Below, piece after piece: positions 1 to 64,000 of a stretch of DNA of 64,000 nucleotides. This stretch comes from Arenicola marina (Eukaryota; Annelida; Polychaeta; Arenicolidae): NCBI GenBank assembly GCA_964019135.1, contig OZ025252.1, forward strand, positions 6,216,823 to 6,280,822, given 5' to 3'. Below the pieces are notes generated by a model. That model saw only the letters and a list, made by a program, of their open reading frames with translations. It did no database searches and was not told where the DNA came from. Made by a program: the position numbers and the translations under genes. Positions within the stretch are counted from its first letter, which is position 1. Every line of letters begins with the position of its first letter.

Positions 1-98
1 CAAGTCTTATTGTAAGATCTTACTGTAAATTTTCACTGTAAAGTATGTCTGTAAGTCTTGTAATGTCAACACTCATCGTTTATCCCCTCTCCACCCAG

Positions 99-224
99 GT
101 GAACCATTTCCCCGGATCCGGCTACTTGACGAACAAGTTAAACCTTGTGAGCTCCCACCAACAGCTGGACGAAGTGCCGCGCGCCTACCGCATCCCACAG
201 GATAAGGAGGACCTCCTGTCCCAC
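99..224 (+). CDS. TTLL15: TTLL15-like exon a
   Basis: The acceptor is ccacccag/gtg and the donor is ccac/gtgagt. Its 42 codons are in phase 0 at both ends and begin VNHFPGSGYLTNKLNL. The NHFPG and TNK motifs mark the early part of the TTLL catalytic domain. The first repeat array begins directly at its donor. Confidence 0.85.
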
Positions 225-3200
225 GTGAGTCCGTCACCCCATAGCGTAGGCTATGGGTGCTCTGTTATATGGGGGTCAGTCACCGCATCGCGTAGGCTAT
301 GGGGGCTCTGTTATATGTGGGTCAGTCACCGCATCGCGTAGGCTATGGGTGCTCTGTTATATGTGGGTCTGTCACCGCATCGCGTAGGCTATGGGTGCTC
401 TGTTATATGTGGGTCAGTCACCGCATCGCGTAGGCTATGGGTGCTCTGTTATATGTGGGTCAGTAACCGCATCGCGTAGGCTATGGATGCTCTGTTATAT
501 GTGGGTCAGTCACCGCGTCGCGTAGGCTATGGGTGCTCTGTTATATGTGGGTCAGTCACCGCATCGCGTAGGCTATGGATGCTCTGTTATATGTGGGTCA
601 GTCACCGCATAGCGTAGGCTATGGGTGCTCTGTTATATGTGGGTCAGTCACCGCATCGCGTAGGCTATGGGTGCTCTGTTATATGTGGGTCAGTCACCGC
701 ATCGCGTAGGCTATGGGTGCTCTGTTATATGTGGGTCAGTCACCGCATAGCGTAGGCTATGGGTGCTCTGTTATATGTGGGTCAGTCACCGCATCGCGTA
801 GGCTATGGGTGCTCTGTTATATGTGGGTCAGTCACCGCATCGCGTAGGCTATGGGTGCTCTGTTATATGTGGGTCAGTCACCGCATCGCGTAGGCTATGG
901 GTGCTCTGTTATATGTGGGTCAGTCACCGCATCGCGTAGGCTATGGGGGCTCTGTTATATGTGGGTCAGTCACCGCATAGCGTAGGCTATGGGTGCTCTG
1001 TTATATGTGGGTCAGTCACGGCATCGCGTAGGCTATGGGTGCTCTGTTATATGTGGGTCAGTCACCGCATCGCGTAGGCTATGGGTGCTCTGTTATATGT
1101 GGGTCAGTCACCGCATAGCATAGACTATGGTAAAGTCGGGAGACCCACTCCGTTCCTCCGTTGAGTCGCGGTTCCAGCCTGTCTTTCCCGCAAGGATTTT
1201 CAAAAGGAATAGGCGCATTGGTAAATTCTGAATCATCTGGAGGCACATTGGAGCTAAATATCACATTTTTGTATAGATTAATATTTTAGCTATCAACTTC
1301 TTCCAAACAATCAGAAAGATGTTTCATTTGTATCTGTGTTTGCAAGACGTTTTACGGAGTACCAATTTCCGATCCGATTGGCCAATTCAAAATACAATTC
1401 GCCAATAGCAACATGTGGAGCAGACAGCTTCACTACAGGTTTCCCTGTTATACGATTGAACAAAGTTGCCTCACTATCTTTGATCAAGTATTTAAATAAA
1501 GACACATGTAGGTACTTTTAAAATTTGGCGGAAAAAGCATACGAAAATAGTGTTGTGTTTTGTCATTAGATGGAGCTAAACCCAGATAAGATGTGGGTTC
1601 AGAAGAGTAGCAACCATCGAGGTGTAAAGATAAAGAAACAATCGGGTAAGTCCGCCTCACCAACTGAGACGTCAAAACAAACACTCAAGTACATCTGCCA
1701 CATCACTAAGACGTCAAAACTAACACTGGGGTAAGTCCGCTTCATCTAGTATGACGTCAAACAAACACTGAGGTTAGTTCGCCATATCCACTAAGACGTC
1801 AAAACAAACACTGAGGTAAGTTCGCCATATCCACTAAGACGTCAAAACAAACACTAAGGTAAGTTTGCCATATCTACTGAGACGTCAAAACAAACACTGA
1901 GGTAAGTTAGCTTCAACCACTGAGACGTCAAAACAAACACTGAGGTAAGTCCGCTTCGTCCACTAAGACGTCAAACCAAACACTAAGGTAAGTCCGCTTC
2001 ATCCACTACGACGTCAAAACAAACACTGAGGTTATTCCGCTTCATCCACTGAAACGTCTAAACAAATACTCAAGTATGTCCGCCACAAGCACTTCGCCGT
2101 CAACATGAAGAAACCCTCTGGTAGAAAGTCTGTTGACCAATTAATTTCCTATAAGCACAGATGTCCAAACCACTTATTTTGTAAGAAAGACAGAATGAAG
2201 CTCATCTGTTGCTCATATTTCTATAATGACTAGCATCTTCTCTCAGAAACGGCATCCTGCATTTAATTTTAAATAATTAATTTTAAATATTCCACACTTT
2301 TCGCTTGCAGAGCTAGACTTGAACCAAGATGGAACATTTGTACAGGAGTACATACATAAACCCTATCTTATTGACGGAAGGTAAGAGTAAAATTACTGTT
2401 AATATCTTCGTGAAGCACATTGAAAAATTGTTGCTTATTGCATAACATATTATTCACTTCATGGTTCATACAGAGATGGCCTTTCCACGCTTTCTGTAAT
2501 CTGACCCGTACATCAATTTCCTTAGCTCCCAACCGTGCCAAGACATGCTAACGTGCAGCAACACATCACCCTTCTGATGTTTGATCTCGTTAGACTGTCC
2601 CTTCATGCTTAAAGTGATGTCTGCGACAGGCATACAGGTATATGTTGTTATACTGTCACACAAACATATGACTGATCCGTTGCCCCCCCCCCCCCCAACC
2701 CGGACCTGTTTTTGCAGGCGGTTTGACATCGGGATATACACGACCCTCACCTCCATAGATCCGCTGCGGCTCTATATCTTTGAGGGGGACTGGCTCGTCA
2801 GGTAAGGGATTCACTGGGCTCCAGAGACTAGGTCAGAGACAGTTCAGGATACACTGATGTCACTATCTGGTTAATGATACCCCAATGTCACTATCTGGTT
2901 AACGATACCCCAATGTCACTATCTGGTTAATGAAACCCCAATGTCACTATCTGGTTAATGATACCCCAATGTCACTATCTGGTTAATGATACCCCAATGT
3001 CACTATCTGGTTAACGATACCCCAATGTCACTATCTGGTTAACGATACTCCAATGTCATTAGCTGGTTAACGATACCCCAACGTCACTATCTGGTTAATG
3101 ATACCCCAATGTCACTATCTGGTTAACGATACTCTAATGTCACTATCTGGTTAATGATACCCCAATGTCACTAACTGGTTAACGATACCCCAATGTCACT

Positions 3201-6200
3201 ATCTGGTTAATGATACCCCAATGTCACTATCTGGTTAATGATACCCCAATGTCACTATCTGGTTAATGATACCCCAATGTCACTATCTGGTTAATGATAC
3301 CCCAATGTCACTATCTGGTTAACGATACCCCAATGTCACTAGCTGGTTAATGATACCCCAATGTCGCTATCTGGTTAACGATACCCCAATGTCACTATCT
3401 GGTTAACGATAACCCAATGTCACTATCTGGTTAACGATACCCCAATGTCACTATCTGCTTAATGATAGATTGAGCGATAGCTCAATGGGTTAGAACGCTC
3501 GCCTTGAGTGCTCTGGCCGCGTGAGAGCCAACGTCCTGATTATACAACCAACCAACCAACTTTAAGATGGTTCACGGACTTTTTGGTCCCCAGGTTCTGC
3601 CCGGACCAATACTACCCTTTTGACGCCACCAACATCAATTCTTACGTGATAACCGACGATTACCTGCCGCCCTGGAAGGTGGGTCCTCGTTCACAGTGCC
3701 AGCCGGGTACACGAGACGGCAGCTGTGTGTGTTAGTTCATCAGGTGATTGTGGTACAGACGACAGCTGTGTGTATTTGTGTTAGTTCATCAGGTGATTGT
3801 GGTACAGACGACAGCTGTGTGTATGTGTGTTAGTTCATCCTGTGATTGTGGTACAGACGACAGCTGTGTGTATGTGTGTTAGTTCATCCTGTGATTGTGG
3901 TACAGACGACAGCTGTGTGTATGTGTGTTAGTTCATCAGGTGATTGTGGTACAGACGACAGATGTGTGTATGTGTGTTAGTTCATCAGGTGATTGTGGTA
4001 CAGACGACAGATGTGTGTATGTGTGTTAGTTCATCCTGTGATTGTGGTACAGACGACAGTTGTGTGTATGTGTGTTAGTTCATCCTGTGATTGTGGTACA
4101 GACGACAGATGTGTGTATGTGTGTTAGTTCATCCTGTGATTGTGGTACAGACGACAGATGTGTGTATGTGTGTTAGTTCATCAGGTGATTGTGGTACAGA
4201 CGACAGCTGTGTGTATGTGTGTTAGTTCATCAGGTGATTGTGGTACAGACGACAGCTGTGTGTATGTGTGTTAGTTCATCGGGTGATTGTGGTACAGACG
4301 ACAGATGTGTCTATGTGTGTTAGTTCATCAGGTGATTGTGGTACAGACGACAGCTGTGTGTATGTGTGTTAGTTCATCAGGGGATTGTGGTACAGACGAC
4401 AGATGTGTGTATGTGTGTTAGTTCATCCTGTGATTGGGGTACAGACGACAGCTGTGTGTATGTGTGTTAGTTCATCCTGTGATTGGGGTACAGACGACAG
4501 CTGTGTGTATGTGTGTTAGTTCATCCTGTGATTGGGGTACAGACGACAGCTGTGTGTATGTGTGTTAGTTCATCAGGTGATTGTGGTACAGACGACAGCT
4601 GTGTGTATGTGTGTTAGTTCATCCTGTGATTGTGGTACAGACGACAGCTGTGTGTATGTGTGTTAGTTCATCCTGTGATTGTGGTACAGACGACAGCTGT
4701 GTGTATGTGTGTTAGTTCATCAGGTGATTGTGGTACAGACGACAGCTGTGTGTATGTGTGTTAGTTCATCCTGTGATTGTGGTACAGACGACAGCTGTGT
4801 GTATGTGTGTTAGTTCATCGGGTGATTGTGGTACAGATGACAGATGTGTGTATGTGTGTTAGTTCATCCTGTGATTGGGGTACAGACGACAGCTGTGTGT
4901 ATGTGTGTTAGTTCATCCTGTGATTGTGGTACAGACGACAGCTGTGTGTATGTGTGTTAGTTCATCCTGTGATTGGGGTACAGACGACAGATGTGTGTAT
5001 GTGTGTTAGTTCATCCTGTGATTGTGGTACAGACGACAGCTGTGTGTATGTGTGTTAGTTCATCCTGTGATTGTGGTACAGACGACAGCTGTGTGTATGT
5101 GTGTTAGTTCATCCTGTGATTGTGGTACAGACGACAGCTGTGTGTATGTGTGTTAGTTCATCCTGTGATTGTGGTACAGACGACAGCTGTGTGTATGTGT
5201 GTTAGTTCATCGGGTGATTGTGGTACAGACGACAGATGTGTGTATGTGTGTTAGTTCATCAGGTGATTGTGGTACAGACGACAGCTGTGTGTATGTGTGT
5301 TAGTTCATCAGGTGATTGTGGTACAGACGACAGCTGTGTGTATGTGTGTTAGTTCATCCTGTGATTGTGTTACAGACACGACAGCTGTGTGTATGTGTGT
5401 TAGTTCATCAGGTGATTGTGGTACAGACGACAGCTGTGTGTATGTGTGTTAGTTCATCCTGTGATTGTGGTAGAGACACGACAGCTGTGTGTATGTGTGT
5501 TAGTTCATCCTGTGATTGTGGTACAGACGACAGCTGTGTGTATGTGTGTTAGTTCATCAGGTGATTGTGGTACAGACGACAGCTGTGTGTATGTGTGTTA
5601 GTTCATCGGGTGATTGTGGTACAGACGACAGATGTGTGTATGTGTGTTAGTTCATCAGGTGATTGTGGTACAGACGACAGCTGTGTGTATGTGTGTTAGT
5701 TCATCAGGTGATTGTGGTACAGACGACAGATGTGTGTATGTGTGTTAGTTCATCCTGTGATTGTGGTACAGACGACAGCTGTGTGTATGTGTGTTAGTTC
5801 ATCAGGTGATTGTGATACAGACGACAGCTGTGTGTATGTGTGTTAGTTCATCCTGTGATTGTGGTACAGACGACAGCTGTGTGTATGTGTGTTAGTTCAT
5901 CCTGTGATTGTGGTACAGACGACAGATGTGTGTATGTGTGTTAGTTCATCAGGTGATTGTGGTACAGACGACAGCTGTGTGTATGTGTGTTAGTTCATCC
6001 TGTGATTGTGGTACAGACGACAGCTGTGTGTATGTGTGTTAGTTCATCAGGTGATTGTGGTACAGACGACAGCTGTGTGTATGTGTTAGTTCATCCTGTG
6101 ATTGTGGTACAGACGACAGCTGTGTGTATGTGTGTTAGTTCATCAGGTGATTGTGGTACAGACGACAGCTGTGTGTATGTGTGTTAGTTCATCCTGTGAT

Positions 6201-9200
6201 TGTGGTACAGACGACAGCTGTGTGTATGTGTGTTAGTTCATCCTGTGATTGTGGTACAGACGACAGATGTGTGTATGTGTGTTAGTTCATCAGGTGATTG
6301 TGGTACAGACACGACAGCTGTGTGTATGTGTGTTAGTTCATCCTGTGATTGTGGTACAGACGACAGCTGTGTGTATGTGTGTTAGTTCATCCTGTGATTG
6401 GGGTACAGACGACAGCTGTGTGTATGTGTGTTAGTTCATCAGGGGATTGTGGTACAGACGACAGATGTGTGTATGTGTGTTAGTTCATCCTGTGATTGGG
6501 GTACAGACGACAGCTGTCTGTATGTGTGTTAGTTCATCCTGTGATTGTGGTACAGACGACAGCTGTGTGTATGTGTGTTAGTTCATCCTGTGATTGTGGT
6601 ACAGACGACAGCTGTGTGTATGTGTGTTAGTTCATCCTGTGATTGTGGTACAGACGACAGATGTGTGTATGTGTGTTAGTTCATCCTGTGATTGGGGTAC
6701 AGACGACAGATGTGTGTATGTGTGTTAGTTCATCGGGTGATTGTGGTACAGACGACAGCTGTGTGTATGTGTGTTAGTTCATCCTGTGATTGGGGTACAG
6801 ACGACAGCTGTGTGTATGTGTGTTAGTTCATCCTGTGATTGGGGTACAGACGACAGCTGTGTGTATGTGTGTTAGTTCATCCTGTGATTGTGGTACAGAC
6901 GACAGCTGTGTGTATGTGTGTTAGTTCATCAGGTGATTGTGGTACAGACGACAGCTGTGTGTATGTGTGTTAGTTCATCCTGTGATTGTGGTACAGACGA
7001 CAGCTGTGTGTATGTGTGTTAGTTCATCGGGTGATTGTGGTACAGACGACAGATGTGTGTATGTGTGTTAGTTCATCAGGTGATTGTGGTACAGACGACA
7101 GCTGTGTGTATGTGTGTTAGTTCATCCTGTGATTGTGGTACAGACGACAGCTGTGTGTATGTGTGTTAGTTCATCCTGTGATTGTGGTACAGACACGACA
7201 GCTGTGTGTATGTGTGTTAGTTCATCAGGTGATTGTGGTACAGACGACAGCTGTGTGTATGTGTGTTAGTTCATCCTGTGATTGTGGTAGAGACACGACA
7301 GCTGTGTGTATGTGTGTTAGTTCATCCTGTGATTGTGGTACAGACGACAGCTGTGTATATGTGTGTTAGTTCATCAGGTGATTGTGGTACAGACGACAGC
7401 TGTGTGTATGTGTGTTAGTTCATCGGGTGATTGTGGTACAGACGACAGATGTGTGTATGTGTGTTAGTTCATCAGGTGATTGTGGTACAGACGACAGCTG
7501 TGTGTATGTGTGTTAGTTCATCCTGTGATTGGGGTACAGACGACAGATGTGTGTATGTGTGTTAGTTCATCCTGTGATTGTGGTACAGACGACAGCTGTG
7601 TGTATGTGTGTTAGTTCATCAGGTGATTGTGGTACAGACGACAGCTGTGTGTATGTGTGTTAGTTCATCCTGTGATTGTGGTACAGACGACAGCTGTGTG
7701 TATGTGTGTTAGTTCATCAGGTGATTGTGGTACAGACGACAGCTGTGTGTATGTGTGTTAGTTCATCCTGTGATTGTGGTACAGACGACAGCTGTGTGTA
7801 TGTGTGTTAGTTCATCAGGTGATTGTGATACAGACGACAGCTGTGTGTATGTGTGTTAGTTCATCCTGTGATTGTGGTACAGACGACAGCTGTGTGTATG
7901 TGTGTTAGTTCATCCTGTGATTGTGGTACAGACGACAGATGTGTGTATGTGTGTTAGTTCATCAGGTGATTGTGGTACAGACACGACAGCTGTGTGTATG
8001 TGTGTTAGTTCATCCTGTGATTGTGGTACAGACGACAGCTGTGTGTATGTGGGTTAGTTCATCCTGTGATTGGGGTACAGACGACAGCTGTGTGTATGTG
8101 TGTTAGTTCATCAGGGGATTGTGGTACAGACGACAGATGTGTGTATGTGTGTTAGTTCATCCTGTGATTGGGGTACAGACGACAGCTGTGTGTATGTGTG
8201 TTAGTTCATCCTGTGATTGTGGTACAGACGACAGCTGTGTGTATGTGTTAGTTCATCAGGTGATTGTGGTACAGACGACAGATGTGTGTATGTGTGTTAG
8301 TTCATCCTGTGATTGGGGTACAGACGACAGCTGTGTGTATGTGTGTTAGTTCATCCTGTGATTGTGTTACAGACGACAGATGTGTGTATGTGTGTTAGTT
8401 CATCAGGTGATTGTGGTACAGACGACAGCTGTGTGTATGTGTGTTAGTTCATCGGGTGATTGTGGTACAGACGACAGCTGTGTGTATGTGTGTTAGTTCA
8501 TCCTGTGATTGTGGTACAGACGACAGCTGTGTGTATGTGTGTTAGTTCATCGGGTGATTGTGGTACAGACGACAGCTGTGTGTATGTGTGTTAGTTCATC
8601 CTGTGATTGTGGTACAGACGACAGCTGTGTGTATGTGTGTTAGTTCATCCTGTGATTGTGGTACAGACGACAGCTGTGTGTATGTGTGTTAGTTCATCCT
8701 GTGATTGTGGTACAGACGACAGCTGTGTGTATGTGTGTTAGTTCATCAGGTGATTGTGGTACAGACACGACAGCTGTGTGTATGTGTGTTAGTTCATCAG
8801 GTGATTGTGGTACAGACACGACAGCTGTGTGTATGTGTGTTAGTTCGTCAGGTGATTGTGGTACAGACACGACAGCTGTGTGTATGTGTGTTAGTTCATC
8901 AGGTGATTGTGGTACAGACACGACAGCTGTGTGTATTTATACTCACACAGCATATGTATGTATATTCTACGTGGTTGGGCTAGACCACGTGGTTGGGCTA
9001 GACTACGTGGTCGGGCTAGACCACGAGGTTGGGCTAGACCACGTGGTTGGGCTAGACCACGTGGTTGGGCTAGACCACGTGGTTGGGCTAGACCACGTGG
9101 TTGGGCTAGACCACGTGGTTATGCGGCACCGGGAACACGTGATCGTAGTAGGACCAGTTGTTCGATCTTAATAGTGTGACTCCATTGTATACTTTTTGCC

Positions 9201-12200
9201 AGATTCCATCGTTGAAAAAGGCATACGAAGAACTTGACTACAATAGGAAGGAGAGCTTATTCGCTTATCTTCGCCAAGACGGTGAGTTCTGCTAATGAAA
9301 CGATTTGCACCTTACTCGAGGAGTGATTACTCAAAGAAATAGAAGTTACGGGCATCCACACGGCCCCAATAATCGCTCATGTCTAGTCCTGTCTAAAGTG
9401 TTACCTCTGCGTGATTTACGTCGAGATCCTAATATTGTATTCAGGTGTAAATTGTGCACGCCACGTATTCAAGGCCAGGATCCTGGTATTGTGTTCAGGT
9501 GTAAATTGTGCACGCCACGTATCCCCGGCCAGGATCCTGGTATTGTATTCATGTCCAGTTCCTGCTTTGGCATTCACGTCTAAGCTGCACCTTCTTCAGG
9601 ACAAGATCCTGATATGTATTCATGTCGTGATCCTGCTTTGGCATTTATGCTTAAACGCCTCCACCTGTTTCAGGCCGGGATCCTGATCTGCTGGCGGCCA
9701 AACTTAAGGATGCGATCCGGAAAACAGTGCTGATGAAGGAAGCCAGCCTGATCCAGGCGACGTCCAATTACCGCTCGTCAAAGTAAAGGATCACGCCTCC
9801 TTATAACTCATGTACCGTATCATATTATAATTAATACGGCAGTACTAAATGCCATGTCTTTATTCAGTAATCCTCCTGTTGGATCGAAATATCGGTCATG
9901 ACGTCACGTCTGGGGGATCCCCCATTCTATATAAATGGCTTGCCCCTTGTTATGAAATGCTCGCCTACTCGCCTACTAAATGTGAAAAAGCCTTACAGGC
10001 TAAAAGTGCCGTTAAGCCCCAATCAAATGAAAGCTAATCAAGTAAATGTGAAAAATTAAATATAGAATATGAAAAAAAGAGCATATGAATGGCCTTCAAA
10101 ACATATTTTAAAATGTGTTAATTGATTATTTCGTTGCCCTTTCAGAAATTTCTTTGAGATGGTTCGCTTTGATTTTGTCTTTGATGAGGATCTCAATGTC
10201 TACCTGATGGAGGTAAATGTGTGTTGGTCCTGTGGGGGGGGGGTATCTATATCAATGTCTACCTGATGGAGGTAAATGTGTGTTGGTCCTGGGGGGGGGG
10301 TATCTATATCAATGTCTACCTGATGGAGGTAAATGTGTGTTTGTCCTGGGGGGGGGGGGGGGTATCTATATCAATGTCTACCTGATGGAGGTAAATGTGT
10401 GTTGGTCCTGGCGGGGGGGGGGTATCTATATCAATGTCTACCTGATGGAGGTAAATATGTGTTGGTCCTGGTGGGGGGCGGTATCTATATCAATGTCTAC
10501 CTGATGGAGGTAAATGTGTGTTGGTCCTGGGGGGGGGGTATCTATATCAATGTCTACCTGATGGAGGTAAATGTGTATTGGTCCTGGGGGGGGGGGTATC
10601 TATATCAATGTCTACTTGATGGAGGTAAATATGTGTTGGTCCTGGTGGGGGGCGGTATCTATATCAATGTCTACCTGATGGAGGTAAATGTGTGTTGGTC
10701 CTGGTTGGTGTGGGGGGGGGTATCTATATCAATGTCTACCTGATGGAGGTAAATGTGTGTTGGTCCTGGGGCGGGGGGGGGGTATCTATATCAATGTCTA
10801 CCTGATGGAGGTAAATGTGTGTTGGTCCTGGGGCGGGGGGGGGGGGTATCTATATCAATGTCTACCTGATGGAGGTAAATGTATGTTGGTCCTGGGGGGG
10901 GGGGTGGTGGTATCTATATCAATGTCTACCTGATGGAGGTAAATGTGTGTTGGTCCTTGGAGGGGGGGGTATCTATATCAATGTCTACCTGATGGAGGTA
11001 AATGTGTGTTGGTCCTGGGGGGGGGTATCTATATCAATGTCTACCTGATGGAGGTAAATGTGTGTTTGTCCTGTGGGGGGGGGTATCTATATCAATGTCT
11101 ACCTGATGGAGGTAAATGTGTGTTGGTCCTGGGGGGGGGGGGGTATCTATATCAATGTCTACCTGATGGAGGTAAATGTGTGTTGGTCCTGGCGGGGGGG
11201 GGGTATCTATATCAATGTCTACCTGATGGAGGTAAATGTGTGTTGGTCCTGGTTGGTGGGGGGGGGGGGCGGTATCTATATCAATGTCTACCTGATGGAG
11301 GTAAATGTGTGTTGGTCCTGGGGGGGGGGGGTATCTATATCAATGTCTACCTGATGGAGGTAAATGTGTGTTTGTCCTGTGGGGGGGGGGGGGGGGTGGT
11401 ATCTATATCAATGTCTACCTGATGGAGGTAATTGTGTATTGGTCCTTGGGGGGGGGGATCTATATCAATGTCTACCTGATGGAGGTAAATGTGTGTTGGT
11501 CCTGGTGGGGGGCGGTATCTATATCAATGTCTACCTGATGGAGGTAAATGTGTGTTGGTCCTGGGGGGGGGGTATCTATATCAATGTCTACCTGATGGAG
11601 GTAAATGTGTGTTTGTCCTGTGGGGGGGGGGGGTGGTATCTATATCAATGTCTACCTGATGGAGGTAATTGTGTATTGGTCCTTGGGGGGGGGATCTATA
11701 TCAATGTCTACCTGATGGAGGTAAATGTGTGTTGGTCCTGGTGGGGGGCGGTATCTATATCAATGTCTACCTGATGGAGGTAAATGTGTGTTGGTCCTGG
11801 GGGGGGGGGATCTATATCAATGTCTACCTGATGGAGGTAAATGTGTGTTTGTCCTGTGGGGGGGGGGTATCTATATCAATGTCTACCTGATGGAGGTAAT
11901 TGTGTATTGGTCCTGGGGGGGGGGGGTATCTATATCAATGTCTACCTGATGGAGGTAAATGTGTGTTGGTCCTGGGGGGGGGGCGGTATCTATATCAATG
12001 TCTACCTGATGGAGGTAAATGTGTGTTGGTCCTGGTGGGGGGGGTGGGGGTATCTATATCAATGTCTACCTGATGGAGGTAAATGTGTGTTGGTCCTGGT
12101 GGGGGGGGTGGGGGTATCTATATCAATGTCTACCTGATGGAGGTAAATGTGTGTTGGTCCTGTGGGGGGGGGGTATCTATATCAATGTCTACCTGATGGA

Positions 12201-15200
12201 GGTAAATGTGTGTTGGTCCTGGTTGGTGGGGGGGGGGGCGGTATCTATATCAATGTCTACCTGATGGAGGTAAATGTGTGTTGGTCCTGGTTGGTGGGGG
12301 GGGGGGGGGCGGTATCTATATCAATGTCTACCTGATGGAGGTAAATGTGTGTTGGTCCTGGGGGGGGGTATCTATATCAATGTCTACCTGATGGAGGTAA
12401 ATGTGTGTTTGTCCTGTGGGGGGGGGGGGGGTGGTATCTATATCAATGTCTACCTGATGGAGGTAATTGTGTATTGGTCCTTGGGGGGGGGGATCTATAT
12501 CAATGTCTACCTGATGGAGGTAAATGTGTGTTGGTCCTGGTGGGGGGCGGTATCTATATCAATGTCTACCTGATGGAGGTAAATGTGTGTTGGTCCTGGG
12601 GGGGGGGGATCTATATCAATGTCTACCTGATGGAGGTAAATGTGTGTTTGTCCTGTGGGGGGGGGTATCTATATCAATGTCTACCTGATGGAGGTAATTG
12701 TGTATTGGTCCTGGGGGGGGGGGGTATCTATATCAATGTCTACCTGATGGAGGTAAATGTGTGTTGGTCCTGGGGGGGGGGGTATCTATATCAATGTCTA
12801 CCTGATGGAGGTAAATGTGTGTTGGTCCTGGTTGGTGGGGGGGGGGGGGCGGTATCTATATCAATGTCTACCTGATGGAGGTAAATGTGTGTTGGTCCTG
12901 GTTGGTGGGGGGGGGGGGCGGTATCTATATCAATGTCTACCTGATGGAGGTAAATGTGTGTTGGTCCTGGTGGGGGGCGGTATCTATATCAATGTCTACC
13001 TGATGGAGGTAAATGTATGTTGGTCCTGGGGGGGGGGGTGGTGGTATCTATATCAATGTCTACCTGATGGAGGTAAATGTGTGTTGGTCCTGTGGGGGGG
13101 GGGGCGGTATCTATATCAATGTCTACCTGATGGAGGTAAATGTGTATTGGTCCTTGGGGGGGGGGATCTATATCAATGTCTACCTGATGGAGGTAAATGT
13201 GTGTTGGTCCTGGTGGGGGGCGGTATCTATATCAATGTCTACCTGATGGAGGTAAATGTATGTTGGTCCTGGGGGGGGGGGTGGTGGTATCTATATCAAT
13301 GTCTACCTGATGGAGGTAAATGTGTATTGGTCCTGGGGGGGGGGTATCTATATCAATGTCTACCTGATGGAGGTAAATGTATGTTGGTCCTGGTGGGGGG
13401 CGGTATCTATATCAATGTCTACCTGATGGAGGTAAATGTGTGTTGGTCCTGGGGGGGGGGGGTATCTATATCAATGTCTACCTGATGGAGGTAAATGTGT
13501 ATTGGTCCTGGGGGGGGGGTATCTATATCAATGTCTACCTGATGGAGGTAAATGTGTGTTTGTCCTGGGGGGGGGGGTATCTATATCAATGTCTACCTGA
13601 TGGAGGTAAATGTGTGTTGGTCCTGGGGCGGGGGGGGGGGGGGTATCTATATCAATGTCTACCTGATGGAGGTAAATGTGTATTGGTCCTGGGGGGGGGT
13701 ATCTATATCAATGTCTACCTGATGGAGGTAAATGTGTGTTTGTCCTGTGGGGGGGGGGGGAAAACTATATCAATGTCTACCTGATGGAGGTAAATGTGTG
13801 TTTGTCCTGTGGGGTGGGGGGATATCTATATCAATGTCTACCTGATGGAGGTAAATGTGTGTTTGTCCTGGGGGGGGGGTATCTATATCAATGTCTACCT
13901 GATGGAGGTAAATGTGTGTTTGTCCTGGGGGGGGGGTATCTATATCAATGTCTACCTGATGGAGGTAAATGTGTGTTTGTCCTGGGGGGGGGGTATCTAT
14001 ATCAATGTCTACCTGATGGAGGTAAATGTGTGTTGGTCCTGGTGGGGGGGGGGGGTATCTATATCAATGTCTACCTGATGGAGGTAAATGTGTATTGGTC
14101 CTGGGGCGGGGGTATCTATATCAATGTCTACCTGATGGAGGTAAATGTATGTTGGTCCTGGTGGGGGGCGGTATCTATATCAATGTCTACCTGATGGAGG
14201 TAAATGTGTGTTGGTCCTGGGGGGGGGTATCTATATCAATGTCTACCTGATGGAGGTAAATGTGTATTGGTCCTGGGGGGGGGGTATCTATATCAATGTC
14301 TACCTGATGGAGGTAAATGTGTATTGGTCCTGGGGGGGGGTATCTATATCAATGTCTACCTGATGGAGGTAAATGTGTGTTGGTCCTGGGTGGGGGGGGG
14401 TATCTCTATCAATGTCTACCAGGTAACTGCGTATGTGCTGGATCTGGGGGAGTTTGCGTATCTCACGCTGGAGGTAGATGTGTGTGTGTGTGTGTGTCCG
14501 GGCATAATTAGCCGTGCCTGGTGGGCATAGCGCGCTTAGAGATCATTGTTGCGTGCTAGATTAATATTAGAAGTCTAGCTATAACTTATGGTTGTACATA
14601 TTGCTGTTTATTTCAGGTTAATATGTCGCCCAACTTGTCGTCCGGTCACTTCCCGGCCAACCGACTAATGTACGAACAGGTCATCTACAGCATGCTCGGG
14701 CTGGTGGGCGTGGCTAAGTCTGTCAGCGATGACATCACTAAGTGGTAGGTACCATGGTCAGTTTGGTGGGCGTGGCTAATTCTGTCATCGATGACGTCAC
14801 AAAGTGGTAGGTACCATGGTCAGTTTGGTGGGCGTGGCTAAGTCTGTCGGCGATGACATCACTAAGTGGTAGGTACCATGGTCGGCCTGGGGGGCGTGGC
14901 TAAGTCTGTCATCGATGACGTCACAAAGTGGTAGGTACCATGGTCAGTCTGGTGGGCGTGGCTAAGTCTGTCAGCGATGACATCACTAAGTGGTAGGTAC
15001 CATGGTCAGTTTGGTGGGCGTGGCTAATTCTGTCAGCGATGACGTCACAAAGTGGTAGGTACCATGGTCAGCCTGGTTGGCGTGGCTAAGTCTGTCAGCG
15101 ATGACGTTACAAAGTGGTAGGTACCATGGTCAGTCTAGTGGGCGTAGCTAAGTCTGTCAGCGATGACATCACAAAGAGGTATGCACCATGGTCAGTCTGG

Positions 15201-18200
15201 TGGGCGTGGCTAATTCATTTTTTCGATTTGTAGCCCCACTAATCAAGATAAACTTTGTGATCATCTGACGCAATATTTGACGCTATTTAGAGTGTGCTAC
15301 TATTTCCAACTTAGGGTTAATTATTTAGTGGATATGCCCGCAACAAATTGTACGCGGCGGTCGATCGTGCTGCGGAACTCTGGTTACATGTTGGACTTAA
15401 ATTGCGATCTCCTCTATAGTCTACAGCATTCTTACGCCCGATTGTGTAAATATCACGTATGCTCTGTGGTTGGCAATAGATGTCTTGCCAAGTTTATATG
15501 TTTGTGCACTCTTTGTACTCCAGCACTACCACACAGGTAACGTGCTAACGGTGTTTACAACGCGCTACGGACTTAGTTCTGGTTTACTTAAGGTGATTTG
15601 GGATTCCGGGTCGTGGGATTATGTTGGATCTCTGTCAATTCACGTTGATGCATTTAAAGTTAAGGGTCGTGTGTTACTCCTTAATTCACGAGAAATGTAT
15701 TCGGGTGTGGTTAATTGATGGTTACCTAGAGATACACGATATGGTTAATAATACGTCTATTTTTGTCTATAATACGTCTATTTTTGTCTCTAATACGTCT
15801 ATTTTTGTCTATAATACGTCTATTTTTGTCTATAATACGTCTATTGGCGTCTATAATACGTCATCGTGCGACAATGCGTCACGTCTGAAGACGTGAATAC
15901 GTGAATACCCAATACAGTAGGTCATCGCTGGGTTCCGGGTTCACGGCGTCAGCTGGGTCCCGGGTTACCTGCGTCAGGCTGGGTCCCGGGTTCACTGCGT
16001 CAGGCTGGGTCCCGGGTTCACTGCGTCAGGCTGGGTCCCGGGTTCACTGCGTCAGGCTGGGTCCCGGGTTAACTGCGTCAGGCTGGGTCCCGGGTTAACT
16101 GCGTCAGGCTGGGTCCCGGGTTCACTGCGTCAGGCTGGGTCCCGGGTTCATGGCGTCAGGCTGGGTCCCGGGTTCACTGCGTCAGGCTGGGTCCCGGGTT
16201 CACTGCGTCAGGCTGGGTCCCGGGTTCACTGCGCCAGGCTGGGTCCCGGGTTCAATCCTGCAACGTGCTTCCCACCTGAAATCAAGGGTATGTCTCGCGT
16301 ATCCCTCATTTCGTGGTCCCAGCAGGTTTCTTGTCCTGGTTTACCCCGTATGTCCTCACATCTGGCCTAACTAGGCAGGCAGTGTGTTTTGGTGTATCGT
16401 GGCCGGAATGCTCACACTAATAACACACCGCCTCGTCAGGATAAAGACAAAGTAAGCTCCGCTCCGATACCAGCGGGGCCGCCCTGATGCCTCAGTAGAT
16501 TAGAGCGCTCGCATTGAATGTTCTGGCCACCTGAGAGCCTAACGGCACGTGGATCGGTGGTTCGCGCCCCGCTGTGGCCATGTCTGTGTGGTCGCGGGAT
16601 AAAGATCCCATGTCCTTCTTCGCAAAGAGTAGGGGGTTACCCCCGGGGACATGGCTCCACTCTCCCTTCCTACTCCCATTGACGCGATATGATCAAACGT
16701 GGTTAAAGCGTCCAGAATATACAACCAACCAACAACCAACTGAAATCTGCGAAATGGTTAACTTAGGGGTATGGGGCCGTTACGGCTGAGAACTGAAGGC
16801 GTTCTGGCTGAACGGGTCTTCAGACCAACAATAGCGTGGGCGTTACCCCGAGCTGACAACGCTGGTCGTCCACTTTCACCGAAATTAAGTGACTCCACCC
16901 TGTTCACAAGCCTGGCATAGAGTTGTAAATAGGTGCTGGGTGCGAATCCGACCATTAGGAGCTAAGCTGGGGCATGTTCATCATCGTCCCGGGAGGTTGC
17001 AGGCCCAGTGCAGCCCTTGTGTGCACAAATGCGGCTTAAAACACCAATTCATTCCTGCATTCACAATTTTAATCTGGACACTGTTACTGTTTTAGTTATA
17101 TGATTTAATAGAGGTTGTGGATTTGTAAATAAGTTGCTAATTTTTGTATTTAATATTTGAAAATTTGTTGAATTAATTTGTATATCTTTGTGAATACACT
17201 TCACACTATGGTGATGGAAAGTTCCATGAACAATAACTATGTGTAGGTAATTAAATGCACCCGCTGCGCGAAAGAAAGTACCAAAGGGCCGGTGTGCGGC
17301 CTTTACCCTTTACCCTCGGCAGAGGAGGATGCATATTCAAGAGGTATTCCCCTTCAGTATCAAAGCAGGTGTGAGGTGATCAGTCAGTCCTGATTGACAC
17401 GACCGACGCCGTGCTCCAATTCCCTGTTGTTAATATTATTATTATCATTATTATTAATATTGGGTTTCATTAGCGCCAAATCCGTGAATTCGTTTGAATA
17501 AGCTGTACATCGAAGTAAACAGGGTAATTTACATAATATACCTGCTTAGGGATCTCGCTGAAATAAGCACTACATGCACATTACTAATAACCTTCATAAA
17601 TAAAATTGATTGAACATGTAACTTTCACTGGGCCATGGGGTGTACTACTTAGTTATGTTAGCGTATCATATGGTTATTTATTACTTTCGTTTTTTAAGGT
17701 ATCACCTTCGTTTTTTAATGTATCACCTTCGTTTTTAAGGTGTCTCACCAGGTTTGCTTAAAACATTAATGGCTTACTTAACGTATCTGTCGTTAGCTTG
17801 ATGGCACGCCATTAAAATCAATATATACGTTTGATCCTCATGTATGAGGTTAATTTACAATATTAACTGTAGGATCTATTACTTCAAGGTGTACCTTTTG
17901 GATTTATTAATTTATGCCACGTTAACCTTGTGCACATACATGTAGTGTAGGTATTGATGAATATCATTACCTGTGTACCCCTTGCGTACGCGTCTCAATT
18001 TACATCCTCGTATATCATTTTATATGCTAATATTTTCTTATATATGCTAATATTTTCTTATATATGCTAATATATCATGTTATATCCTAATATTTTCTTA
18101 TATATGCTAATATGTCATTAAATTTGCTCCTATGTCATTGCAGGACTGATGACGAAAAGGACATGCAAGTGTCGACCAGAGACATCCACGTCCAGTTAGA

Positions 18201-21200
18201 CAGGTGTATGTCTAGAGCCTGTCAGGACAAGTGTGGAGCTGTGGTCAGTGTTCCTACATAGACAGACAGGTGTATGTCTAGAGCCTGTCAGGACAAGTGT
18301 GGAGCTGTGGTCAGTGTTCCTACATAGATAGACAGGTGTATGTCTAGAGCCTGTCAGGACAAGTGTGGAGCTGTGGTCAGTGTTCCTACATAGACAGACA
18401 GGTGTATGTCTAGAGCCTGTCAGGACAAGTGTGGAGCTGTGGTTAGTTCCTACATAGACAGACAGGTGTATGTCTAGAGCCTGTCAGGACAAGTGTGGAG
18501 CTGTGGTCAGTGTTCCTACATAGACAGACAGGTGTATGTCTAGAGCCTGTCAGGACAAGTGTGGAGCTGTGGTCAGTGTTCCTACATAGATAGACAGGTG
18601 TATGTCTAGGGCCTGTCAGGACAAGTGTGGAGCTGTGGTCAGTGTTCCTACATAGACAGACAGGTGTATGTCTAGAGCCTGTCAGGACAAGTGTGGAGCT
18701 GTGGTCAGTGTTCCTACATAGACAGACAGGTGTATGTCTAGAGCCTGTCAGGACAAGTGTGGAGCTGTGGTCAGTGTTCCTACATAGACAGACAGGTGTA
18801 TGTCTAGAGCCTGTCAGGACAAGTGTGGAGCTGTGGTTAGTTCCTACATAGACAGACAGGTGTATGTCTAGAGCCTGTCAGGACAAGTGTGGAGCTGTGG
18901 TCAGTGTTCCTACATAGACAGACAGGTGTATGTCTAGAGCCTGTCAGGACAAGTGTGGAGCTGTGGTCAGTGTTCCTACATAGACAGACAGGTGTATGTC
19001 TAGAGCCTGTCAGGACAAGTGTGGAGCTGTGGTCAGTGTTCCTACATAGACAGACAGGTGTATGTCTAGAGCCTGTCAGGACAAGTGTGGATCTGTGGTC
19101 AGTGTTCCTACATAGACAGACAGGTGTATGTCTAGGGCCTGTCAGGACAAGTGTGGAGCTGTGGTCAGTGTTCCTACATAGACAGACAGGTGTATGTCTA
19201 GGGCCTGTCAGGACAAGTGTGGAGCTGTGGTCAGTGTTCCTACATAGACAGACAGGTGTATGTCTAGAGCCTGTCAGGACAAGTCTGGAGCTGTGGTCAG
19301 TTCCTACATAGACAGACAGATGTATGTCTAGAGCCTGTCAGGACAAGTCTGGAGCTGTGGTCAGTTCCTACATAGACAGACAGATGTATGTCTAGAGCCT
19401 GTCAGGACAAGTGTGGAGCTGTGGTCAGTGTTCCTACATAGACAGACAGATGTATGTCTAGGGCCTGTCAGGACAAGTGTGGAGCTGTGGTCAGTGTTCC
19501 TACATAGACAGACAGGTGTATGTCTAGGGCCTGTCAGGACAAGTGTGGAGCTGTGGTCAGTGTTCCTACATAGACAGACAGGTGTATGTCTAGGGCCTGT
19601 CAGGACAAGTGTGGAGCTGTGGTCAGTGTTCCTACATAGACAGACAGGTGTATGTCCAGAGCCTGTCAGGACAAGTGTGGAGCTGTGGTCAGTGTTCGTA
19701 CATAGACAGACAGATGTATGTCTAGAGCCTGTCAGGACAAGTGTGGAGCTGTGGTCAGTGTTCCTACATAGACAGACAGGTGTATGTCTAGAGCCTGTCA
19801 GGACAAGTGTGGAGCTGTGGTCAGTGTTCCTACATAGACAGACAGGTGTATGTCTAGAGCCTGTCAGGACAAGTGTGGAGCTGTGGTCAGTGTTCCTACA
19901 TAGACAGACAGGTGTATGTCTAGGGCCTGTCAGGACAAGTGTGGAGCTGTGGTCAGTGTTCCTACATAGACAGACAGGTGTATGTCTAGGGCCTGTCAGG
20001 ACAAGTGTGGAGCTGTGGTCAGTGTTCCTACATAGACAGACAGGTGTATGTCTAGAGCCTGTCAGGACAAGTCTGGAGCTGTGGTCAGTTCCTACATAGA
20101 CAGACAGATGTATGTCTAGAGCCTGTCAGGACAAGTCTGGAGCTGTGGTCAGTTCCTACATAGACAGACAGATGTATGTCTAGAGCCTGTCAGGACAAGT
20201 GTGGAGCTGTGGTCAGTGTTCCTACATAGACAGACAGATGTATGTCTAGGGCCTGTCAGGACAAGTGTGGAGCTGTGGTCAGTGTTCCTACATAGACAGA
20301 CAGGTGTATGTCTAGGGCCTGTCAGGACAAGTGTGGAGCTGTGGTCAGTGTTCCTACATAGACAGACAGGTGTATGTCTAGGGCCTGTCAGGACAAGTGT
20401 GGAGCTGTGGTCAGTGTTCCTACATAGACAGACAGGTGTATGTCCAGAGCCTGTCAGGACAAGTGTGGAGCTGTGGTCAGTGTTCGTACATAGACAGACA
20501 GATGTATGTCTAGAGCCTGTCAGGACAAGTGTGGAGCTGTGGTCAGTGTTCCTACATAGACAGACAGGTGTATGTCTAGGGCCTGTCAGGACAAGTGTGG
20601 AGCTGTGGTCAGTGTTCCTACATAGACAGACAGGTGTATGTCTAGGGCCTGTCAGGACAAGTGTGGAGCTGTGGTCAGTGTTCCTACATAGACAGACAGG
20701 TGTATGTCTAGAGCCTGTCAGGACAAGTGTGGAGCTGTGGTCAGTGTTCCTACATAGACAGACAGGTGTATGTCTAGAGCCTGTCAGGACAAGTGTGGAG
20801 CTGTGGTCAGTGTTCCTACATAGACAGACAGATGTATGTCTAGAGCCTGTCAGGACAAGTGTGGAGCTGTGGTCAGTGTTCCTACATAGACGGACAGGTG
20901 TATGTCTAGAGCCTGTCAGGACAAGGGTGGAGCTGTGGTCAGTGTTCCTACATAGACAGACAGGTGTATGTCTAGAGCCTGTCAGGACAAGTGTGGAGCT
21001 GTGGTCAGTGTTCCTACATAGACAGACAGGTGTATGTCTAGAGCCTGTCAGGACAAGTGTAGAGTTGTGGTCAGTGTTCCTACATAGACAGACAGATGTA
21101 TGTCTAGGGCCTGTCAGGACAAGTGTGGAGCTGTGGTCAGTGTTCCTACATAGACAGACAGATGTATGTCTAGAGCCTGTCAGGACAAGTGTGGAGCTGT

Positions 21201-22520
21201 GGTCAGTGTTCCTACATAGACAGACAGGTGTATGTCTAGAGTATCTGTTATTATATGTACAGGAGTGCCGCCTGTGTAAGGACTGTCTGAAGGCTGACCG
21301 CGTGTATCTGTTATTATATGTACAGGAGTGCCGCCTGTGTAAGGACTGTCTGACGGCTGGCCGCGTGTATCTGTTATTATATGTACAGGAGTGCCGCCTG
21401 TGTAAGGACTGTCTGAAGGCTGACCGCGTGTATCTGTTATTATATGTAAAGGAGTGCCGCCTGTGTAAGGACTGTCTGACGGCTGGCCGCGTGTATCTGT
21501 TATTATATGTACAGGAGTGCCGCCTGTGTAAGGACTGTCTGAAGGCTGACCACGTTTATCTGTTATTAAATGTACAGGAGTGCCGCCTGTGTAAGGACTG
21601 TCTGAAGGCTGACCGCGTGTATCTGTTATTATATGTAAAGGAGTGCCGCGTGTGTAAGGACTGTCTGAAGGCTGACCGCGTGTATCTGTTATTATATGTA
21701 CAGGAGTGCCGCTTGTGTAAGGATTGTCTGAAGGCTGACCACGTGGACACCCTGCAACGGGCCTACCTGGAGCACAACAACCGGAGGGTGTGGCGGAGGG
21801 TTTTCCCCGTTCCCTTTGAGGTGAGACGTCGGGCGAGATGCTCGGTGAACATACAGGACATGCAGCTCCCTTGGAGCGCCCCGATACTGTCTAAAATGCC
21901 ACTATTGGCACGGGAACGTTCTCAGCAGAGCTTAGTTTAGCCTTTATGGTATAAGAGTGCACAGTTTCTCACCGTACAGTTTTGTTGAACCTGCCCTCAT
22001 ATTTTACAGCTGAACCTCTTAATTAAATCCTGAAAGCCTGTGGGCTATCCGGAGAGTAGCAAATTTGTTCACCGGAGCAGAAGTTGGTGACCGGCTTTAA
22101 AAACCCTGCGGTATTCTGTGTGATGTCGACCGCGGCTCGCTAGGACGTCCGCTCGCGATAAAATAGTCCGGGCAGTTTTTTGTTGAATTTGTTGTTTTGA
22201 CTCAACGAGATATAAAACATATGCATCATAATTTAGAGATACATGTACTTTAATTCTTGATTCTAACAGGTAAATAATCTGAGATGGCGCGTGTAAGTAG
22301 GCTGCTTTAACCATGTGTTGTCCCCCTATACTGTGTAGGTCATGTGGTATATACTGTGCGAGTGATGTGTTGTACCCCTTGCATGTTGTAGTCCCAGCTG
22401 GCGGCCCGCGACTGGAAGATGTCCTCCGATGCCGCCTTCCTCAGCCTCGCGCCCGCCAACCAGTGGATGGCGCTCTGGTTCAGGGGCAAGTGTCTGCAGG
22501 ACGCCACCTGGTGTCAGTGA
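99..22520 (+). CDS. TTLL15: TTLL15-like tubulin-tyrosine-ligase-family ligase, 5' partial, 12 exons
   Basis: The spliced exons 99-224, 1570-1645, 2311-2380, 2718-2801, 3594-3678, 9203-9281, 9674-9782, 10146-10212, 14617-14744, 18144-18243, 21704-21820 and 22392-22520 give 389 residues plus a stop, and every junction phase agrees. Family marks are NHFPGSGYLTNK, WVQKSSNHRGVKIKK, FVQEYIHKPYLIDG, RRFDIGIYTTLTSIDPLRLY and LMEVNMSPNLSSGHFP. The last is the ATP-grasp metal-binding strand (E..N) found in tubulin ligases that add amino acids to tubulin tails. A cysteine-rich segment follows (CMSRACQDKC, then CRLCKDC), which I associate with the TTLL15 subgroup rather than with vertebrate polyglutamylases. 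The N-terminal 100 or so residues, including the start, lie left of the window. The gene probably encodes a glutamylase acting on microtubules, but its substrate and enzymatic activity are inferred from family. The TTLL assignment is firm; the subgroup is less so. Confidence 0.88.
225..1125 (+). repeat. 46-bp minisatellite beginning at a donor (TTLL intron a)
   Basis: About 19 copies. The first unit starts at the intron's first base (gtgagtccgtcacc), and later units carry the equivalent gtgggtcagtcacc. All units contain gcgtaggctatgggtgctct. Units differ at a few positions (agcg/tcgcg, gggg/gggt), so this is a diverged biological array. Confidence 0.9.
1570..1645 (+). CDS. TTLL15: TTLL15-like exon b
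   Basis: This small exon lies between tcattag and g/gtaagt. It reads MELNPDKMWVQKSSNHRG and then VKIKKQS, entering in phase 0 and leaving in phase 1. WVQKSSNHRG corresponds to the nucleotide-binding strand of TTL-family ATP-grasp domains. It is too short to stand out as an open frame and was found by phase matching to its neighbours. Confidence 0.78.
1643..2110 (+). repeat. 43-bp degenerate array carrying GGTAAGT donors (TTLL intron b)
   Basis: About 10 units with gaggtaagtccgcttcatcc and gacgtcaaaacaaacact. The first unit begins at the real donor cg/gtaagtccgc. Most copies keep a strong donor-like ggtaagt; the last ones are degraded. Confidence 0.85.
2311..2380 (+). CDS. TTLL15: TTLL15-like exon c
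   Basis: The acceptor is cgcttgcag and the donor is ggaag/gtaag. It reads ELDLNQDGTFVQEYIHKPYL and then IDGR, in phase 1 and out phase 2. VQEYIxxPxLIDGR is the standard TTLL hinge motif that precedes the FD(I/L) strand. Confidence 0.85.
2718..2801 (+). CDS. TTLL15: TTLL15-like exon d (core ATP-grasp strand)
   Basis: The exon lies between tttttgcag and gtcag/gtaag and reads RFDIGIYTTLTSIDPLRLYI followed by FEGDWLVR. RFDIxxY...TSxxPLRxYxF is among the most conserved TTLL blocks. A run of 14 C precedes the acceptor. Confidence 0.9.
2850..3468 (+). repeat. 28-bp minisatellite (TTLL intron d)
   Basis: About 22 copies with the core ctatctggttaatgatacc. It starts about 50 bases inside the intron and I see no derivation from the splice junction, unlike most arrays here. 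Confidence 0.9.
3470..3562 (+). mobile_element. Internally truncated tRNA-derived SINE
   Basis: The left part, gatagctcaatgggttagaa, is a box-A-like tRNA head matching the fuller copies near 16480 and 59320. Sequence then jumps from gagccaacg to the shared tail tatacaaccaaccaacc. The segment with box B is missing. Confidence 0.75.
3594..3678 (+). CDS. TTLL15: TTLL15-like exon e
   Basis: The exon lies between gtccccag and tggaag/gtgggt and reads RFCPDQYYPFDATNINSYVI, then TDDYLPPWK. It enters in phase 2 and leaves in phase 0. A truncated SINE ends about 35 bases upstream of its acceptor. Confidence 0.85.
3705..8935 (+). repeat. 49-bp minisatellite, about 107 copies (TTLL intron e)
   Basis: The unit core is gacgacagctgtgtgtatgt and gttagttcatcctgtgattg. 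The bases just inside the intron (gggtacacgagacggcagct) look like the founder unit. Variants include an AC insertion (acagacacgacag) and tga/ggg changes. Blocks with this insertion recur 1817 bp and 1672 bp apart, showing internal block duplication. Confidence 0.93.
8967..9122 (+). repeat. 18-bp minisatellite
   Basis: About 9 copies of acgtggttgggctagacc lie just downstream of the 49-bp array and about 80 bases before exon f. Each unit contains CACGTGG, a palindromic E-box core. Confidence 0.9.
9203..9281 (+). CDS. TTLL15: TTLL15-like exon f
   Basis: The acceptor is tttttgccag and the donor is gacg/gtgagt. It reads IPSLKKAYEELDYNRKESLF and then AYLRQDG, in phase 0 and out phase 1. The 5.2-kb 49-bp array fills most of the intron before it. 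Confidence 0.8.
9410..9690 (+). repeat. Degenerate repeat resembling the exon g acceptor
   Basis: Four or five diverged units of about 55-60 bp with ggccaggatcctggtattgt and a nearby ttcag. The real junction reads ttcaggccgggatcctgat. The array therefore seems to copy the 3' splice junction, in older and more decayed form than others here. Confidence 0.65.
9674..9782 (+). CDS. TTLL15: TTLL15-like exon g
   Basis: The acceptor is tgtttcag and the donor is caaa/gtaaag. It reads GRDPDLLAAKLKDAIRKTVL and then MKEASLIQATSNYRSSK. The helix is the segment between the ATP-grasp lobes. Sequence resembling its acceptor and first bases recurs upstream in a degenerate array. Confidence 0.82.
10146..10212 (+). 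CDS. TTLL15: TTLL15-like exon h
   Basis: The acceptor is ctttcag and the donor is atggag/gtaaatg. It reads KNFFEMVRFDFVFDEDLNVY and then LME. FEMxxFDFxxDxxLxxxLMEVN is the conserved active-site region, continued by the next exon. Its last 19 bases are copied into each unit of the following array. Confidence 0.9.
10193..14420 (+). repeat. Donor-junction minisatellite with G runs, about 73 copies (TTLL intron h)
   Basis: Each 56-66 bp unit holds the last 19 exon bases (caatgtctacctgatggag), the donor gtaaatg, and a run of 7 to about 17 G. The exon is therefore seemingly repeated with NVYLME/ at every unit. Unit length varies mainly with the G run. The true donor is the first copy at 10213. Confidence 0.95.
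14617..14744 (+). CDS. TTLL15: TTLL15-like exon i (EVNMSPN motif)
   Basis: The exon lies between atttcag and aagtg/gtaggt. It starts VNMSPNLSSGHFPANRLMYE, so the catalytic E from the previous exon and the N here sit across an intron. The end reads VGVAKSVSDDITKW. About 48 exon bases recur downstream in a 62-bp array. Confidence 0.9.
14697..15216 (+). repeat. 62-bp donor-junction array (TTLL intron i)
   Basis: About 8 copies. Each contains about 48 bases of exon i (ggtgggcgtggctaagtctg ... actaagtg) and the donor gtaggtacc. Copies differ at several sites (atcgatgacg, agcgatgaca), and the last is degraded. Confidence 0.93.
15217..15751. other. Intron i, unique sequence
   Basis: I see no exon with matching phase, no RNA gene and no obvious repeat here. 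Open frames of up to 87 codons lack any recognisable protein feature. Confidence 0.6.
15752..15875 (+). repeat. 21-bp minisatellite
   Basis: Six copies of aatacgtctatttttgtcta, with the last units changed. It is intronic and unrelated to the splice sites. Confidence 0.88.
15940..16252 (+). repeat. 26-bp GC-rich minisatellite
   Basis: About 12 copies of ggctgggtcccgggttcact. The CCCGGG core and G-rich unit set it apart from the AT-rich surroundings. Confidence 0.92.
16474..16745 (+). mobile_element. tRNA-derived SINE, near full length
   Basis: The head, gcctcagtagattagagcgc, is box-A-like, and ggtggttcgcgccccgct is box-B-like. A body follows with ttcttcgcaaagagtagggg, and the tail is tatacaaccaaccaac. 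A second copy on the opposite strand near 59077-59323 shares the whole layout, so the element is dispersed. I cannot name the family. Confidence 0.85.
16746..18039. other. Intron i, no recognised gene
   Basis: AT-rich unique sequence. It contains an ATT-rich stretch near 17430-17460 and two or three copies of atcaccttcgttttttaa at 17700-17745. I found no exon that fits the flanking phases. Confidence 0.55.
18025..18115 (+). repeat. 20-bp AT-rich tandem repeat before exon j
   Basis: About four copies of tatatgctaatattttctta end about 30 bases upstream of the acceptor. The ctaat core resembles a branch-point sequence, so the array may supply several branch points; that role is inferred. Confidence 0.75.
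18144..18243 (+). CDS. TTLL15: TTLL15-like exon j (first cysteine cluster)
   Basis: The acceptor is cattgcag. It reads TDDEKDMQVSTRDIHVQLDR and then CMSRACQDKCGAV. I chose donor gctgtg/gtcagt (phase 0) over gacag/gtgtat at 18206 because only phase 0 joins the next exon's GAG TGC. The unusual GTCAGT donor is therefore an inference. Confidence 0.72.
18199..21240 (+). repeat. 66-bp donor-junction array, about 46 copies (TTLL intron j)
   Basis: Each unit has about 45 exon j bases (gtgtatgtctagagcctgtc ... gagctgtg), the donor gtcagtgttc and cctacatagacagac. Some units are 62 bp. A 788-bp block at 19413 recurs at 20201, marked by the rare gtccagagcc and ttcgtacat variants. The 66-bp length keeps a stop-free frame, which explains the long open frames here. 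Confidence 0.95.
21241..21742 (+). repeat. 63-bp acceptor-junction array, 8 copies (TTLL intron j)
   Basis: Each unit holds ctgttattatatgtacag followed by about 40 exon k bases (gagtgccgcctgtgtaagga). The last copy is the true exon. Units alternate between aaggctgac and acggctggc types, implying two-unit duplication. The array starts directly where the donor array ends, leaving no unique intron sequence. Confidence 0.94.
21704..21820 (+). CDS. TTLL15: TTLL15-like exon k (second cysteine cluster)
   Basis: The acceptor is atgtacag and the donor is tttgag/gtgaga. Its 39 codons begin ECRLCKDCLKADHVDTLQRA, in phase 0. Seven near-copies of its first 40 or so bases, each behind the same acceptor, lie directly upstream in the same open frame, so longer isoforms would be possible. 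Confidence 0.8.
22392..22520 (+). CDS. TTLL15: TTLL15-like terminal exon l
   Basis: The acceptor is tgttgtag. It reads SQLAARDWKMSSDAAFLSLA and later ANQWMALWFRGKCLQDATWC, then Q and TGA. The last bases with the stop (cctggtgtcagtgagg) recur 21 bp later, and another array follows. Confidence 0.78.
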   Translation, partial: SQLAARDWKMSSDAAFLSLAPANQWMALWFRGKCLQDATWCQ

Positions 22521-22544
22521 GGCGCAGCCTGGTGTCAGTGAGGG

Positions 22545-23095
22545 AGGTGTTTACAGTCATCATGGACCACGTGTTTACAGTCACCATGGACCACGTGTTT
22601 ACAGTGGGCGGGGGTGTTTACAGTCACCTTGGACCACGTGTTTACAGTGGATGGGGAGTGTTTACAATCACCATGGACCACGTGTTTACAGTGGGCGGGG
22701 GTGTTTACAGTCACCTTGGACCACGTGTTTACAGTGGACGGGGGGTGGTTTACAGTCACCTTGGACCACGTGTTTACAGTGGACGGGGGGTGGTTTACAG
22801 TTATCATGGACCACGTGTCTACAGTGGGCGGGGACGTGTTTACAATCACCATGGACCACGTGTTGACAGTGGTCGGGGGGGGGGGGTTACAGTTACCATG
22901 GATCACGTGTTTACAGTGGGCGGGGGGTTACAGTCACCATGGACCACGTGTTTACAGTGGGCGAGGGGTGTTTACAGTCACCATGGACCACGTGTTTACA
23001 GTGGGCGAGGGGTGTTTACAGTTACCATGGACCACGTGTCAACAGTGGGCTGGGGGGTGTTTACAGTTACCATAGATCACATGTTGACAGTATAG
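22545..23095 (+). repeat. About 47-bp minisatellite just after the TTLL15-like stop
   Basis: About 12 units of gtgtttacagt, cacc(a/t)tggaccacgtg and gggcgggg. It begins about 25 bases after the stop codon, so it would sit in the 3' UTR or flank. CACGTG recurs in every unit. Confidence 0.9.
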
Positions 23096-23155
23096 TCAGC
23101 CAGAGATTGGTCCATACCCCTGATACCTGACATGTTAAGCGGCCTGTGATGTTTA

Positions 23156-23161
23156 ATTAAA
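23156..23161 (+). terminator. Possible TTLL15-like poly(A) signal (ATTAAA)
   Basis: ATTAAA, the commonest variant signal, lies about 640 bases after the stop and beyond the 3' array. No canonical AATAAA lies between the stop and here. This is a weak call. Confidence 0.3.
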
Positions 23162-24040
23162 GGGACCAGTGTAAGCTACAGCGTGACTAACATATCTGAG
23201 CGGCGATGTGGCCTAACGGGGCATGGCACCGACAACAACACTCTCATGTCGCATAATATAATTATACCCGATCTGTTTTACACTCGTATCTTTTAGCAAT
23301 ATAAAGGGAGCATTTTATGCACATGAGTAGCTGAATGTGTGTGTTCGTTGTCTTATCGCCAAACGCGGCTCCTGGTGGGCGGCAGATAGCACACCTTGGC
23401 CTCGGATTTCATACGCCATTTAATTGATATAGAAATAATATATATATATAGAGATATATACATGTCTATTCATATAAACGCTTTTTAACTTTTATACTCG
23501 GGATTTAAACTTGAAACTTTTGAAATTATACCACATGTTGTTGATAGTTACATTTGTTGATTGATTTATTTGTACATAAACGCAATAATTCTGTATGTGA
23601 TATGATTGACTTACAAACTGAGCAACAAATTAAAAAGAAAGTGTGTCCCCAGACGTTGATTGTTACTGGCGTGAGAGGTGGCAGGAGGTAGTATGTCCCA
23701 TGTCGCAAAACCCAGGGTATAGAATAGTTCTATTAAAGCCAGGAACCCGATGTTTTTGTAAGTAAGGTTTCATTTTGTACTGTAGCCTCTGGTACATTGG
23801 ATGCACACACAGCAAACATAATGTTCATACCTATGTTGGAAGATGTGTATATACCCATGTTGACCGTTTACAGCCTGGTCCGTCCTGCCCTCCACGTAGC
23901 CTTGCTCCTCTTTATAACGGGACCATTAGCATTGTTTGTTACGTGTATGAGTGTGCAATTTTAGCCTGTCGCCAAAGTTTATTGAGCAACTTAACGAGCT
24001 AGTTTATATTTATATTTCGCAGTAGCTGTATAAATGCTGC
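23162..24040. other. Intergenic, no gene seen
   Basis: AT-rich unique sequence with a short (TA) tract near 23435-23460. No exon or RNA gene could be supported. Confidence 0.55.
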
Positions 24041-24044
24041 AAAT

Positions 24045-24382
24045 CACATCGAAACAAACTATTTTTGTGGCTGATACCTGACTAATATTGACTGGTATTT
24101 TAGCCTGTGGCTGATACCCGAGTCATATTGACTGGTATCTTAGCCTGTGGCTGACACCGGAGTCATACTGACTGGTATTTTAGCATGTGGCTGATACCGG
24201 AATCATATTGACTGGTACTTTAGCCTGTGGCTTATACCTGAATCATATTGACTGGTACTAGCCTGTGGTTGATACCTGAGTCATATTGACTGGTATTTTA
24301 GCCTGTGGCTGATATCGGAGTCATATATTGACTGGTACTTTAGCCTGTGGCTGATACCTGAATCATATTGGCTGGTAGATTA
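24045..24382 (+). repeat. 40-bp minisatellite
   Basis: About eight units with cctgtggctgatacctgagt and catattgactggtattttag. It is intergenic and moderately diverged. Confidence 0.9.
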
Positions 24383-24639
24383 ACCTCTGTACCATGTCCG
24401 TGGATGTAATGTTGACATATCTGACCAGGTCTGTTTGTACTGTTAGCGATTTGCTCAGGCAGTCCGGCGGAATCCATAATGAGGATGCATATCTTGCAGA
24501 GGAATGTTTACTTGCAAAACATTGATGTACATCACTGTACAGCCGCCACAAACAGTTTGCGCGCTGGTGAATAAATCATCGTCCAACCCTGGTTTCGCTG
24601 TCGTCATGGTTGTTTGTATTATTTGTATGACACTCACAC

Positions 24640-25905
24640 TCCGTACGTGACCCACTGACGGTGGCATATCTCTAAATGAAATAGGGGAGAGTGACTTCTA
24701 AATAACCTTGTGACATATCTCTAAATGATATGGGGGAGAGTGACCTCTAAATAACCCTGTGACATATCTAACTTACCGGGCAACACGTGACCCACTGACG
24801 GTGACATATCTCGTAATGAAATAGGGGAGCGTGACCTCTAAATAATCTTGTGACATATCTCTAAATGATATGGGGGAGAGTGACCTCTAAATAACCCTGT
24901 GACATATCTAACTTACCGGGCAACACGTGACCCACTGACGGTGACATATCTCGTAATGAAATAGGGGAGAGTGACCTCTAAATAATCTTGTGACCTGTCT
25001 CTAAATGATATGGGGGAGAGTGACCTCTAAATAACCCTGTGACATATCTAACTTACCGGGCAACACGTGACCCACTGACGGTGACATAACTCATAATGAA
25101 ATAGGGGAGAGTGACCTCTAAATAATCTTGTGACATATCTCTAAATGATATGGGGGAGAGTGACCTCTAAATAACCCTGTGACATATCTAACTTACCGGG
25201 CAATACGTGACCCACTGACGGTGGCATATCTCTAAATGAAATAGGGGAGAGTGACTTCTAAATAACCTTGTGACATATCTCTAAATGATATGGGGGAGAG
25301 TGACCTCTAAATAACCCTGTGACATATCTAACTTACCGGGCAACACGTGACCCACTGACGGTGACATATCTCGTAATGAAATAGGGGAGAGTGACCTCTA
25401 AATAATCTTGTGACCTGTCTCTAAATGATATGGGGGAGAGTGACCTCTAAATAACCCTGTGACATATCTAACTTACCGGGCAACACGTGACCCACTGACG
25501 GTGACATATCTCGTAATGAAATAGGGGAGAGTGACCTCTAAATAATCTTGTGACCTGTCTCTAAATGATATGGGGGAGAGTGACCTCTAAATAACCCTGT
25601 GACATATCTAACTTACCGGGCAACACGTGACCCACTGACGGTGACCTATCTCGTAATGAAATAGGGGAGAGTGACCTCTAAATAATCTTGTGACATATCT
25701 CTAAATGATATGGGGGAGGGTGACCTCTAAATAACCCTGTGACATATCTAACTTACCGGGCAACACGTGACCCACTGGCGGTGACATATCTCGTAATGAA
25801 ATAGGGGAGAGTGACCTCTAAATAATCTTGTGACATATCTCTAAATGATATGGGGGAGAGTGACCTCTAAATAACCCTGTGACATATCTAACTTACCGGG
25901 CAACA
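24640..25905 (+). repeat. 140-bp satellite-like repeat, about 9 copies
   Basis: The unit has acccactgacggtgacatat, two related halves (gaaataggggagagtgacct and gatatgggggagagtgacct), and acttaccgggcaacac. The halves show that the 140-bp unit arose from an older unit of about 60 bp. Copies are highly similar, pointing to recent spread. Confidence 0.93.
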
Positions 25906-26064
25906 GTCACATACATACCTTTACATGACCGGAGTACGAATGGGTTATTATCAATGGCCCAGATACTTTTGAATGAACGAAGGACATTCACTTATCAATA
26001 TAACTTATATTCTATACATATTCTATACATAATTATGTATTAGATACATTCAGCTATTATATCG

Positions 26065-26340
26065 ACTTACAAATCTCTAAAATTGACTTGACTTAATATA
26101 GTCCCTAAAATTGACGTGACCTATAAAATCTCTAAAATTGACGTGACCTATATAATCTCTAAAATTGACGTGACCTATATAATCTCTAAAACTGACGTGA
26201 CCTATATAATCTCTACAAATTATGTCACCTATATAATAGCTAAAATTGATGTCACCTATATAATCTCTAAAATTGACGTGACCAATATAATCTCTAAAAT
26301 TGACGTGACCAATATAATCTCTAAAATTGACGTGACTTAT
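26065..26340 (+). repeat. 27-bp minisatellite
   Basis: About ten copies of ctctaaaattgacgtgacct, with TGACGT (CRE-half-site-like) in most units. It is intergenic and AT-rich. Confidence 0.9.
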
Positions 26341-26529
26341 CTTAAAAAGGACCGGAGAGCTCACCATTTCCTTACAAGTGTAACACTTCCTCTTTTCTCT
26401 ACATGTGACGAGACCTTCACGGAGTGTATAAATAACGAGATTGTCGCTACGGTACCGAGAAACATACACGTATCTGTGAATGTACCAAGAACATGAATTT
26501 TATACTAAGTTATCGATTGCTTTCCACAT

Positions 26530-29500
26530 TTTATTGTGGGTTACACCAGATATCTCCCTATTCACATAACTTGTGTTGTGGGTTACATCAGATATCTCCC
26601 CATTTATATAACGTGTGTTGTGGATTACATAAGATTTATCTCTATTCACATGACTTGTCTTGTGGGTTACATCAGATATCTCCATATTCACATAACGTGT
26701 GTTGTGGGTTACATCAGAAATCTCTCCATTCAAATAACGTGTGTTGTCGGTTACATCAGATATCTCCCCATTCACATAACGTGTGTTGTGGATTACATAA
26801 GATATATCTCTATTCACATGACATGTCTTGTGGGTTACATCAGAAATCTCGCCATTCACATAACGTGTGTTGTGTGTTACATCAGATATCTCCCCATTCA
26901 CATAACGTGTGTTGTGGGTTACACCAGATATCTCCCCATTCACATAACGTGTGTTGTGTGTTACATCAGATATCTCCCCATTCACATAACGTGTGTTGTG
27001 GGTTACCTCAGATATCTCCCCATTCACATAACGTGTTTTGTGGGTTACATCAGATATATCTCTATTCACATGACGTGTGTTGTGGGTTACACCAGATATC
27101 TCGCCATTCACATAACGTGTGTTGTGGGTTACATCAGATATCTCCCCATTCACATAACGTGTTTTGTGGGTTACATCAGATATATCTCTATTCACATAAC
27201 ATGTGTTGTGGGTTACATCAGATATCTCCCCATTCACATAACGTGTGTTGTGGGTTACATCAGATATATCTCCATTGACACGTGTTTTGAAGGTTACATC
27301 AGATATATCTCTATTCACATGACGTGTGTTGTGGGTTACATCAGATATATCTCTTTTCACATAACGTGTGTTGTGGGTTACATCAGATAACTCTTAATTC
27401 ACATAACGTGTGTTGTGGGTTACACCAGATATTTCGCCATTCACATAACGCGTGCTGTGGGTTACATCAGATATCTCCCCATTCACATAACGTGTTTTGT
27501 GGGTTACATCAGATATATCTCTATTCACATGACGTGTGTTGTGGGTTACACCAGATTTCTCGCCATTCACATAACGTGTGTTGTGTGTTACACCAGATAT
27601 CTCCCCATTCACATAACGTGTGTTGTGGGTTACATCAGATATCTCCCCATTCACATAACGTGTTTTGTGGGTTACATCAGATATATCTCTATTCACATGA
27701 CGTGTGTTGTGGGTTACACCAGATATCTCGCCATTCACATAACGTGTGTTGTGGGTTACATCAGATATCTCCCCATTCACATAACGTGTTTTGTGGGTTA
27801 CATCAGATATATCTCTATTCATATAACGTGTGTTGTGGGTTACATCAGAAATCTCTCTATTCACATAACGTGTGTTGTGGATTACATAAGATATATCTCT
27901 ATTCACATGACATGTCTTGTGGGTTACATCAGAAATCTCGCCATTCACATAACGTGTGTTGTGTGTTACATCAGATATCTCCCCATTCACATAACGTGTG
28001 TTGTGGGTTACATCAGATATATCTCCATTGACACGTGTTTTGAAGGTTACATCAGATATATCTCTATTCACATGACGTGTGTTGTGGGTTACACCAGATA
28101 TCTCGCCATTCACATAGCGTGTGTTTTCGGTTACATCAGATATCTCTCCATTCACATAACGTGTGTTGTGGGTTACATCAGATATCTCGCCATTCACATG
28201 ACGTGTGTTGTGTGTTACATAAGATATCTCTTCATTCACATGACGTGTGTTGTGGGTTACATCAGAAATCTCTCCATTCAAATAACGTGTGTTGTCGGTT
28301 ACATCAGATATCTCCCCATTCACATAACGTGTGTTGTGGGTTACATCAGATATCTCGCCATTTACATAACGTGTTTTGTGGATTACATCAGATATCTCCC
28401 CATTCACATAACGTGTGTTGTGGGTTACATCAGATATCTCCCCATTCACATAACGTGTGTTGTGGGTTACATCAGATATATCTCTATTCACATGACGTGT
28501 GTTGTGGGTTACATCAGATATCTCCCCATTCACATAACGTGTGTTGTGGGTTACATCAGATATCTCCCCATTCACATAACGTGTTTTGTGGGTTACATCA
28601 GATATATCTCTATTCACATGACGTGTGTTGTGAGTTACATCAAATATCTCCCCATTCACATAACGTGTTTTGTGGGTTACATCAGATATATCTCTATTCA
28701 CATGACGTGTGTTGTGGATTACATCAGATATCTCCCCATTCACATAACGTGTGTTGTGGGTTACATCAGATATCTCCCCATGCACATAACGTGTTTTGTG
28801 GGTTACATCAGATATATCTCTATTTACATGACGTGTGTTGTGGGTTACACCAGATATCTCGCCATTCACATAACGTGTTTTGTGGGTTACATCAGATATA
28901 TCTCTATTCACATGACATGTGTTGTGGGTTACATCAGATATCTCCCCATTCACATGACGTGTGTTGTGGGTTACATCAGATAACTCTTAATTCACATAAC
29001 GTGTGTTGTGGGTTACATCAGATATGTCTCTATTCACATGACGTGTGTTGTGGGTTACATCAGATAACTCTTAATTCACATAACGTGTGTTGTGGGTTAC
29101 ATCAGATATATCTCTTTTCACATAACGTGTGTTGTGTGTTACATCAGATTTCTCGCCATTCACATAACGTGTGTTGTGAATTACATCAGATATCTCGCCA
29201 TTCACATAACGTGTGTTGTGGGTTACACCAGATATCTCCCCATTCACATAACGTGTTTTGTGGGTTACATCAGATATCTCCCCATTCACATAACGTGTGT
29301 TGTGGGTTACACCAGATATCTCCATATTCACATAACGTGTGTTGTGAATTACATCAGATATCTCGCCATTTACATAACGTGTGTTGTGGGTTACATCAGA
29401 TATCTCACCATTCACATAACGTGTTTTGTGGGTTACATCAGATATATCTCTATTCACATGACGTGTGTTGTGGGTTACATCAGCTTTCTCGCCATTCACA

Positions 29501-29570
29501 TAACGTGTGTTGTGAATTACATCTGATATCCCCCCATTCACATGACGTGTGTTGTGCGTTACATCCGATA
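26530..29570 (+). repeat. 43-bp minisatellite, about 70 copies
   Basis: The unit core is cacataacgtgtgttgtggg plus ttacatcagatatctcccca. Two main unit types alternate (atctcc(c/g)cat and atatctctat). It lies between the TTLL15-like and OST-alpha genes and is not tied to any exon I can find. Frames of more than 500 codons on both strands reflect stop-poor units. Confidence 0.93.
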
Positions 29571-29589
29571 GGGGTCCGGAATGGGGGGT

Positions 29590-29742
29590 CCAGTTTTCAG
29601 TGTCGATTTTTTTTAAATGAGTTGATGTCGTTATATTTCTGATCCCCACTGTCGGAATTTAGGGGTCAATGTCGAATGTCGATTTTTCAAATATGCCTGT
29701 GTCGCGTGTCGCCATTTACACCTTCCAGACCCCTTCAGATAT
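29590..29742 (+). repeat. Left arm of an inverted repeat pair (MITE-like)
   Basis: The arm contains cagtgtcgattttttt, gtcggaatttaggggtcaat and gtgtcgccatttacaccttc. The reverse complement recurs at 30553-30770 (ggggtaaatggcgacacacg, gaaaaatcgacattcaacgt). Arms agree by eye at roughly three bases in four. They may be the ends of an old non-autonomous DNA transposon or two opposed copies. Confidence 0.7.
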
Positions 29743-30552
29743 CTCCCATTCGCATAGCGTGTGGTGTTGGTTTACTATGGATCCATGCCCATAGCGCCAT
29801 GATACCCTATATAGAAGACGTCGGCATGATCCATCCATCGAATAACAAAACGAAATTCGTCACCAGTATATATATCTATATAAGATGAACCTTAATCTTA
29901 ACCTGATGATATATGCTGTTTACTTATTGATAAGCGAGATGTGTTCCGATAAATATTATCTGCTGTCTATGACGCGCGGAATTGGTATTTATGCAACATA
30001 CCGGTGAGTTAACTTCAGTCTGATAATATCCTGTATTTGTTGGTTAAATAGGTTGGTTCTACCTCACCCGGCTGGTGGATGCCCATTAAAGGCAGTCCTG
30101 TGCTATTATATGTAATTTTATAAAACAAAATATTGTTGATATACATTTCATGATGATTAATTGACATTGTTTCGGCCATACCAACCCCAATAGCGTCTTG
30201 TCTATGTACGCAACCGATCGCCGCATTAGTTCAGCCGGAAGAAGGACCGTCTGGCAGTGATGTCTGTGTATCTATATTTGCCGAGTTGTTACGGTACCAC
30301 ACAGATTGTTAACAGGGATCTGCGTCTGTGTGAAGTCCTTCCTGGTGTGTGTTAGTCGGTGACCATGACCTGACGACGGCGTTCTCCCCACACAGTAGAC
30401 ACTGAAGGTAGGTATAGAGATCCCAGTCGTTCACTCCCGCGTCCATCCATCCATCCTGCGCACGCCTTAAAATGTCGCTGTTGTCATGCTCACTTTATAT
30501 CGACGCCCTGGCGTTATGATCGCGGGTCCGAGGTCAATTACAATGGCATTAT
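29743..30552. other. Sequence between the inverted arms
   Basis: About 810 bp with no recognisable transposase or host gene. If the arms are terminal inverted repeats, this is the non-coding interior. Confidence 0.5.
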
Positions 30553-30770
30553 CATGGGTCTGGAAGGGGTAAATGGCGACACACGACACAGGCTTATTAC
30601 ACGCATTGGAAAAATCGACATTCAACGTTGACCCCCAAATTCCGATACTGAGGATCTGAAAAAAACGACACTGAACTTAGCCACAAAGCGACACGGAACG
30701 TCGTGACAAATGGACATTCGACGCTGAGAATTTGGAAAAATCGACACTGGAAACTGACCGAAAGCGTATT
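30553..30770 (-). repeat. Right arm of the inverted repeat pair
   Basis: It starts gggtctggaaggggtaaatg, the complement of cttccagacccc at the inner edge of the left arm. It ends about 90 bases before the OST-alpha start codon, so promoter or 5' UTR sequence may derive from it. Confidence 0.7.
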
Positions 30771-30857
30771 AACAAAAAAATATGTCACATGACACGTAAA
30801 CAAGGTATGTTTTCCCTCAGGAAGGAGGATATACATCGCATTCATCTCAGAACATTC

Positions 30858-30918
30858 ATGATGAATTCCACGGTAAACTGTTCGACCAGCCTACCTCCGG
30901 CAAAGGTCTACCTCCCAG
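30858..30918 (+). CDS. SLC51A: OST-alpha exon 1 (start)
   Basis: It reads MMNSTVNCSTSLPPAKVYLP and ends cccag/gtaagt in phase 1. Two adjacent ATGs are possible starts. NST and NCS are potential N-glycosylation sites, fitting the extracellular N terminus of OST-alpha. The Cys...PP pattern resembles the vertebrate N terminus. The upstream frame stays open to 30732 within an inverted repeat, so the start is not proven. Confidence 0.6.
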
Positions 30919-33900
30919 GTAAGTCGTGATCGCGGCCAGCGGCAATGAACCGTCCGTGCCCCCCCCCCCACCCCACTCCGCCCTTCGGACGCCCCGCCCC
31001 CTCTCCCGCCCCCGCCCCCTCCTCTCCTCCGCCCCCCGCCCTCCGGACGCCCCGCCCCCGCTCCCGCCCTCCCTCATCTACCACCACCGTTGGATAAGTC
31101 ACCATACGTCATTAGATATTCTTCCTGAACGTGAGATAAGTGGATGAATACTTCCTGCTAAAGATATTGTCAATGGCGTACACTAACATACTGTACTTGT
31201 TCTCGTACTACATAACCGCTATTCACCCCCCACCCTCCGCGCCTCATTCCCCCATCGCTGGCGTCAGTGATAATCTCAGTGATAATAACACTAACTGCTA
31301 TTAATGGTGAAGTTTCGCTAATGAGACCACTTTTGCTTGATCCCGTATGTGCATGGTCTTAATAGCGGGGTTCCACTGTATGTGGATACTGCAAATACAT
31401 TGGACTCGTTCGGTGTTTAGTCATTTATTACTATTATGTCTAGGTGCACCATGGCCTGTTTTTACAGCTGTTCACATCGGGTATCAAGTGGCGTTTGGCA
31501 TCGATGGCACCTTGGCATTCATCGTGGTCGTTATGTACATAGAGACCATCATCTTCTTCTTCACCCACCTCTACAACTGGAAGCCCAAGGACAAGGCCAA
31601 GTGGGTGTTGGCCATCTACCCGGTGAGTGGACCAGTGGATTTTGGCCATCTACAAGTGAGTGGGCCAGTGGGTGTTGGCCATCTACCCGGTGAGTGGACC
31701 AGTGGGTGTTGGCCATGTACCCGGTGAGTGGGCCAATGGGTGTTGGCCATCTACCCGGTGAGTGGACCAGTGGGTGTTGGCAATCTACCCGGTAAGTGGA
31801 CCAGTGGATGTTGGCCATCTACCCGGTGAGTGGACCAGTGAGTGTTGGCCATCTACCCGGTGGGTGGACCAGTGGGTGCTGGCCATCTACCCGGTAAGTG
31901 GACGAGTTGGTGTTGGCCATCTACCCGGTGAGTGGACCAGTGGGTGTTGGCCATGTACCCGGTGAGTGGACCAGTGGGTGTTGGCCATCTACCCGGTGAG
32001 TGGACCAGTGAGTGTTGGCCATCTACCCGGTGAGTGGCCAGTGGGTGTTGGCCATCTACCCGGTGAGTGGACCAGTGGGTGTTGGCCATCTACCCGGTAA
32101 GTGGACCAGTGGGTGTTGGCCATCTACCCGGTAAGTGGACCATCTACCCGGTAAGTGGACCAGTGGGTGTTGGCCATCTACCCGGTGAGTGGACCAGTGG
32201 GTGTTGGCCATCTACCCGGTAAGTGGACCAGTGGGTGTTGGCCATCTACCCGGTGAGTGGACCAGTGGGTGCTGGCCATCTACCCGGTAAGTGGACGAGT
32301 TGGTGTTGGCCATCTACCCGGTGAGTGGACCAGTGGGTGTTGGCCATGTACCCGGTGAGTGGACCAGTGGGTGTTGGCCATCTACCCGGTGAGTGGACCA
32401 GTGAGTGTTGGCCATCTACCCGGTGAGTGGCCAGTGGGTGTTGGCCATCTACCCGGTGAGTGGACCAGTGGGTGTTGGCCATCTACCCGGTAAGTGGACC
32501 AGTGGGTGTTGGCCATCTACCCGGTAAGTGGACCATCTACCCGGTAAGTGGACCAGTGGGTGTTGGCCATCTACCCGGTGAGTGGACCAGTGGGTGTTGG
32601 CCATCTACCCGGTAAGTGGACCAGTGGGTGTTGGCCATCTACCCGGTGAGTGGACCAGTTGGTGTTGGCCATCTACCCGGTGAGTGGACCAGTGGGTGTT
32701 GGCCATGTACCCGGTGAGTGGGCCAGTGGGTGTTGGCCATCTACCCGGTGAGTAGACCAGTGAGTGTTGGCCATCTACCCGGTGAGTGGCCAGTGGGTGT
32801 TGGCCATCTACCCGGTGAGTGGACCAGTGGGTGTTGGCCATCTACCCGGTGAGTGGGCCAATGGGTGTTGGCCATCTACCCGGTGAGTGGCCAGTGGGTG
32901 TTGGCCATCTACCCGGTGAGTGGACCAGTCGGTGTTGGCCATCTACCCGGTAAGTGGACCAGTGGGTGTTGGCCATCTACCCGGTGAGTGGACCAGTGGG
33001 TGTTGGCCATCTACCCGGTGAGTGGCCAGTGGGTGTTGGCCATCTACCCGGTGAGTGGACCAGTGGGTGTTGGCAATCTATCCGGTAAGTGGACCAGTGG
33101 GCGTTGGCCATCTACCCGGTGAGTGGACCAGTGGGTGTTGGCCGTCTACCCGGTGAGTGGACCAGTGGGTGTTGGCCATCTACCCGGTGGGTGGACCAGT
33201 GGGTGTTGGCCATCTACCCGGTGAGTGGACCAGTGAGTGTTGGCCATCTACCCGGTGAGTGGCCAGTGGGTGTTGGCCATCTACCCGGTGAGTGGACCAG
33301 TGGGTGTTGGCCATCTACCCGGTAAGTGGACCAGTGGGTGTTGGCCATCTACCCGGTAAGTGGACCATCTACCCGGTAAGTGGACCAGTGGGTGTTGGCC
33401 ATCTACCCGGTGAGTGGACCAGTGGGTGTTGGCCATCTACCCGGTAAGTGGACCAGTGGGTGTTGGCCATCTACCCGGTGAGTGGACCAGTTGGTGTTGG
33501 CCATCTACCCGGTGAGTGGACCAGTGGGTGTTGGCCATGTACCCGGTGAGTGGGCCAGTGGGTGTTGGCCATCTACCCGGTGAGTAGACCAGTGAGTGTT
33601 GGCCATCTACCCGGTGAGTGGCCAGTGGGTGTTGGCCATCTACCCGGTGAGTGGACCAGTGGGTGTTGGCCATCTACCCGGTGAGTGGGCCAATGGGTGT
33701 TGGCCATCTACCCGGTGAGTGGCCAGTGGGTGTTGGCCATCTACCCGGTGAGTGGACCAGTCGGTGTTGGCCATCTACCCGGTAAGTGGACCAGTGGGTG
33801 TTGGCCATCTACCCGGTGAGTGGACCAGTGGGTGTTGGCCATCTACCCGGTGAGTGGCCAGTGGGTGTTGGCCATCTACCCGGTGAGTGGACCAGTGGGT

Positions 33901-36900
33901 GTTGGCAATCTATCCGGTAAGTGGACCAGTGGGCGTTGGCCATCTACCCGGTGAGTGGACCAGTGGGTGTTGGCCGTCTACCCGGTGAGTGGACCAGTGG
34001 GTGTTGGCCATCTACCCGGTGGGTGGACCAGTGGGTGTTGGCCATCTACCCGGTGAGTGGACCAGTGGGTGTTGGCCATCTACAAGTGAGTGGGCCAGTG
34101 GGTGTTGGCCATCTACCCGGTGAGTGGACCAGTGGGTGTTGGCCATCTACCCGGTAAGTGGACCAGTGGGTGTTGGCCATCTACCCGGTGAGTGGACCAG
34201 TGGGGGTTGGCCATCTACCCGGTGAGTGGACCAGTGGGTGTTGGCCATCTACAAGTGAGTGGGCCAGTGGGTGTTGGCCATCTACCCGGTGAGTGGACCA
34301 GTGGGTGTTGGCCATCTACCTGATAAGTGGACCAGTGGGCGTTGGCCATCTACCCGGTGAGTGGACTAGTGGGTGTTGGCCATCTACCCGGTAAGTGGAC
34401 CAGTGGGTGTTGGCCATCTACCCGGTGAGTGGACCAGTGGGTGTTGGCCATCTTCCCGGTGAGTGGACCTGTGGGTGTTGACCATCTACTCGGTGAGTGG
34501 ACCAGTGGGTGTTGGCCATCTACCCGGTGAGTGAACCAGTGGGTGTTGGCCATCTACCCGGTAAGTGGACCTGTGGGTGTTGGCCATATACCCGGTGAGT
34601 GGACCAGTGGGTGTTGGCCATCTACCCGGTGGGTGGACCAGTGGGTGTTGGCCATCTACCCGGTGAGTGGACCAGTGGGTGTTGGCAATCTACCCGGTGA
34701 GTGGACCAGTGGGTGTTGGCCATCTACCCGGTGAGTGGACCAGTGGGTGTTGGCCATCTACCCGGTGAGTGGAGCACTCGTTATGTTTACTAATAGACTC
34801 AGAGATGACATATTGGAGATGTAGCCTTATTTGTATGCCAGGTCTTCCTTTGTTTCAGATATTTAGCGTGACGTCTTTTGTCAGCCTTATTGCTCCACGG
34901 TCAGCGAATGTCAACTCCCTTCTGGCATCTACGTAAGTTCTCACAAAGTTATTGTTGTTAACCAAACGTGTGACGTCACGCCTTTGTCTGACGGTTTAAA
35001 TTGTAAACACAAATGCATCAGATACATGTGCTAAATGTTGGAACATTATGAATCCCATAGTAACTGTCCCTCTGTATGTATCAGTTTGTCACCATGTCTC
35101 TCCCTCTCTCTCTCTCTCTCTCTGTGTTCCAGGTACCTGTCCCTGTGTATGTACAAGTTTGTCACCATGTCCCCCTCTCTCTCTCTGTGCTCCAGGTACC
35201 TGTCCCTGTGTATGTACCAGTTTGTCACCATGTCCCCCTCTCTCTCTGTGCTCCAGGTACCTGTCCCTGTGTATGTACCAGTTTGTCACCATGTCCCTCT
35301 CTCTCTCTCTCTGTGCTCCAGGTACCTGTCCCTGTGTATGTACAAGTTTGTCACCATGTCTCTCTCTCTCTCTCTCTCTGTGCTCCAGGTACCTGTCCCT
35401 GTGTATGTACAAGTTTGTCACCATGTCCCCCTCTCTCTCTGTGCTCCAGGTACCTGTCCCTGTGTATGTACCAGTTTGTCACCATGTCCCTCTCTCTCTC
35501 TCTCTGTGCTCCAGGTACCTGTCCCTGTGTATGTACAAGTTTGTCACCATGTCCCTCTCTCTCTCTCTCTGTGCTCCAGGTACCTGTCCCTGTGTATGTA
35601 CCAGTTTGTCACCATGTCCCTCTCTCTCTCTCTCTGTGCTCCAGGTACCTGTCCCTGTGTATGTACCAGTTTGTCACCATGTCCCTCTCTCTCTCTCTCT
35701 GTGCTCCAGGTACCTGTCCCTGTGTATGTACAAGTTTGTCACCATGTCCCTCTCTCTCTCTCTCTGTGCTCCAGGTACCTGTCCCTGTGTATGTACAAGT
35801 TTGTCACCATGTCTCTCTCTCTCTCTCTGTGCTCCAGGTACCTGTCCCTGTGTATGTACCAGTTTGTCACCATGTCCCTCTCTCTCTCTGTGCTCCAGGT
35901 ACCTGTCCCTGTGTATGTACCAGTTTGTCACCATGTCCCCCTCTCTCTCTGTGCTCCAGGTACCTGTCCCTGTGTATGTACCAGTTTGTCACCATGTCCC
36001 TCTCTCTCTCTCTCTGTGCTCCAGGTACCTGTCCCTGTGTATGTACAAGTTTGTCACCATGTCCCTCTCTCTCTCTCTCTGTGCTCCATGTACCTGTCCC
36101 TGTGTATGTACCAGTTTGTCACCATGTCCCTCTCTCTCTCTCTCTGTGCTCCAGGTACCTGTCCCTGTGTATGTACCAGTTTGTCACCATGTCCCCCTCT
36201 CTCTCTGTGCTCCAGGTACCTGTCCCTGTGTATGTACCAGTTTGTCACCATGTCCCTCTCTCTCTCTCTCTGTGCTCCAGGTACCTGTCCCTGTGTATGT
36301 ACAAGTTTGTCACCATGTCTCTCTCTCTCTCTCTCTCTGTGCTCCAGGTACCTGTCCCTGTGTATGTACAAGTTTGTCACCATGTCCCTCTCTCTCTCTC
36401 TCTGTGCTCCAGGTACCTGTCCCTGTGTATGTACCAGTTTGTCACCATGTCCCCCTCTCTCTCTGTGCTCCAGGTACCTGTCCCTGTGTATGTACCAGTT
36501 TGTCACCATGTCCCTCTCTCTCTCTCTCTGTGCTCCAGGTACCTGTCCCTGTGTAGGTACAAGTTTGTCACCATGTCTCTCTCTCTCTCTCTCTCTGTGC
36601 TCCAGGTACCTGTCCCTGTGTATGTACAAGTTTGTCACCATGTCCCCCTCTCTCTCTGTGCTCCAGGTACCTGTCCCTGTGTATGTACCAGTTTGTCACC
36701 ATGTCCCTCTCTCTCTCTCTCTGTACTCCAGGTACCTGTCCCTGTGTATGTACAAGTTTGTCACCATATCTCTCTCCCTCTCTCTCTCTGTGCTCCAGGT
36801 ACCTGTCCCTGTGTATGTACAAGTTTGTCACCATGTCTCTCTCCCTCTCTCTCTCTGTGCTCCAGGTACCTGTCCCTGTGTATGTACCAGTTTGTCACCA

Positions 36901-39900
36901 TGTCCCTCTCTCTCTCTGTGCTATAGGTACCTGTCACTGTGCATGTACCAGTTTGTCACCATGTCCCTCTCTCTCTGTGCTCCAGGTACTTGTCCCTGTG
37001 TATGTACAAGTTTGTCACCATGTCTCTCTCTCTCTCTCTCTCTGTGGTCCAGGTACCTGTCCCTGTGTATGTACCAGTTTGTCACCATGTCCCTCTCTCT
37101 CTCTCTCTCTGTACTCCAGGTACCTGTCCCTGTGTATGTACCAGTTTGTCACCATGTCCCCCCCTCTCTCTCTGTGCTCCAGGTACCTGTCCCTGTGTAT
37201 GTACCAGTTTGTCACCATGTCTCTCTCCCTCTCTCTCTGTGCTCCAGGTACCTGTCCCTGTGTATGTACCAGTTTGTCACCATGTCCCTCTCTCTCTCTC
37301 TCTCTGTACTCCAGGTACCTGTCCCTGTGTATGTACCAGTTTGTCACCATGTCTCTCTCTCTCTCTCTGTGCTCCAGGTACCTGTCCCTGTGTATGTACC
37401 AGTTTGTCACCATGTCTCTCTCTCTCTCTCTGTGCTCCAGGTACCTGTCCCTGTGTATGTACCAGTTTGTCAACATGTTGGTGGGTCATTACGGGGGTGC
37501 CAAGAAGATGGCGTCTCGCATGACTGGCCTCAGCGTCCAGTTCAACACGATGCCGTGCTGCTGTTGTTGTCCCTGTCTGCCGACCCAGCAGGTGTCCACG
37601 TGAGTAGTATCAGCCAAACGAGATATGAACGTGAGTAGGGTCAGCTAAACGAGATGTCAACGAGAGTAGGGTCAGCTAAACGAGATGTCAACGAGAGTAG
37701 TGTCAGCCAAACGAGATGTCAACGTAAGTAGGGTCAGCTAAACGAGATGTCAACGAGAGCAGTGTCAGCCATACGAGATGTCAACGTGAGTATTGTCAGC
37801 CAAACGAGATGTCAACGTGAGTAGTGTCACCCAAACGAAATGTAAGCGAGAGTAGTGTCACCCAAACGAGATGTCAACGTGAGTAGTGTCAGGCAAACGA
37901 GATGTCACCGAGAGTAGTGTCAGCCAAACGAGATGCCAACGTGAGTACTGTGAGCCTAACGAGATGTCAACGTAAGTAGTGTCTGCCAAATGAGATGTCA
38001 ACGTGAGTAAGGTCACCCAAGCGAGATGTCAACGTGAGTAGGGTTACCCAAACGAGATGTCCACGTGAGTAGTGTTAGCCAAACGAGATGTCAACGTGAG
38101 TAGTGTCAGCCAAACGGATGTCCACGTGAATAGTGTCACCCAAACGAGGTGTCAACGTGAGTAGTGTCTGCCAAACGAGATTTCACGTGTGTAGTGTCAG
38201 CCAAACGAGATGTCAACGTTAGTATTGTCAGCCAAACGAGATGTCAACGTCAGTTGTGTCAGCCAAACGAGATGTCAACGTCAGTTGTGTCAGCCAAACG
38301 AGATGTCAACGTCAGTAGTGTCAGTCAGGCGAGATGTCAACCTGTCGTCGGCCTGGACTGTGTGCTGAGTGCCCGGTAACCACAGTTTACATTATAAGGT
38401 TATGTTGCTGTGTTTCAGCCACTCCATCCAGACATTGCAGACCCTCGTGCTCCAGTTTGCCTTGACCAACCCCTTGCTGTCCTACGGCTCAGCAGTCATT
38501 AGCAGCGACGACTATTACCCCCTCGCTGTAAGTATCAACACAGATCACGTAGGCCTCCTGTCATGATTTAATGAATGAAGCCATCGTGCGTGATAATCAC
38601 TGGAGGGAGGGGGAGGCATATGACAATTCCATTGGGAGACTTAGGGTGACTATACCCCAAGAGACACACTTCCATGTTTCCAGACACCACAATTCCATGA
38701 CTGCAGACCATATCTCCAATAGACCGATCCAGCCTGTCAATCACTCGTTGACGTGTGATGAAGGAAGGTCTTCCTCGTCATAAGTCATAAACACACAGCA
38801 GCATATCACTTTGTTGTCTTTCAGAGATGAGTACTTCTCACTTGTACCTACCATTAGCTATGATTGTTAATTTCATACTCACGATTAAGGAGACATGACT
38901 CAAACGTGGGCGGGGCTTGGTGTCAGAATATGAATTTGGTCTATTTCAGTGGCAGAACCCGGCGTCATACCTGCGGATCGTGCTGCTCGTGTCGACTCTG
39001 CTGGCGATGTGGGGTCTGTCCATGACCTACCGCCTGGCCGCCCCCATGCTCAGCCACGTCCACATCTTCCAGAAGTTCCTCTGTCTGCAGCTCGTCACCT
39101 TCTTCGCCAACATCCAGCACGTCCTCTTCACCATACTGGTCCTCGCCGACGCCATCAACTGCGAGCCCATGCTCACCAGGGGAGCCACTGCCCTCAGTAA
39201 GTCAACAGACACTGTGCCATTCACTGTGAGACAATGCAGACCAGGGGAGCCACTGCCCTTAGTAAGTCAACAGACACTGTTCCATTCACTGTGAGACAAT
39301 GCAGACCAGGGGAGCCACTGCCCTTAGTAAGTCAACAGACACTGTGCCATTCACTGTGAGACAATGCTGAGCAGGGAAGCCACGGCCCTTAGTAAGTCAA
39401 CAGACATTGTGCCATTCACTGTGAGACAATGCTGAGCAGGGAAGCCACGGCCCTCAGTAAGTCAACAGACACTGTGCCATTCACTGTGAGACAATGGTGA
39501 CTAGAGGAGCCACTGCCCTCAGTAAGTCAACAGACACTGTGCTATTCACTGTGAGACAATGCTGACCAGGGGAGCCACTGCTCTCAGTAAGTCAACAGAC
39601 AATGTGCCATTCACTGTGAGACAATTGTGACTAGAGGAGCCACTGCCCTCAGTAAGTCAACATACACTGTGCCATTCACAGTGAGACAATTGTGACTAGG
39701 GGAGCCACGGCCCTCAGTAAGTCAACATACACTGTGCCATTCACTGAGACAATGGTGACTAGGGGAACCACTGCCCTCAGTAAGTCAACAGACATTGTGC
39801 CATTCACTGTGAGACAATGGGGACTAGAGGATCCACTGCCCTCAGTAAGTCAACAGACATTGTGCCATTCACTGTGAGACAATGGTGACTAGGGGAGCCA

Positions 39901-42092
39901 CTGCCCTCAGTAAGTCAACAGACACTGTGCCATTCACTGTGAGACAATTGTGACTAGGGGAGCCACTGCCCTCAGTAAGTCAACAGCCATTGTGCCATTC
40001 ACTGTGAGACAATGGTGACTAGAGGAGCCACTGCCCTCAGTAAGTCAACAGACATTGTGCCATTCACTGTGAGACAATAGTGACTAGGGGAGCCACTGGC
40101 CTCAGTAAGTCAACAGACACTGTGCCATTCACTGTGAGACAATGGTGACTAGAGGAGCCACTGCTCTCAGTAAGTCAACAGACATTGTGCCATTCACTGT
40201 GAGACAATGGTGACTAGAGGAGCCACTGCCCTCAGTAAGTCAACAGACACTGTGCCATTCGCTAGGAGACAATGGTGACTATAGGAGCCACTGCCGTCAG
40301 TAAGTCAACAGACACTGTGCCATTCACTGGGTCAAACATTCCCTGGTGTCACTGCTGCTTTTATCCAATCATGTCTTGAAAAAAGTCTGCTAAGTTCGTT
40401 ATGTGCGACAAACAAGTTGGACAAACAAAGTAGGATGTCACTTTCAGTTTCAGTTTCAGACATGATTGTTTTTCGCGTGTACCTACCATCACCTATGATG
40501 GTCAATTTCATACTCGGATTACTATTGGCTCGAAAAGAGTGTGATAGAAAAGAAACTGAATTTTAGTACAGATATGTTTTATAAGAAATGGAGATTGTAT
40601 CAGACTGTTTCTCTATGCAATACTAAGCAGCAAATGTCGTGTCTTTTTGCATTTACTGTGGTTGTTCGATTTCTGCTTTGTATGTATGATGTATATAAGT
40701 GATATATGATAGGGGAAAGATTAAATTCATACTCGCGATTTAGGAAAAAAAGGACTCAAGCGTGGGCGGGGCTTGAGTATGGATCGGTCTATTCAGCAGT
40801 CTTAAGCCCGGTTCCCACGATGAGACTTTTCCACGAAACTCGAGGCAGGCGACAGGCTTTGCCGAAAATCTCGCCGTGTGAACGGCGCTCAAGACACGAT
40901 TTAAGACGCTTTAACGACCCACGAGATGTCGCACAGAAATAGGACATGCTCTATATCAAGGCGACAAGATCAGAGAGCCGCAGCCGGGTCTGGTCCCGGG
41001 TCTGGTTGGTGTCAAGGGACTGCGTGATTCCCTTAGCATGTGCCCGTTGATAATATTGCAGAAGGTAGGCCTGCCCCAAAGAACAGATGGCCAATTTGAA
41101 GGTCAAGCTAAAATCTCCTGGACAAATCTCCTTCGTGTGAACGGAGAATTTCAGCAGACACATTTTCACCAGGTATCTTCATGACGGCGAGTTTCATGGA
41201 AAGGTTTCATCGTGGGAACCGGGCTTTACTGTGTTCAGTAACTGGTGTGCACGTTGTTGATGTGGTTTTGTTTGCCGCCGCAGGGTACCAGAACCTGATC
41301 CTCATCTTGGAGGTGTTCATCGTGTCCATCGGCGCCCGCTACGTCTACCGCCGGGACCTCAAGGACATCCCCTACGACGACCAGATCTGTGTGGAGACCG
41401 TCCACGCCGGCACGGGAATCAGCGACACCCTGACCCGGGGCTTCCCCGCCACCGCCACCACCACCACCACCAGCACGGGCGTCGGCGACAGTCTGCCCCG
41501 GAAGAGCGTTGCCATGGGACCCACGTCGGCGCAGGAGATCATTGCCATGGAGACTCGGGATTACGTCACGCGGAAGGTGGCGACCTTGAGGTCGTCCGCA
41601 CCGGTCACGTTGAGTCTCCGGGAGGAGGGGGCGGGGAAGGGGGTGGGGGGTGGGTACGCCACCTTGGACGGGGATGGGGACGGGTCCAGCGCCAGCAGCG
41701 AGGGGGGTAGTGGGGAGGATATGGGGAAGCTCACCGGCGGTCGGCGCGTTACTTTCAACGAGGTCAACGGGAAGAGGGACTCCACCCTCGTGGACACGGG
41801 GGTGGGGCCCGACCAGGGGCAGGGGCGCGTGATTGTCCCCACCAAGTACAAGAAGGCTCCACCCAAGGCCCAGCCCAGGCGGTCCCGCCCGCCACCCGCC
41901 GCGGACCGCGCCGTGGGGGCCAAGGCGGGCTCGTCGAGCTCCCTAGGACGGCAGGAACCGGGCGGCACCCCCCCGTTCTCGGGGGTGTATGAGGACGCCC
42001 CCCGTTCTACCTCCCTCACCGACATCCAGATGGAGGTGGGCCTCTCAGACCGCCCCAACCCCCCCGTCAAGCAGAGAGACTCCCAGGCGTGA
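30858..42092 (+). CDS. SLC51A: Organic solute transporter subunit alpha (OST-alpha/SLC51A-like), 7 exons
   Basis: The exons are 30858-30918, 31468-31622, 34859-34932, 37441-37599, 38419-38527, 38950-39196 and 41284-42092. All phases agree and they give about 537 residues. The diagnostic mark is the cysteine block PCCCCCPCLP in exon 4, as in vertebrate OST-alpha. Supporting marks are YLSLCMYQFVNMLVGHYGG before it and the last membrane segment YQNLILILEVFIVSIGARYV followed by YRR. About seven hydrophobic segments are visible. The family moves bile acids, steroids and conjugates across basolateral membranes as a heterodimer with OST-beta, which is not in this window. The tail after the last membrane segment is about 230 residues, rich in G, S, T and P and far longer than in vertebrates (about 340 residues in all). 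The start is the least certain part. Confidence 0.88.
30958..31076 (+). other. C-rich tract with GC boxes after OST-alpha exon 1
   Basis: The + strand is almost purely C and T with repeated ccccgcccc (Sp1/KLF-type) and two copies of cggacgccccgcccc. The opposite strand is G-rich and could form quadruplexes. It may be regulatory; only the composition is seen directly. Confidence 0.55.
31468..31622 (+). CDS. SLC51A: OST-alpha exon 2 (first membrane segments)
   Basis: The acceptor is gtttttacag; an in-frame alternative, ttatgtctag at 31442-31443, would add 8 residues. It reads VHIGYQVAFGIDGTLAFIVV and later LYNWKPKDKAKWVLAIYP, ending in phase 0 at acccg/gtgagt. The last 22 bases seed the next array. 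Confidence 0.82.
31601..34775 (+). repeat. 34-bp donor-junction array, about 93 copies (OST-alpha intron 2)
   Basis: Each unit contains the last 22 bases of exon 2 (gtgggtgttggccatctacc cg), the donor gtgagt or gtaagt, and ggacca. Nearly every copy has a consensus-like 5' splice site. Larger blocks recur at spacings of 393, 359 and 832 bp. The array stops about 80 bases before the next acceptor. Confidence 0.95.
34859..34932 (+). CDS. SLC51A: OST-alpha exon 3
   Basis: The exon lies between tgtttcag and tctac/gtaagt. It reads IFSVTSFVSLIAPRSANVNS and then LLAS, in phase 0 and out phase 2. It continues the second membrane helix; APRS aligns with the IPRS of vertebrate OST-alpha. Confidence 0.82.
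35073..37477 (+). repeat. 64-70 bp acceptor-junction array, about 36 copies (OST-alpha intron 3)
   Basis: Each unit has a (CT)n tract, gtgctccag, and about 37 exon 4 bases (gtacctgtccctgtgtatgt and on). Length varies with the CT tract. The last copy is the true exon. Each copy is a complete-looking 3' splice site. Confidence 0.95.
37441..37599 (+). CDS. SLC51A: OST-alpha exon 4 (polycysteine motif)
   Basis: The acceptor gtgctccag is the last of about 36 tandem copies. It reads YLSLCMYQFVNMLVGHYGGA, ..., FNTMPCCCCCPCLPTQQVS, and ends ccac/gtgagt. Array copies encode TM where the exon has NM, which separates the true exon from its copies. Confidence 0.88.
37592..38345 (+). repeat. 31-bp donor-junction array, about 24 copies (OST-alpha intron 4)
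   Basis: The unit is gtgagtagtgtcagccaaac then gagatgtcaac. The true junction gtgtccac/gtgagtag founds the array. Units are well diverged, and toward the 3' end gtgagt decays to gtcagt, so later copies would be poor donors. Confidence 0.93.
38419..38527 (+). CDS. SLC51A: OST-alpha exon 5
   Basis: The exon lies between tgtttcag and gct/gtaagt. It reads HSIQTLQTLVLQFALTNPLL and then SYGSAVISSDDYYPLA. The segment matches the cytosolic loop and next helix after the cysteine block in OST-alpha. Confidence 0.82.
38718..38945 (+). mobile_element. MITE copy A (GTGGGCGGGGC type) in OST-alpha intron 5
   Basis: The ends are aatagaccgatcc and gaatttggtctatt, imperfect terminal inverted repeats. The interior has gagatgagtacttctcactt and cgtgggcggggctt, shared with the copies at about 40345 and 50562. 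It ends four bases before exon 6. Confidence 0.8.
38950..39196 (+). CDS. SLC51A: OST-alpha exon 6
   Basis: The acceptor is ctatttcag. It reads WQNPASYLRIVLLVSTLLAM, later HIFQKFLCLQLVTFFANIQH, and ends at cctca/gtaagt in phase 1. Two membrane helices are evident. A MITE ends four bases before the exon, so most of the acceptor lies in the transposon. Confidence 0.86.
39172..40325 (+). repeat. 65-bp donor-junction array, about 18 copies (OST-alpha intron 6)
   Basis: Each unit has about 20 exon 6 bases (ggggagccactgccctca), the donor gtaagtcaac, and cattcactgtgagacaatg. The GTAAGT donor is kept in essentially all copies. Confidence 0.95.
40345..40793 (+). mobile_element. MITE copy B, with a roughly 200-bp internal insertion
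   Basis: It shares ttttatccaatcatgt, gacaaacaaagtaggatgtc and gcgtgggcggggcttgag with copies A and C, and ends atcggtctatt. Sequence at about 40530-40725 is absent from the other copies. The left end is unclear. Confidence 0.7.
40805..41225. mobile_element. 421-bp MITE with perfect 19-bp inverted ends, PIF/Harbinger-like
   Basis: The ends are agcccggttcccacgatga and its exact reverse complement tcatcgtgggaaccgggct. Both flanks carry TTA (40802-40804 and 41226-41228), the 3-bp target duplication typical of PIF/Harbinger elements. There is no transposase. It lies 58 bases upstream of the last OST-alpha exon. Confidence 0.88.
41284..42092 (+). CDS. SLC51A: OST-alpha exon 7 with long cytosolic tail
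   Basis: The acceptor is gccgccgcag. It starts YQNLILILEVFIVSIGARYV, then YRRDLKDIPYDDQICVETV, matching the last helix and YRR of vertebrate OST-alpha. A GC-rich tail follows with ATATTTTTST-type and glycine-rich stretches, ending VKQRDSQA before TGA. The tail looks disordered. Confidence 0.86.
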
Positions 42093-42280
42093 TACTATAG
42101 TCCCCAGCAACGGCCGGACCCACGTGCTCTCTGCGCATGCGCGGTGTAGTAACGCAGGCCTGCATTCCTATATATCATGTCTCTTTATCTACTTGTATAT
42201 TTTAAGCATCGCTGGAATTTATATTTCAACAAAGCCATGGTCAAGTGGACAATTGCCGTGTTTAATCAGTGCGTTGGTGC

Positions 42281-42469
42281 AGGGGCGGATCTGGGAATTT
42301 GCTAAGTGGGGGGGGGGTGCTCTCTGGAAACTTGCGATCGCGGGGGGGGGTCTCTGAAGACTTGCGACCGGGGGGTGTGCTCGGAGAACCCTACTTTTAC
42401 AGTGTATGTTTAAGTTTTCAAGGAGGGGGGCGCAACCCCCCTTAACCCCCCCCCCCTATATCTGCTCCT
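42281..42469. mobile_element. 189-bp hAT-like MITE in the OST-alpha 3' region
   Basis: The ends are aggggcggatctgg and, reversed, aggagcagatatag. Flanks are gttggtgc and gttgatgc, an 8-bp target duplication with one difference, as expected of hAT elements. The interior has long G and C runs. It lies between the OST-alpha stop and poly(A) signal, so it would be in the 3' UTR. Confidence 0.75.
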
Positions 42470-42750
42470 GTTGATGCTTCATCCGCACAGTCCTGGGCAG
42501 TCCCGCAGATATTGTGTGACAGGCGACCGTATCGGCTGTCTGGTCCGCCATCTTGGTATGTTTTTGGCAGCAATACAAAGATGTAGCAATACGGTACACA
42601 TCTTAGTGTTTCCACTGCCAACCCCCTTATTATATCAACAATTGCAAAGACAATTGGGTTTGTATTTATACCTTATACATACTTTCTATAGGACAATATC
42701 AGAAGATATAGGCCTCAGTGAAAACTAAAACAAGTTGGAATCAATGTGGG

Positions 42751-42766
42751 AATAAAACAGTTTATT
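42751..42766. terminator. Opposed poly(A) signals for the two convergent genes
   Basis: The 16 bases aataaaacagtttatt contain AATAAA on the + strand (42751-42756) and on the - strand (42761-42766). OST-alpha stops 659 bases to the left, and the SLC46-like stop is 294 bases to the right. Both transcripts could end here and would overlap by a few bases. Confidence 0.65.
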
Positions 42767-43059
42767 ACAACCATGACAAAATCAACATGGCGTTTCATGT
42801 CAACCGCAATAAATAAGATATTGAATATTCATATTCACTTCTGACCAAAGTGATGAAACAAACACGTTTGCCGAACACCGACTCTAGTTTTACAACTACT
42901 TACGTTATCCTATAATCTCAATAATTACAATAAGTGTCACAATAACTGATTGGGGCTCGTGGCAGATAGCTCATCCGTCACGCCCTTTGCAGCTGTTGGA
43001 CAGGTTCCTGTGGCTGTTTGGACGTGTTGCTGTATCCAGTGGCTGTGATCCGATCCTGA

Positions 43060-43141
43060 TTAATTGAGGACGTCATATCCAGGGGCGATTTCCTCATCCA
43101 TTCGCTGGTAGGAGGACCCACCGCTCCGTACTGCCAGCACC
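43060..43141 (-). CDS. SLC46-like exon 4 (C-terminal tail)
   Basis: The acceptor is tgtgatccag and completes a phase 2 codon. It reads VLAVRSGGSSYQRMDEEIAP and then GYDVLN, TAA. YQRM resembles a tyrosine sorting signal of the YxxPhi type, though such motifs are short and common. Only this frame agrees with the upstream phase. Confidence 0.75.
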
Positions 43142-46100
43142 CTGGATCACAAAGTGACACATAATAACCAATGATATGATATACTCAATAAATGAATCAC
43201 AATGATGGAGATTACTCACACGGTGACACCCAGCCCGATGGCCTCGATGAGGGAATCACAACGATGGAGATTACTCACACGGTGACACCCAGCCCGATGG
43301 CCTCAATGAGGGAATCACAATGATGGAGATTACTCACACGGTGACACCCAGCCCGATGGCCTCAATGAGGGAATCACAATGATGGAGATTACTCACACGA
43401 CGACACCCAGCCCGATGGCCTCAATGAGGGAATCACAATGATGGAGATTACTCACACGGTGACACCCAGCCCGATGGCCTCAATGAGGGAATCACAATGA
43501 TGGAGATTACTCACACGGTGACACCCAGCCCGATGGCCTCAATGAGGGAATCACAATGATGGAGATTACTCACACGACGACACCCAGCCCGATGGCCTCA
43601 ATGAGGGAATCACAATGATGGAGATTACTCACACGGTGACACCCAGCCCGATGGCCTCAATGAGGGAATCACAATGATGGAGATTACTCACACGACGACA
43701 CCCAGCCCGATGGCCTCAATGAGGGAATCACAATGATGGAGATTACTCACACGGTGACACCCAGCCCGATGGCCTCAATGAGGGAATCACAATGATGGAG
43801 ATTACTCACACGACGACACCCAGCCCGATGGCCTCAATGAGGGAATCACAATGATGGAGATTACTCACACGACGACACCCAGCCCGATGGGCTCAATGAG
43901 GGAATCACAATGATGGAGATTACTCACACGACGACACCCAGCCCGATGGCCTCAATGAGGGAATCACAATGATGGAGATTACTCACACGGTGACACCCAG
44001 CCCGATGGCCTCAATGAGGGAATCACAATGATGGAGATTACTCACACGGTGACACCCAGCCCGATGGCCTCAATGAGGGAATCACAATGATGGAGATTAC
44101 TCACACGGTGACACCCAGCCCGATGGCCTCAATGAGGGAATCACAATGATGGAGATTACTCACACGACTACACCCAGCCCGATGGCCTCAATGAGGGAAT
44201 CACAATGATGGAGATTACTCACACGGTGACACCCAGCCCGATGGGCTCAATGAGGGAATCACAATGATGGAGATTACTCACACGGTGACACCCAGCCCGA
44301 TGGCCTCAATGAGGGAATCACAATGATGGAGATTACTCACACGACGACACCCAGCCCGATGGCCTCAATGAGGGAATCACAATGATGGAGATTACTCACA
44401 CGGTGACACCCAGCCCGATGGCCTCAATGAGGGAATCACAATGATGGAGATTACTCACACGACGACACCCAGCCCGATGGCCTCAATGAGGGAATCACAA
44501 TGATGGAGATTACTCACACGGTGACACCCAGCCCGATGGCCTCAATGAGGGAATCACAATGATGGAGATTACTCACACGGTGACACCCAGCCCGATGGCC
44601 TCAATGAGGGAATCACAATGATGGAGATTACTCACACGACTACACCCAGCCCGATGGCCTCAATGAGGGAATCACAATGATGGAGATTACTAACACGGTG
44701 ACACCCAGCCCGATGGCCTCAATGAGGGAATCACAATGATGGAGATTACTCACACGACGACACCCAGCCCGATGGCCTCAATGAGGGAATCACAATGATG
44801 GAGATTACTCACACGGTGACACCCAGCCCGATGGCCTCAATGAGGGAATCACAATGATGGAGATTACTCACACGGTGACACCCAGCCCGATGGCCTCAAT
44901 GAGGGAATCACAATGATGGAGATTACTCACACGACTACACCCAGCCCGATGGCCTCAATGAGGGAATCACAATGATGGAGATTACTCACACGGTGACACC
45001 CAGCCCGATGGGCTCAATGAGGGAATCACAATGATGGAGATTACTCACACGGTGACACCCAGCCCGATGGCCTCAATGAGGGAATCACAATGATGGAGAT
45101 TACTCACACGACGACACCCAGCCCGATGGCCTCAATGAGGGAATCACAATGATGGAGATTACTCACACGGTGACACCCAGCCCGATGGCCTCAATGAGGG
45201 AATCACAATGATGGAGATTACTCACACGACGACACCCAGCCCGATGGCCTCAATGAGGGAATCACAATGATGGAGATTACTCACACGGTGACACCCAGCC
45301 CGATGGCCTCAATGAGGGAATCACAATGATGGAGATTACTCACACGGTGACACCCAGCCCGATGGCCTCAATGAGGGAATCACAATGATGGAGATTACTC
45401 ACACGACTACACCCAGCCCGATGGCCTCAATGAGGGAATCACAATGATGGAGATTACTAACACGGTGACACCCAGCCCGATGGCCTCAATGAGGGAATCA
45501 CAATGATGGAGATTACTCACACGACGACACCCAGCCCGATGGCCTCAATGAGGGAATCACAATGATGGAGATTACTCACACGGTGACACCCAGCCCGATG
45601 GCCTCAATGAGGGAATCACAATGATGGAGATTACTCACACGGTGACACCCAGCCCGATGGCCTCAATGAGGGAATCACAATGATGGAGATTACTCACACG
45701 ATGACGCCCAGCCCGATGGCCTCAATGAGGGAATCACAATGATGGAGATTACTCACACGACGACACCCAGCCCGATGGCCTCAATGAGGGAATCACAATG
45801 ATGGAGATTACTCACACGACGACACCCAGCCCGATGGCCTCAATGAGGGAATCACAATGATGGAGATTACTCACACGACGACACCCAGCCCGATGGCCTC
45901 AATGAGGGAATCACAATGATGGAGATTACTCACACGGTGACACCCAGCCCGATGGCCTCAATGAGGGAATCACAATGATGGAGATTACTCACACGGTGAC
46001 GCCCAGCCCGATGGCCTCAATGAGGGAATCACAATGATGGAGATTACTCACACGGTGACACCCAGCCCGATGGCCTCAATGAGGGAATCACAATGATGGA

Positions 46101-49100
46101 GATTACTCACACGGTGACACCCAGCCCGATGGCCTCAATGAGGGAATCACAATGATGGAGATTACTCACACGGTGACACCCAGCCCGATGGCCTCAATGA
46201 GGGAATCACAATGATGGAGATTACTCACACGGTGACACCCAGCCCGATGGCCTCAATGAGGGAATCACAATGATGGAGATTACTCACACGACGACACCCA
46301 GCCCGATGGCCTCAATGAGGGAATCACAATGATGGAGATTACTCACACGACGACACCCAGCCCGATGGCCTCGATGAGGGAATCACAACGATGGAGATTA
46401 CTCACACGATGACGCCCAGCCCGATGGCCTCAATGAGGGAATCACAATGATGGAAATTACTCACACGGTGACACCCAGCCCGATGGCCTCAATGAGGGAA
46501 TCACAATGATGGAGATTACTCACACGACTACACCCAGCCCGATGGCCTCAATGAGGGAATCACAATGATGGAGATTACTCACACGGTGACGCCCAGCCCG
46601 ATGGCCTCAATGAGGGAATCACAATGATGGAGATTACTCACACGGTGACACCCAGCCCGATGGCCTCAATGAGGGAATCACAATGATGGAGATTACTCAC
46701 ACGGTGACACCCAGCCCGATGGCCTCAATGAGGGAATCACAATGATGGAGATTACTCACACGGTGACACCCAGCCCGATGGCCTCAATGAGGGAATCACA
46801 ATGATGGAGATTACTCACACGGTGACACCCAGCCCGATGGCCTCAATGAGGGAATCACAATGATGGAGATTACTCACACGGTGACACCCAGCCCGATGGC
46901 CTCAATGAGGGAATCACAATGATGGAGATTACTCACACGACGACACCCAGCCCGATGGCCTCAATGAGGGAATCACAATGATGGAGATTACTCACACGGT
47001 GACACCCAGCCCGATGGCCTCAATGAGGGAATCACAATGATGGAGATTACTCACACGACGACACCCAGCCCGATGGCCTCAATGAGGGAATCACAATGAT
47101 GGAGATTACTCACACGACGACACCCAGCCCGATGGCCTCAATGAGGGAATCACAATGATGGAGATTACTCACACGACGACACCCAGCCCGATGGCCTCAA
47201 TGAGGGAATCACAATGATGGAGATTACTCACACGAGGACACCCAGCCCGATGGCCTCAATGAGGGAATCACAATGATGGAGATTACTCACACGGTGACAC
47301 CCAGCCCGATGGGCTCAATGAGGGAATCACAATGATGGAGATTACTCACACGGTGACACCCAGCCCGATGGGCTCAATGAGGGAATCACAATGATGGAGA
47401 TTACTCACACGGTGACACCCAGCCCGATGGCCTCAATGAGGGAATCACAATGATGGAGATTACTCACACGACGACACCCAGCCAGATGGCCTCAATGAGG
47501 GAATCACAATGATGGAGATTACTCACACGGTGACACCCAGCCCGATGGGCTCAATGAGGGAATCACAATGATGGAGATTACTCACACGACGACACCCAGC
47601 CCGATGGCCTCAATGAGGGAATCACAATGATGGAGATTACTCATACGACGACACCCAGCCCGATGGCCTCAATGAGGGAATCACAATGATGGAGATTACT
47701 CACACGACGACACCCAGCCCGATGGCCTCAATGAGGGAATCACAATGATGGAGATTACTCACACGAGGACACCCAGCCCGATGGCCTCAATGAGGGAATC
47801 ACAATGATGGAGATTACTCACACGACGACACCCAGCCCGATGGCCTCAATGAGGGAATCACAATGATGGAGATTACTCACACGAGGACACCCAGCCCGAT
47901 GGCCTCAATGAGGGAATCACAATGATGGAGATTACTCACCCGACGACACCCAGCCCGATGGCCTCAATGAGGGAATCACAATGATGGAGATTACTCACAC
48001 GGTGACACCCAGCCCGATGGCCTCAATGAGGGAATCACAATGATGGAGATTACTCACACGGTGACACCCAGCCCGATGGGCTCAATGAGGGAATCACAAT
48101 GATGGAGATTACTCACACGGTGACACCCAGCCCGATGGGCTCAATGAGGGAATCACAATGATGGAGATTACTCACACGGTGACACCCAGCCCGATGGGCT
48201 CAATGAGGGAATCACAATGATGGAGATTACTCACACGGTGACACCCAGCCCGATGGCCTCAATGAGGGAATCACAATGATGGAGATTACTCACACAGTGA
48301 CACCCAGCCCGATGGCCTCAATGAGGGAATCACAATGATGGAGATTACTCACACGACGACACCCAGCCCGATGGCCTCAATGAGGGAATCACAATGATGG
48401 AGATTACTCACACGAGGACACCCAGCCCGATGGCCTCAATGAGGGAATCACAATGATGGAGATTACTCACACGACGACACCCAGCCCGATGGCCTCAATG
48501 AGGGAATCACAATGATGGAGATTACTCACACGGTGACACCCAGCCCGATGGCCTCAATGAGGGAATCACAATGATGGAGATTACTCACACGGTGACACCC
48601 AGCCCGATGGGCTCAATGAGGGAATCACAATGATGGAGATTACTCACACGGTGACACCCAGCCCGATGGGCTCAATGAGGGAATCACAATGATGGAGATT
48701 ACTCACACGGTGACACCCAGCCCGATGGCCTCAATGAGGGAATCACAATGATGGAGATTACTCACACGACGACACCCAGCCCGATGGCCTCAATGAGGGA
48801 ATCACAATGATGGAGATTACTCACACGGTGACACCCAGCCCGATGGGCTCAATGAGGGAATCACAATGATGGAGATTACTCACACGGTGACACCCGGCCC
48901 GATGGGCTCAATGAGGGAATCACAATGATGGAGATTACTCACACGGTGACACCCAGCCCGATGGGCTCAATGAGGGAATCACAATGATGGAGATTACTCA
49001 CACGGTGACACCCAGCCTGATGGGCTCAATGAGGGAATCACAATGATGGAGATTACTCACACGGTGACACCCAGCCCGATGGGCTCAATGAGGGAATCAC

Positions 49101-52100
49101 AATGATGGAGATTACTCACACGGTGACACCCAGCCCGATGGCCTCAATGAGGGAATCACAATGATGGAGATTACTCACACGACGACACCCAGCCCGATGG
49201 CCTCAATGAGGGAATCACAATGATGGAGATTACTCACACGACGACACTCAGCCCGATGGCCTCAATGAGGGAATCACAATGATGGAGATTACTCACACGG
49301 TGACACCCAGCCCGATGGGCTCAATGAGGGAATCACAATGATGGAGATTACTCACACGGTGACACCCAGCCCGATGGGCTCAATGAGGGAATCACAATGA
49401 TGGAGATTACTCACACGGTGACACCCAGCCCGATGGCCTCAATGAGGGAATCACAATGATGGAGATTACTCACACGACGACACCCAGCCCGATGGCCTCA
49501 ATGAGGGAATCACAATGATGGAGATTACTCACACGACGACACTCAGCCCGATGGCCTCAATGAGGGAATCACAATGATGGAGATTACTCACACGGTGACA
49601 CCCAGCCCGATGGCCTCAATGAGGGAATCACAATGATGGAGATTACTCACACGACGACACTCAGCCCGATGGCCTCAATGAGGGAATCACAATGATGGAG
49701 ATTACTCACACGGTGACACCCAGCCCGATGGGCTCAATGAGGGAATCACAATGATGGAGATTACTCACACGGTGACACCCAGCCCGATGGGCTCAATGAG
49801 GGAATCACAATGATGGAGATTACTCACACGGTGACACCCAGCCCGATGGGCTCAATGAGGGAATCACAATGATGGAGATTACTCACACGGTGACACCCAG
49901 CCCGATGGGCTCAATGAGGGAATCACAATGATGGAGATTACTCACACGGTGACACCCAGCCCGATGGCCTCAATGAGGGAATCACAATGATGGAGATTAC
50001 TCACACGACGACACCCAGCCCGATGGCCTCAATGAGGGAATCACAATGATGGAGATTACTCACACGGTGACACCCAGCCCGATGGGCTCAATGAGGGAAT
50101 CACAATGATGGAGATTACTCACACGACGACACCCAGCCCGATGGCCTCAATGAGGGAATCACAATGATGGAGATTACTCACACGACGACACCCAGCCCGA
50201 TGGCCTCAATGAGGGAATCACAATGATGGAGATTACTCACACGGTGACACCCAGCCCGATGGCCTCAATGAGGGAATCACAATGATGGAGATTACTCACA
50301 CGACGACACCCAGCCCGATGGCTTCGATGCCTGCCATCACCAGGAAGACGAAGCCCTTCATGAAGAGCAGCGTGGCGCCGTAGATGGGGTTGAAGACGAT
50401 ACTGCCCGCCAGGGAACACAGCGTGTCCACCACACCAAGGGCCGAGAACAAGGCGCCTGCAACAGAAGGCGTGATTTATTCATAAAGCGCATTTCGTGTC
50501 GATAATGTCAGTCTCAGACATATAATTTTATTCCGTCTGGATGGATCCATTCTGCGACACTAATAGACCGACCCAGGCTGTCAGTCATTTACTGAGGTCA
50601 CTGTTTCTTTTATCCAATCACGTAGTGAAAAAAAAGTCTTCCATGTGCGTTATATCCGACAAACAAATCCGACAAACAAAGCCGCATGTCACTTTCTTGT
50701 CAGTTTCAGAGATGAGTACTTCTCACTTGTATTCCATCAGCTATGATCGTCAATTTCATACTCACGATTAAGGAACAAGGACTCAAGCGTGGGCGGGGCT
50801 TAGTGTCTGAGTGTGGATTGGTCTATTTTATTCTGTATACACTGATCCATACTCCGACACTAAGCCCCGCCCACGCTTGAGTCTTTTATCCTTAATCGTG
50901 AGTACGAAATTGACAATCATGGCTGATGGTAGGTACAAGTCAGAAGTACTCATCTCTGAGAATGACAAGAAAGTGACCTGCGGCTATGTTTGTCGGACAT
51001 TGTTGTCGGACATAACGCACGTGGAAGTACACGATTTGATAAAAACAACAGTTACGTCAATGACTGATTGACAGCCTGGATTTGCCTTCAGCCACAGTAG
51101 TCGTCATTTAATGGATTGCGTATTTAGAACTACAGTCAGACCTCGTTCGACCTAAACTAATACCGGACAATGAAGTGTCATATTAAAGGATTTAGAATTC
51201 CCAGGCGTTGTTGTCACTTACATGACGCATCGAAAAACATCGCTTGTGCCTGATATCTATAGTCTATGAGTACATGTTCCTTTGTTTGTGACATTGAACA
51301 CTTGTGGGTAAACTTCACTGACGTCACTGATCGAGAAATTTATCTACTACATCACACTCTGGTACTGGCAGAATAGATGTATAGACCTCAGGGACATCTT
51401 GCCCTTTTGAAGTTGACAGTGATAATCGCCATCTTTGTTATGCAACAACAGATACGCGAGTGAATTTGATCCTCCGTCCTTTTTTGTGTCTAATTGCAAT
51501 TAAAAGTCGGCGATGCAGCACTGAATGTGATCATAACATTCCAGTCATCACACAACATAACAAAACTGGCCAGCTTCGTTGGAACCTAGCCGTGTCCGTG
51601 TCTGACGACACGTGGAGGATAAGACGAGCAACTAGAATTGTGGATATCCGATATACGTAGAACTATGGCCGATCAAGGATTTCCGGTTGGTCTGAGGTCG
51701 CACGAACGACGCGAGACGTTTCCGGTTACAAGGTTACTTGGAAAGCACGTGGTGCCGTCAGCGAGGCATGCCTGGATAAGGATTTTAGCTCTCAAGCCTC
51801 AAGTCGATATTTGGGCTGTTATGTTCGGGCAGGACTATGTTAAGATTAACGGGGTCTGACTGTAGGGCTAAATGAAATGGTATTATGATGTCTTAATTGG
51901 TCCTAAGGGGTGAGTTCATGACCCTGATCATGGTGACGCCTATCTTGCTGGTCCTGAGGTGTGATCTTGGAGTTCATGGCCCTGATCATGGTGACGCCTA
52001 CCTTGCTGGTCCTGAGGGGTGATCTTGGAGTTCATGACCCTGATCATGGTGACGCCTACATTGCTGGTCCTGAGGGGTAATCTCGGAGTTCATGATCCTG

Positions 52101-55100
52101 ATCATAGTGACGCCTACCTTGCTGGTCCTGATGTGATCTTGGAGTTCATGGCCCCGATCATGGTGACGCCTACCTTGCTGGTCCTGAGGGGTGAGTTCAT
52201 TACCCTGATCACGGTGACGTCTACCTTGCTGGTCCTGAGGTGTGATCTTGGAGTTCATGGCCCTGATCATGGTGACGCCTACCTTGCTGGTCCTGAGGGG
52301 TTAGTTCATGGCCCTGATCATGGTGACGCCTATCTTGCCGGTCCTGAGGGGTGATCTTGGAGTTCATGGCCCTGATCATGGTGACGCCTACCTTGCTGGT
52401 CCTGAGGGGTGATCTTGGAGTTCATGACCCTGATCATGGTGACGCCTACATTGCTGGTCCTGAGGGGTAATCTCGGAGTTCATGATCCTGATCATAGTGA
52501 CGCCTACCTTGCTGGTCCTGATGTGATCTTGGAGTTCATGGCCCCGATCATGGTGACGCCTACCTTGCTGGTCCTGAGGGGTGAGTTCATTACCCTGATC
52601 ACGGTGACGTCTACCTTGTTGGTCCTGAGGTGTGATCTTGGAGTTCATGGCCCTGATCATGGTGACGCCTACCTTGCTGGTCCTGAGGGGTTAGTTCATG
52701 GCCCTGATCATGGTGACGCCTATCTTGCTGGTCCTGAGGGGTGATCTTGGAGTTCATGGCCCTGATCATGGTGACGCCTACCTTGCTGGTCCTGAGGGGT
52801 GATCTTGGAGTTCATGGCCCTGATCATGGTGACGCCTACCTTGCTGGTCCTGAGGGGTGATCTTGGAGTTCATGGCTCTGATCATGGTGACGCCTACCTT
52901 GCTGGTCCTGAGGGGTGATCTTGGAGTTCATGGCCCTGATCATGGTGACGCCTACCTTGCTGGTCCTGAGGGGTGATCTTGGAGTTCATGGCTCTGATCA
53001 TAGTGACGCCTACCTAGCTGGTCCTGAGGGGTGATCTTGGAGTTCATGACCCTGATCATGGTGACGCCTACCTTGCTGGTCCCGAGGGGTGATCTTGGAG
53101 TTCCTGGCCCTGATCATGGTGACGCCTACTTTGCTGGTCCTGAGGGGTGATCTTTGAGTTCATGACCCTGATCATGGTGACGCCTACCTTGCTGGTCCTG
53201 AGGGGTGATCTTGGAGTTCATGGCCCTGATCATGGTGACGCCTACCTTGCTGGTCCTGAGGGGTGAGGTCATGGCCCTGATCATGGTGACGCCTACCTTG
53301 CTGGTCCTGAGGGGTGATCTTGGAGTTCATGGCCCTGATCATGGTGACGCATACCTTGCTGGTCCTGAGGGGTGATCTTGGAGTTCATGGCCCTGATCAT
53401 GGTGACGTCTACCTTGCTGGTCCTGAGGGGTGATCTTGGAGTTCATGGCTCTGCTCATGGTGACGCCTACCTTGCTGGTCCTGAGGGGTGATCTTGGAGT
53501 TCATGGCCCTGATCATGGTGACGCCTACCTTGCTGGTCCTGAGGGGTGATCTTGGAGTTCATGGCTCTGTTCATGGTGACGCTTACCTTGTTGGTCCTGA
53601 GGGGTGATATTGGAGTTTATGGCCCTGATCATGGTGACGCCTACCTTGTTGGTCCTGAGGGGTGATCTTGGAGTTCGTGGCTCTGATCATGGTGACGCCT
53701 ACCTTGTTGGTCCTGAGGGGTGATATTGGAGTTCGTGGCTCTGATCATGGTGACGTCTACCTTGCTGGTCCTGAGGGGTTAGTTCATGGCCCTGATCATG
53801 GTGACGCCTACATTGCTGGTCCTGAGGGGTGATCTTGGAGGTCATGGCCCTGATCATGGTGACGCCTATCTTGCTGGTCCTGAGGGGTGAGTTCATGGCC
53901 CTGATCATGGTGACGCCTACCTTGCTGGTCCTGAGGGGTGATCTTGGAGTTCATGGCCCTGATCATGGTGACGCCTACCCTGCTGGTCCTGAGGGGTGAT
54001 CTTGGAGGTCATGGCCCTGATCATGGTGACGCCTACCTTGCTGGTCCTGAGGGGTGAGTTCATGGCTCTGATCATAGTGACGCCTACCTTGCTGGTCCTG
54101 AGGGGTGATCTTGGAGTTCATGGCCCTGATCATGGTGACGCCTACCTTGCTGGTCCTGAGGGGTGATCTTGGAGTTCATGGCTCTGATCATGGTGACGCC
54201 TACCGTGCTGGTCCTGAGGGGTGATCTTGAAGTTCATGGCCCTGATCATGGTGACGCCTACCTTGCTGGTCCTGAGGGGTGATCTTGGAGTTCATGGCTC
54301 TGATTATAGTGACGCCTACCTTGCTGGTCCTGAGGGGTGATCTTGGAGTTCATGACCCTGATCATGGTGACGCCTACCTTGCTGGTCCCGAGGGGTGATC
54401 TTGGAGTTCCTGGCCCTGATCATGGTGACGCCTACTTTGCTGGTCCTGAGGGGTGATCTTGGAGTTCATGACCCTGATCATGGTGACGCCTACCTTGCTG
54501 GTCCTGAAGGGTGATCTTGGAGTTCATGGCCCTGATCATGGTGACGCCTACCTTGCTGGTCCTGAGGGGTTATCTTGGAGTTCATGGCCCTGATCATGGT
54601 GACGTCTACCTTGCTGGTCCTGAGGGTTGATCTTGGAGTTCATGGCTCTGCTCATGGTGACGCCTACCTTACTGGTCCTGAGGGGTGATCTTGGAGTTCA
54701 TGGCTCTGTTCATGGTGACGCTTACCTTGTTGGTCCTGAGGGGTGATCTTGGAGTTCATGGCCCTGATCATGGTGACGCCTACCTTGTTGGTCCTGAGGG
54801 GTGATCTTGGAGTTCGTGGCTCTGATCATGGTGACGCCTACCTTGTTAGTCCTGAGGGGTGATATTGGAGTTCGTGGCTCTGATCATGGTGACGTCTACC
54901 TTGCTGGTCCTGAGGGGTTAGTTCATGGCCCTGATCATGGTGACGCCTACCTTGCTGGCCCTGAGGGTTGATCTTGGAGTTCATGACCCTGATCATGGTG
55001 ACGCCTACCTTGTTGGTCCTGAGGGGTGATATTGGAGTTCATGGCCCTGATCATGGTGACGCCTACATTGCTGGTCCTGAGGGGTGATCTTGGAGGTCAT

Positions 55101-58100
55101 GGCCCTGATCATGGTGACGCCTATCTTGCTGGTCCTGAGGGGTGAGTTCATGGCCTTGATCATGGTGACGCCTACCTTGCTGGTCCTGAGGGGTGATCTT
55201 GGAGTTCATGGCCCTGATCATGGTAACGCCTACCTTGCTGGTCCTGAGGGGTGATCTTGGAGTTCATGGCCCTGATCATGGTGACGCCTACCCTGCTGGT
55301 CCTGAGGGGTGATCTTGGAGGTCATGGACCTGATCATGGTGACGCCTACCTTGCTGGTCCTGAGGGGTGAGTTCATGGCTCTGATCATAGTGACGCCTAC
55401 CTTGCTGGTCCTGAGGGGTGATCTTGGAGTTCACGGCCCTGATCATGGTGACGCCTACCTTGCTGGTCCTGAGGCGTGAGTTCATGACCCTGATCATGGT
55501 GACGCCTACCTTGCTCGTCTTGAGGGGTGATCTTGGAGTTCATGGCCCTGATCATGGTGACGCCTACCTTGCTGGTCCTGAGGGGTGATCTTGGAGTTCA
55601 TGGCTCTGATCATGGTGACGCCTACCTTGCTGGTCCTGAGGGGTGATCTTGGAGTTCATGGCCCTGAACATGGTGACGCCTACCTTGGTGGTCCTGAGGG
55701 GTGATCTTGGAGTTCATGGCTCTGATCATAGTGACGCCTACCTTGCTGGTCCTGAGGGGTGATCTTGGAGTTCATGACCCTGATCATGGTGACGCCTACC
55801 TTGCTGGTCCTGAGAGGTGATCTTGGAGTTCATGACCCTGATCATGGTGACGCCTACCTTGCTGGTCCTGAGGGGTGATCTTGGAGTTCATGGCCCTGAT
55901 CATGGTGACGCCTACCTTGCTGGTCCTGAGGGGTGAGGTCATGACCCTGATCATGGTGACGCCTACCTTGCTGGTCCTGAGGGGTGATCTTGGAGTTCAT
56001 GGCCCTGATCATGGTGACGCCTACTTTGCTGGTCCTGAGGGGTGATCTTGGAGTTCATGGCCCTGATCATGGTGACGCCTACCTTGCTGGTCCTGAGGGG
56101 TGATCTTGGAGTTCATGGCCCTGATCATGGTGACGCCTACCTTGCTTGTCCTGAGGGGTGATCTTGGAGTTCATGGCTCTGCTCATGGTGACGCCTACCT
56201 TGTTGGTCCTGAGGGGTGATCTTGGAGTTCATGGCCCTGATCATGGTGACGCCTACCTTGTTGGTCCTGAGGGGTGGCGTTCGTGGCTCTGATCATGGTG
56301 ACGTCTACCTTGCTGGTCCTGAGGGGTTAGTTCATGGCCCTGATCATGGTGATGCCTACCTTGCTGGTCCTGAGGGGTGATCTTGGAGTTCATGGCCCTG
56401 ATCATGGTGACGCCTACCTTGCTGGTCCTGAGGGGTGAGGTCATGACCCTGATCATGGTGACGCCTACCTTGCTGGTCCTGAGGGGTGATCTTGGAGTTC
56501 ATGGCCCTGATCATGGTGACGCCTACTTTGCTGGTCCTGAGGGGTGATCTTGGAGTTCATGGCCCTGATCATGGTGACGCCTACCTTGCTGGTCCTGAGG
56601 GGTGATCTTGGAGTTCATGGCCCTGATCATGGTGACGCCTACCTTGCTTGTCCTGAGGGGTGATCTTGGAGTTCATGGCTCTGCTCATGGTGACGCCTAC
56701 CTTGTTGGTCCTGAGGGGTGATCTTGGAGTTCATGGCCCTGATCATGGTGACGCCTACCTTGTTGGTCCTGAGGGGTGGCGTTCGTGGCTCTGATCATGG
56801 TGACGTCTACCTTGCTGGTCCTGAGGGGTTAGTTCATGGCTCTGATCATGGTGACGCCTACATTGCTGGTCCTAAGGGGTGATCTTGGAGGTCATGGCCC
56901 TGATCATGGTGACGCCTACCTTGCTGGTCCTGAGGAGTGAGTTCATGGCCTCGATCATGGTGACGCCTACCTTGCTGGTCCTGAGGGGTGATCTTGGAGG
57001 TCATGGCCCTGATCATGTTGACGCCTACCTTGCTGGTCCTGATGGGTGAGTTCATGGCCTTGATCATGGTGACGCCTATCTTGCTGGTCCTGAGGGGTGA
57101 TCTTGGAGTTCATGGCCCTGATCATGGTGACGCCTACCTTGCTGGTCCTGAGGGGTGATCTTGGAGTTCATGGCCCTGATCATGGTGACGCCTACCTTGC
57201 TGGTCCTGAGGGGTGAGGTCATGGCCCTGATCATGGTGACGCCTACCTTGCTGGTCCTGAGGGGTGATCTTGAAGTTCATGGCTCTGATCATGGTGACGC
57301 CTACCTTGCTGGTCCTGAGGGGTGATCTTGAAGTTCATGGCTCTGATCATGGTGACGCCTACCTTGCTGGTCCTGAGGGGTGATCTTGGAGTTCATGGCC
57401 CTGATCATGGTGACGCCTACCTTGTTGGTCCTGAGGGGTGATCTTGGAGTTCATGGCCCTGATCATGGTGACGCCTACCTTGCTGGTCCTGAGGGGTGAT
57501 CTTCGAGGTCATGGCCCTGATCATGGTGACGCCTACCTTGCTGGTCCTGAGGGGTGAGTTCATGGCCCTGATCATGGTGACGCCTACCTTGCTGGTCCTG
57601 AGGGGTGAGTTCATGGCCCTGATCATGGTGACGCCTACCTTGCTGGTCCTGAGGGGTGATCTTGGAGTTCATGGCCTTGATCATGGTGACGCCTACCATG
57701 CTGGTCCTGAGGGGTGAGTTCATGGCCTTGATCATGGTGACGCCTACCGTGCTGGTCCTGAGGGGTGATCTTGGAGTTCATGGCCCTGATCATGGTGACG
57801 CCTACCTTGCTGGTCCTGATGGGTGATCTTGGAGTTCATGGCCCTGGTCATGGTGACGCCTACCTTGCTGGTCCTGAGGGATGAGTTCATGGCCTTGATC
57901 ATGGTGACGCCTACCTTGCTGGTCCTGAGGGGTGATCTTGGAGTTCATGACCCTGGTCATGGTGACGCCTACCTTGCTGGTCCTGAGGGGTGAGTTCATG
58001 GCCTTGAACATGGTGACGCCTACCTTGCTGGTCCTGAGGGGTGATCTTGGAGTTCATGGCCCTGATCATGGTGACGCCTACCTTGGTGGTCCTGAGGGGT

Positions 58101-61100
58101 GAGGTCATGGCCCTGATCATGGTGACGCCTACCTTGCTTGTCCTGAGGGGTGATCTTGGAGTTTCTGGCCCTGATCATGGTGACGCCTACCTTGCTGGTC
58201 CTGAGGGGTGATCTTGGAGTTCATGGCCCTGGTCATGGTGACGCCTACCTTGCTGGTCCTGCGGGGTGATCTCGGAGTTCATGACCCTGATCATAGTGAC
58301 GCCTACCTTGCTGGTCCTGAGGGGTTAGTTCATGGCCCTGATCATGGTGACGCCTACATTGCTGGTCCTGAGGGGTGATCTTGGAGGTCATGGCCCTGAT
58401 CATGGTGACGCCTACCTTGGTGGTCCTGAGGGATTAGTTCATGGCCCTGATCATGGTGACGCCTACCTTGCTGGTCCTGAGGGGTGATCTTGGAGTTCAT
58501 GGCTCTGATCACGGTGACGCCTACCTTGCTGGTCCTGAGGGGTGATCTTGGAGTTCATGGCTCTGATCATGGTGACGCCTACCTTACTGGTCCTGAGGTG
58601 TGATCTTGGAGTTCATGGCTCTGCTCATGGTGACGCCTACCTTGCTGGTCCTGAGGGGTGATATTGGCGTTCGTGGCTCTGATCATGGTGACGTCTACCT
58701 TGCTGGTCCTGAGGGGTTAGTTCATGGCCCTGATCATGGTGACGCCTACCTTGCTGGTCCTGAGGGGTGATCTTGGAGTTCATGGCTCTGATCATGGTGA
58801 CGCCTACCTTACTGGTCCTGAGGTGTGATCTTGGAGTTCATGGCTCTGCTCATGGTGACGCCTACCTTGCTGGTCCTGAGGGGTGATCTTGGAGTTCATG
58901 GCTCTGATCATGATGACGCCTACCTTGCTGATCCTGAGGGGTGATCTTGGAGTTCATGGCTCTGACCATGGTGACGGGGATGGAGCTGGCTAGTCCGACT
59001 GGAGCGACTGCGGGGAACAAAGACAACAACAACATTGGTACACGCGTCCAAATCATCGACGGATTGGTTGGTGGTATATTCAGGACGCTTTTGACTATAT
59101 CTATATTGACTATATCGCGTCAATGGGAGAAAAAAGCGAGACAGGAACCTTGTTCCCAGGGGTAACCCCCTACTTTTTGCGAAGAAGGACATGAGATCTT
59201 TATCCTGCGACCACACAGACATCGCCACAGCGGGGTTCGAACCATCGATCCACGTGCCGTTACGCTCTCAGGTGACCAGAGCGCTTAATGCCAGCGCTCT
59301 AGCCCACTGAGCTACCGGGCCGGCCCCGAGACTCACCCAGGAACCTGGACCAGGTGTTGACTAGGGGACTCGCCGAGGAACATGGACCAGGTGTTGACTT
59401 GGGGACTCGCCGAGGAACATGGACCAGGTGTTGACTTGGGGACTCGCCGAGGAACATGGACCAGGTGTTGACTAGGGGACTCGCCGAGAAACATGGACCA
59501 GGTGTTGACTAGGGGACTCGCCGAGGAACATGGACCAGGTGTTGACTAGGGGACTCGCCGAGAAACATGGACCAGGTGTTGACTAGGGGACTCGCCGAGG
59601 AACATGAACCAGGTGTTGACTAGGGGACTCGCCGAGAAACATGGACCAGGTGTTGACTAGGGGACTCGCCGAGAAACCTGGACCAGGTGTTGACTAGGGG
59701 ACTCGCCGAGGAACATGGACCAGGTGTTGACTAGGGGACTCGCCGAGGAACATGGACCAGGTGTTGACTAGGGGACTCGCCGAGAAACATGGACCAGGTG
59801 TTGACTAGGGGACTCGCCGAGGAACATGGACCAGGTGTTGACTAGGGGACTCGCCGAGGAACATGGACCAGGTGTTGACTAGGGGACTCGCCGAGGAACA
59901 TGGACCAGGTGTTGACTAGGGGACTCGCCGAGAAACATGGACCAGGTGTTGACTAGGGGACTCGCCGAGGAACCTGGACCAGGTGTTGACTAGGGGACTC
60001 GCCGAGGAACATGGACCAGGTGTTGACTAGGGGACTCGCCGAGGAACATGGACCAGGTGTTGACTAGGGGACTCGCCGAGAAACATGGACCAGGTGTTGA
60101 CTAGGGGACTCGCCGAGGAACATGGACCAGGTGTTGACTAGGGGACTCGCCGAGAAACATGGACCAGGTGTTGACTAGGGGACTCGCCGAGGAACCTGGA
60201 CGAGGTGTTGACTAGGGGACTCGCCGAGGAACATGGACCAGGTGTTGACTAGGGGACTCGCCGAGAAACATGGACCAGGTGTTGACTAGGGGACTCGCCG
60301 AGGAACATGGACCAGGTGTTGACTAGGGGACTCGCCGAGAAACATGGACCAGGTGTTGACTAGGGGACTCGCCGAGGAACATGGACCAGGTGTTGACTAG
60401 GGGACTCGCCGAGGAACATGGACCAGGTGTTGACTAGGGGACTCGCCGAGAAACATGGACCAGGTGTTGACTAGGGGACTCGCCGAGGAACCTGGACCAG
60501 GTGTTGACTAGGGGACTCGCCGAGGAACATGGACCAGGTGTTGACTAGGGGACTCGCCGAGGAACATGGACCAGGTGTTGACTAGGGGACTCGCCGAGGA
60601 ACATGGACCAGGTGTTGACTAGGGGACTCGCCGGGAAACATGGACCAGGTGTTGACTAGGGGACTCGCCGAGGAACATGGACCAGGTGTTGACTAGGGGA
60701 CTCGCCGAGAAACATGGACCAGGTGGTGACTAGGGGACTCGCCGAGGAACATGGACCAGGTGTTGACTAGGGGACTCGCCGAGAAACATGGACCAGGTGT
60801 TGACTAGGGGACTCGCCGAGGAACATGGACCAGGTGTTGAGTAGGGGACTCGCCGAGGAACCTGGACCAGGTGTTGACTAGGGGACTCGCCGAGAAACAT
60901 GGACCAGGTGTTGACTAGGGGACTCGCCGAGGAACATGGACCAGGTGTTGAGTAGGGGACTCGCCGAGGAACATGGACCAGGTGTTGACTAGGGGACTCG
61001 CCGAGGAACATGGACCAGGTGTTGACTAGGGGACTCGCCGAGAAACATGGACCAGGTGTTGACTAGGGGACTCGTCGAGGAACCTGGACCAGGTGTTGAC

Positions 61101-63319
61101 TAGGGGACTCGCCGAGGAACATGGACCAGGTGTTGACTAGGGGACTCGCCGAGGAACATGGACCAGGTGTTGACTAGGGGACTCGCCGAGAAACATGGAC
61201 CAGGTGTTGACTAGGGGACTCGCCGAGGAACATGGACCAGGTGTTGACTAGGGGACTCGCCGAGAAATATGGACCAGGTGTTGACTAGGGGACTCGCCGA
61301 GGAACATGGACCAGGTGTTGACTAGGGGACTCGCCGAGAAACATGGACCAGGTGTTGACTAGGGGACTCGCCGAGGAACATGGACCAGGTGTTGACTAGG
61401 GGACTCGCCGAGGAACATGGACCAGGTGTTGACTAGGGGACTCGCCGAGAAACATGGACCAGGTGTTGACTAGGGGACTCGCCGAGGAACCTGGACCAGG
61501 TGTTGACTAGGGGACTCGCCGAGGAACCTGGACCAGGTGTTGACTAGGGGACTCGCCGAGGAACATGGACCAGGTGTTGACTAGGGGACTCGCCGAGAAA
61601 CATGGACCAGGTGTTGACTAGGAGACTCGCCGAGGAACATGGACCAGGTGTTGACTGGGGGACTCGCCGAGAAACATGGACCAGGTGTTGACTAGGGGAC
61701 TCGCCGAGGAACATGGACCAGGTGTTGACTAGGGGACTCGCCGAGAAACATGGACCAGGTGTTGACTAAGGGACTCGCCGAGGAACATGGACCAGGTGTT
61801 GACTAGGGGACTCGCTGAGGAACATGGACCAGGTGTTGACTAGAGGACTCGCCGAGAAACATGGACCAGGTGTTGACTAGGGGACTCGCCGAGAAACATG
61901 GACCAGGTGTTGACTAGGGGACTTACCGAGGAACATGGACCACGTGTTGACGCAGAAGGGCAGCACGACGAAGTAGACGATGGCGGAGAGGCAGCCCAGG
62001 ATGGCCAGACCGTGCTCGTGGATGCGGCGGTGCAGCGCGGCCACCACGGCCATGGCCCCCAGGTTGTTGCACACCGCCGTCCAGGCCATGAAGCCGCCTA
62101 CGAGGAGGGCCGCCCAGCAGAGCGGCGAGTTGAGGAAGTAGAGGGTGAGGGGGTCCCAGCGGCCCACCACGGTGATGTCGCAGCAGACCATGGCCGCTAG
62201 GAGCAGCACTCGCGTCCAGCGGTGGCCGCCGTCCTCCCCGCCGCTGTACAGCCGGAACACCCTGGTCACGTGCCCGACGTCAAACACGCTCCAGCTGCGG
62301 GACGCGGCTGTAGAGGTCACGGACGCCACTGTAGAGGTCACTGACTGCGCTGTAGAGGTCACTGACCCCGCTGCAGTGGTCACTGACTGCGCCGTAGAGC
62401 TCACGGACTCGGTATTTGCAGGGCTAATGTTTTGGGGTTCCTCCGCGGGAGGGTAGCGCTGTAGGTTCTTTCCCTTCCTCCTCTTCCTCTTCCCCAGGTC
62501 CGGGACGAAGAAGATGACGTAGACCAGGTTGATGAGGTGCAGCCCCATCACCGGGAGGAAGGGGTACATGTACCCCAGCGTGGACACGGCGAACCCCATG
62601 GCAAGCTGTGCCAGGGCGACGCAGACCCCGCACGCCACGTCGATGGCCGTCATCCTAATGGTACGCTTGGTGCGGTCGCAGACGTCGGCCAGGTAGGCCA
62701 TGCAGGACATCATCATGGTGGTCATACCCCCCGTCAGGCCCTCCACCACGCTGCCGACCATCAGCAGCAGGATGGGCAGCCGGAAGCGCAGCGTCACCAC
62801 GAAGATGACGCACTTGACCAACTGGCCCACGAGAGGGACGATAATCGGGAGTTTCCGGCTGATCTGGTCGCTGTAGGCGCCGTAGAAGACGACGGTGAAC
62901 ACGGCGGGGACGTTGGCGGAGATCTCGACGATCATCAGGAGCTTAGCGGCCTGGTTCTGGACTTCCTGTTGCAGGTCGTACACGGGGTTGTCGTCGGCGG
63001 TGTTGTCCACGCACGTCAGGCTGCTGCCGTTAACCAGCTGACCCGTCGCCTCGATGACGGCCGTCAGGTTGTGGCGACTCGCCACCAGGGTGTAGACGAA
63101 CTGCGAGATGAGGGTCATGGAGGGCACGTAGGCCGTGACGAAAAGCGCCAGCACGGGCTCGATGATCACACGCCGCCTGGTCCCGCCCCGGACACCCGTC
63201 GGAGGGTCCACCTGGGGGGCCTCCCCTCCCGCCCCCGCCCCCGCCCCCTCCTCCCCCCAGCGGGGGTAGGCTGCCGGGCCGTCCACGGAGACGGCTGTCG
63301 GGTCCTCATCAGGGTTCAT
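43060..63319 (-). CDS. SLC46-family (PCFT-like) major facilitator transporter, 4 exons
   Basis: The exons in transcript order are 63319-61927, 59007-58924, 50456-50300 and 43141-43060, giving 571 residues with consistent phases. Marks are the first helix VIIEPVLALFVTAYVPSMTL (from residue 51), the MFS motif GAYSDQISRKLPIIVP (147-162), LASSIPVTMVRAMNSKITPQ in exon 2, and IYGATLLFMKGFVFLVMAG in exon 3. D151 and R155 align by eye with D109 and R113 of human PCFT, residues known to matter there. About 12 membrane segments are visible. The family couples protons to import of folates or other organic anions at plasma or lysosomal membranes; the substrate here is unknown. The central loop has an extra S/T/A-rich repeat, making the protein longer than the usual 460 residues. 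I cannot assign a specific SLC46 paralogue. Confidence 0.88.
43205..50325 (-). repeat. 59-bp donor-junction array, about 120 copies (SLC46 intron 3)
   Basis: Read on the - strand, each unit has about 25 exon 3 bases (gccatcgggctgggtgtc) then cgtcgt or accgt and the donor gtgagtaatc. Two exon-part types, gacgaca and ggtgaca on +, are interspersed. A 767-bp block (13 units), marked by the rare actaacac, recurs. Only about 60 unique bases remain before the last acceptor. Confidence 0.96.
50300..50456 (-). CDS. SLC46-like exon 3
   Basis: The acceptor is tctgttgcag and the donor is gtcgt/gtgagt. It reads GALFSALGVVDTLCSLAGSI, later NPIYGATLLFMKGFVFLVM and AGIEAIGLGVVV. QGALF...Y.ATL.F..GFVFL is a conserved SLC46 block covering the last helices. 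Confidence 0.88.
50562..51085. mobile_element. MITE copies C, fused head to head as a 520-bp fold-back
   Basis: Arm 1 (50562-50827) has taatagaccgacccaggctg ... tcaagcgtgggcggggctta ... ggtctatt. Arm 2 (50836-51085) is its reverse complement with changes (taagccccgcccacgcttga ... gacagcctgg). The loop is about 8 bases. It lies in SLC46 intron 2, so the pre-mRNA could form a hairpin of about 250 bp. Confidence 0.85.
51090..51900. other. SLC46 intron 2, unique sequence
   Basis: No exon with suitable phases or known repeat was seen. Short open frames have no recognisable protein feature. Confidence 0.55.
51905..58970 (-). repeat. 50/58-bp donor-junction array, about 125 copies (SLC46 intron 2)
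   Basis: On the - strand each unit has about 44 exon 2 bases (gccatgaactccaagatcac then ccctcaggaccagcaag) and the donor gtaggcgtcaccatgatca. Short units lack 8 bases (tccaagat). Each exon part reads MNSKITPQDQQG. Blocks recur at 390 bp (51998 and 52388) and about 500 bp (near 56275 and 56775). Confidence 0.96.
58924..59007 (-). CDS. SLC46-like exon 2
   Basis: The acceptor is tccccgcag and the donor is gcaag/gtaggc. It reads VAPVGLASSIPVTMVRAMNS and then KITPQDQQ. The SSIPVTMxRAMxSKxxPxxxQG pattern is typical of SLC46 proteins. Its last 44 or so bases and donor are the seed of a 7-kb array. Confidence 0.85.
59077..59323 (-). mobile_element. tRNA-derived SINE, second near-complete copy
   Basis: On the - strand it begins gcccggtagctcagtgggct, a clear box A, with ggttcgaaccccgctgtggc as box B, then the body shared with the 16474 copy. 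The tail is short (taccaccaaccaat). It separates the 37-bp array from exon 2. Confidence 0.87.
59330..61951 (-). repeat. 37-bp donor-junction array, about 70 copies (SLC46 intron 1)
   Basis: On the - strand each unit has gtcaacacctggtccatgtt and cctcg, matching the last 25 exon 1 bases with one change, then gcgagtcccctagtc. The true donor is gtaagtcccc, but copies carry GC in place of GT. Sub-types (gaggaac, gagaaac, cctgg) alternate. Confidence 0.96.
61927..63319 (-). CDS. SLC46-like exon 1 (464 codons)
   Basis: ATG at 63319 starts MNPDEDPTAVSVDGPAAYPR. A G/P-rich N terminus leads to the first helix at residue 51. N84, N97 and other N-x-S/T sites lie in the first loop with C103. Helices continue to residue 275; the loop 280-345 holds S-V-T/S-T-A heptads; helices resume at 368. 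It ends SMFL at ctcg/gtaagt in phase 1. Confidence 0.88.
62295..62410 (-). repeat. 21-bp coding minisatellite in SLC46 exon 1
   Basis: About five 21-bp units around gtagaggtcactgactgc encode S/T-A-x-SVTST heptads in the long central loop (residues about 305-340). Being a multiple of three, it preserves the frame. It explains much of the extra length over typical SLC46 proteins. Confidence 0.8.
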
Positions 63320-64000
63320 ATTGAACCTGCCTGAAGCCTACCCGACCAACTTAACCCACCGTACACCTCAGTCCGTTGTGTGAGGTAGAGGCAAATAAAT
63401 AACTAGCAGAATTTACGTATCTACAGTATCGGAAAGAGTTATTTACATTTTTAACGGCGCTTTCGAAACAATGTGATATACATACATATATCTCTTCTTT
63501 TGTTAACAACGCATCCAAAGTAATGTGATATCTATATCACGACGTGAAGATGTTCAACATATCCATATCTAGAGTGGTCGTGGACTGTTGTTGTTGGTGC
63601 TACATGCTCCAGGTCCTGTGAGTCGCCAACAGCCCAGATCTGTGATGCCCGGGGGATGATGGGGGTGGCTCTCCCTGTCTGAGTCACGCTCAGGTCTACT
63701 GCGTCACCCCGACAGGCGCGTCACCTGGCGGCCAGCTGCAGACGCTCGCCAATGGTTGACCCGCATGGGCGATCGGCGAGTCACGTGGTCTCCATACGGG
63801 TCCTCTGTATTCAGCTATTCCTATGATTAACACAGCGGCCGTAGCCCGGTGGGTGAACACACTGTGCACACCCGATGCACGCGGACCTCGGTCGGGGGGT
63901 GGGGGGGTCTGATCCATTATGGTAAGGAGAATGGCCAGGTTAACCAGGTGTCAGTGATACATATAGACGGGCGGATATTACCATGTTAAGTAACACATGA
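63320..64000. other. 5' flank of the SLC46-like gene
   Basis: This should hold the promoter or 5' UTR. I see no TATA box at a convincing position. Degenerate tacatatatctct/tgtgatatctatatc pairs occur at 63470-63540 and a G run at 63894-63908. An upstream untranslated exon cannot be excluded. Confidence 0.45.

What the first reader, a model, noticed from the sequence alone, without database searches (positions are those of the whole stretch)
99..61951. Introns of three unrelated genes filled with copies of their own splice junctions
In at least ten introns the tandem unit spans the 5' exon-intron border: 8-48 exon bases, the donor and some intron. Units differ wholly between introns, so each array was founded locally from its own junction. 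This suggests a process that initiates repeats at splice junctions, or selection that tolerates them there. From memory, 'mirage' minisatellites at exon-intron borders were reported in amphioxus Adh; I cannot verify it, and the density here still seems exceptional.
Basis: partly seen in the sequence, partly recalled or inferred. Interest (0 to 1): 0.95.

Follow-up and report, generated by a model that had tools for sequence, protein, structure and literature searches.

The report
Introns packed with splice-junction copies
In three neighbouring genes, probably of an annelid worm, about half of the introns are swollen by tandem repeats founded on their own exon border, so a real splice site faces from about seven to over a hundred look-alikes; it resembles the 'mirages' described in amphioxus and is a natural test of how cells choose the right splice site.

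Summary
Confirmed. Three gene models (TTLL15-like, Ost-alpha-like, MFS transporter) give continuous proteins. Arrays fill 40,426 of 49,393 intron bases. Of 40 junctions, 10 have their exon end repeated in their own intron (alignment score 21-49); the other 30 score 7-12. These are 8 donors and 2 acceptors, in 9 of 20 introns. Two weaker donors and one degenerate acceptor make 12 introns. Of 594 decoy donors, 511 keep GT and 396 match the real 9-mer. In 7 of 11 arrays most decoys are as strong as the real donor; in 4 they are weaker. Uniform seeding in collapsed introns predicts 4.5 spanning arrays of 22, and 10 are seen (P=0.0022; 0.00014 to 0.16 over 12 settings; donors alone 0.00005 to 0.018). 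The kind is known: amphioxus 'mirages'. The window's TTLL15 groups with annelids. Best reading: a minisatellite-prone genome in which border-spanning duplications survive because the first donor, or last acceptor, still gives the right mRNA. Junction-specific initiation, or a benefit of decoys, stays possible. The genome-wide and RNA tests could not be run.

The parts
99..22520 (+). Gene 1 (g1), TTLL15-like, 12 exons in the window: 99-224, 1570-1645, 2311-2380, 2718-2801, 3594-3678, 9203-9281, 9674-9782, 10146-10212, 14617-14744, 18144-18243, 21704-21820, 22392-22520; the 5' part lies outside the window
   Evidence: translation (exon 10 end corrected from 18203 to 18243 for frame; continuous), homologs, PF03133
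225..1130 (+). g1 intron 1 array, 46-nt unit, starts exactly at the donor; no exon homology
1645..2084 (+). g1 intron 2 array, 43-nt unit, donor plus about 14 diverged exon bases (weak case)
9425..9673 (+). g1 intron 6: 54-nt array (9425-9551) and a degenerate copy of the acceptor plus about 17 exon bases just upstream of the real acceptor at 9674
   Evidence: score 18, 0 of 1000 shuffles; not significant in the exon-only test (score 10)
10193..14420 (+). g1 intron 8 array, 59-nt unit = 20 exon bases + donor + intron; 69 decoys
14701..15213 (+). g1 intron 9 array, 62-nt unit = 44 or more exon bases + donor + 18 intron bases; 7 decoys
18198..21241 (+). g1 intron 10 donor array, 66-nt unit = 46 exon bases + 20 intron bases; 45 decoys
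21241..21745 (+). g1 intron 10 acceptor array, 63-nt unit = 22 intron bases + 41 exon bases; 7 upstream decoy acceptors, all in frame and without stop
30861..42092 (+). Gene 2 (g2), Ost-alpha-like, 7 exons: 30861-30918, 31444-31622, 34859-34932, 37441-37599, 38419-38527, 38950-39196, 41284-42092
   Evidence: PF03619
31600..34773 (+). g2 intron 2 donor array, 34-nt unit = 23 exon + 11 intron bases; 91 decoys kept of 94 tracked
35060..37478 (+). g2 intron 3 acceptor array, about 65-nt unit = CT tract + AG + about 38-40 exon bases
   Evidence: 36 decoys tracked; 34 found by motif
37593..38341 (+). g2 intron 4 donor array, 31-nt unit, about 7 exon bases (weak case); 22 decoys kept of 23 tracked
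39178..40329 (+). g2 intron 6 donor array, 65-nt unit, 19 exact exon bases (up to 46 with mismatches); 17 decoys
43060..63319 (-). Gene 3 (g3), MFS transporter, 4 exons: 63319-61927, 59007-58924, 50456-50300, 43141-43060
   Evidence: PF07690
59330..61951 (-). g3 intron 1 donor array, 37-nt unit, 25 exon bases; 70 decoys, of which one has GT (68 of 69 GC) while the real donor is GT
51912..58976 (-). g3 intron 2 donor array, 58-nt unit = 52 exon + 6 intron bases; 124 decoys
43194..50329 (-). g3 intron 3 donor array, 59-nt unit, about 26-33 exon bases; 120 decoys

Best explanation
The arrays are intronic minisatellites of the kind called 'mirages'. Shown: in nine introns the repeat unit is a copy of the exon end, the splice site and some intron. 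Inferred: a stretch of roughly 30-66 bases lying across a border was duplicated in tandem (slippage or break repair), and the pair then grew by unequal exchange. Such duplications survive because they do not change the message if the cell uses the first donor of a donor array (or the last acceptor of an acceptor array): every later copy is removed with the intron. A duplication wholly inside an exon would change the protein and be lost. The genome region is array-prone everywhere, and the border is simply the only coding-containing place where duplication is nearly free. Donor borders would be the easier case because the correct donor is transcribed first and sits at the end of a short exon. 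Not shown: that the mRNA really uses the first donor, and how the arrays begin.
For: Exon-derived units: 10 of 40 junctions, clean gap to controls. Array-prone everywhere: 40,426 of 49,393 intron bases, 5,495 of 10,086 non-genic bases, 452 of 4,521 exon bases. Correct protein needs first donor or last acceptor: continuous proteins match homologs, while reading through the ten donor arrays meets a stop after 1-102 bases, so 0-3 decoys could be used without one. The exon copy is the constrained one: 7 of 13 exon-versus-decoy differences are synonymous against 0.218 expected (P=0.011), whereas decoys vary about equally at the three codon positions (0.063, 0.070, 0.070). The two acceptor arrays are open-frame: g1i10 has 0 stops in the reading frame (12 and 10 in the others) with a 63-nt unit, and g2i3 has 1, 2 and 0 stops over 2,381 bases, as expected if upstream acceptors are sometimes used and must be harmless; hand estimate of such openness by chance is about 0.36 and 0.04, and n is two. 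In amphioxus, mirages are reported not to disturb splicing (PMC3087553 section 16; PMC3902484 passage).
Against: Tolerance with uniform seeding predicts 4.5 spanning arrays, 10 are seen (P=0.0022; 0.00014-0.16 over 12 settings), so tolerance alone may be too weak. Arrays of 1 kb or more span a border in 8 of 9 cases against 2 of 13 shorter ones (Fisher 0.0015), which tolerance does not predict. Donor versus acceptor 8:2 is not significant by itself (P=0.11; 11:2 with weak and touching cases, 0.022). In 4 of 11 donor arrays (g1i1, g1i2, g2i4, g3i1) most decoys are weaker than the real donor, so decoys may not be fully neutral.
Confidence: 0.6

Rival explanations
1. Junction-specific initiation: something about splice junctions (for example bound U1 and nascent RNA, R-loops, or pausing there) raises the rate of tandem duplication at the border.
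For: Excess over uniform seeding, strongest for donors: 8 seen, 2.23 expected, P=0.0004, 0.00005-0.018 over 12 settings. Three unrelated genes show it.
Against: Exon share of the unit ranges widely, from about 7 of 31 to 52 of 58 bases, so there is no fixed start point. Arrays also form in non-genic DNA. Transcript-strand GC skew of arrays has no common sign (positive in most g1 arrays, negative in g1i2, g1i4, g2i3, g3i1, g3i2), so no uniform R-loop signature.
Confidence: 0.2
2. Decoys are useful: long arrays persist because copies of the donor bind U1 and protect long introns from premature cleavage and polyadenylation (telescripting) or otherwise help the intron.
For: Arrays of 1 kb or more mostly span a border (8 of 9). 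Sense-strand U1-like sites exceed antisense in 14 of 15 intronic arrays of 400 bp or more, including 4 of the 5 that do not contain a homologous exon-donor unit; the 7 short intronic arrays have none on the sense strand (counted). No AATAAA/ATTAAA on the sense strand in any intronic array over 600 bp.
Against: For ten arrays the sense bias is true by construction. The score is home-made. Variation at the donor 9-mer is not significantly lower than in the rest of the unit in any of 8 arrays (permutation P 0.15-0.57). g3i1 decoys are GC. Lack of poly(A) signals is expected from so few distinct units. Telescripting itself seen only as the start of one abstract (PMC5499120, search listing).
Confidence: 0.1
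3. Intron birth: the introns themselves were made by tandem duplication of AGGT-containing exon pieces (Rogers model), and the arrays are the trace.
For: The model exists and multi-copy cases are described in fission yeast (PMC4974935 passages); amphioxus authors proposed mirages as a route to new introns.
Against: Donor-array units contain intron sequence after the donor and no acceptor tract, and the introns keep unique sequence and an unrelated acceptor. Introns without junction arrays sit in the same genes. Position conservation in other animals was not testable here.
Confidence: 0.04
4. Assembly artefact or wrong exon ends.
For: No raw reads or RNA were available; exon ends are inferred from splice signals, frame and homologs.
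Against: Units carry many variants (2-9% divergence from consensus in middle units of the larger arrays), which simple collapse or duplication errors would not give; exon ends are fixed by frame and homology in three genes. Exact copy numbers may still be wrong.
Confidence: 0.06

Closest known systems
Amphioxus 'mirage' minisatellites (Adh3, globins BflGb6 and BflGb9, troponin C, PGBD5)
   Same: Tandem repeats spanning exon-intron borders, at 5' and 3' borders, units different in each intron, intact GT/AG in many copies (PMC3087553 passages and section 16; PMC3902484 passage; the original Adh paper PMC117041 is not held).
   Different: The window protein groups with annelids, not amphioxus (Branchiostoma proteins 48-50% identical). 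Copy numbers of 7-124 per donor array against 6 and 3 units in BflGb6. Here 9-12 of 20 introns in one 64 kb stretch. Splicing, length polymorphism and somatic instability, reported in amphioxus, were not testable here.
[quoted passage not shown] ATP2A1, potato RdRp, fission yeast cases)
   Same: Short tandem duplications that include splice signals (PMC4974935 passages).
   Different: There the duplication creates an intron; here existing introns with unrelated acceptors are lengthened.
Tandem repeats in intron 1 of earthworm metallothionein genes
   Same: Annelid, minisatellite-sized units in an intron (PMC12783039 passages).
   Different: The passages seen do not describe units spanning an exon border.

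Membership tests
Mirage minisatellites | Tandem unit contains exon and intron sequence across a splice border | tested here: met
   10 of 40 junctions strong, 2 further donors weak
Mirage minisatellites | Occurs at 5' and 3' borders | tested here: met
   8 donors, 2 acceptors strong; one degenerate acceptor
Mirage minisatellites | Normal splicing is not disturbed | not testable with these tools
   No RNA; only indirect support from continuous proteins
Mirage minisatellites | Length instability between haplotypes or somatic cells | not testable with these tools
   One assembly, no reads
Mirage minisatellites | Host is a cephalochordate (reported range, not a structural criterion) | tested here: not met
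   TTLL15 tree: 100/97 with three unnamed proteins, then Capitella (81/81) and Owenia (93/95); one protein only
Intron gain by tandem duplication | New intron bounded by the duplicated segment's own AG and GT | tested here: not met
   Donor-array introns end in acceptors outside the repeat unit
Intron gain by tandem duplication | Intron absent in close relatives | not testable with these tools
   No related animal genome available

The most novel reading that the evidence does not exclude
Splice junctions, donors above all, are active birth or growth sites of minisatellites in this animal lineage, and the decoy donors help long introns (or re-seed the array from an exon copy that selection keeps intact), so that border arrays outgrow ordinary intronic arrays. 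Introns then hold up to 124 near-identical donors per intron, of which only the exon-end one is productive.
Probability: 0.25. Interest if true: 0.85.

Novelty: new member of a known kind. Interest (0 to 1): 0.62.

Why it matters
It carries the mirage phenomenon, as far as the papers found here go (open-licence library only) described in amphioxus, to what is probably an annelid, and at far higher copy number than the amphioxus globin cases. If confirmed by RNA, these genes are a natural experiment in splice-site choice: up to 124 donors, 90 of them identical to the real one in that intron (g3i2), compete in cis, so sequence strength cannot be what marks the real donor; position or order of transcription must. 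It also makes the question whether minisatellites are born at splice junctions testable by a simple genome-wide count.

Tried and rejected
Rejected: g1i1 as a junction-spanning case (no exon homology). Decoy exons as translated sequence in the donor arrays: decoys vary equally at all codon positions and read-through meets stops. A common strand skew showed no uniform sign. Selection against decoy donors as a general rule: not seen in per-column variation, but 4 of 11 arrays have weaker decoys, so it is not excluded.

Led nowhere: ARAGORN found no tRNA. Paper searches for identical competing splice sites and for other repeated splice sites returned nothing. The first test of g1i6 matched the query to itself and is void; it was redone. 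One search's column-rank figures are distorted by indels and are replaced. One search used a wrong end for g1 exon 10, giving a frameshift; corrected.

Rows dropped: from 77 TRF rows I merged 29 arrays; three short intronic rows (2263-2289, 38665-38708, 50654-50684) and one intergenic row (26007-26031) were left out. Adding the three intronic ones changes P from 0.0022 to 0.0029, and from 0.16 to 0.198 in the harshest setting. Of 598 tracked decoys 4 were dropped as too diverged. The 594 include 19 of g1i1; without them 575, 493 with GT.

Full report
Observation. The window is eukaryotic DNA in which tandem arrays cover 46,374 of 64,000 bases. I built three gene models from splice signals, frame and homology: g1 on the + strand, TTLL15-like (PF03133; best hits 69, 65 and 63% identical, unnamed; Capitella 56%); g2 on the + strand, Ost-alpha-like (PF03619; one hit, Paralvinella palmiformis, 46%; only the 7,992 candidates sharing most words were scored); g3 on the - strand, an MFS transporter (PF07690; two unnamed hits, which lack its C-terminal part). 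From memory g3 resembles the SLC46 family; no call shows this. The window holds 20 introns of these genes.

Junction test. For each of 40 junctions I aligned up to 60 exon bases to the adjoining intron. Ten junctions score 21-49; the other 30 score 7-12. Controls: reversed intron 19 at most (one case), reverse complement 12 at most, foreign introns 16 at most apart from one 28 explained by a short exon. The ten are 8 donors and 2 acceptors in 9 introns. Position-fixed tests support g1i2 (0 of 1274) and g2i4 (2 of 1274) and reject g1i1 (364 of 1274). A degenerate acceptor copy in g1i6 scores 18, with 0 of 1000 shuffles. Together 12 of 20 introns carry repeats founded on their own border.

Chance. 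With each array collapsed to one unit, the 20 introns shrink from 49,393 to 9,911 bases. If the founding unit falls uniformly over positions not wholly inside an exon, 4.46 of 22 arrays should span a border; 10 do (P=0.0022), donors 8 against 2.23 (P=0.0004). Over 12 settings of forbidden intron length and minimum overlap, P for ten runs from 0.00014 to 0.16, and for eight donors from 0.00005 to 0.018. With three short TRF rows added, the harshest values are 0.198 and 0.023. So there is an excess, firm for donors, moderate overall. The window was chosen because it looked unusual, which these P values do not correct for.

Decoys. Eleven donor arrays (g1i1 included) hold 594 kept decoys; 511 have GT, 396 are identical to the real 9-mer and 433 are at least as complementary to U1 by a home-made score. 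In 7 arrays most decoys equal or exceed the real donor; in g1i1, g1i2, g2i4 and g3i1 most are weaker; in g3i1 the decoys have GC where the real donor has GT. Variation at donor positions does not differ significantly from the rest of the unit in any of 8 arrays tested (permutation P 0.15-0.57). Real exon and decoy consensus differ at 13 coding sites, 7 synonymous, against 0.218 expected (P=0.011), while decoys vary alike at codon positions 1, 2 and 3: the exon copy is constrained, the decoys are not coding.

Which site is used. Only the first donor, or last acceptor, gives the homologous protein. Read-through of the ten donor arrays meets a stop within 1-102 bases. The two acceptor arrays differ: g1i10 has a 63-nt unit with no stop in the reading frame, so any of its 7 decoys would add whole 21-residue repeats; g2i3 has 1, 2 and 0 stops in its three frames over 2,381 bases; of 34 decoys 12 are in frame and 6 of those add no stop. 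This fits acceptor arrays being tolerated only when harmless, but rests on two arrays.

Size. Of 9 intronic arrays of 1 kb or more, 8 span a border; of 13 shorter ones, 2 do (Fisher P=0.0015). Tolerance does not explain this. Two ideas are open: the exon copy, kept intact by selection, may steady or re-seed the array; or decoy donors may help long introns through U1. Sense-strand U1-like sites exceed antisense in 14 of 15 intronic arrays of 400 bp or more (counted), but for ten of them that is so by construction.

Origin. A tree of 29 TTLL15 proteins puts the window with three unnamed proteins (100/97), then Capitella (81/81) and, with six further unnamed proteins, Owenia (93/95). Capitella and Paralvinella are annelids. 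The window is thus probably an annelid; it is not amphioxus (48-50% identity). One gene only; the species is unknown.

Known kind. Amphioxus 'mirages' are tandem repeats spanning exon-intron borders, reported for Adh3, globins, troponin C and PGBD5, said not to disturb splicing (PMC3087553, passages and section 16; PMC3902484, one passage). The original Adh paper is not held. Six searches of the open-licence library listed no report of border-spanning arrays at this scale outside amphioxus; this is not proof of absence. From memory, test-tube work on identical competing donors favours the one nearest the acceptor, which would be the wrong one here; I found no held paper on it.

Verdict. I file it as a new member of a known kind, in a probably new lineage and at high copy number, with an unexplained excess at donors and an unexplained link between border-spanning and array length.

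Noticed in passing
59330-61951 (g3 intron 1): All but one or two of about 70 decoys carry GC in place of the GT of the real donor, so a GC unit was amplified.
   Followed up: partly
18198-21745 (g1 intron 10): One intron consists almost wholly of a donor array followed directly by an acceptor array; collapsed to one unit each it would be 128 bases long.
   Followed up: partly
16674-16695 and 59107-59128: Two copies in opposite orientation of a dispersed repeat whose sequence reads like a tRNA-derived SINE; ARAGORN finds no tRNA.
   Followed up: no
50573-51079 (g3 intron 2): Fold-back element with nested inverted arms of 52, 94 and 93 bases, 79-88% complementary; by eye similar pieces lie near 38690-38950 and 40400-40800.
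   Followed up: no
22547-29570: Five tandem arrays between g1 and g2, up to 3.0 kb, with no known splice junction.
   Followed up: partly
62307-62410 (g3 exon 1): A 21-nt, in-frame tandem repeat inside coding sequence (about five copies), absent from the two homologs.
   Followed up: no
31600-34773 (g2 intron 2): Units differ at the donor (GTGAGT in most, GTAAGT in 22 of 90) and form higher-order periods of 68 and 102 bases.
   Followed up: no
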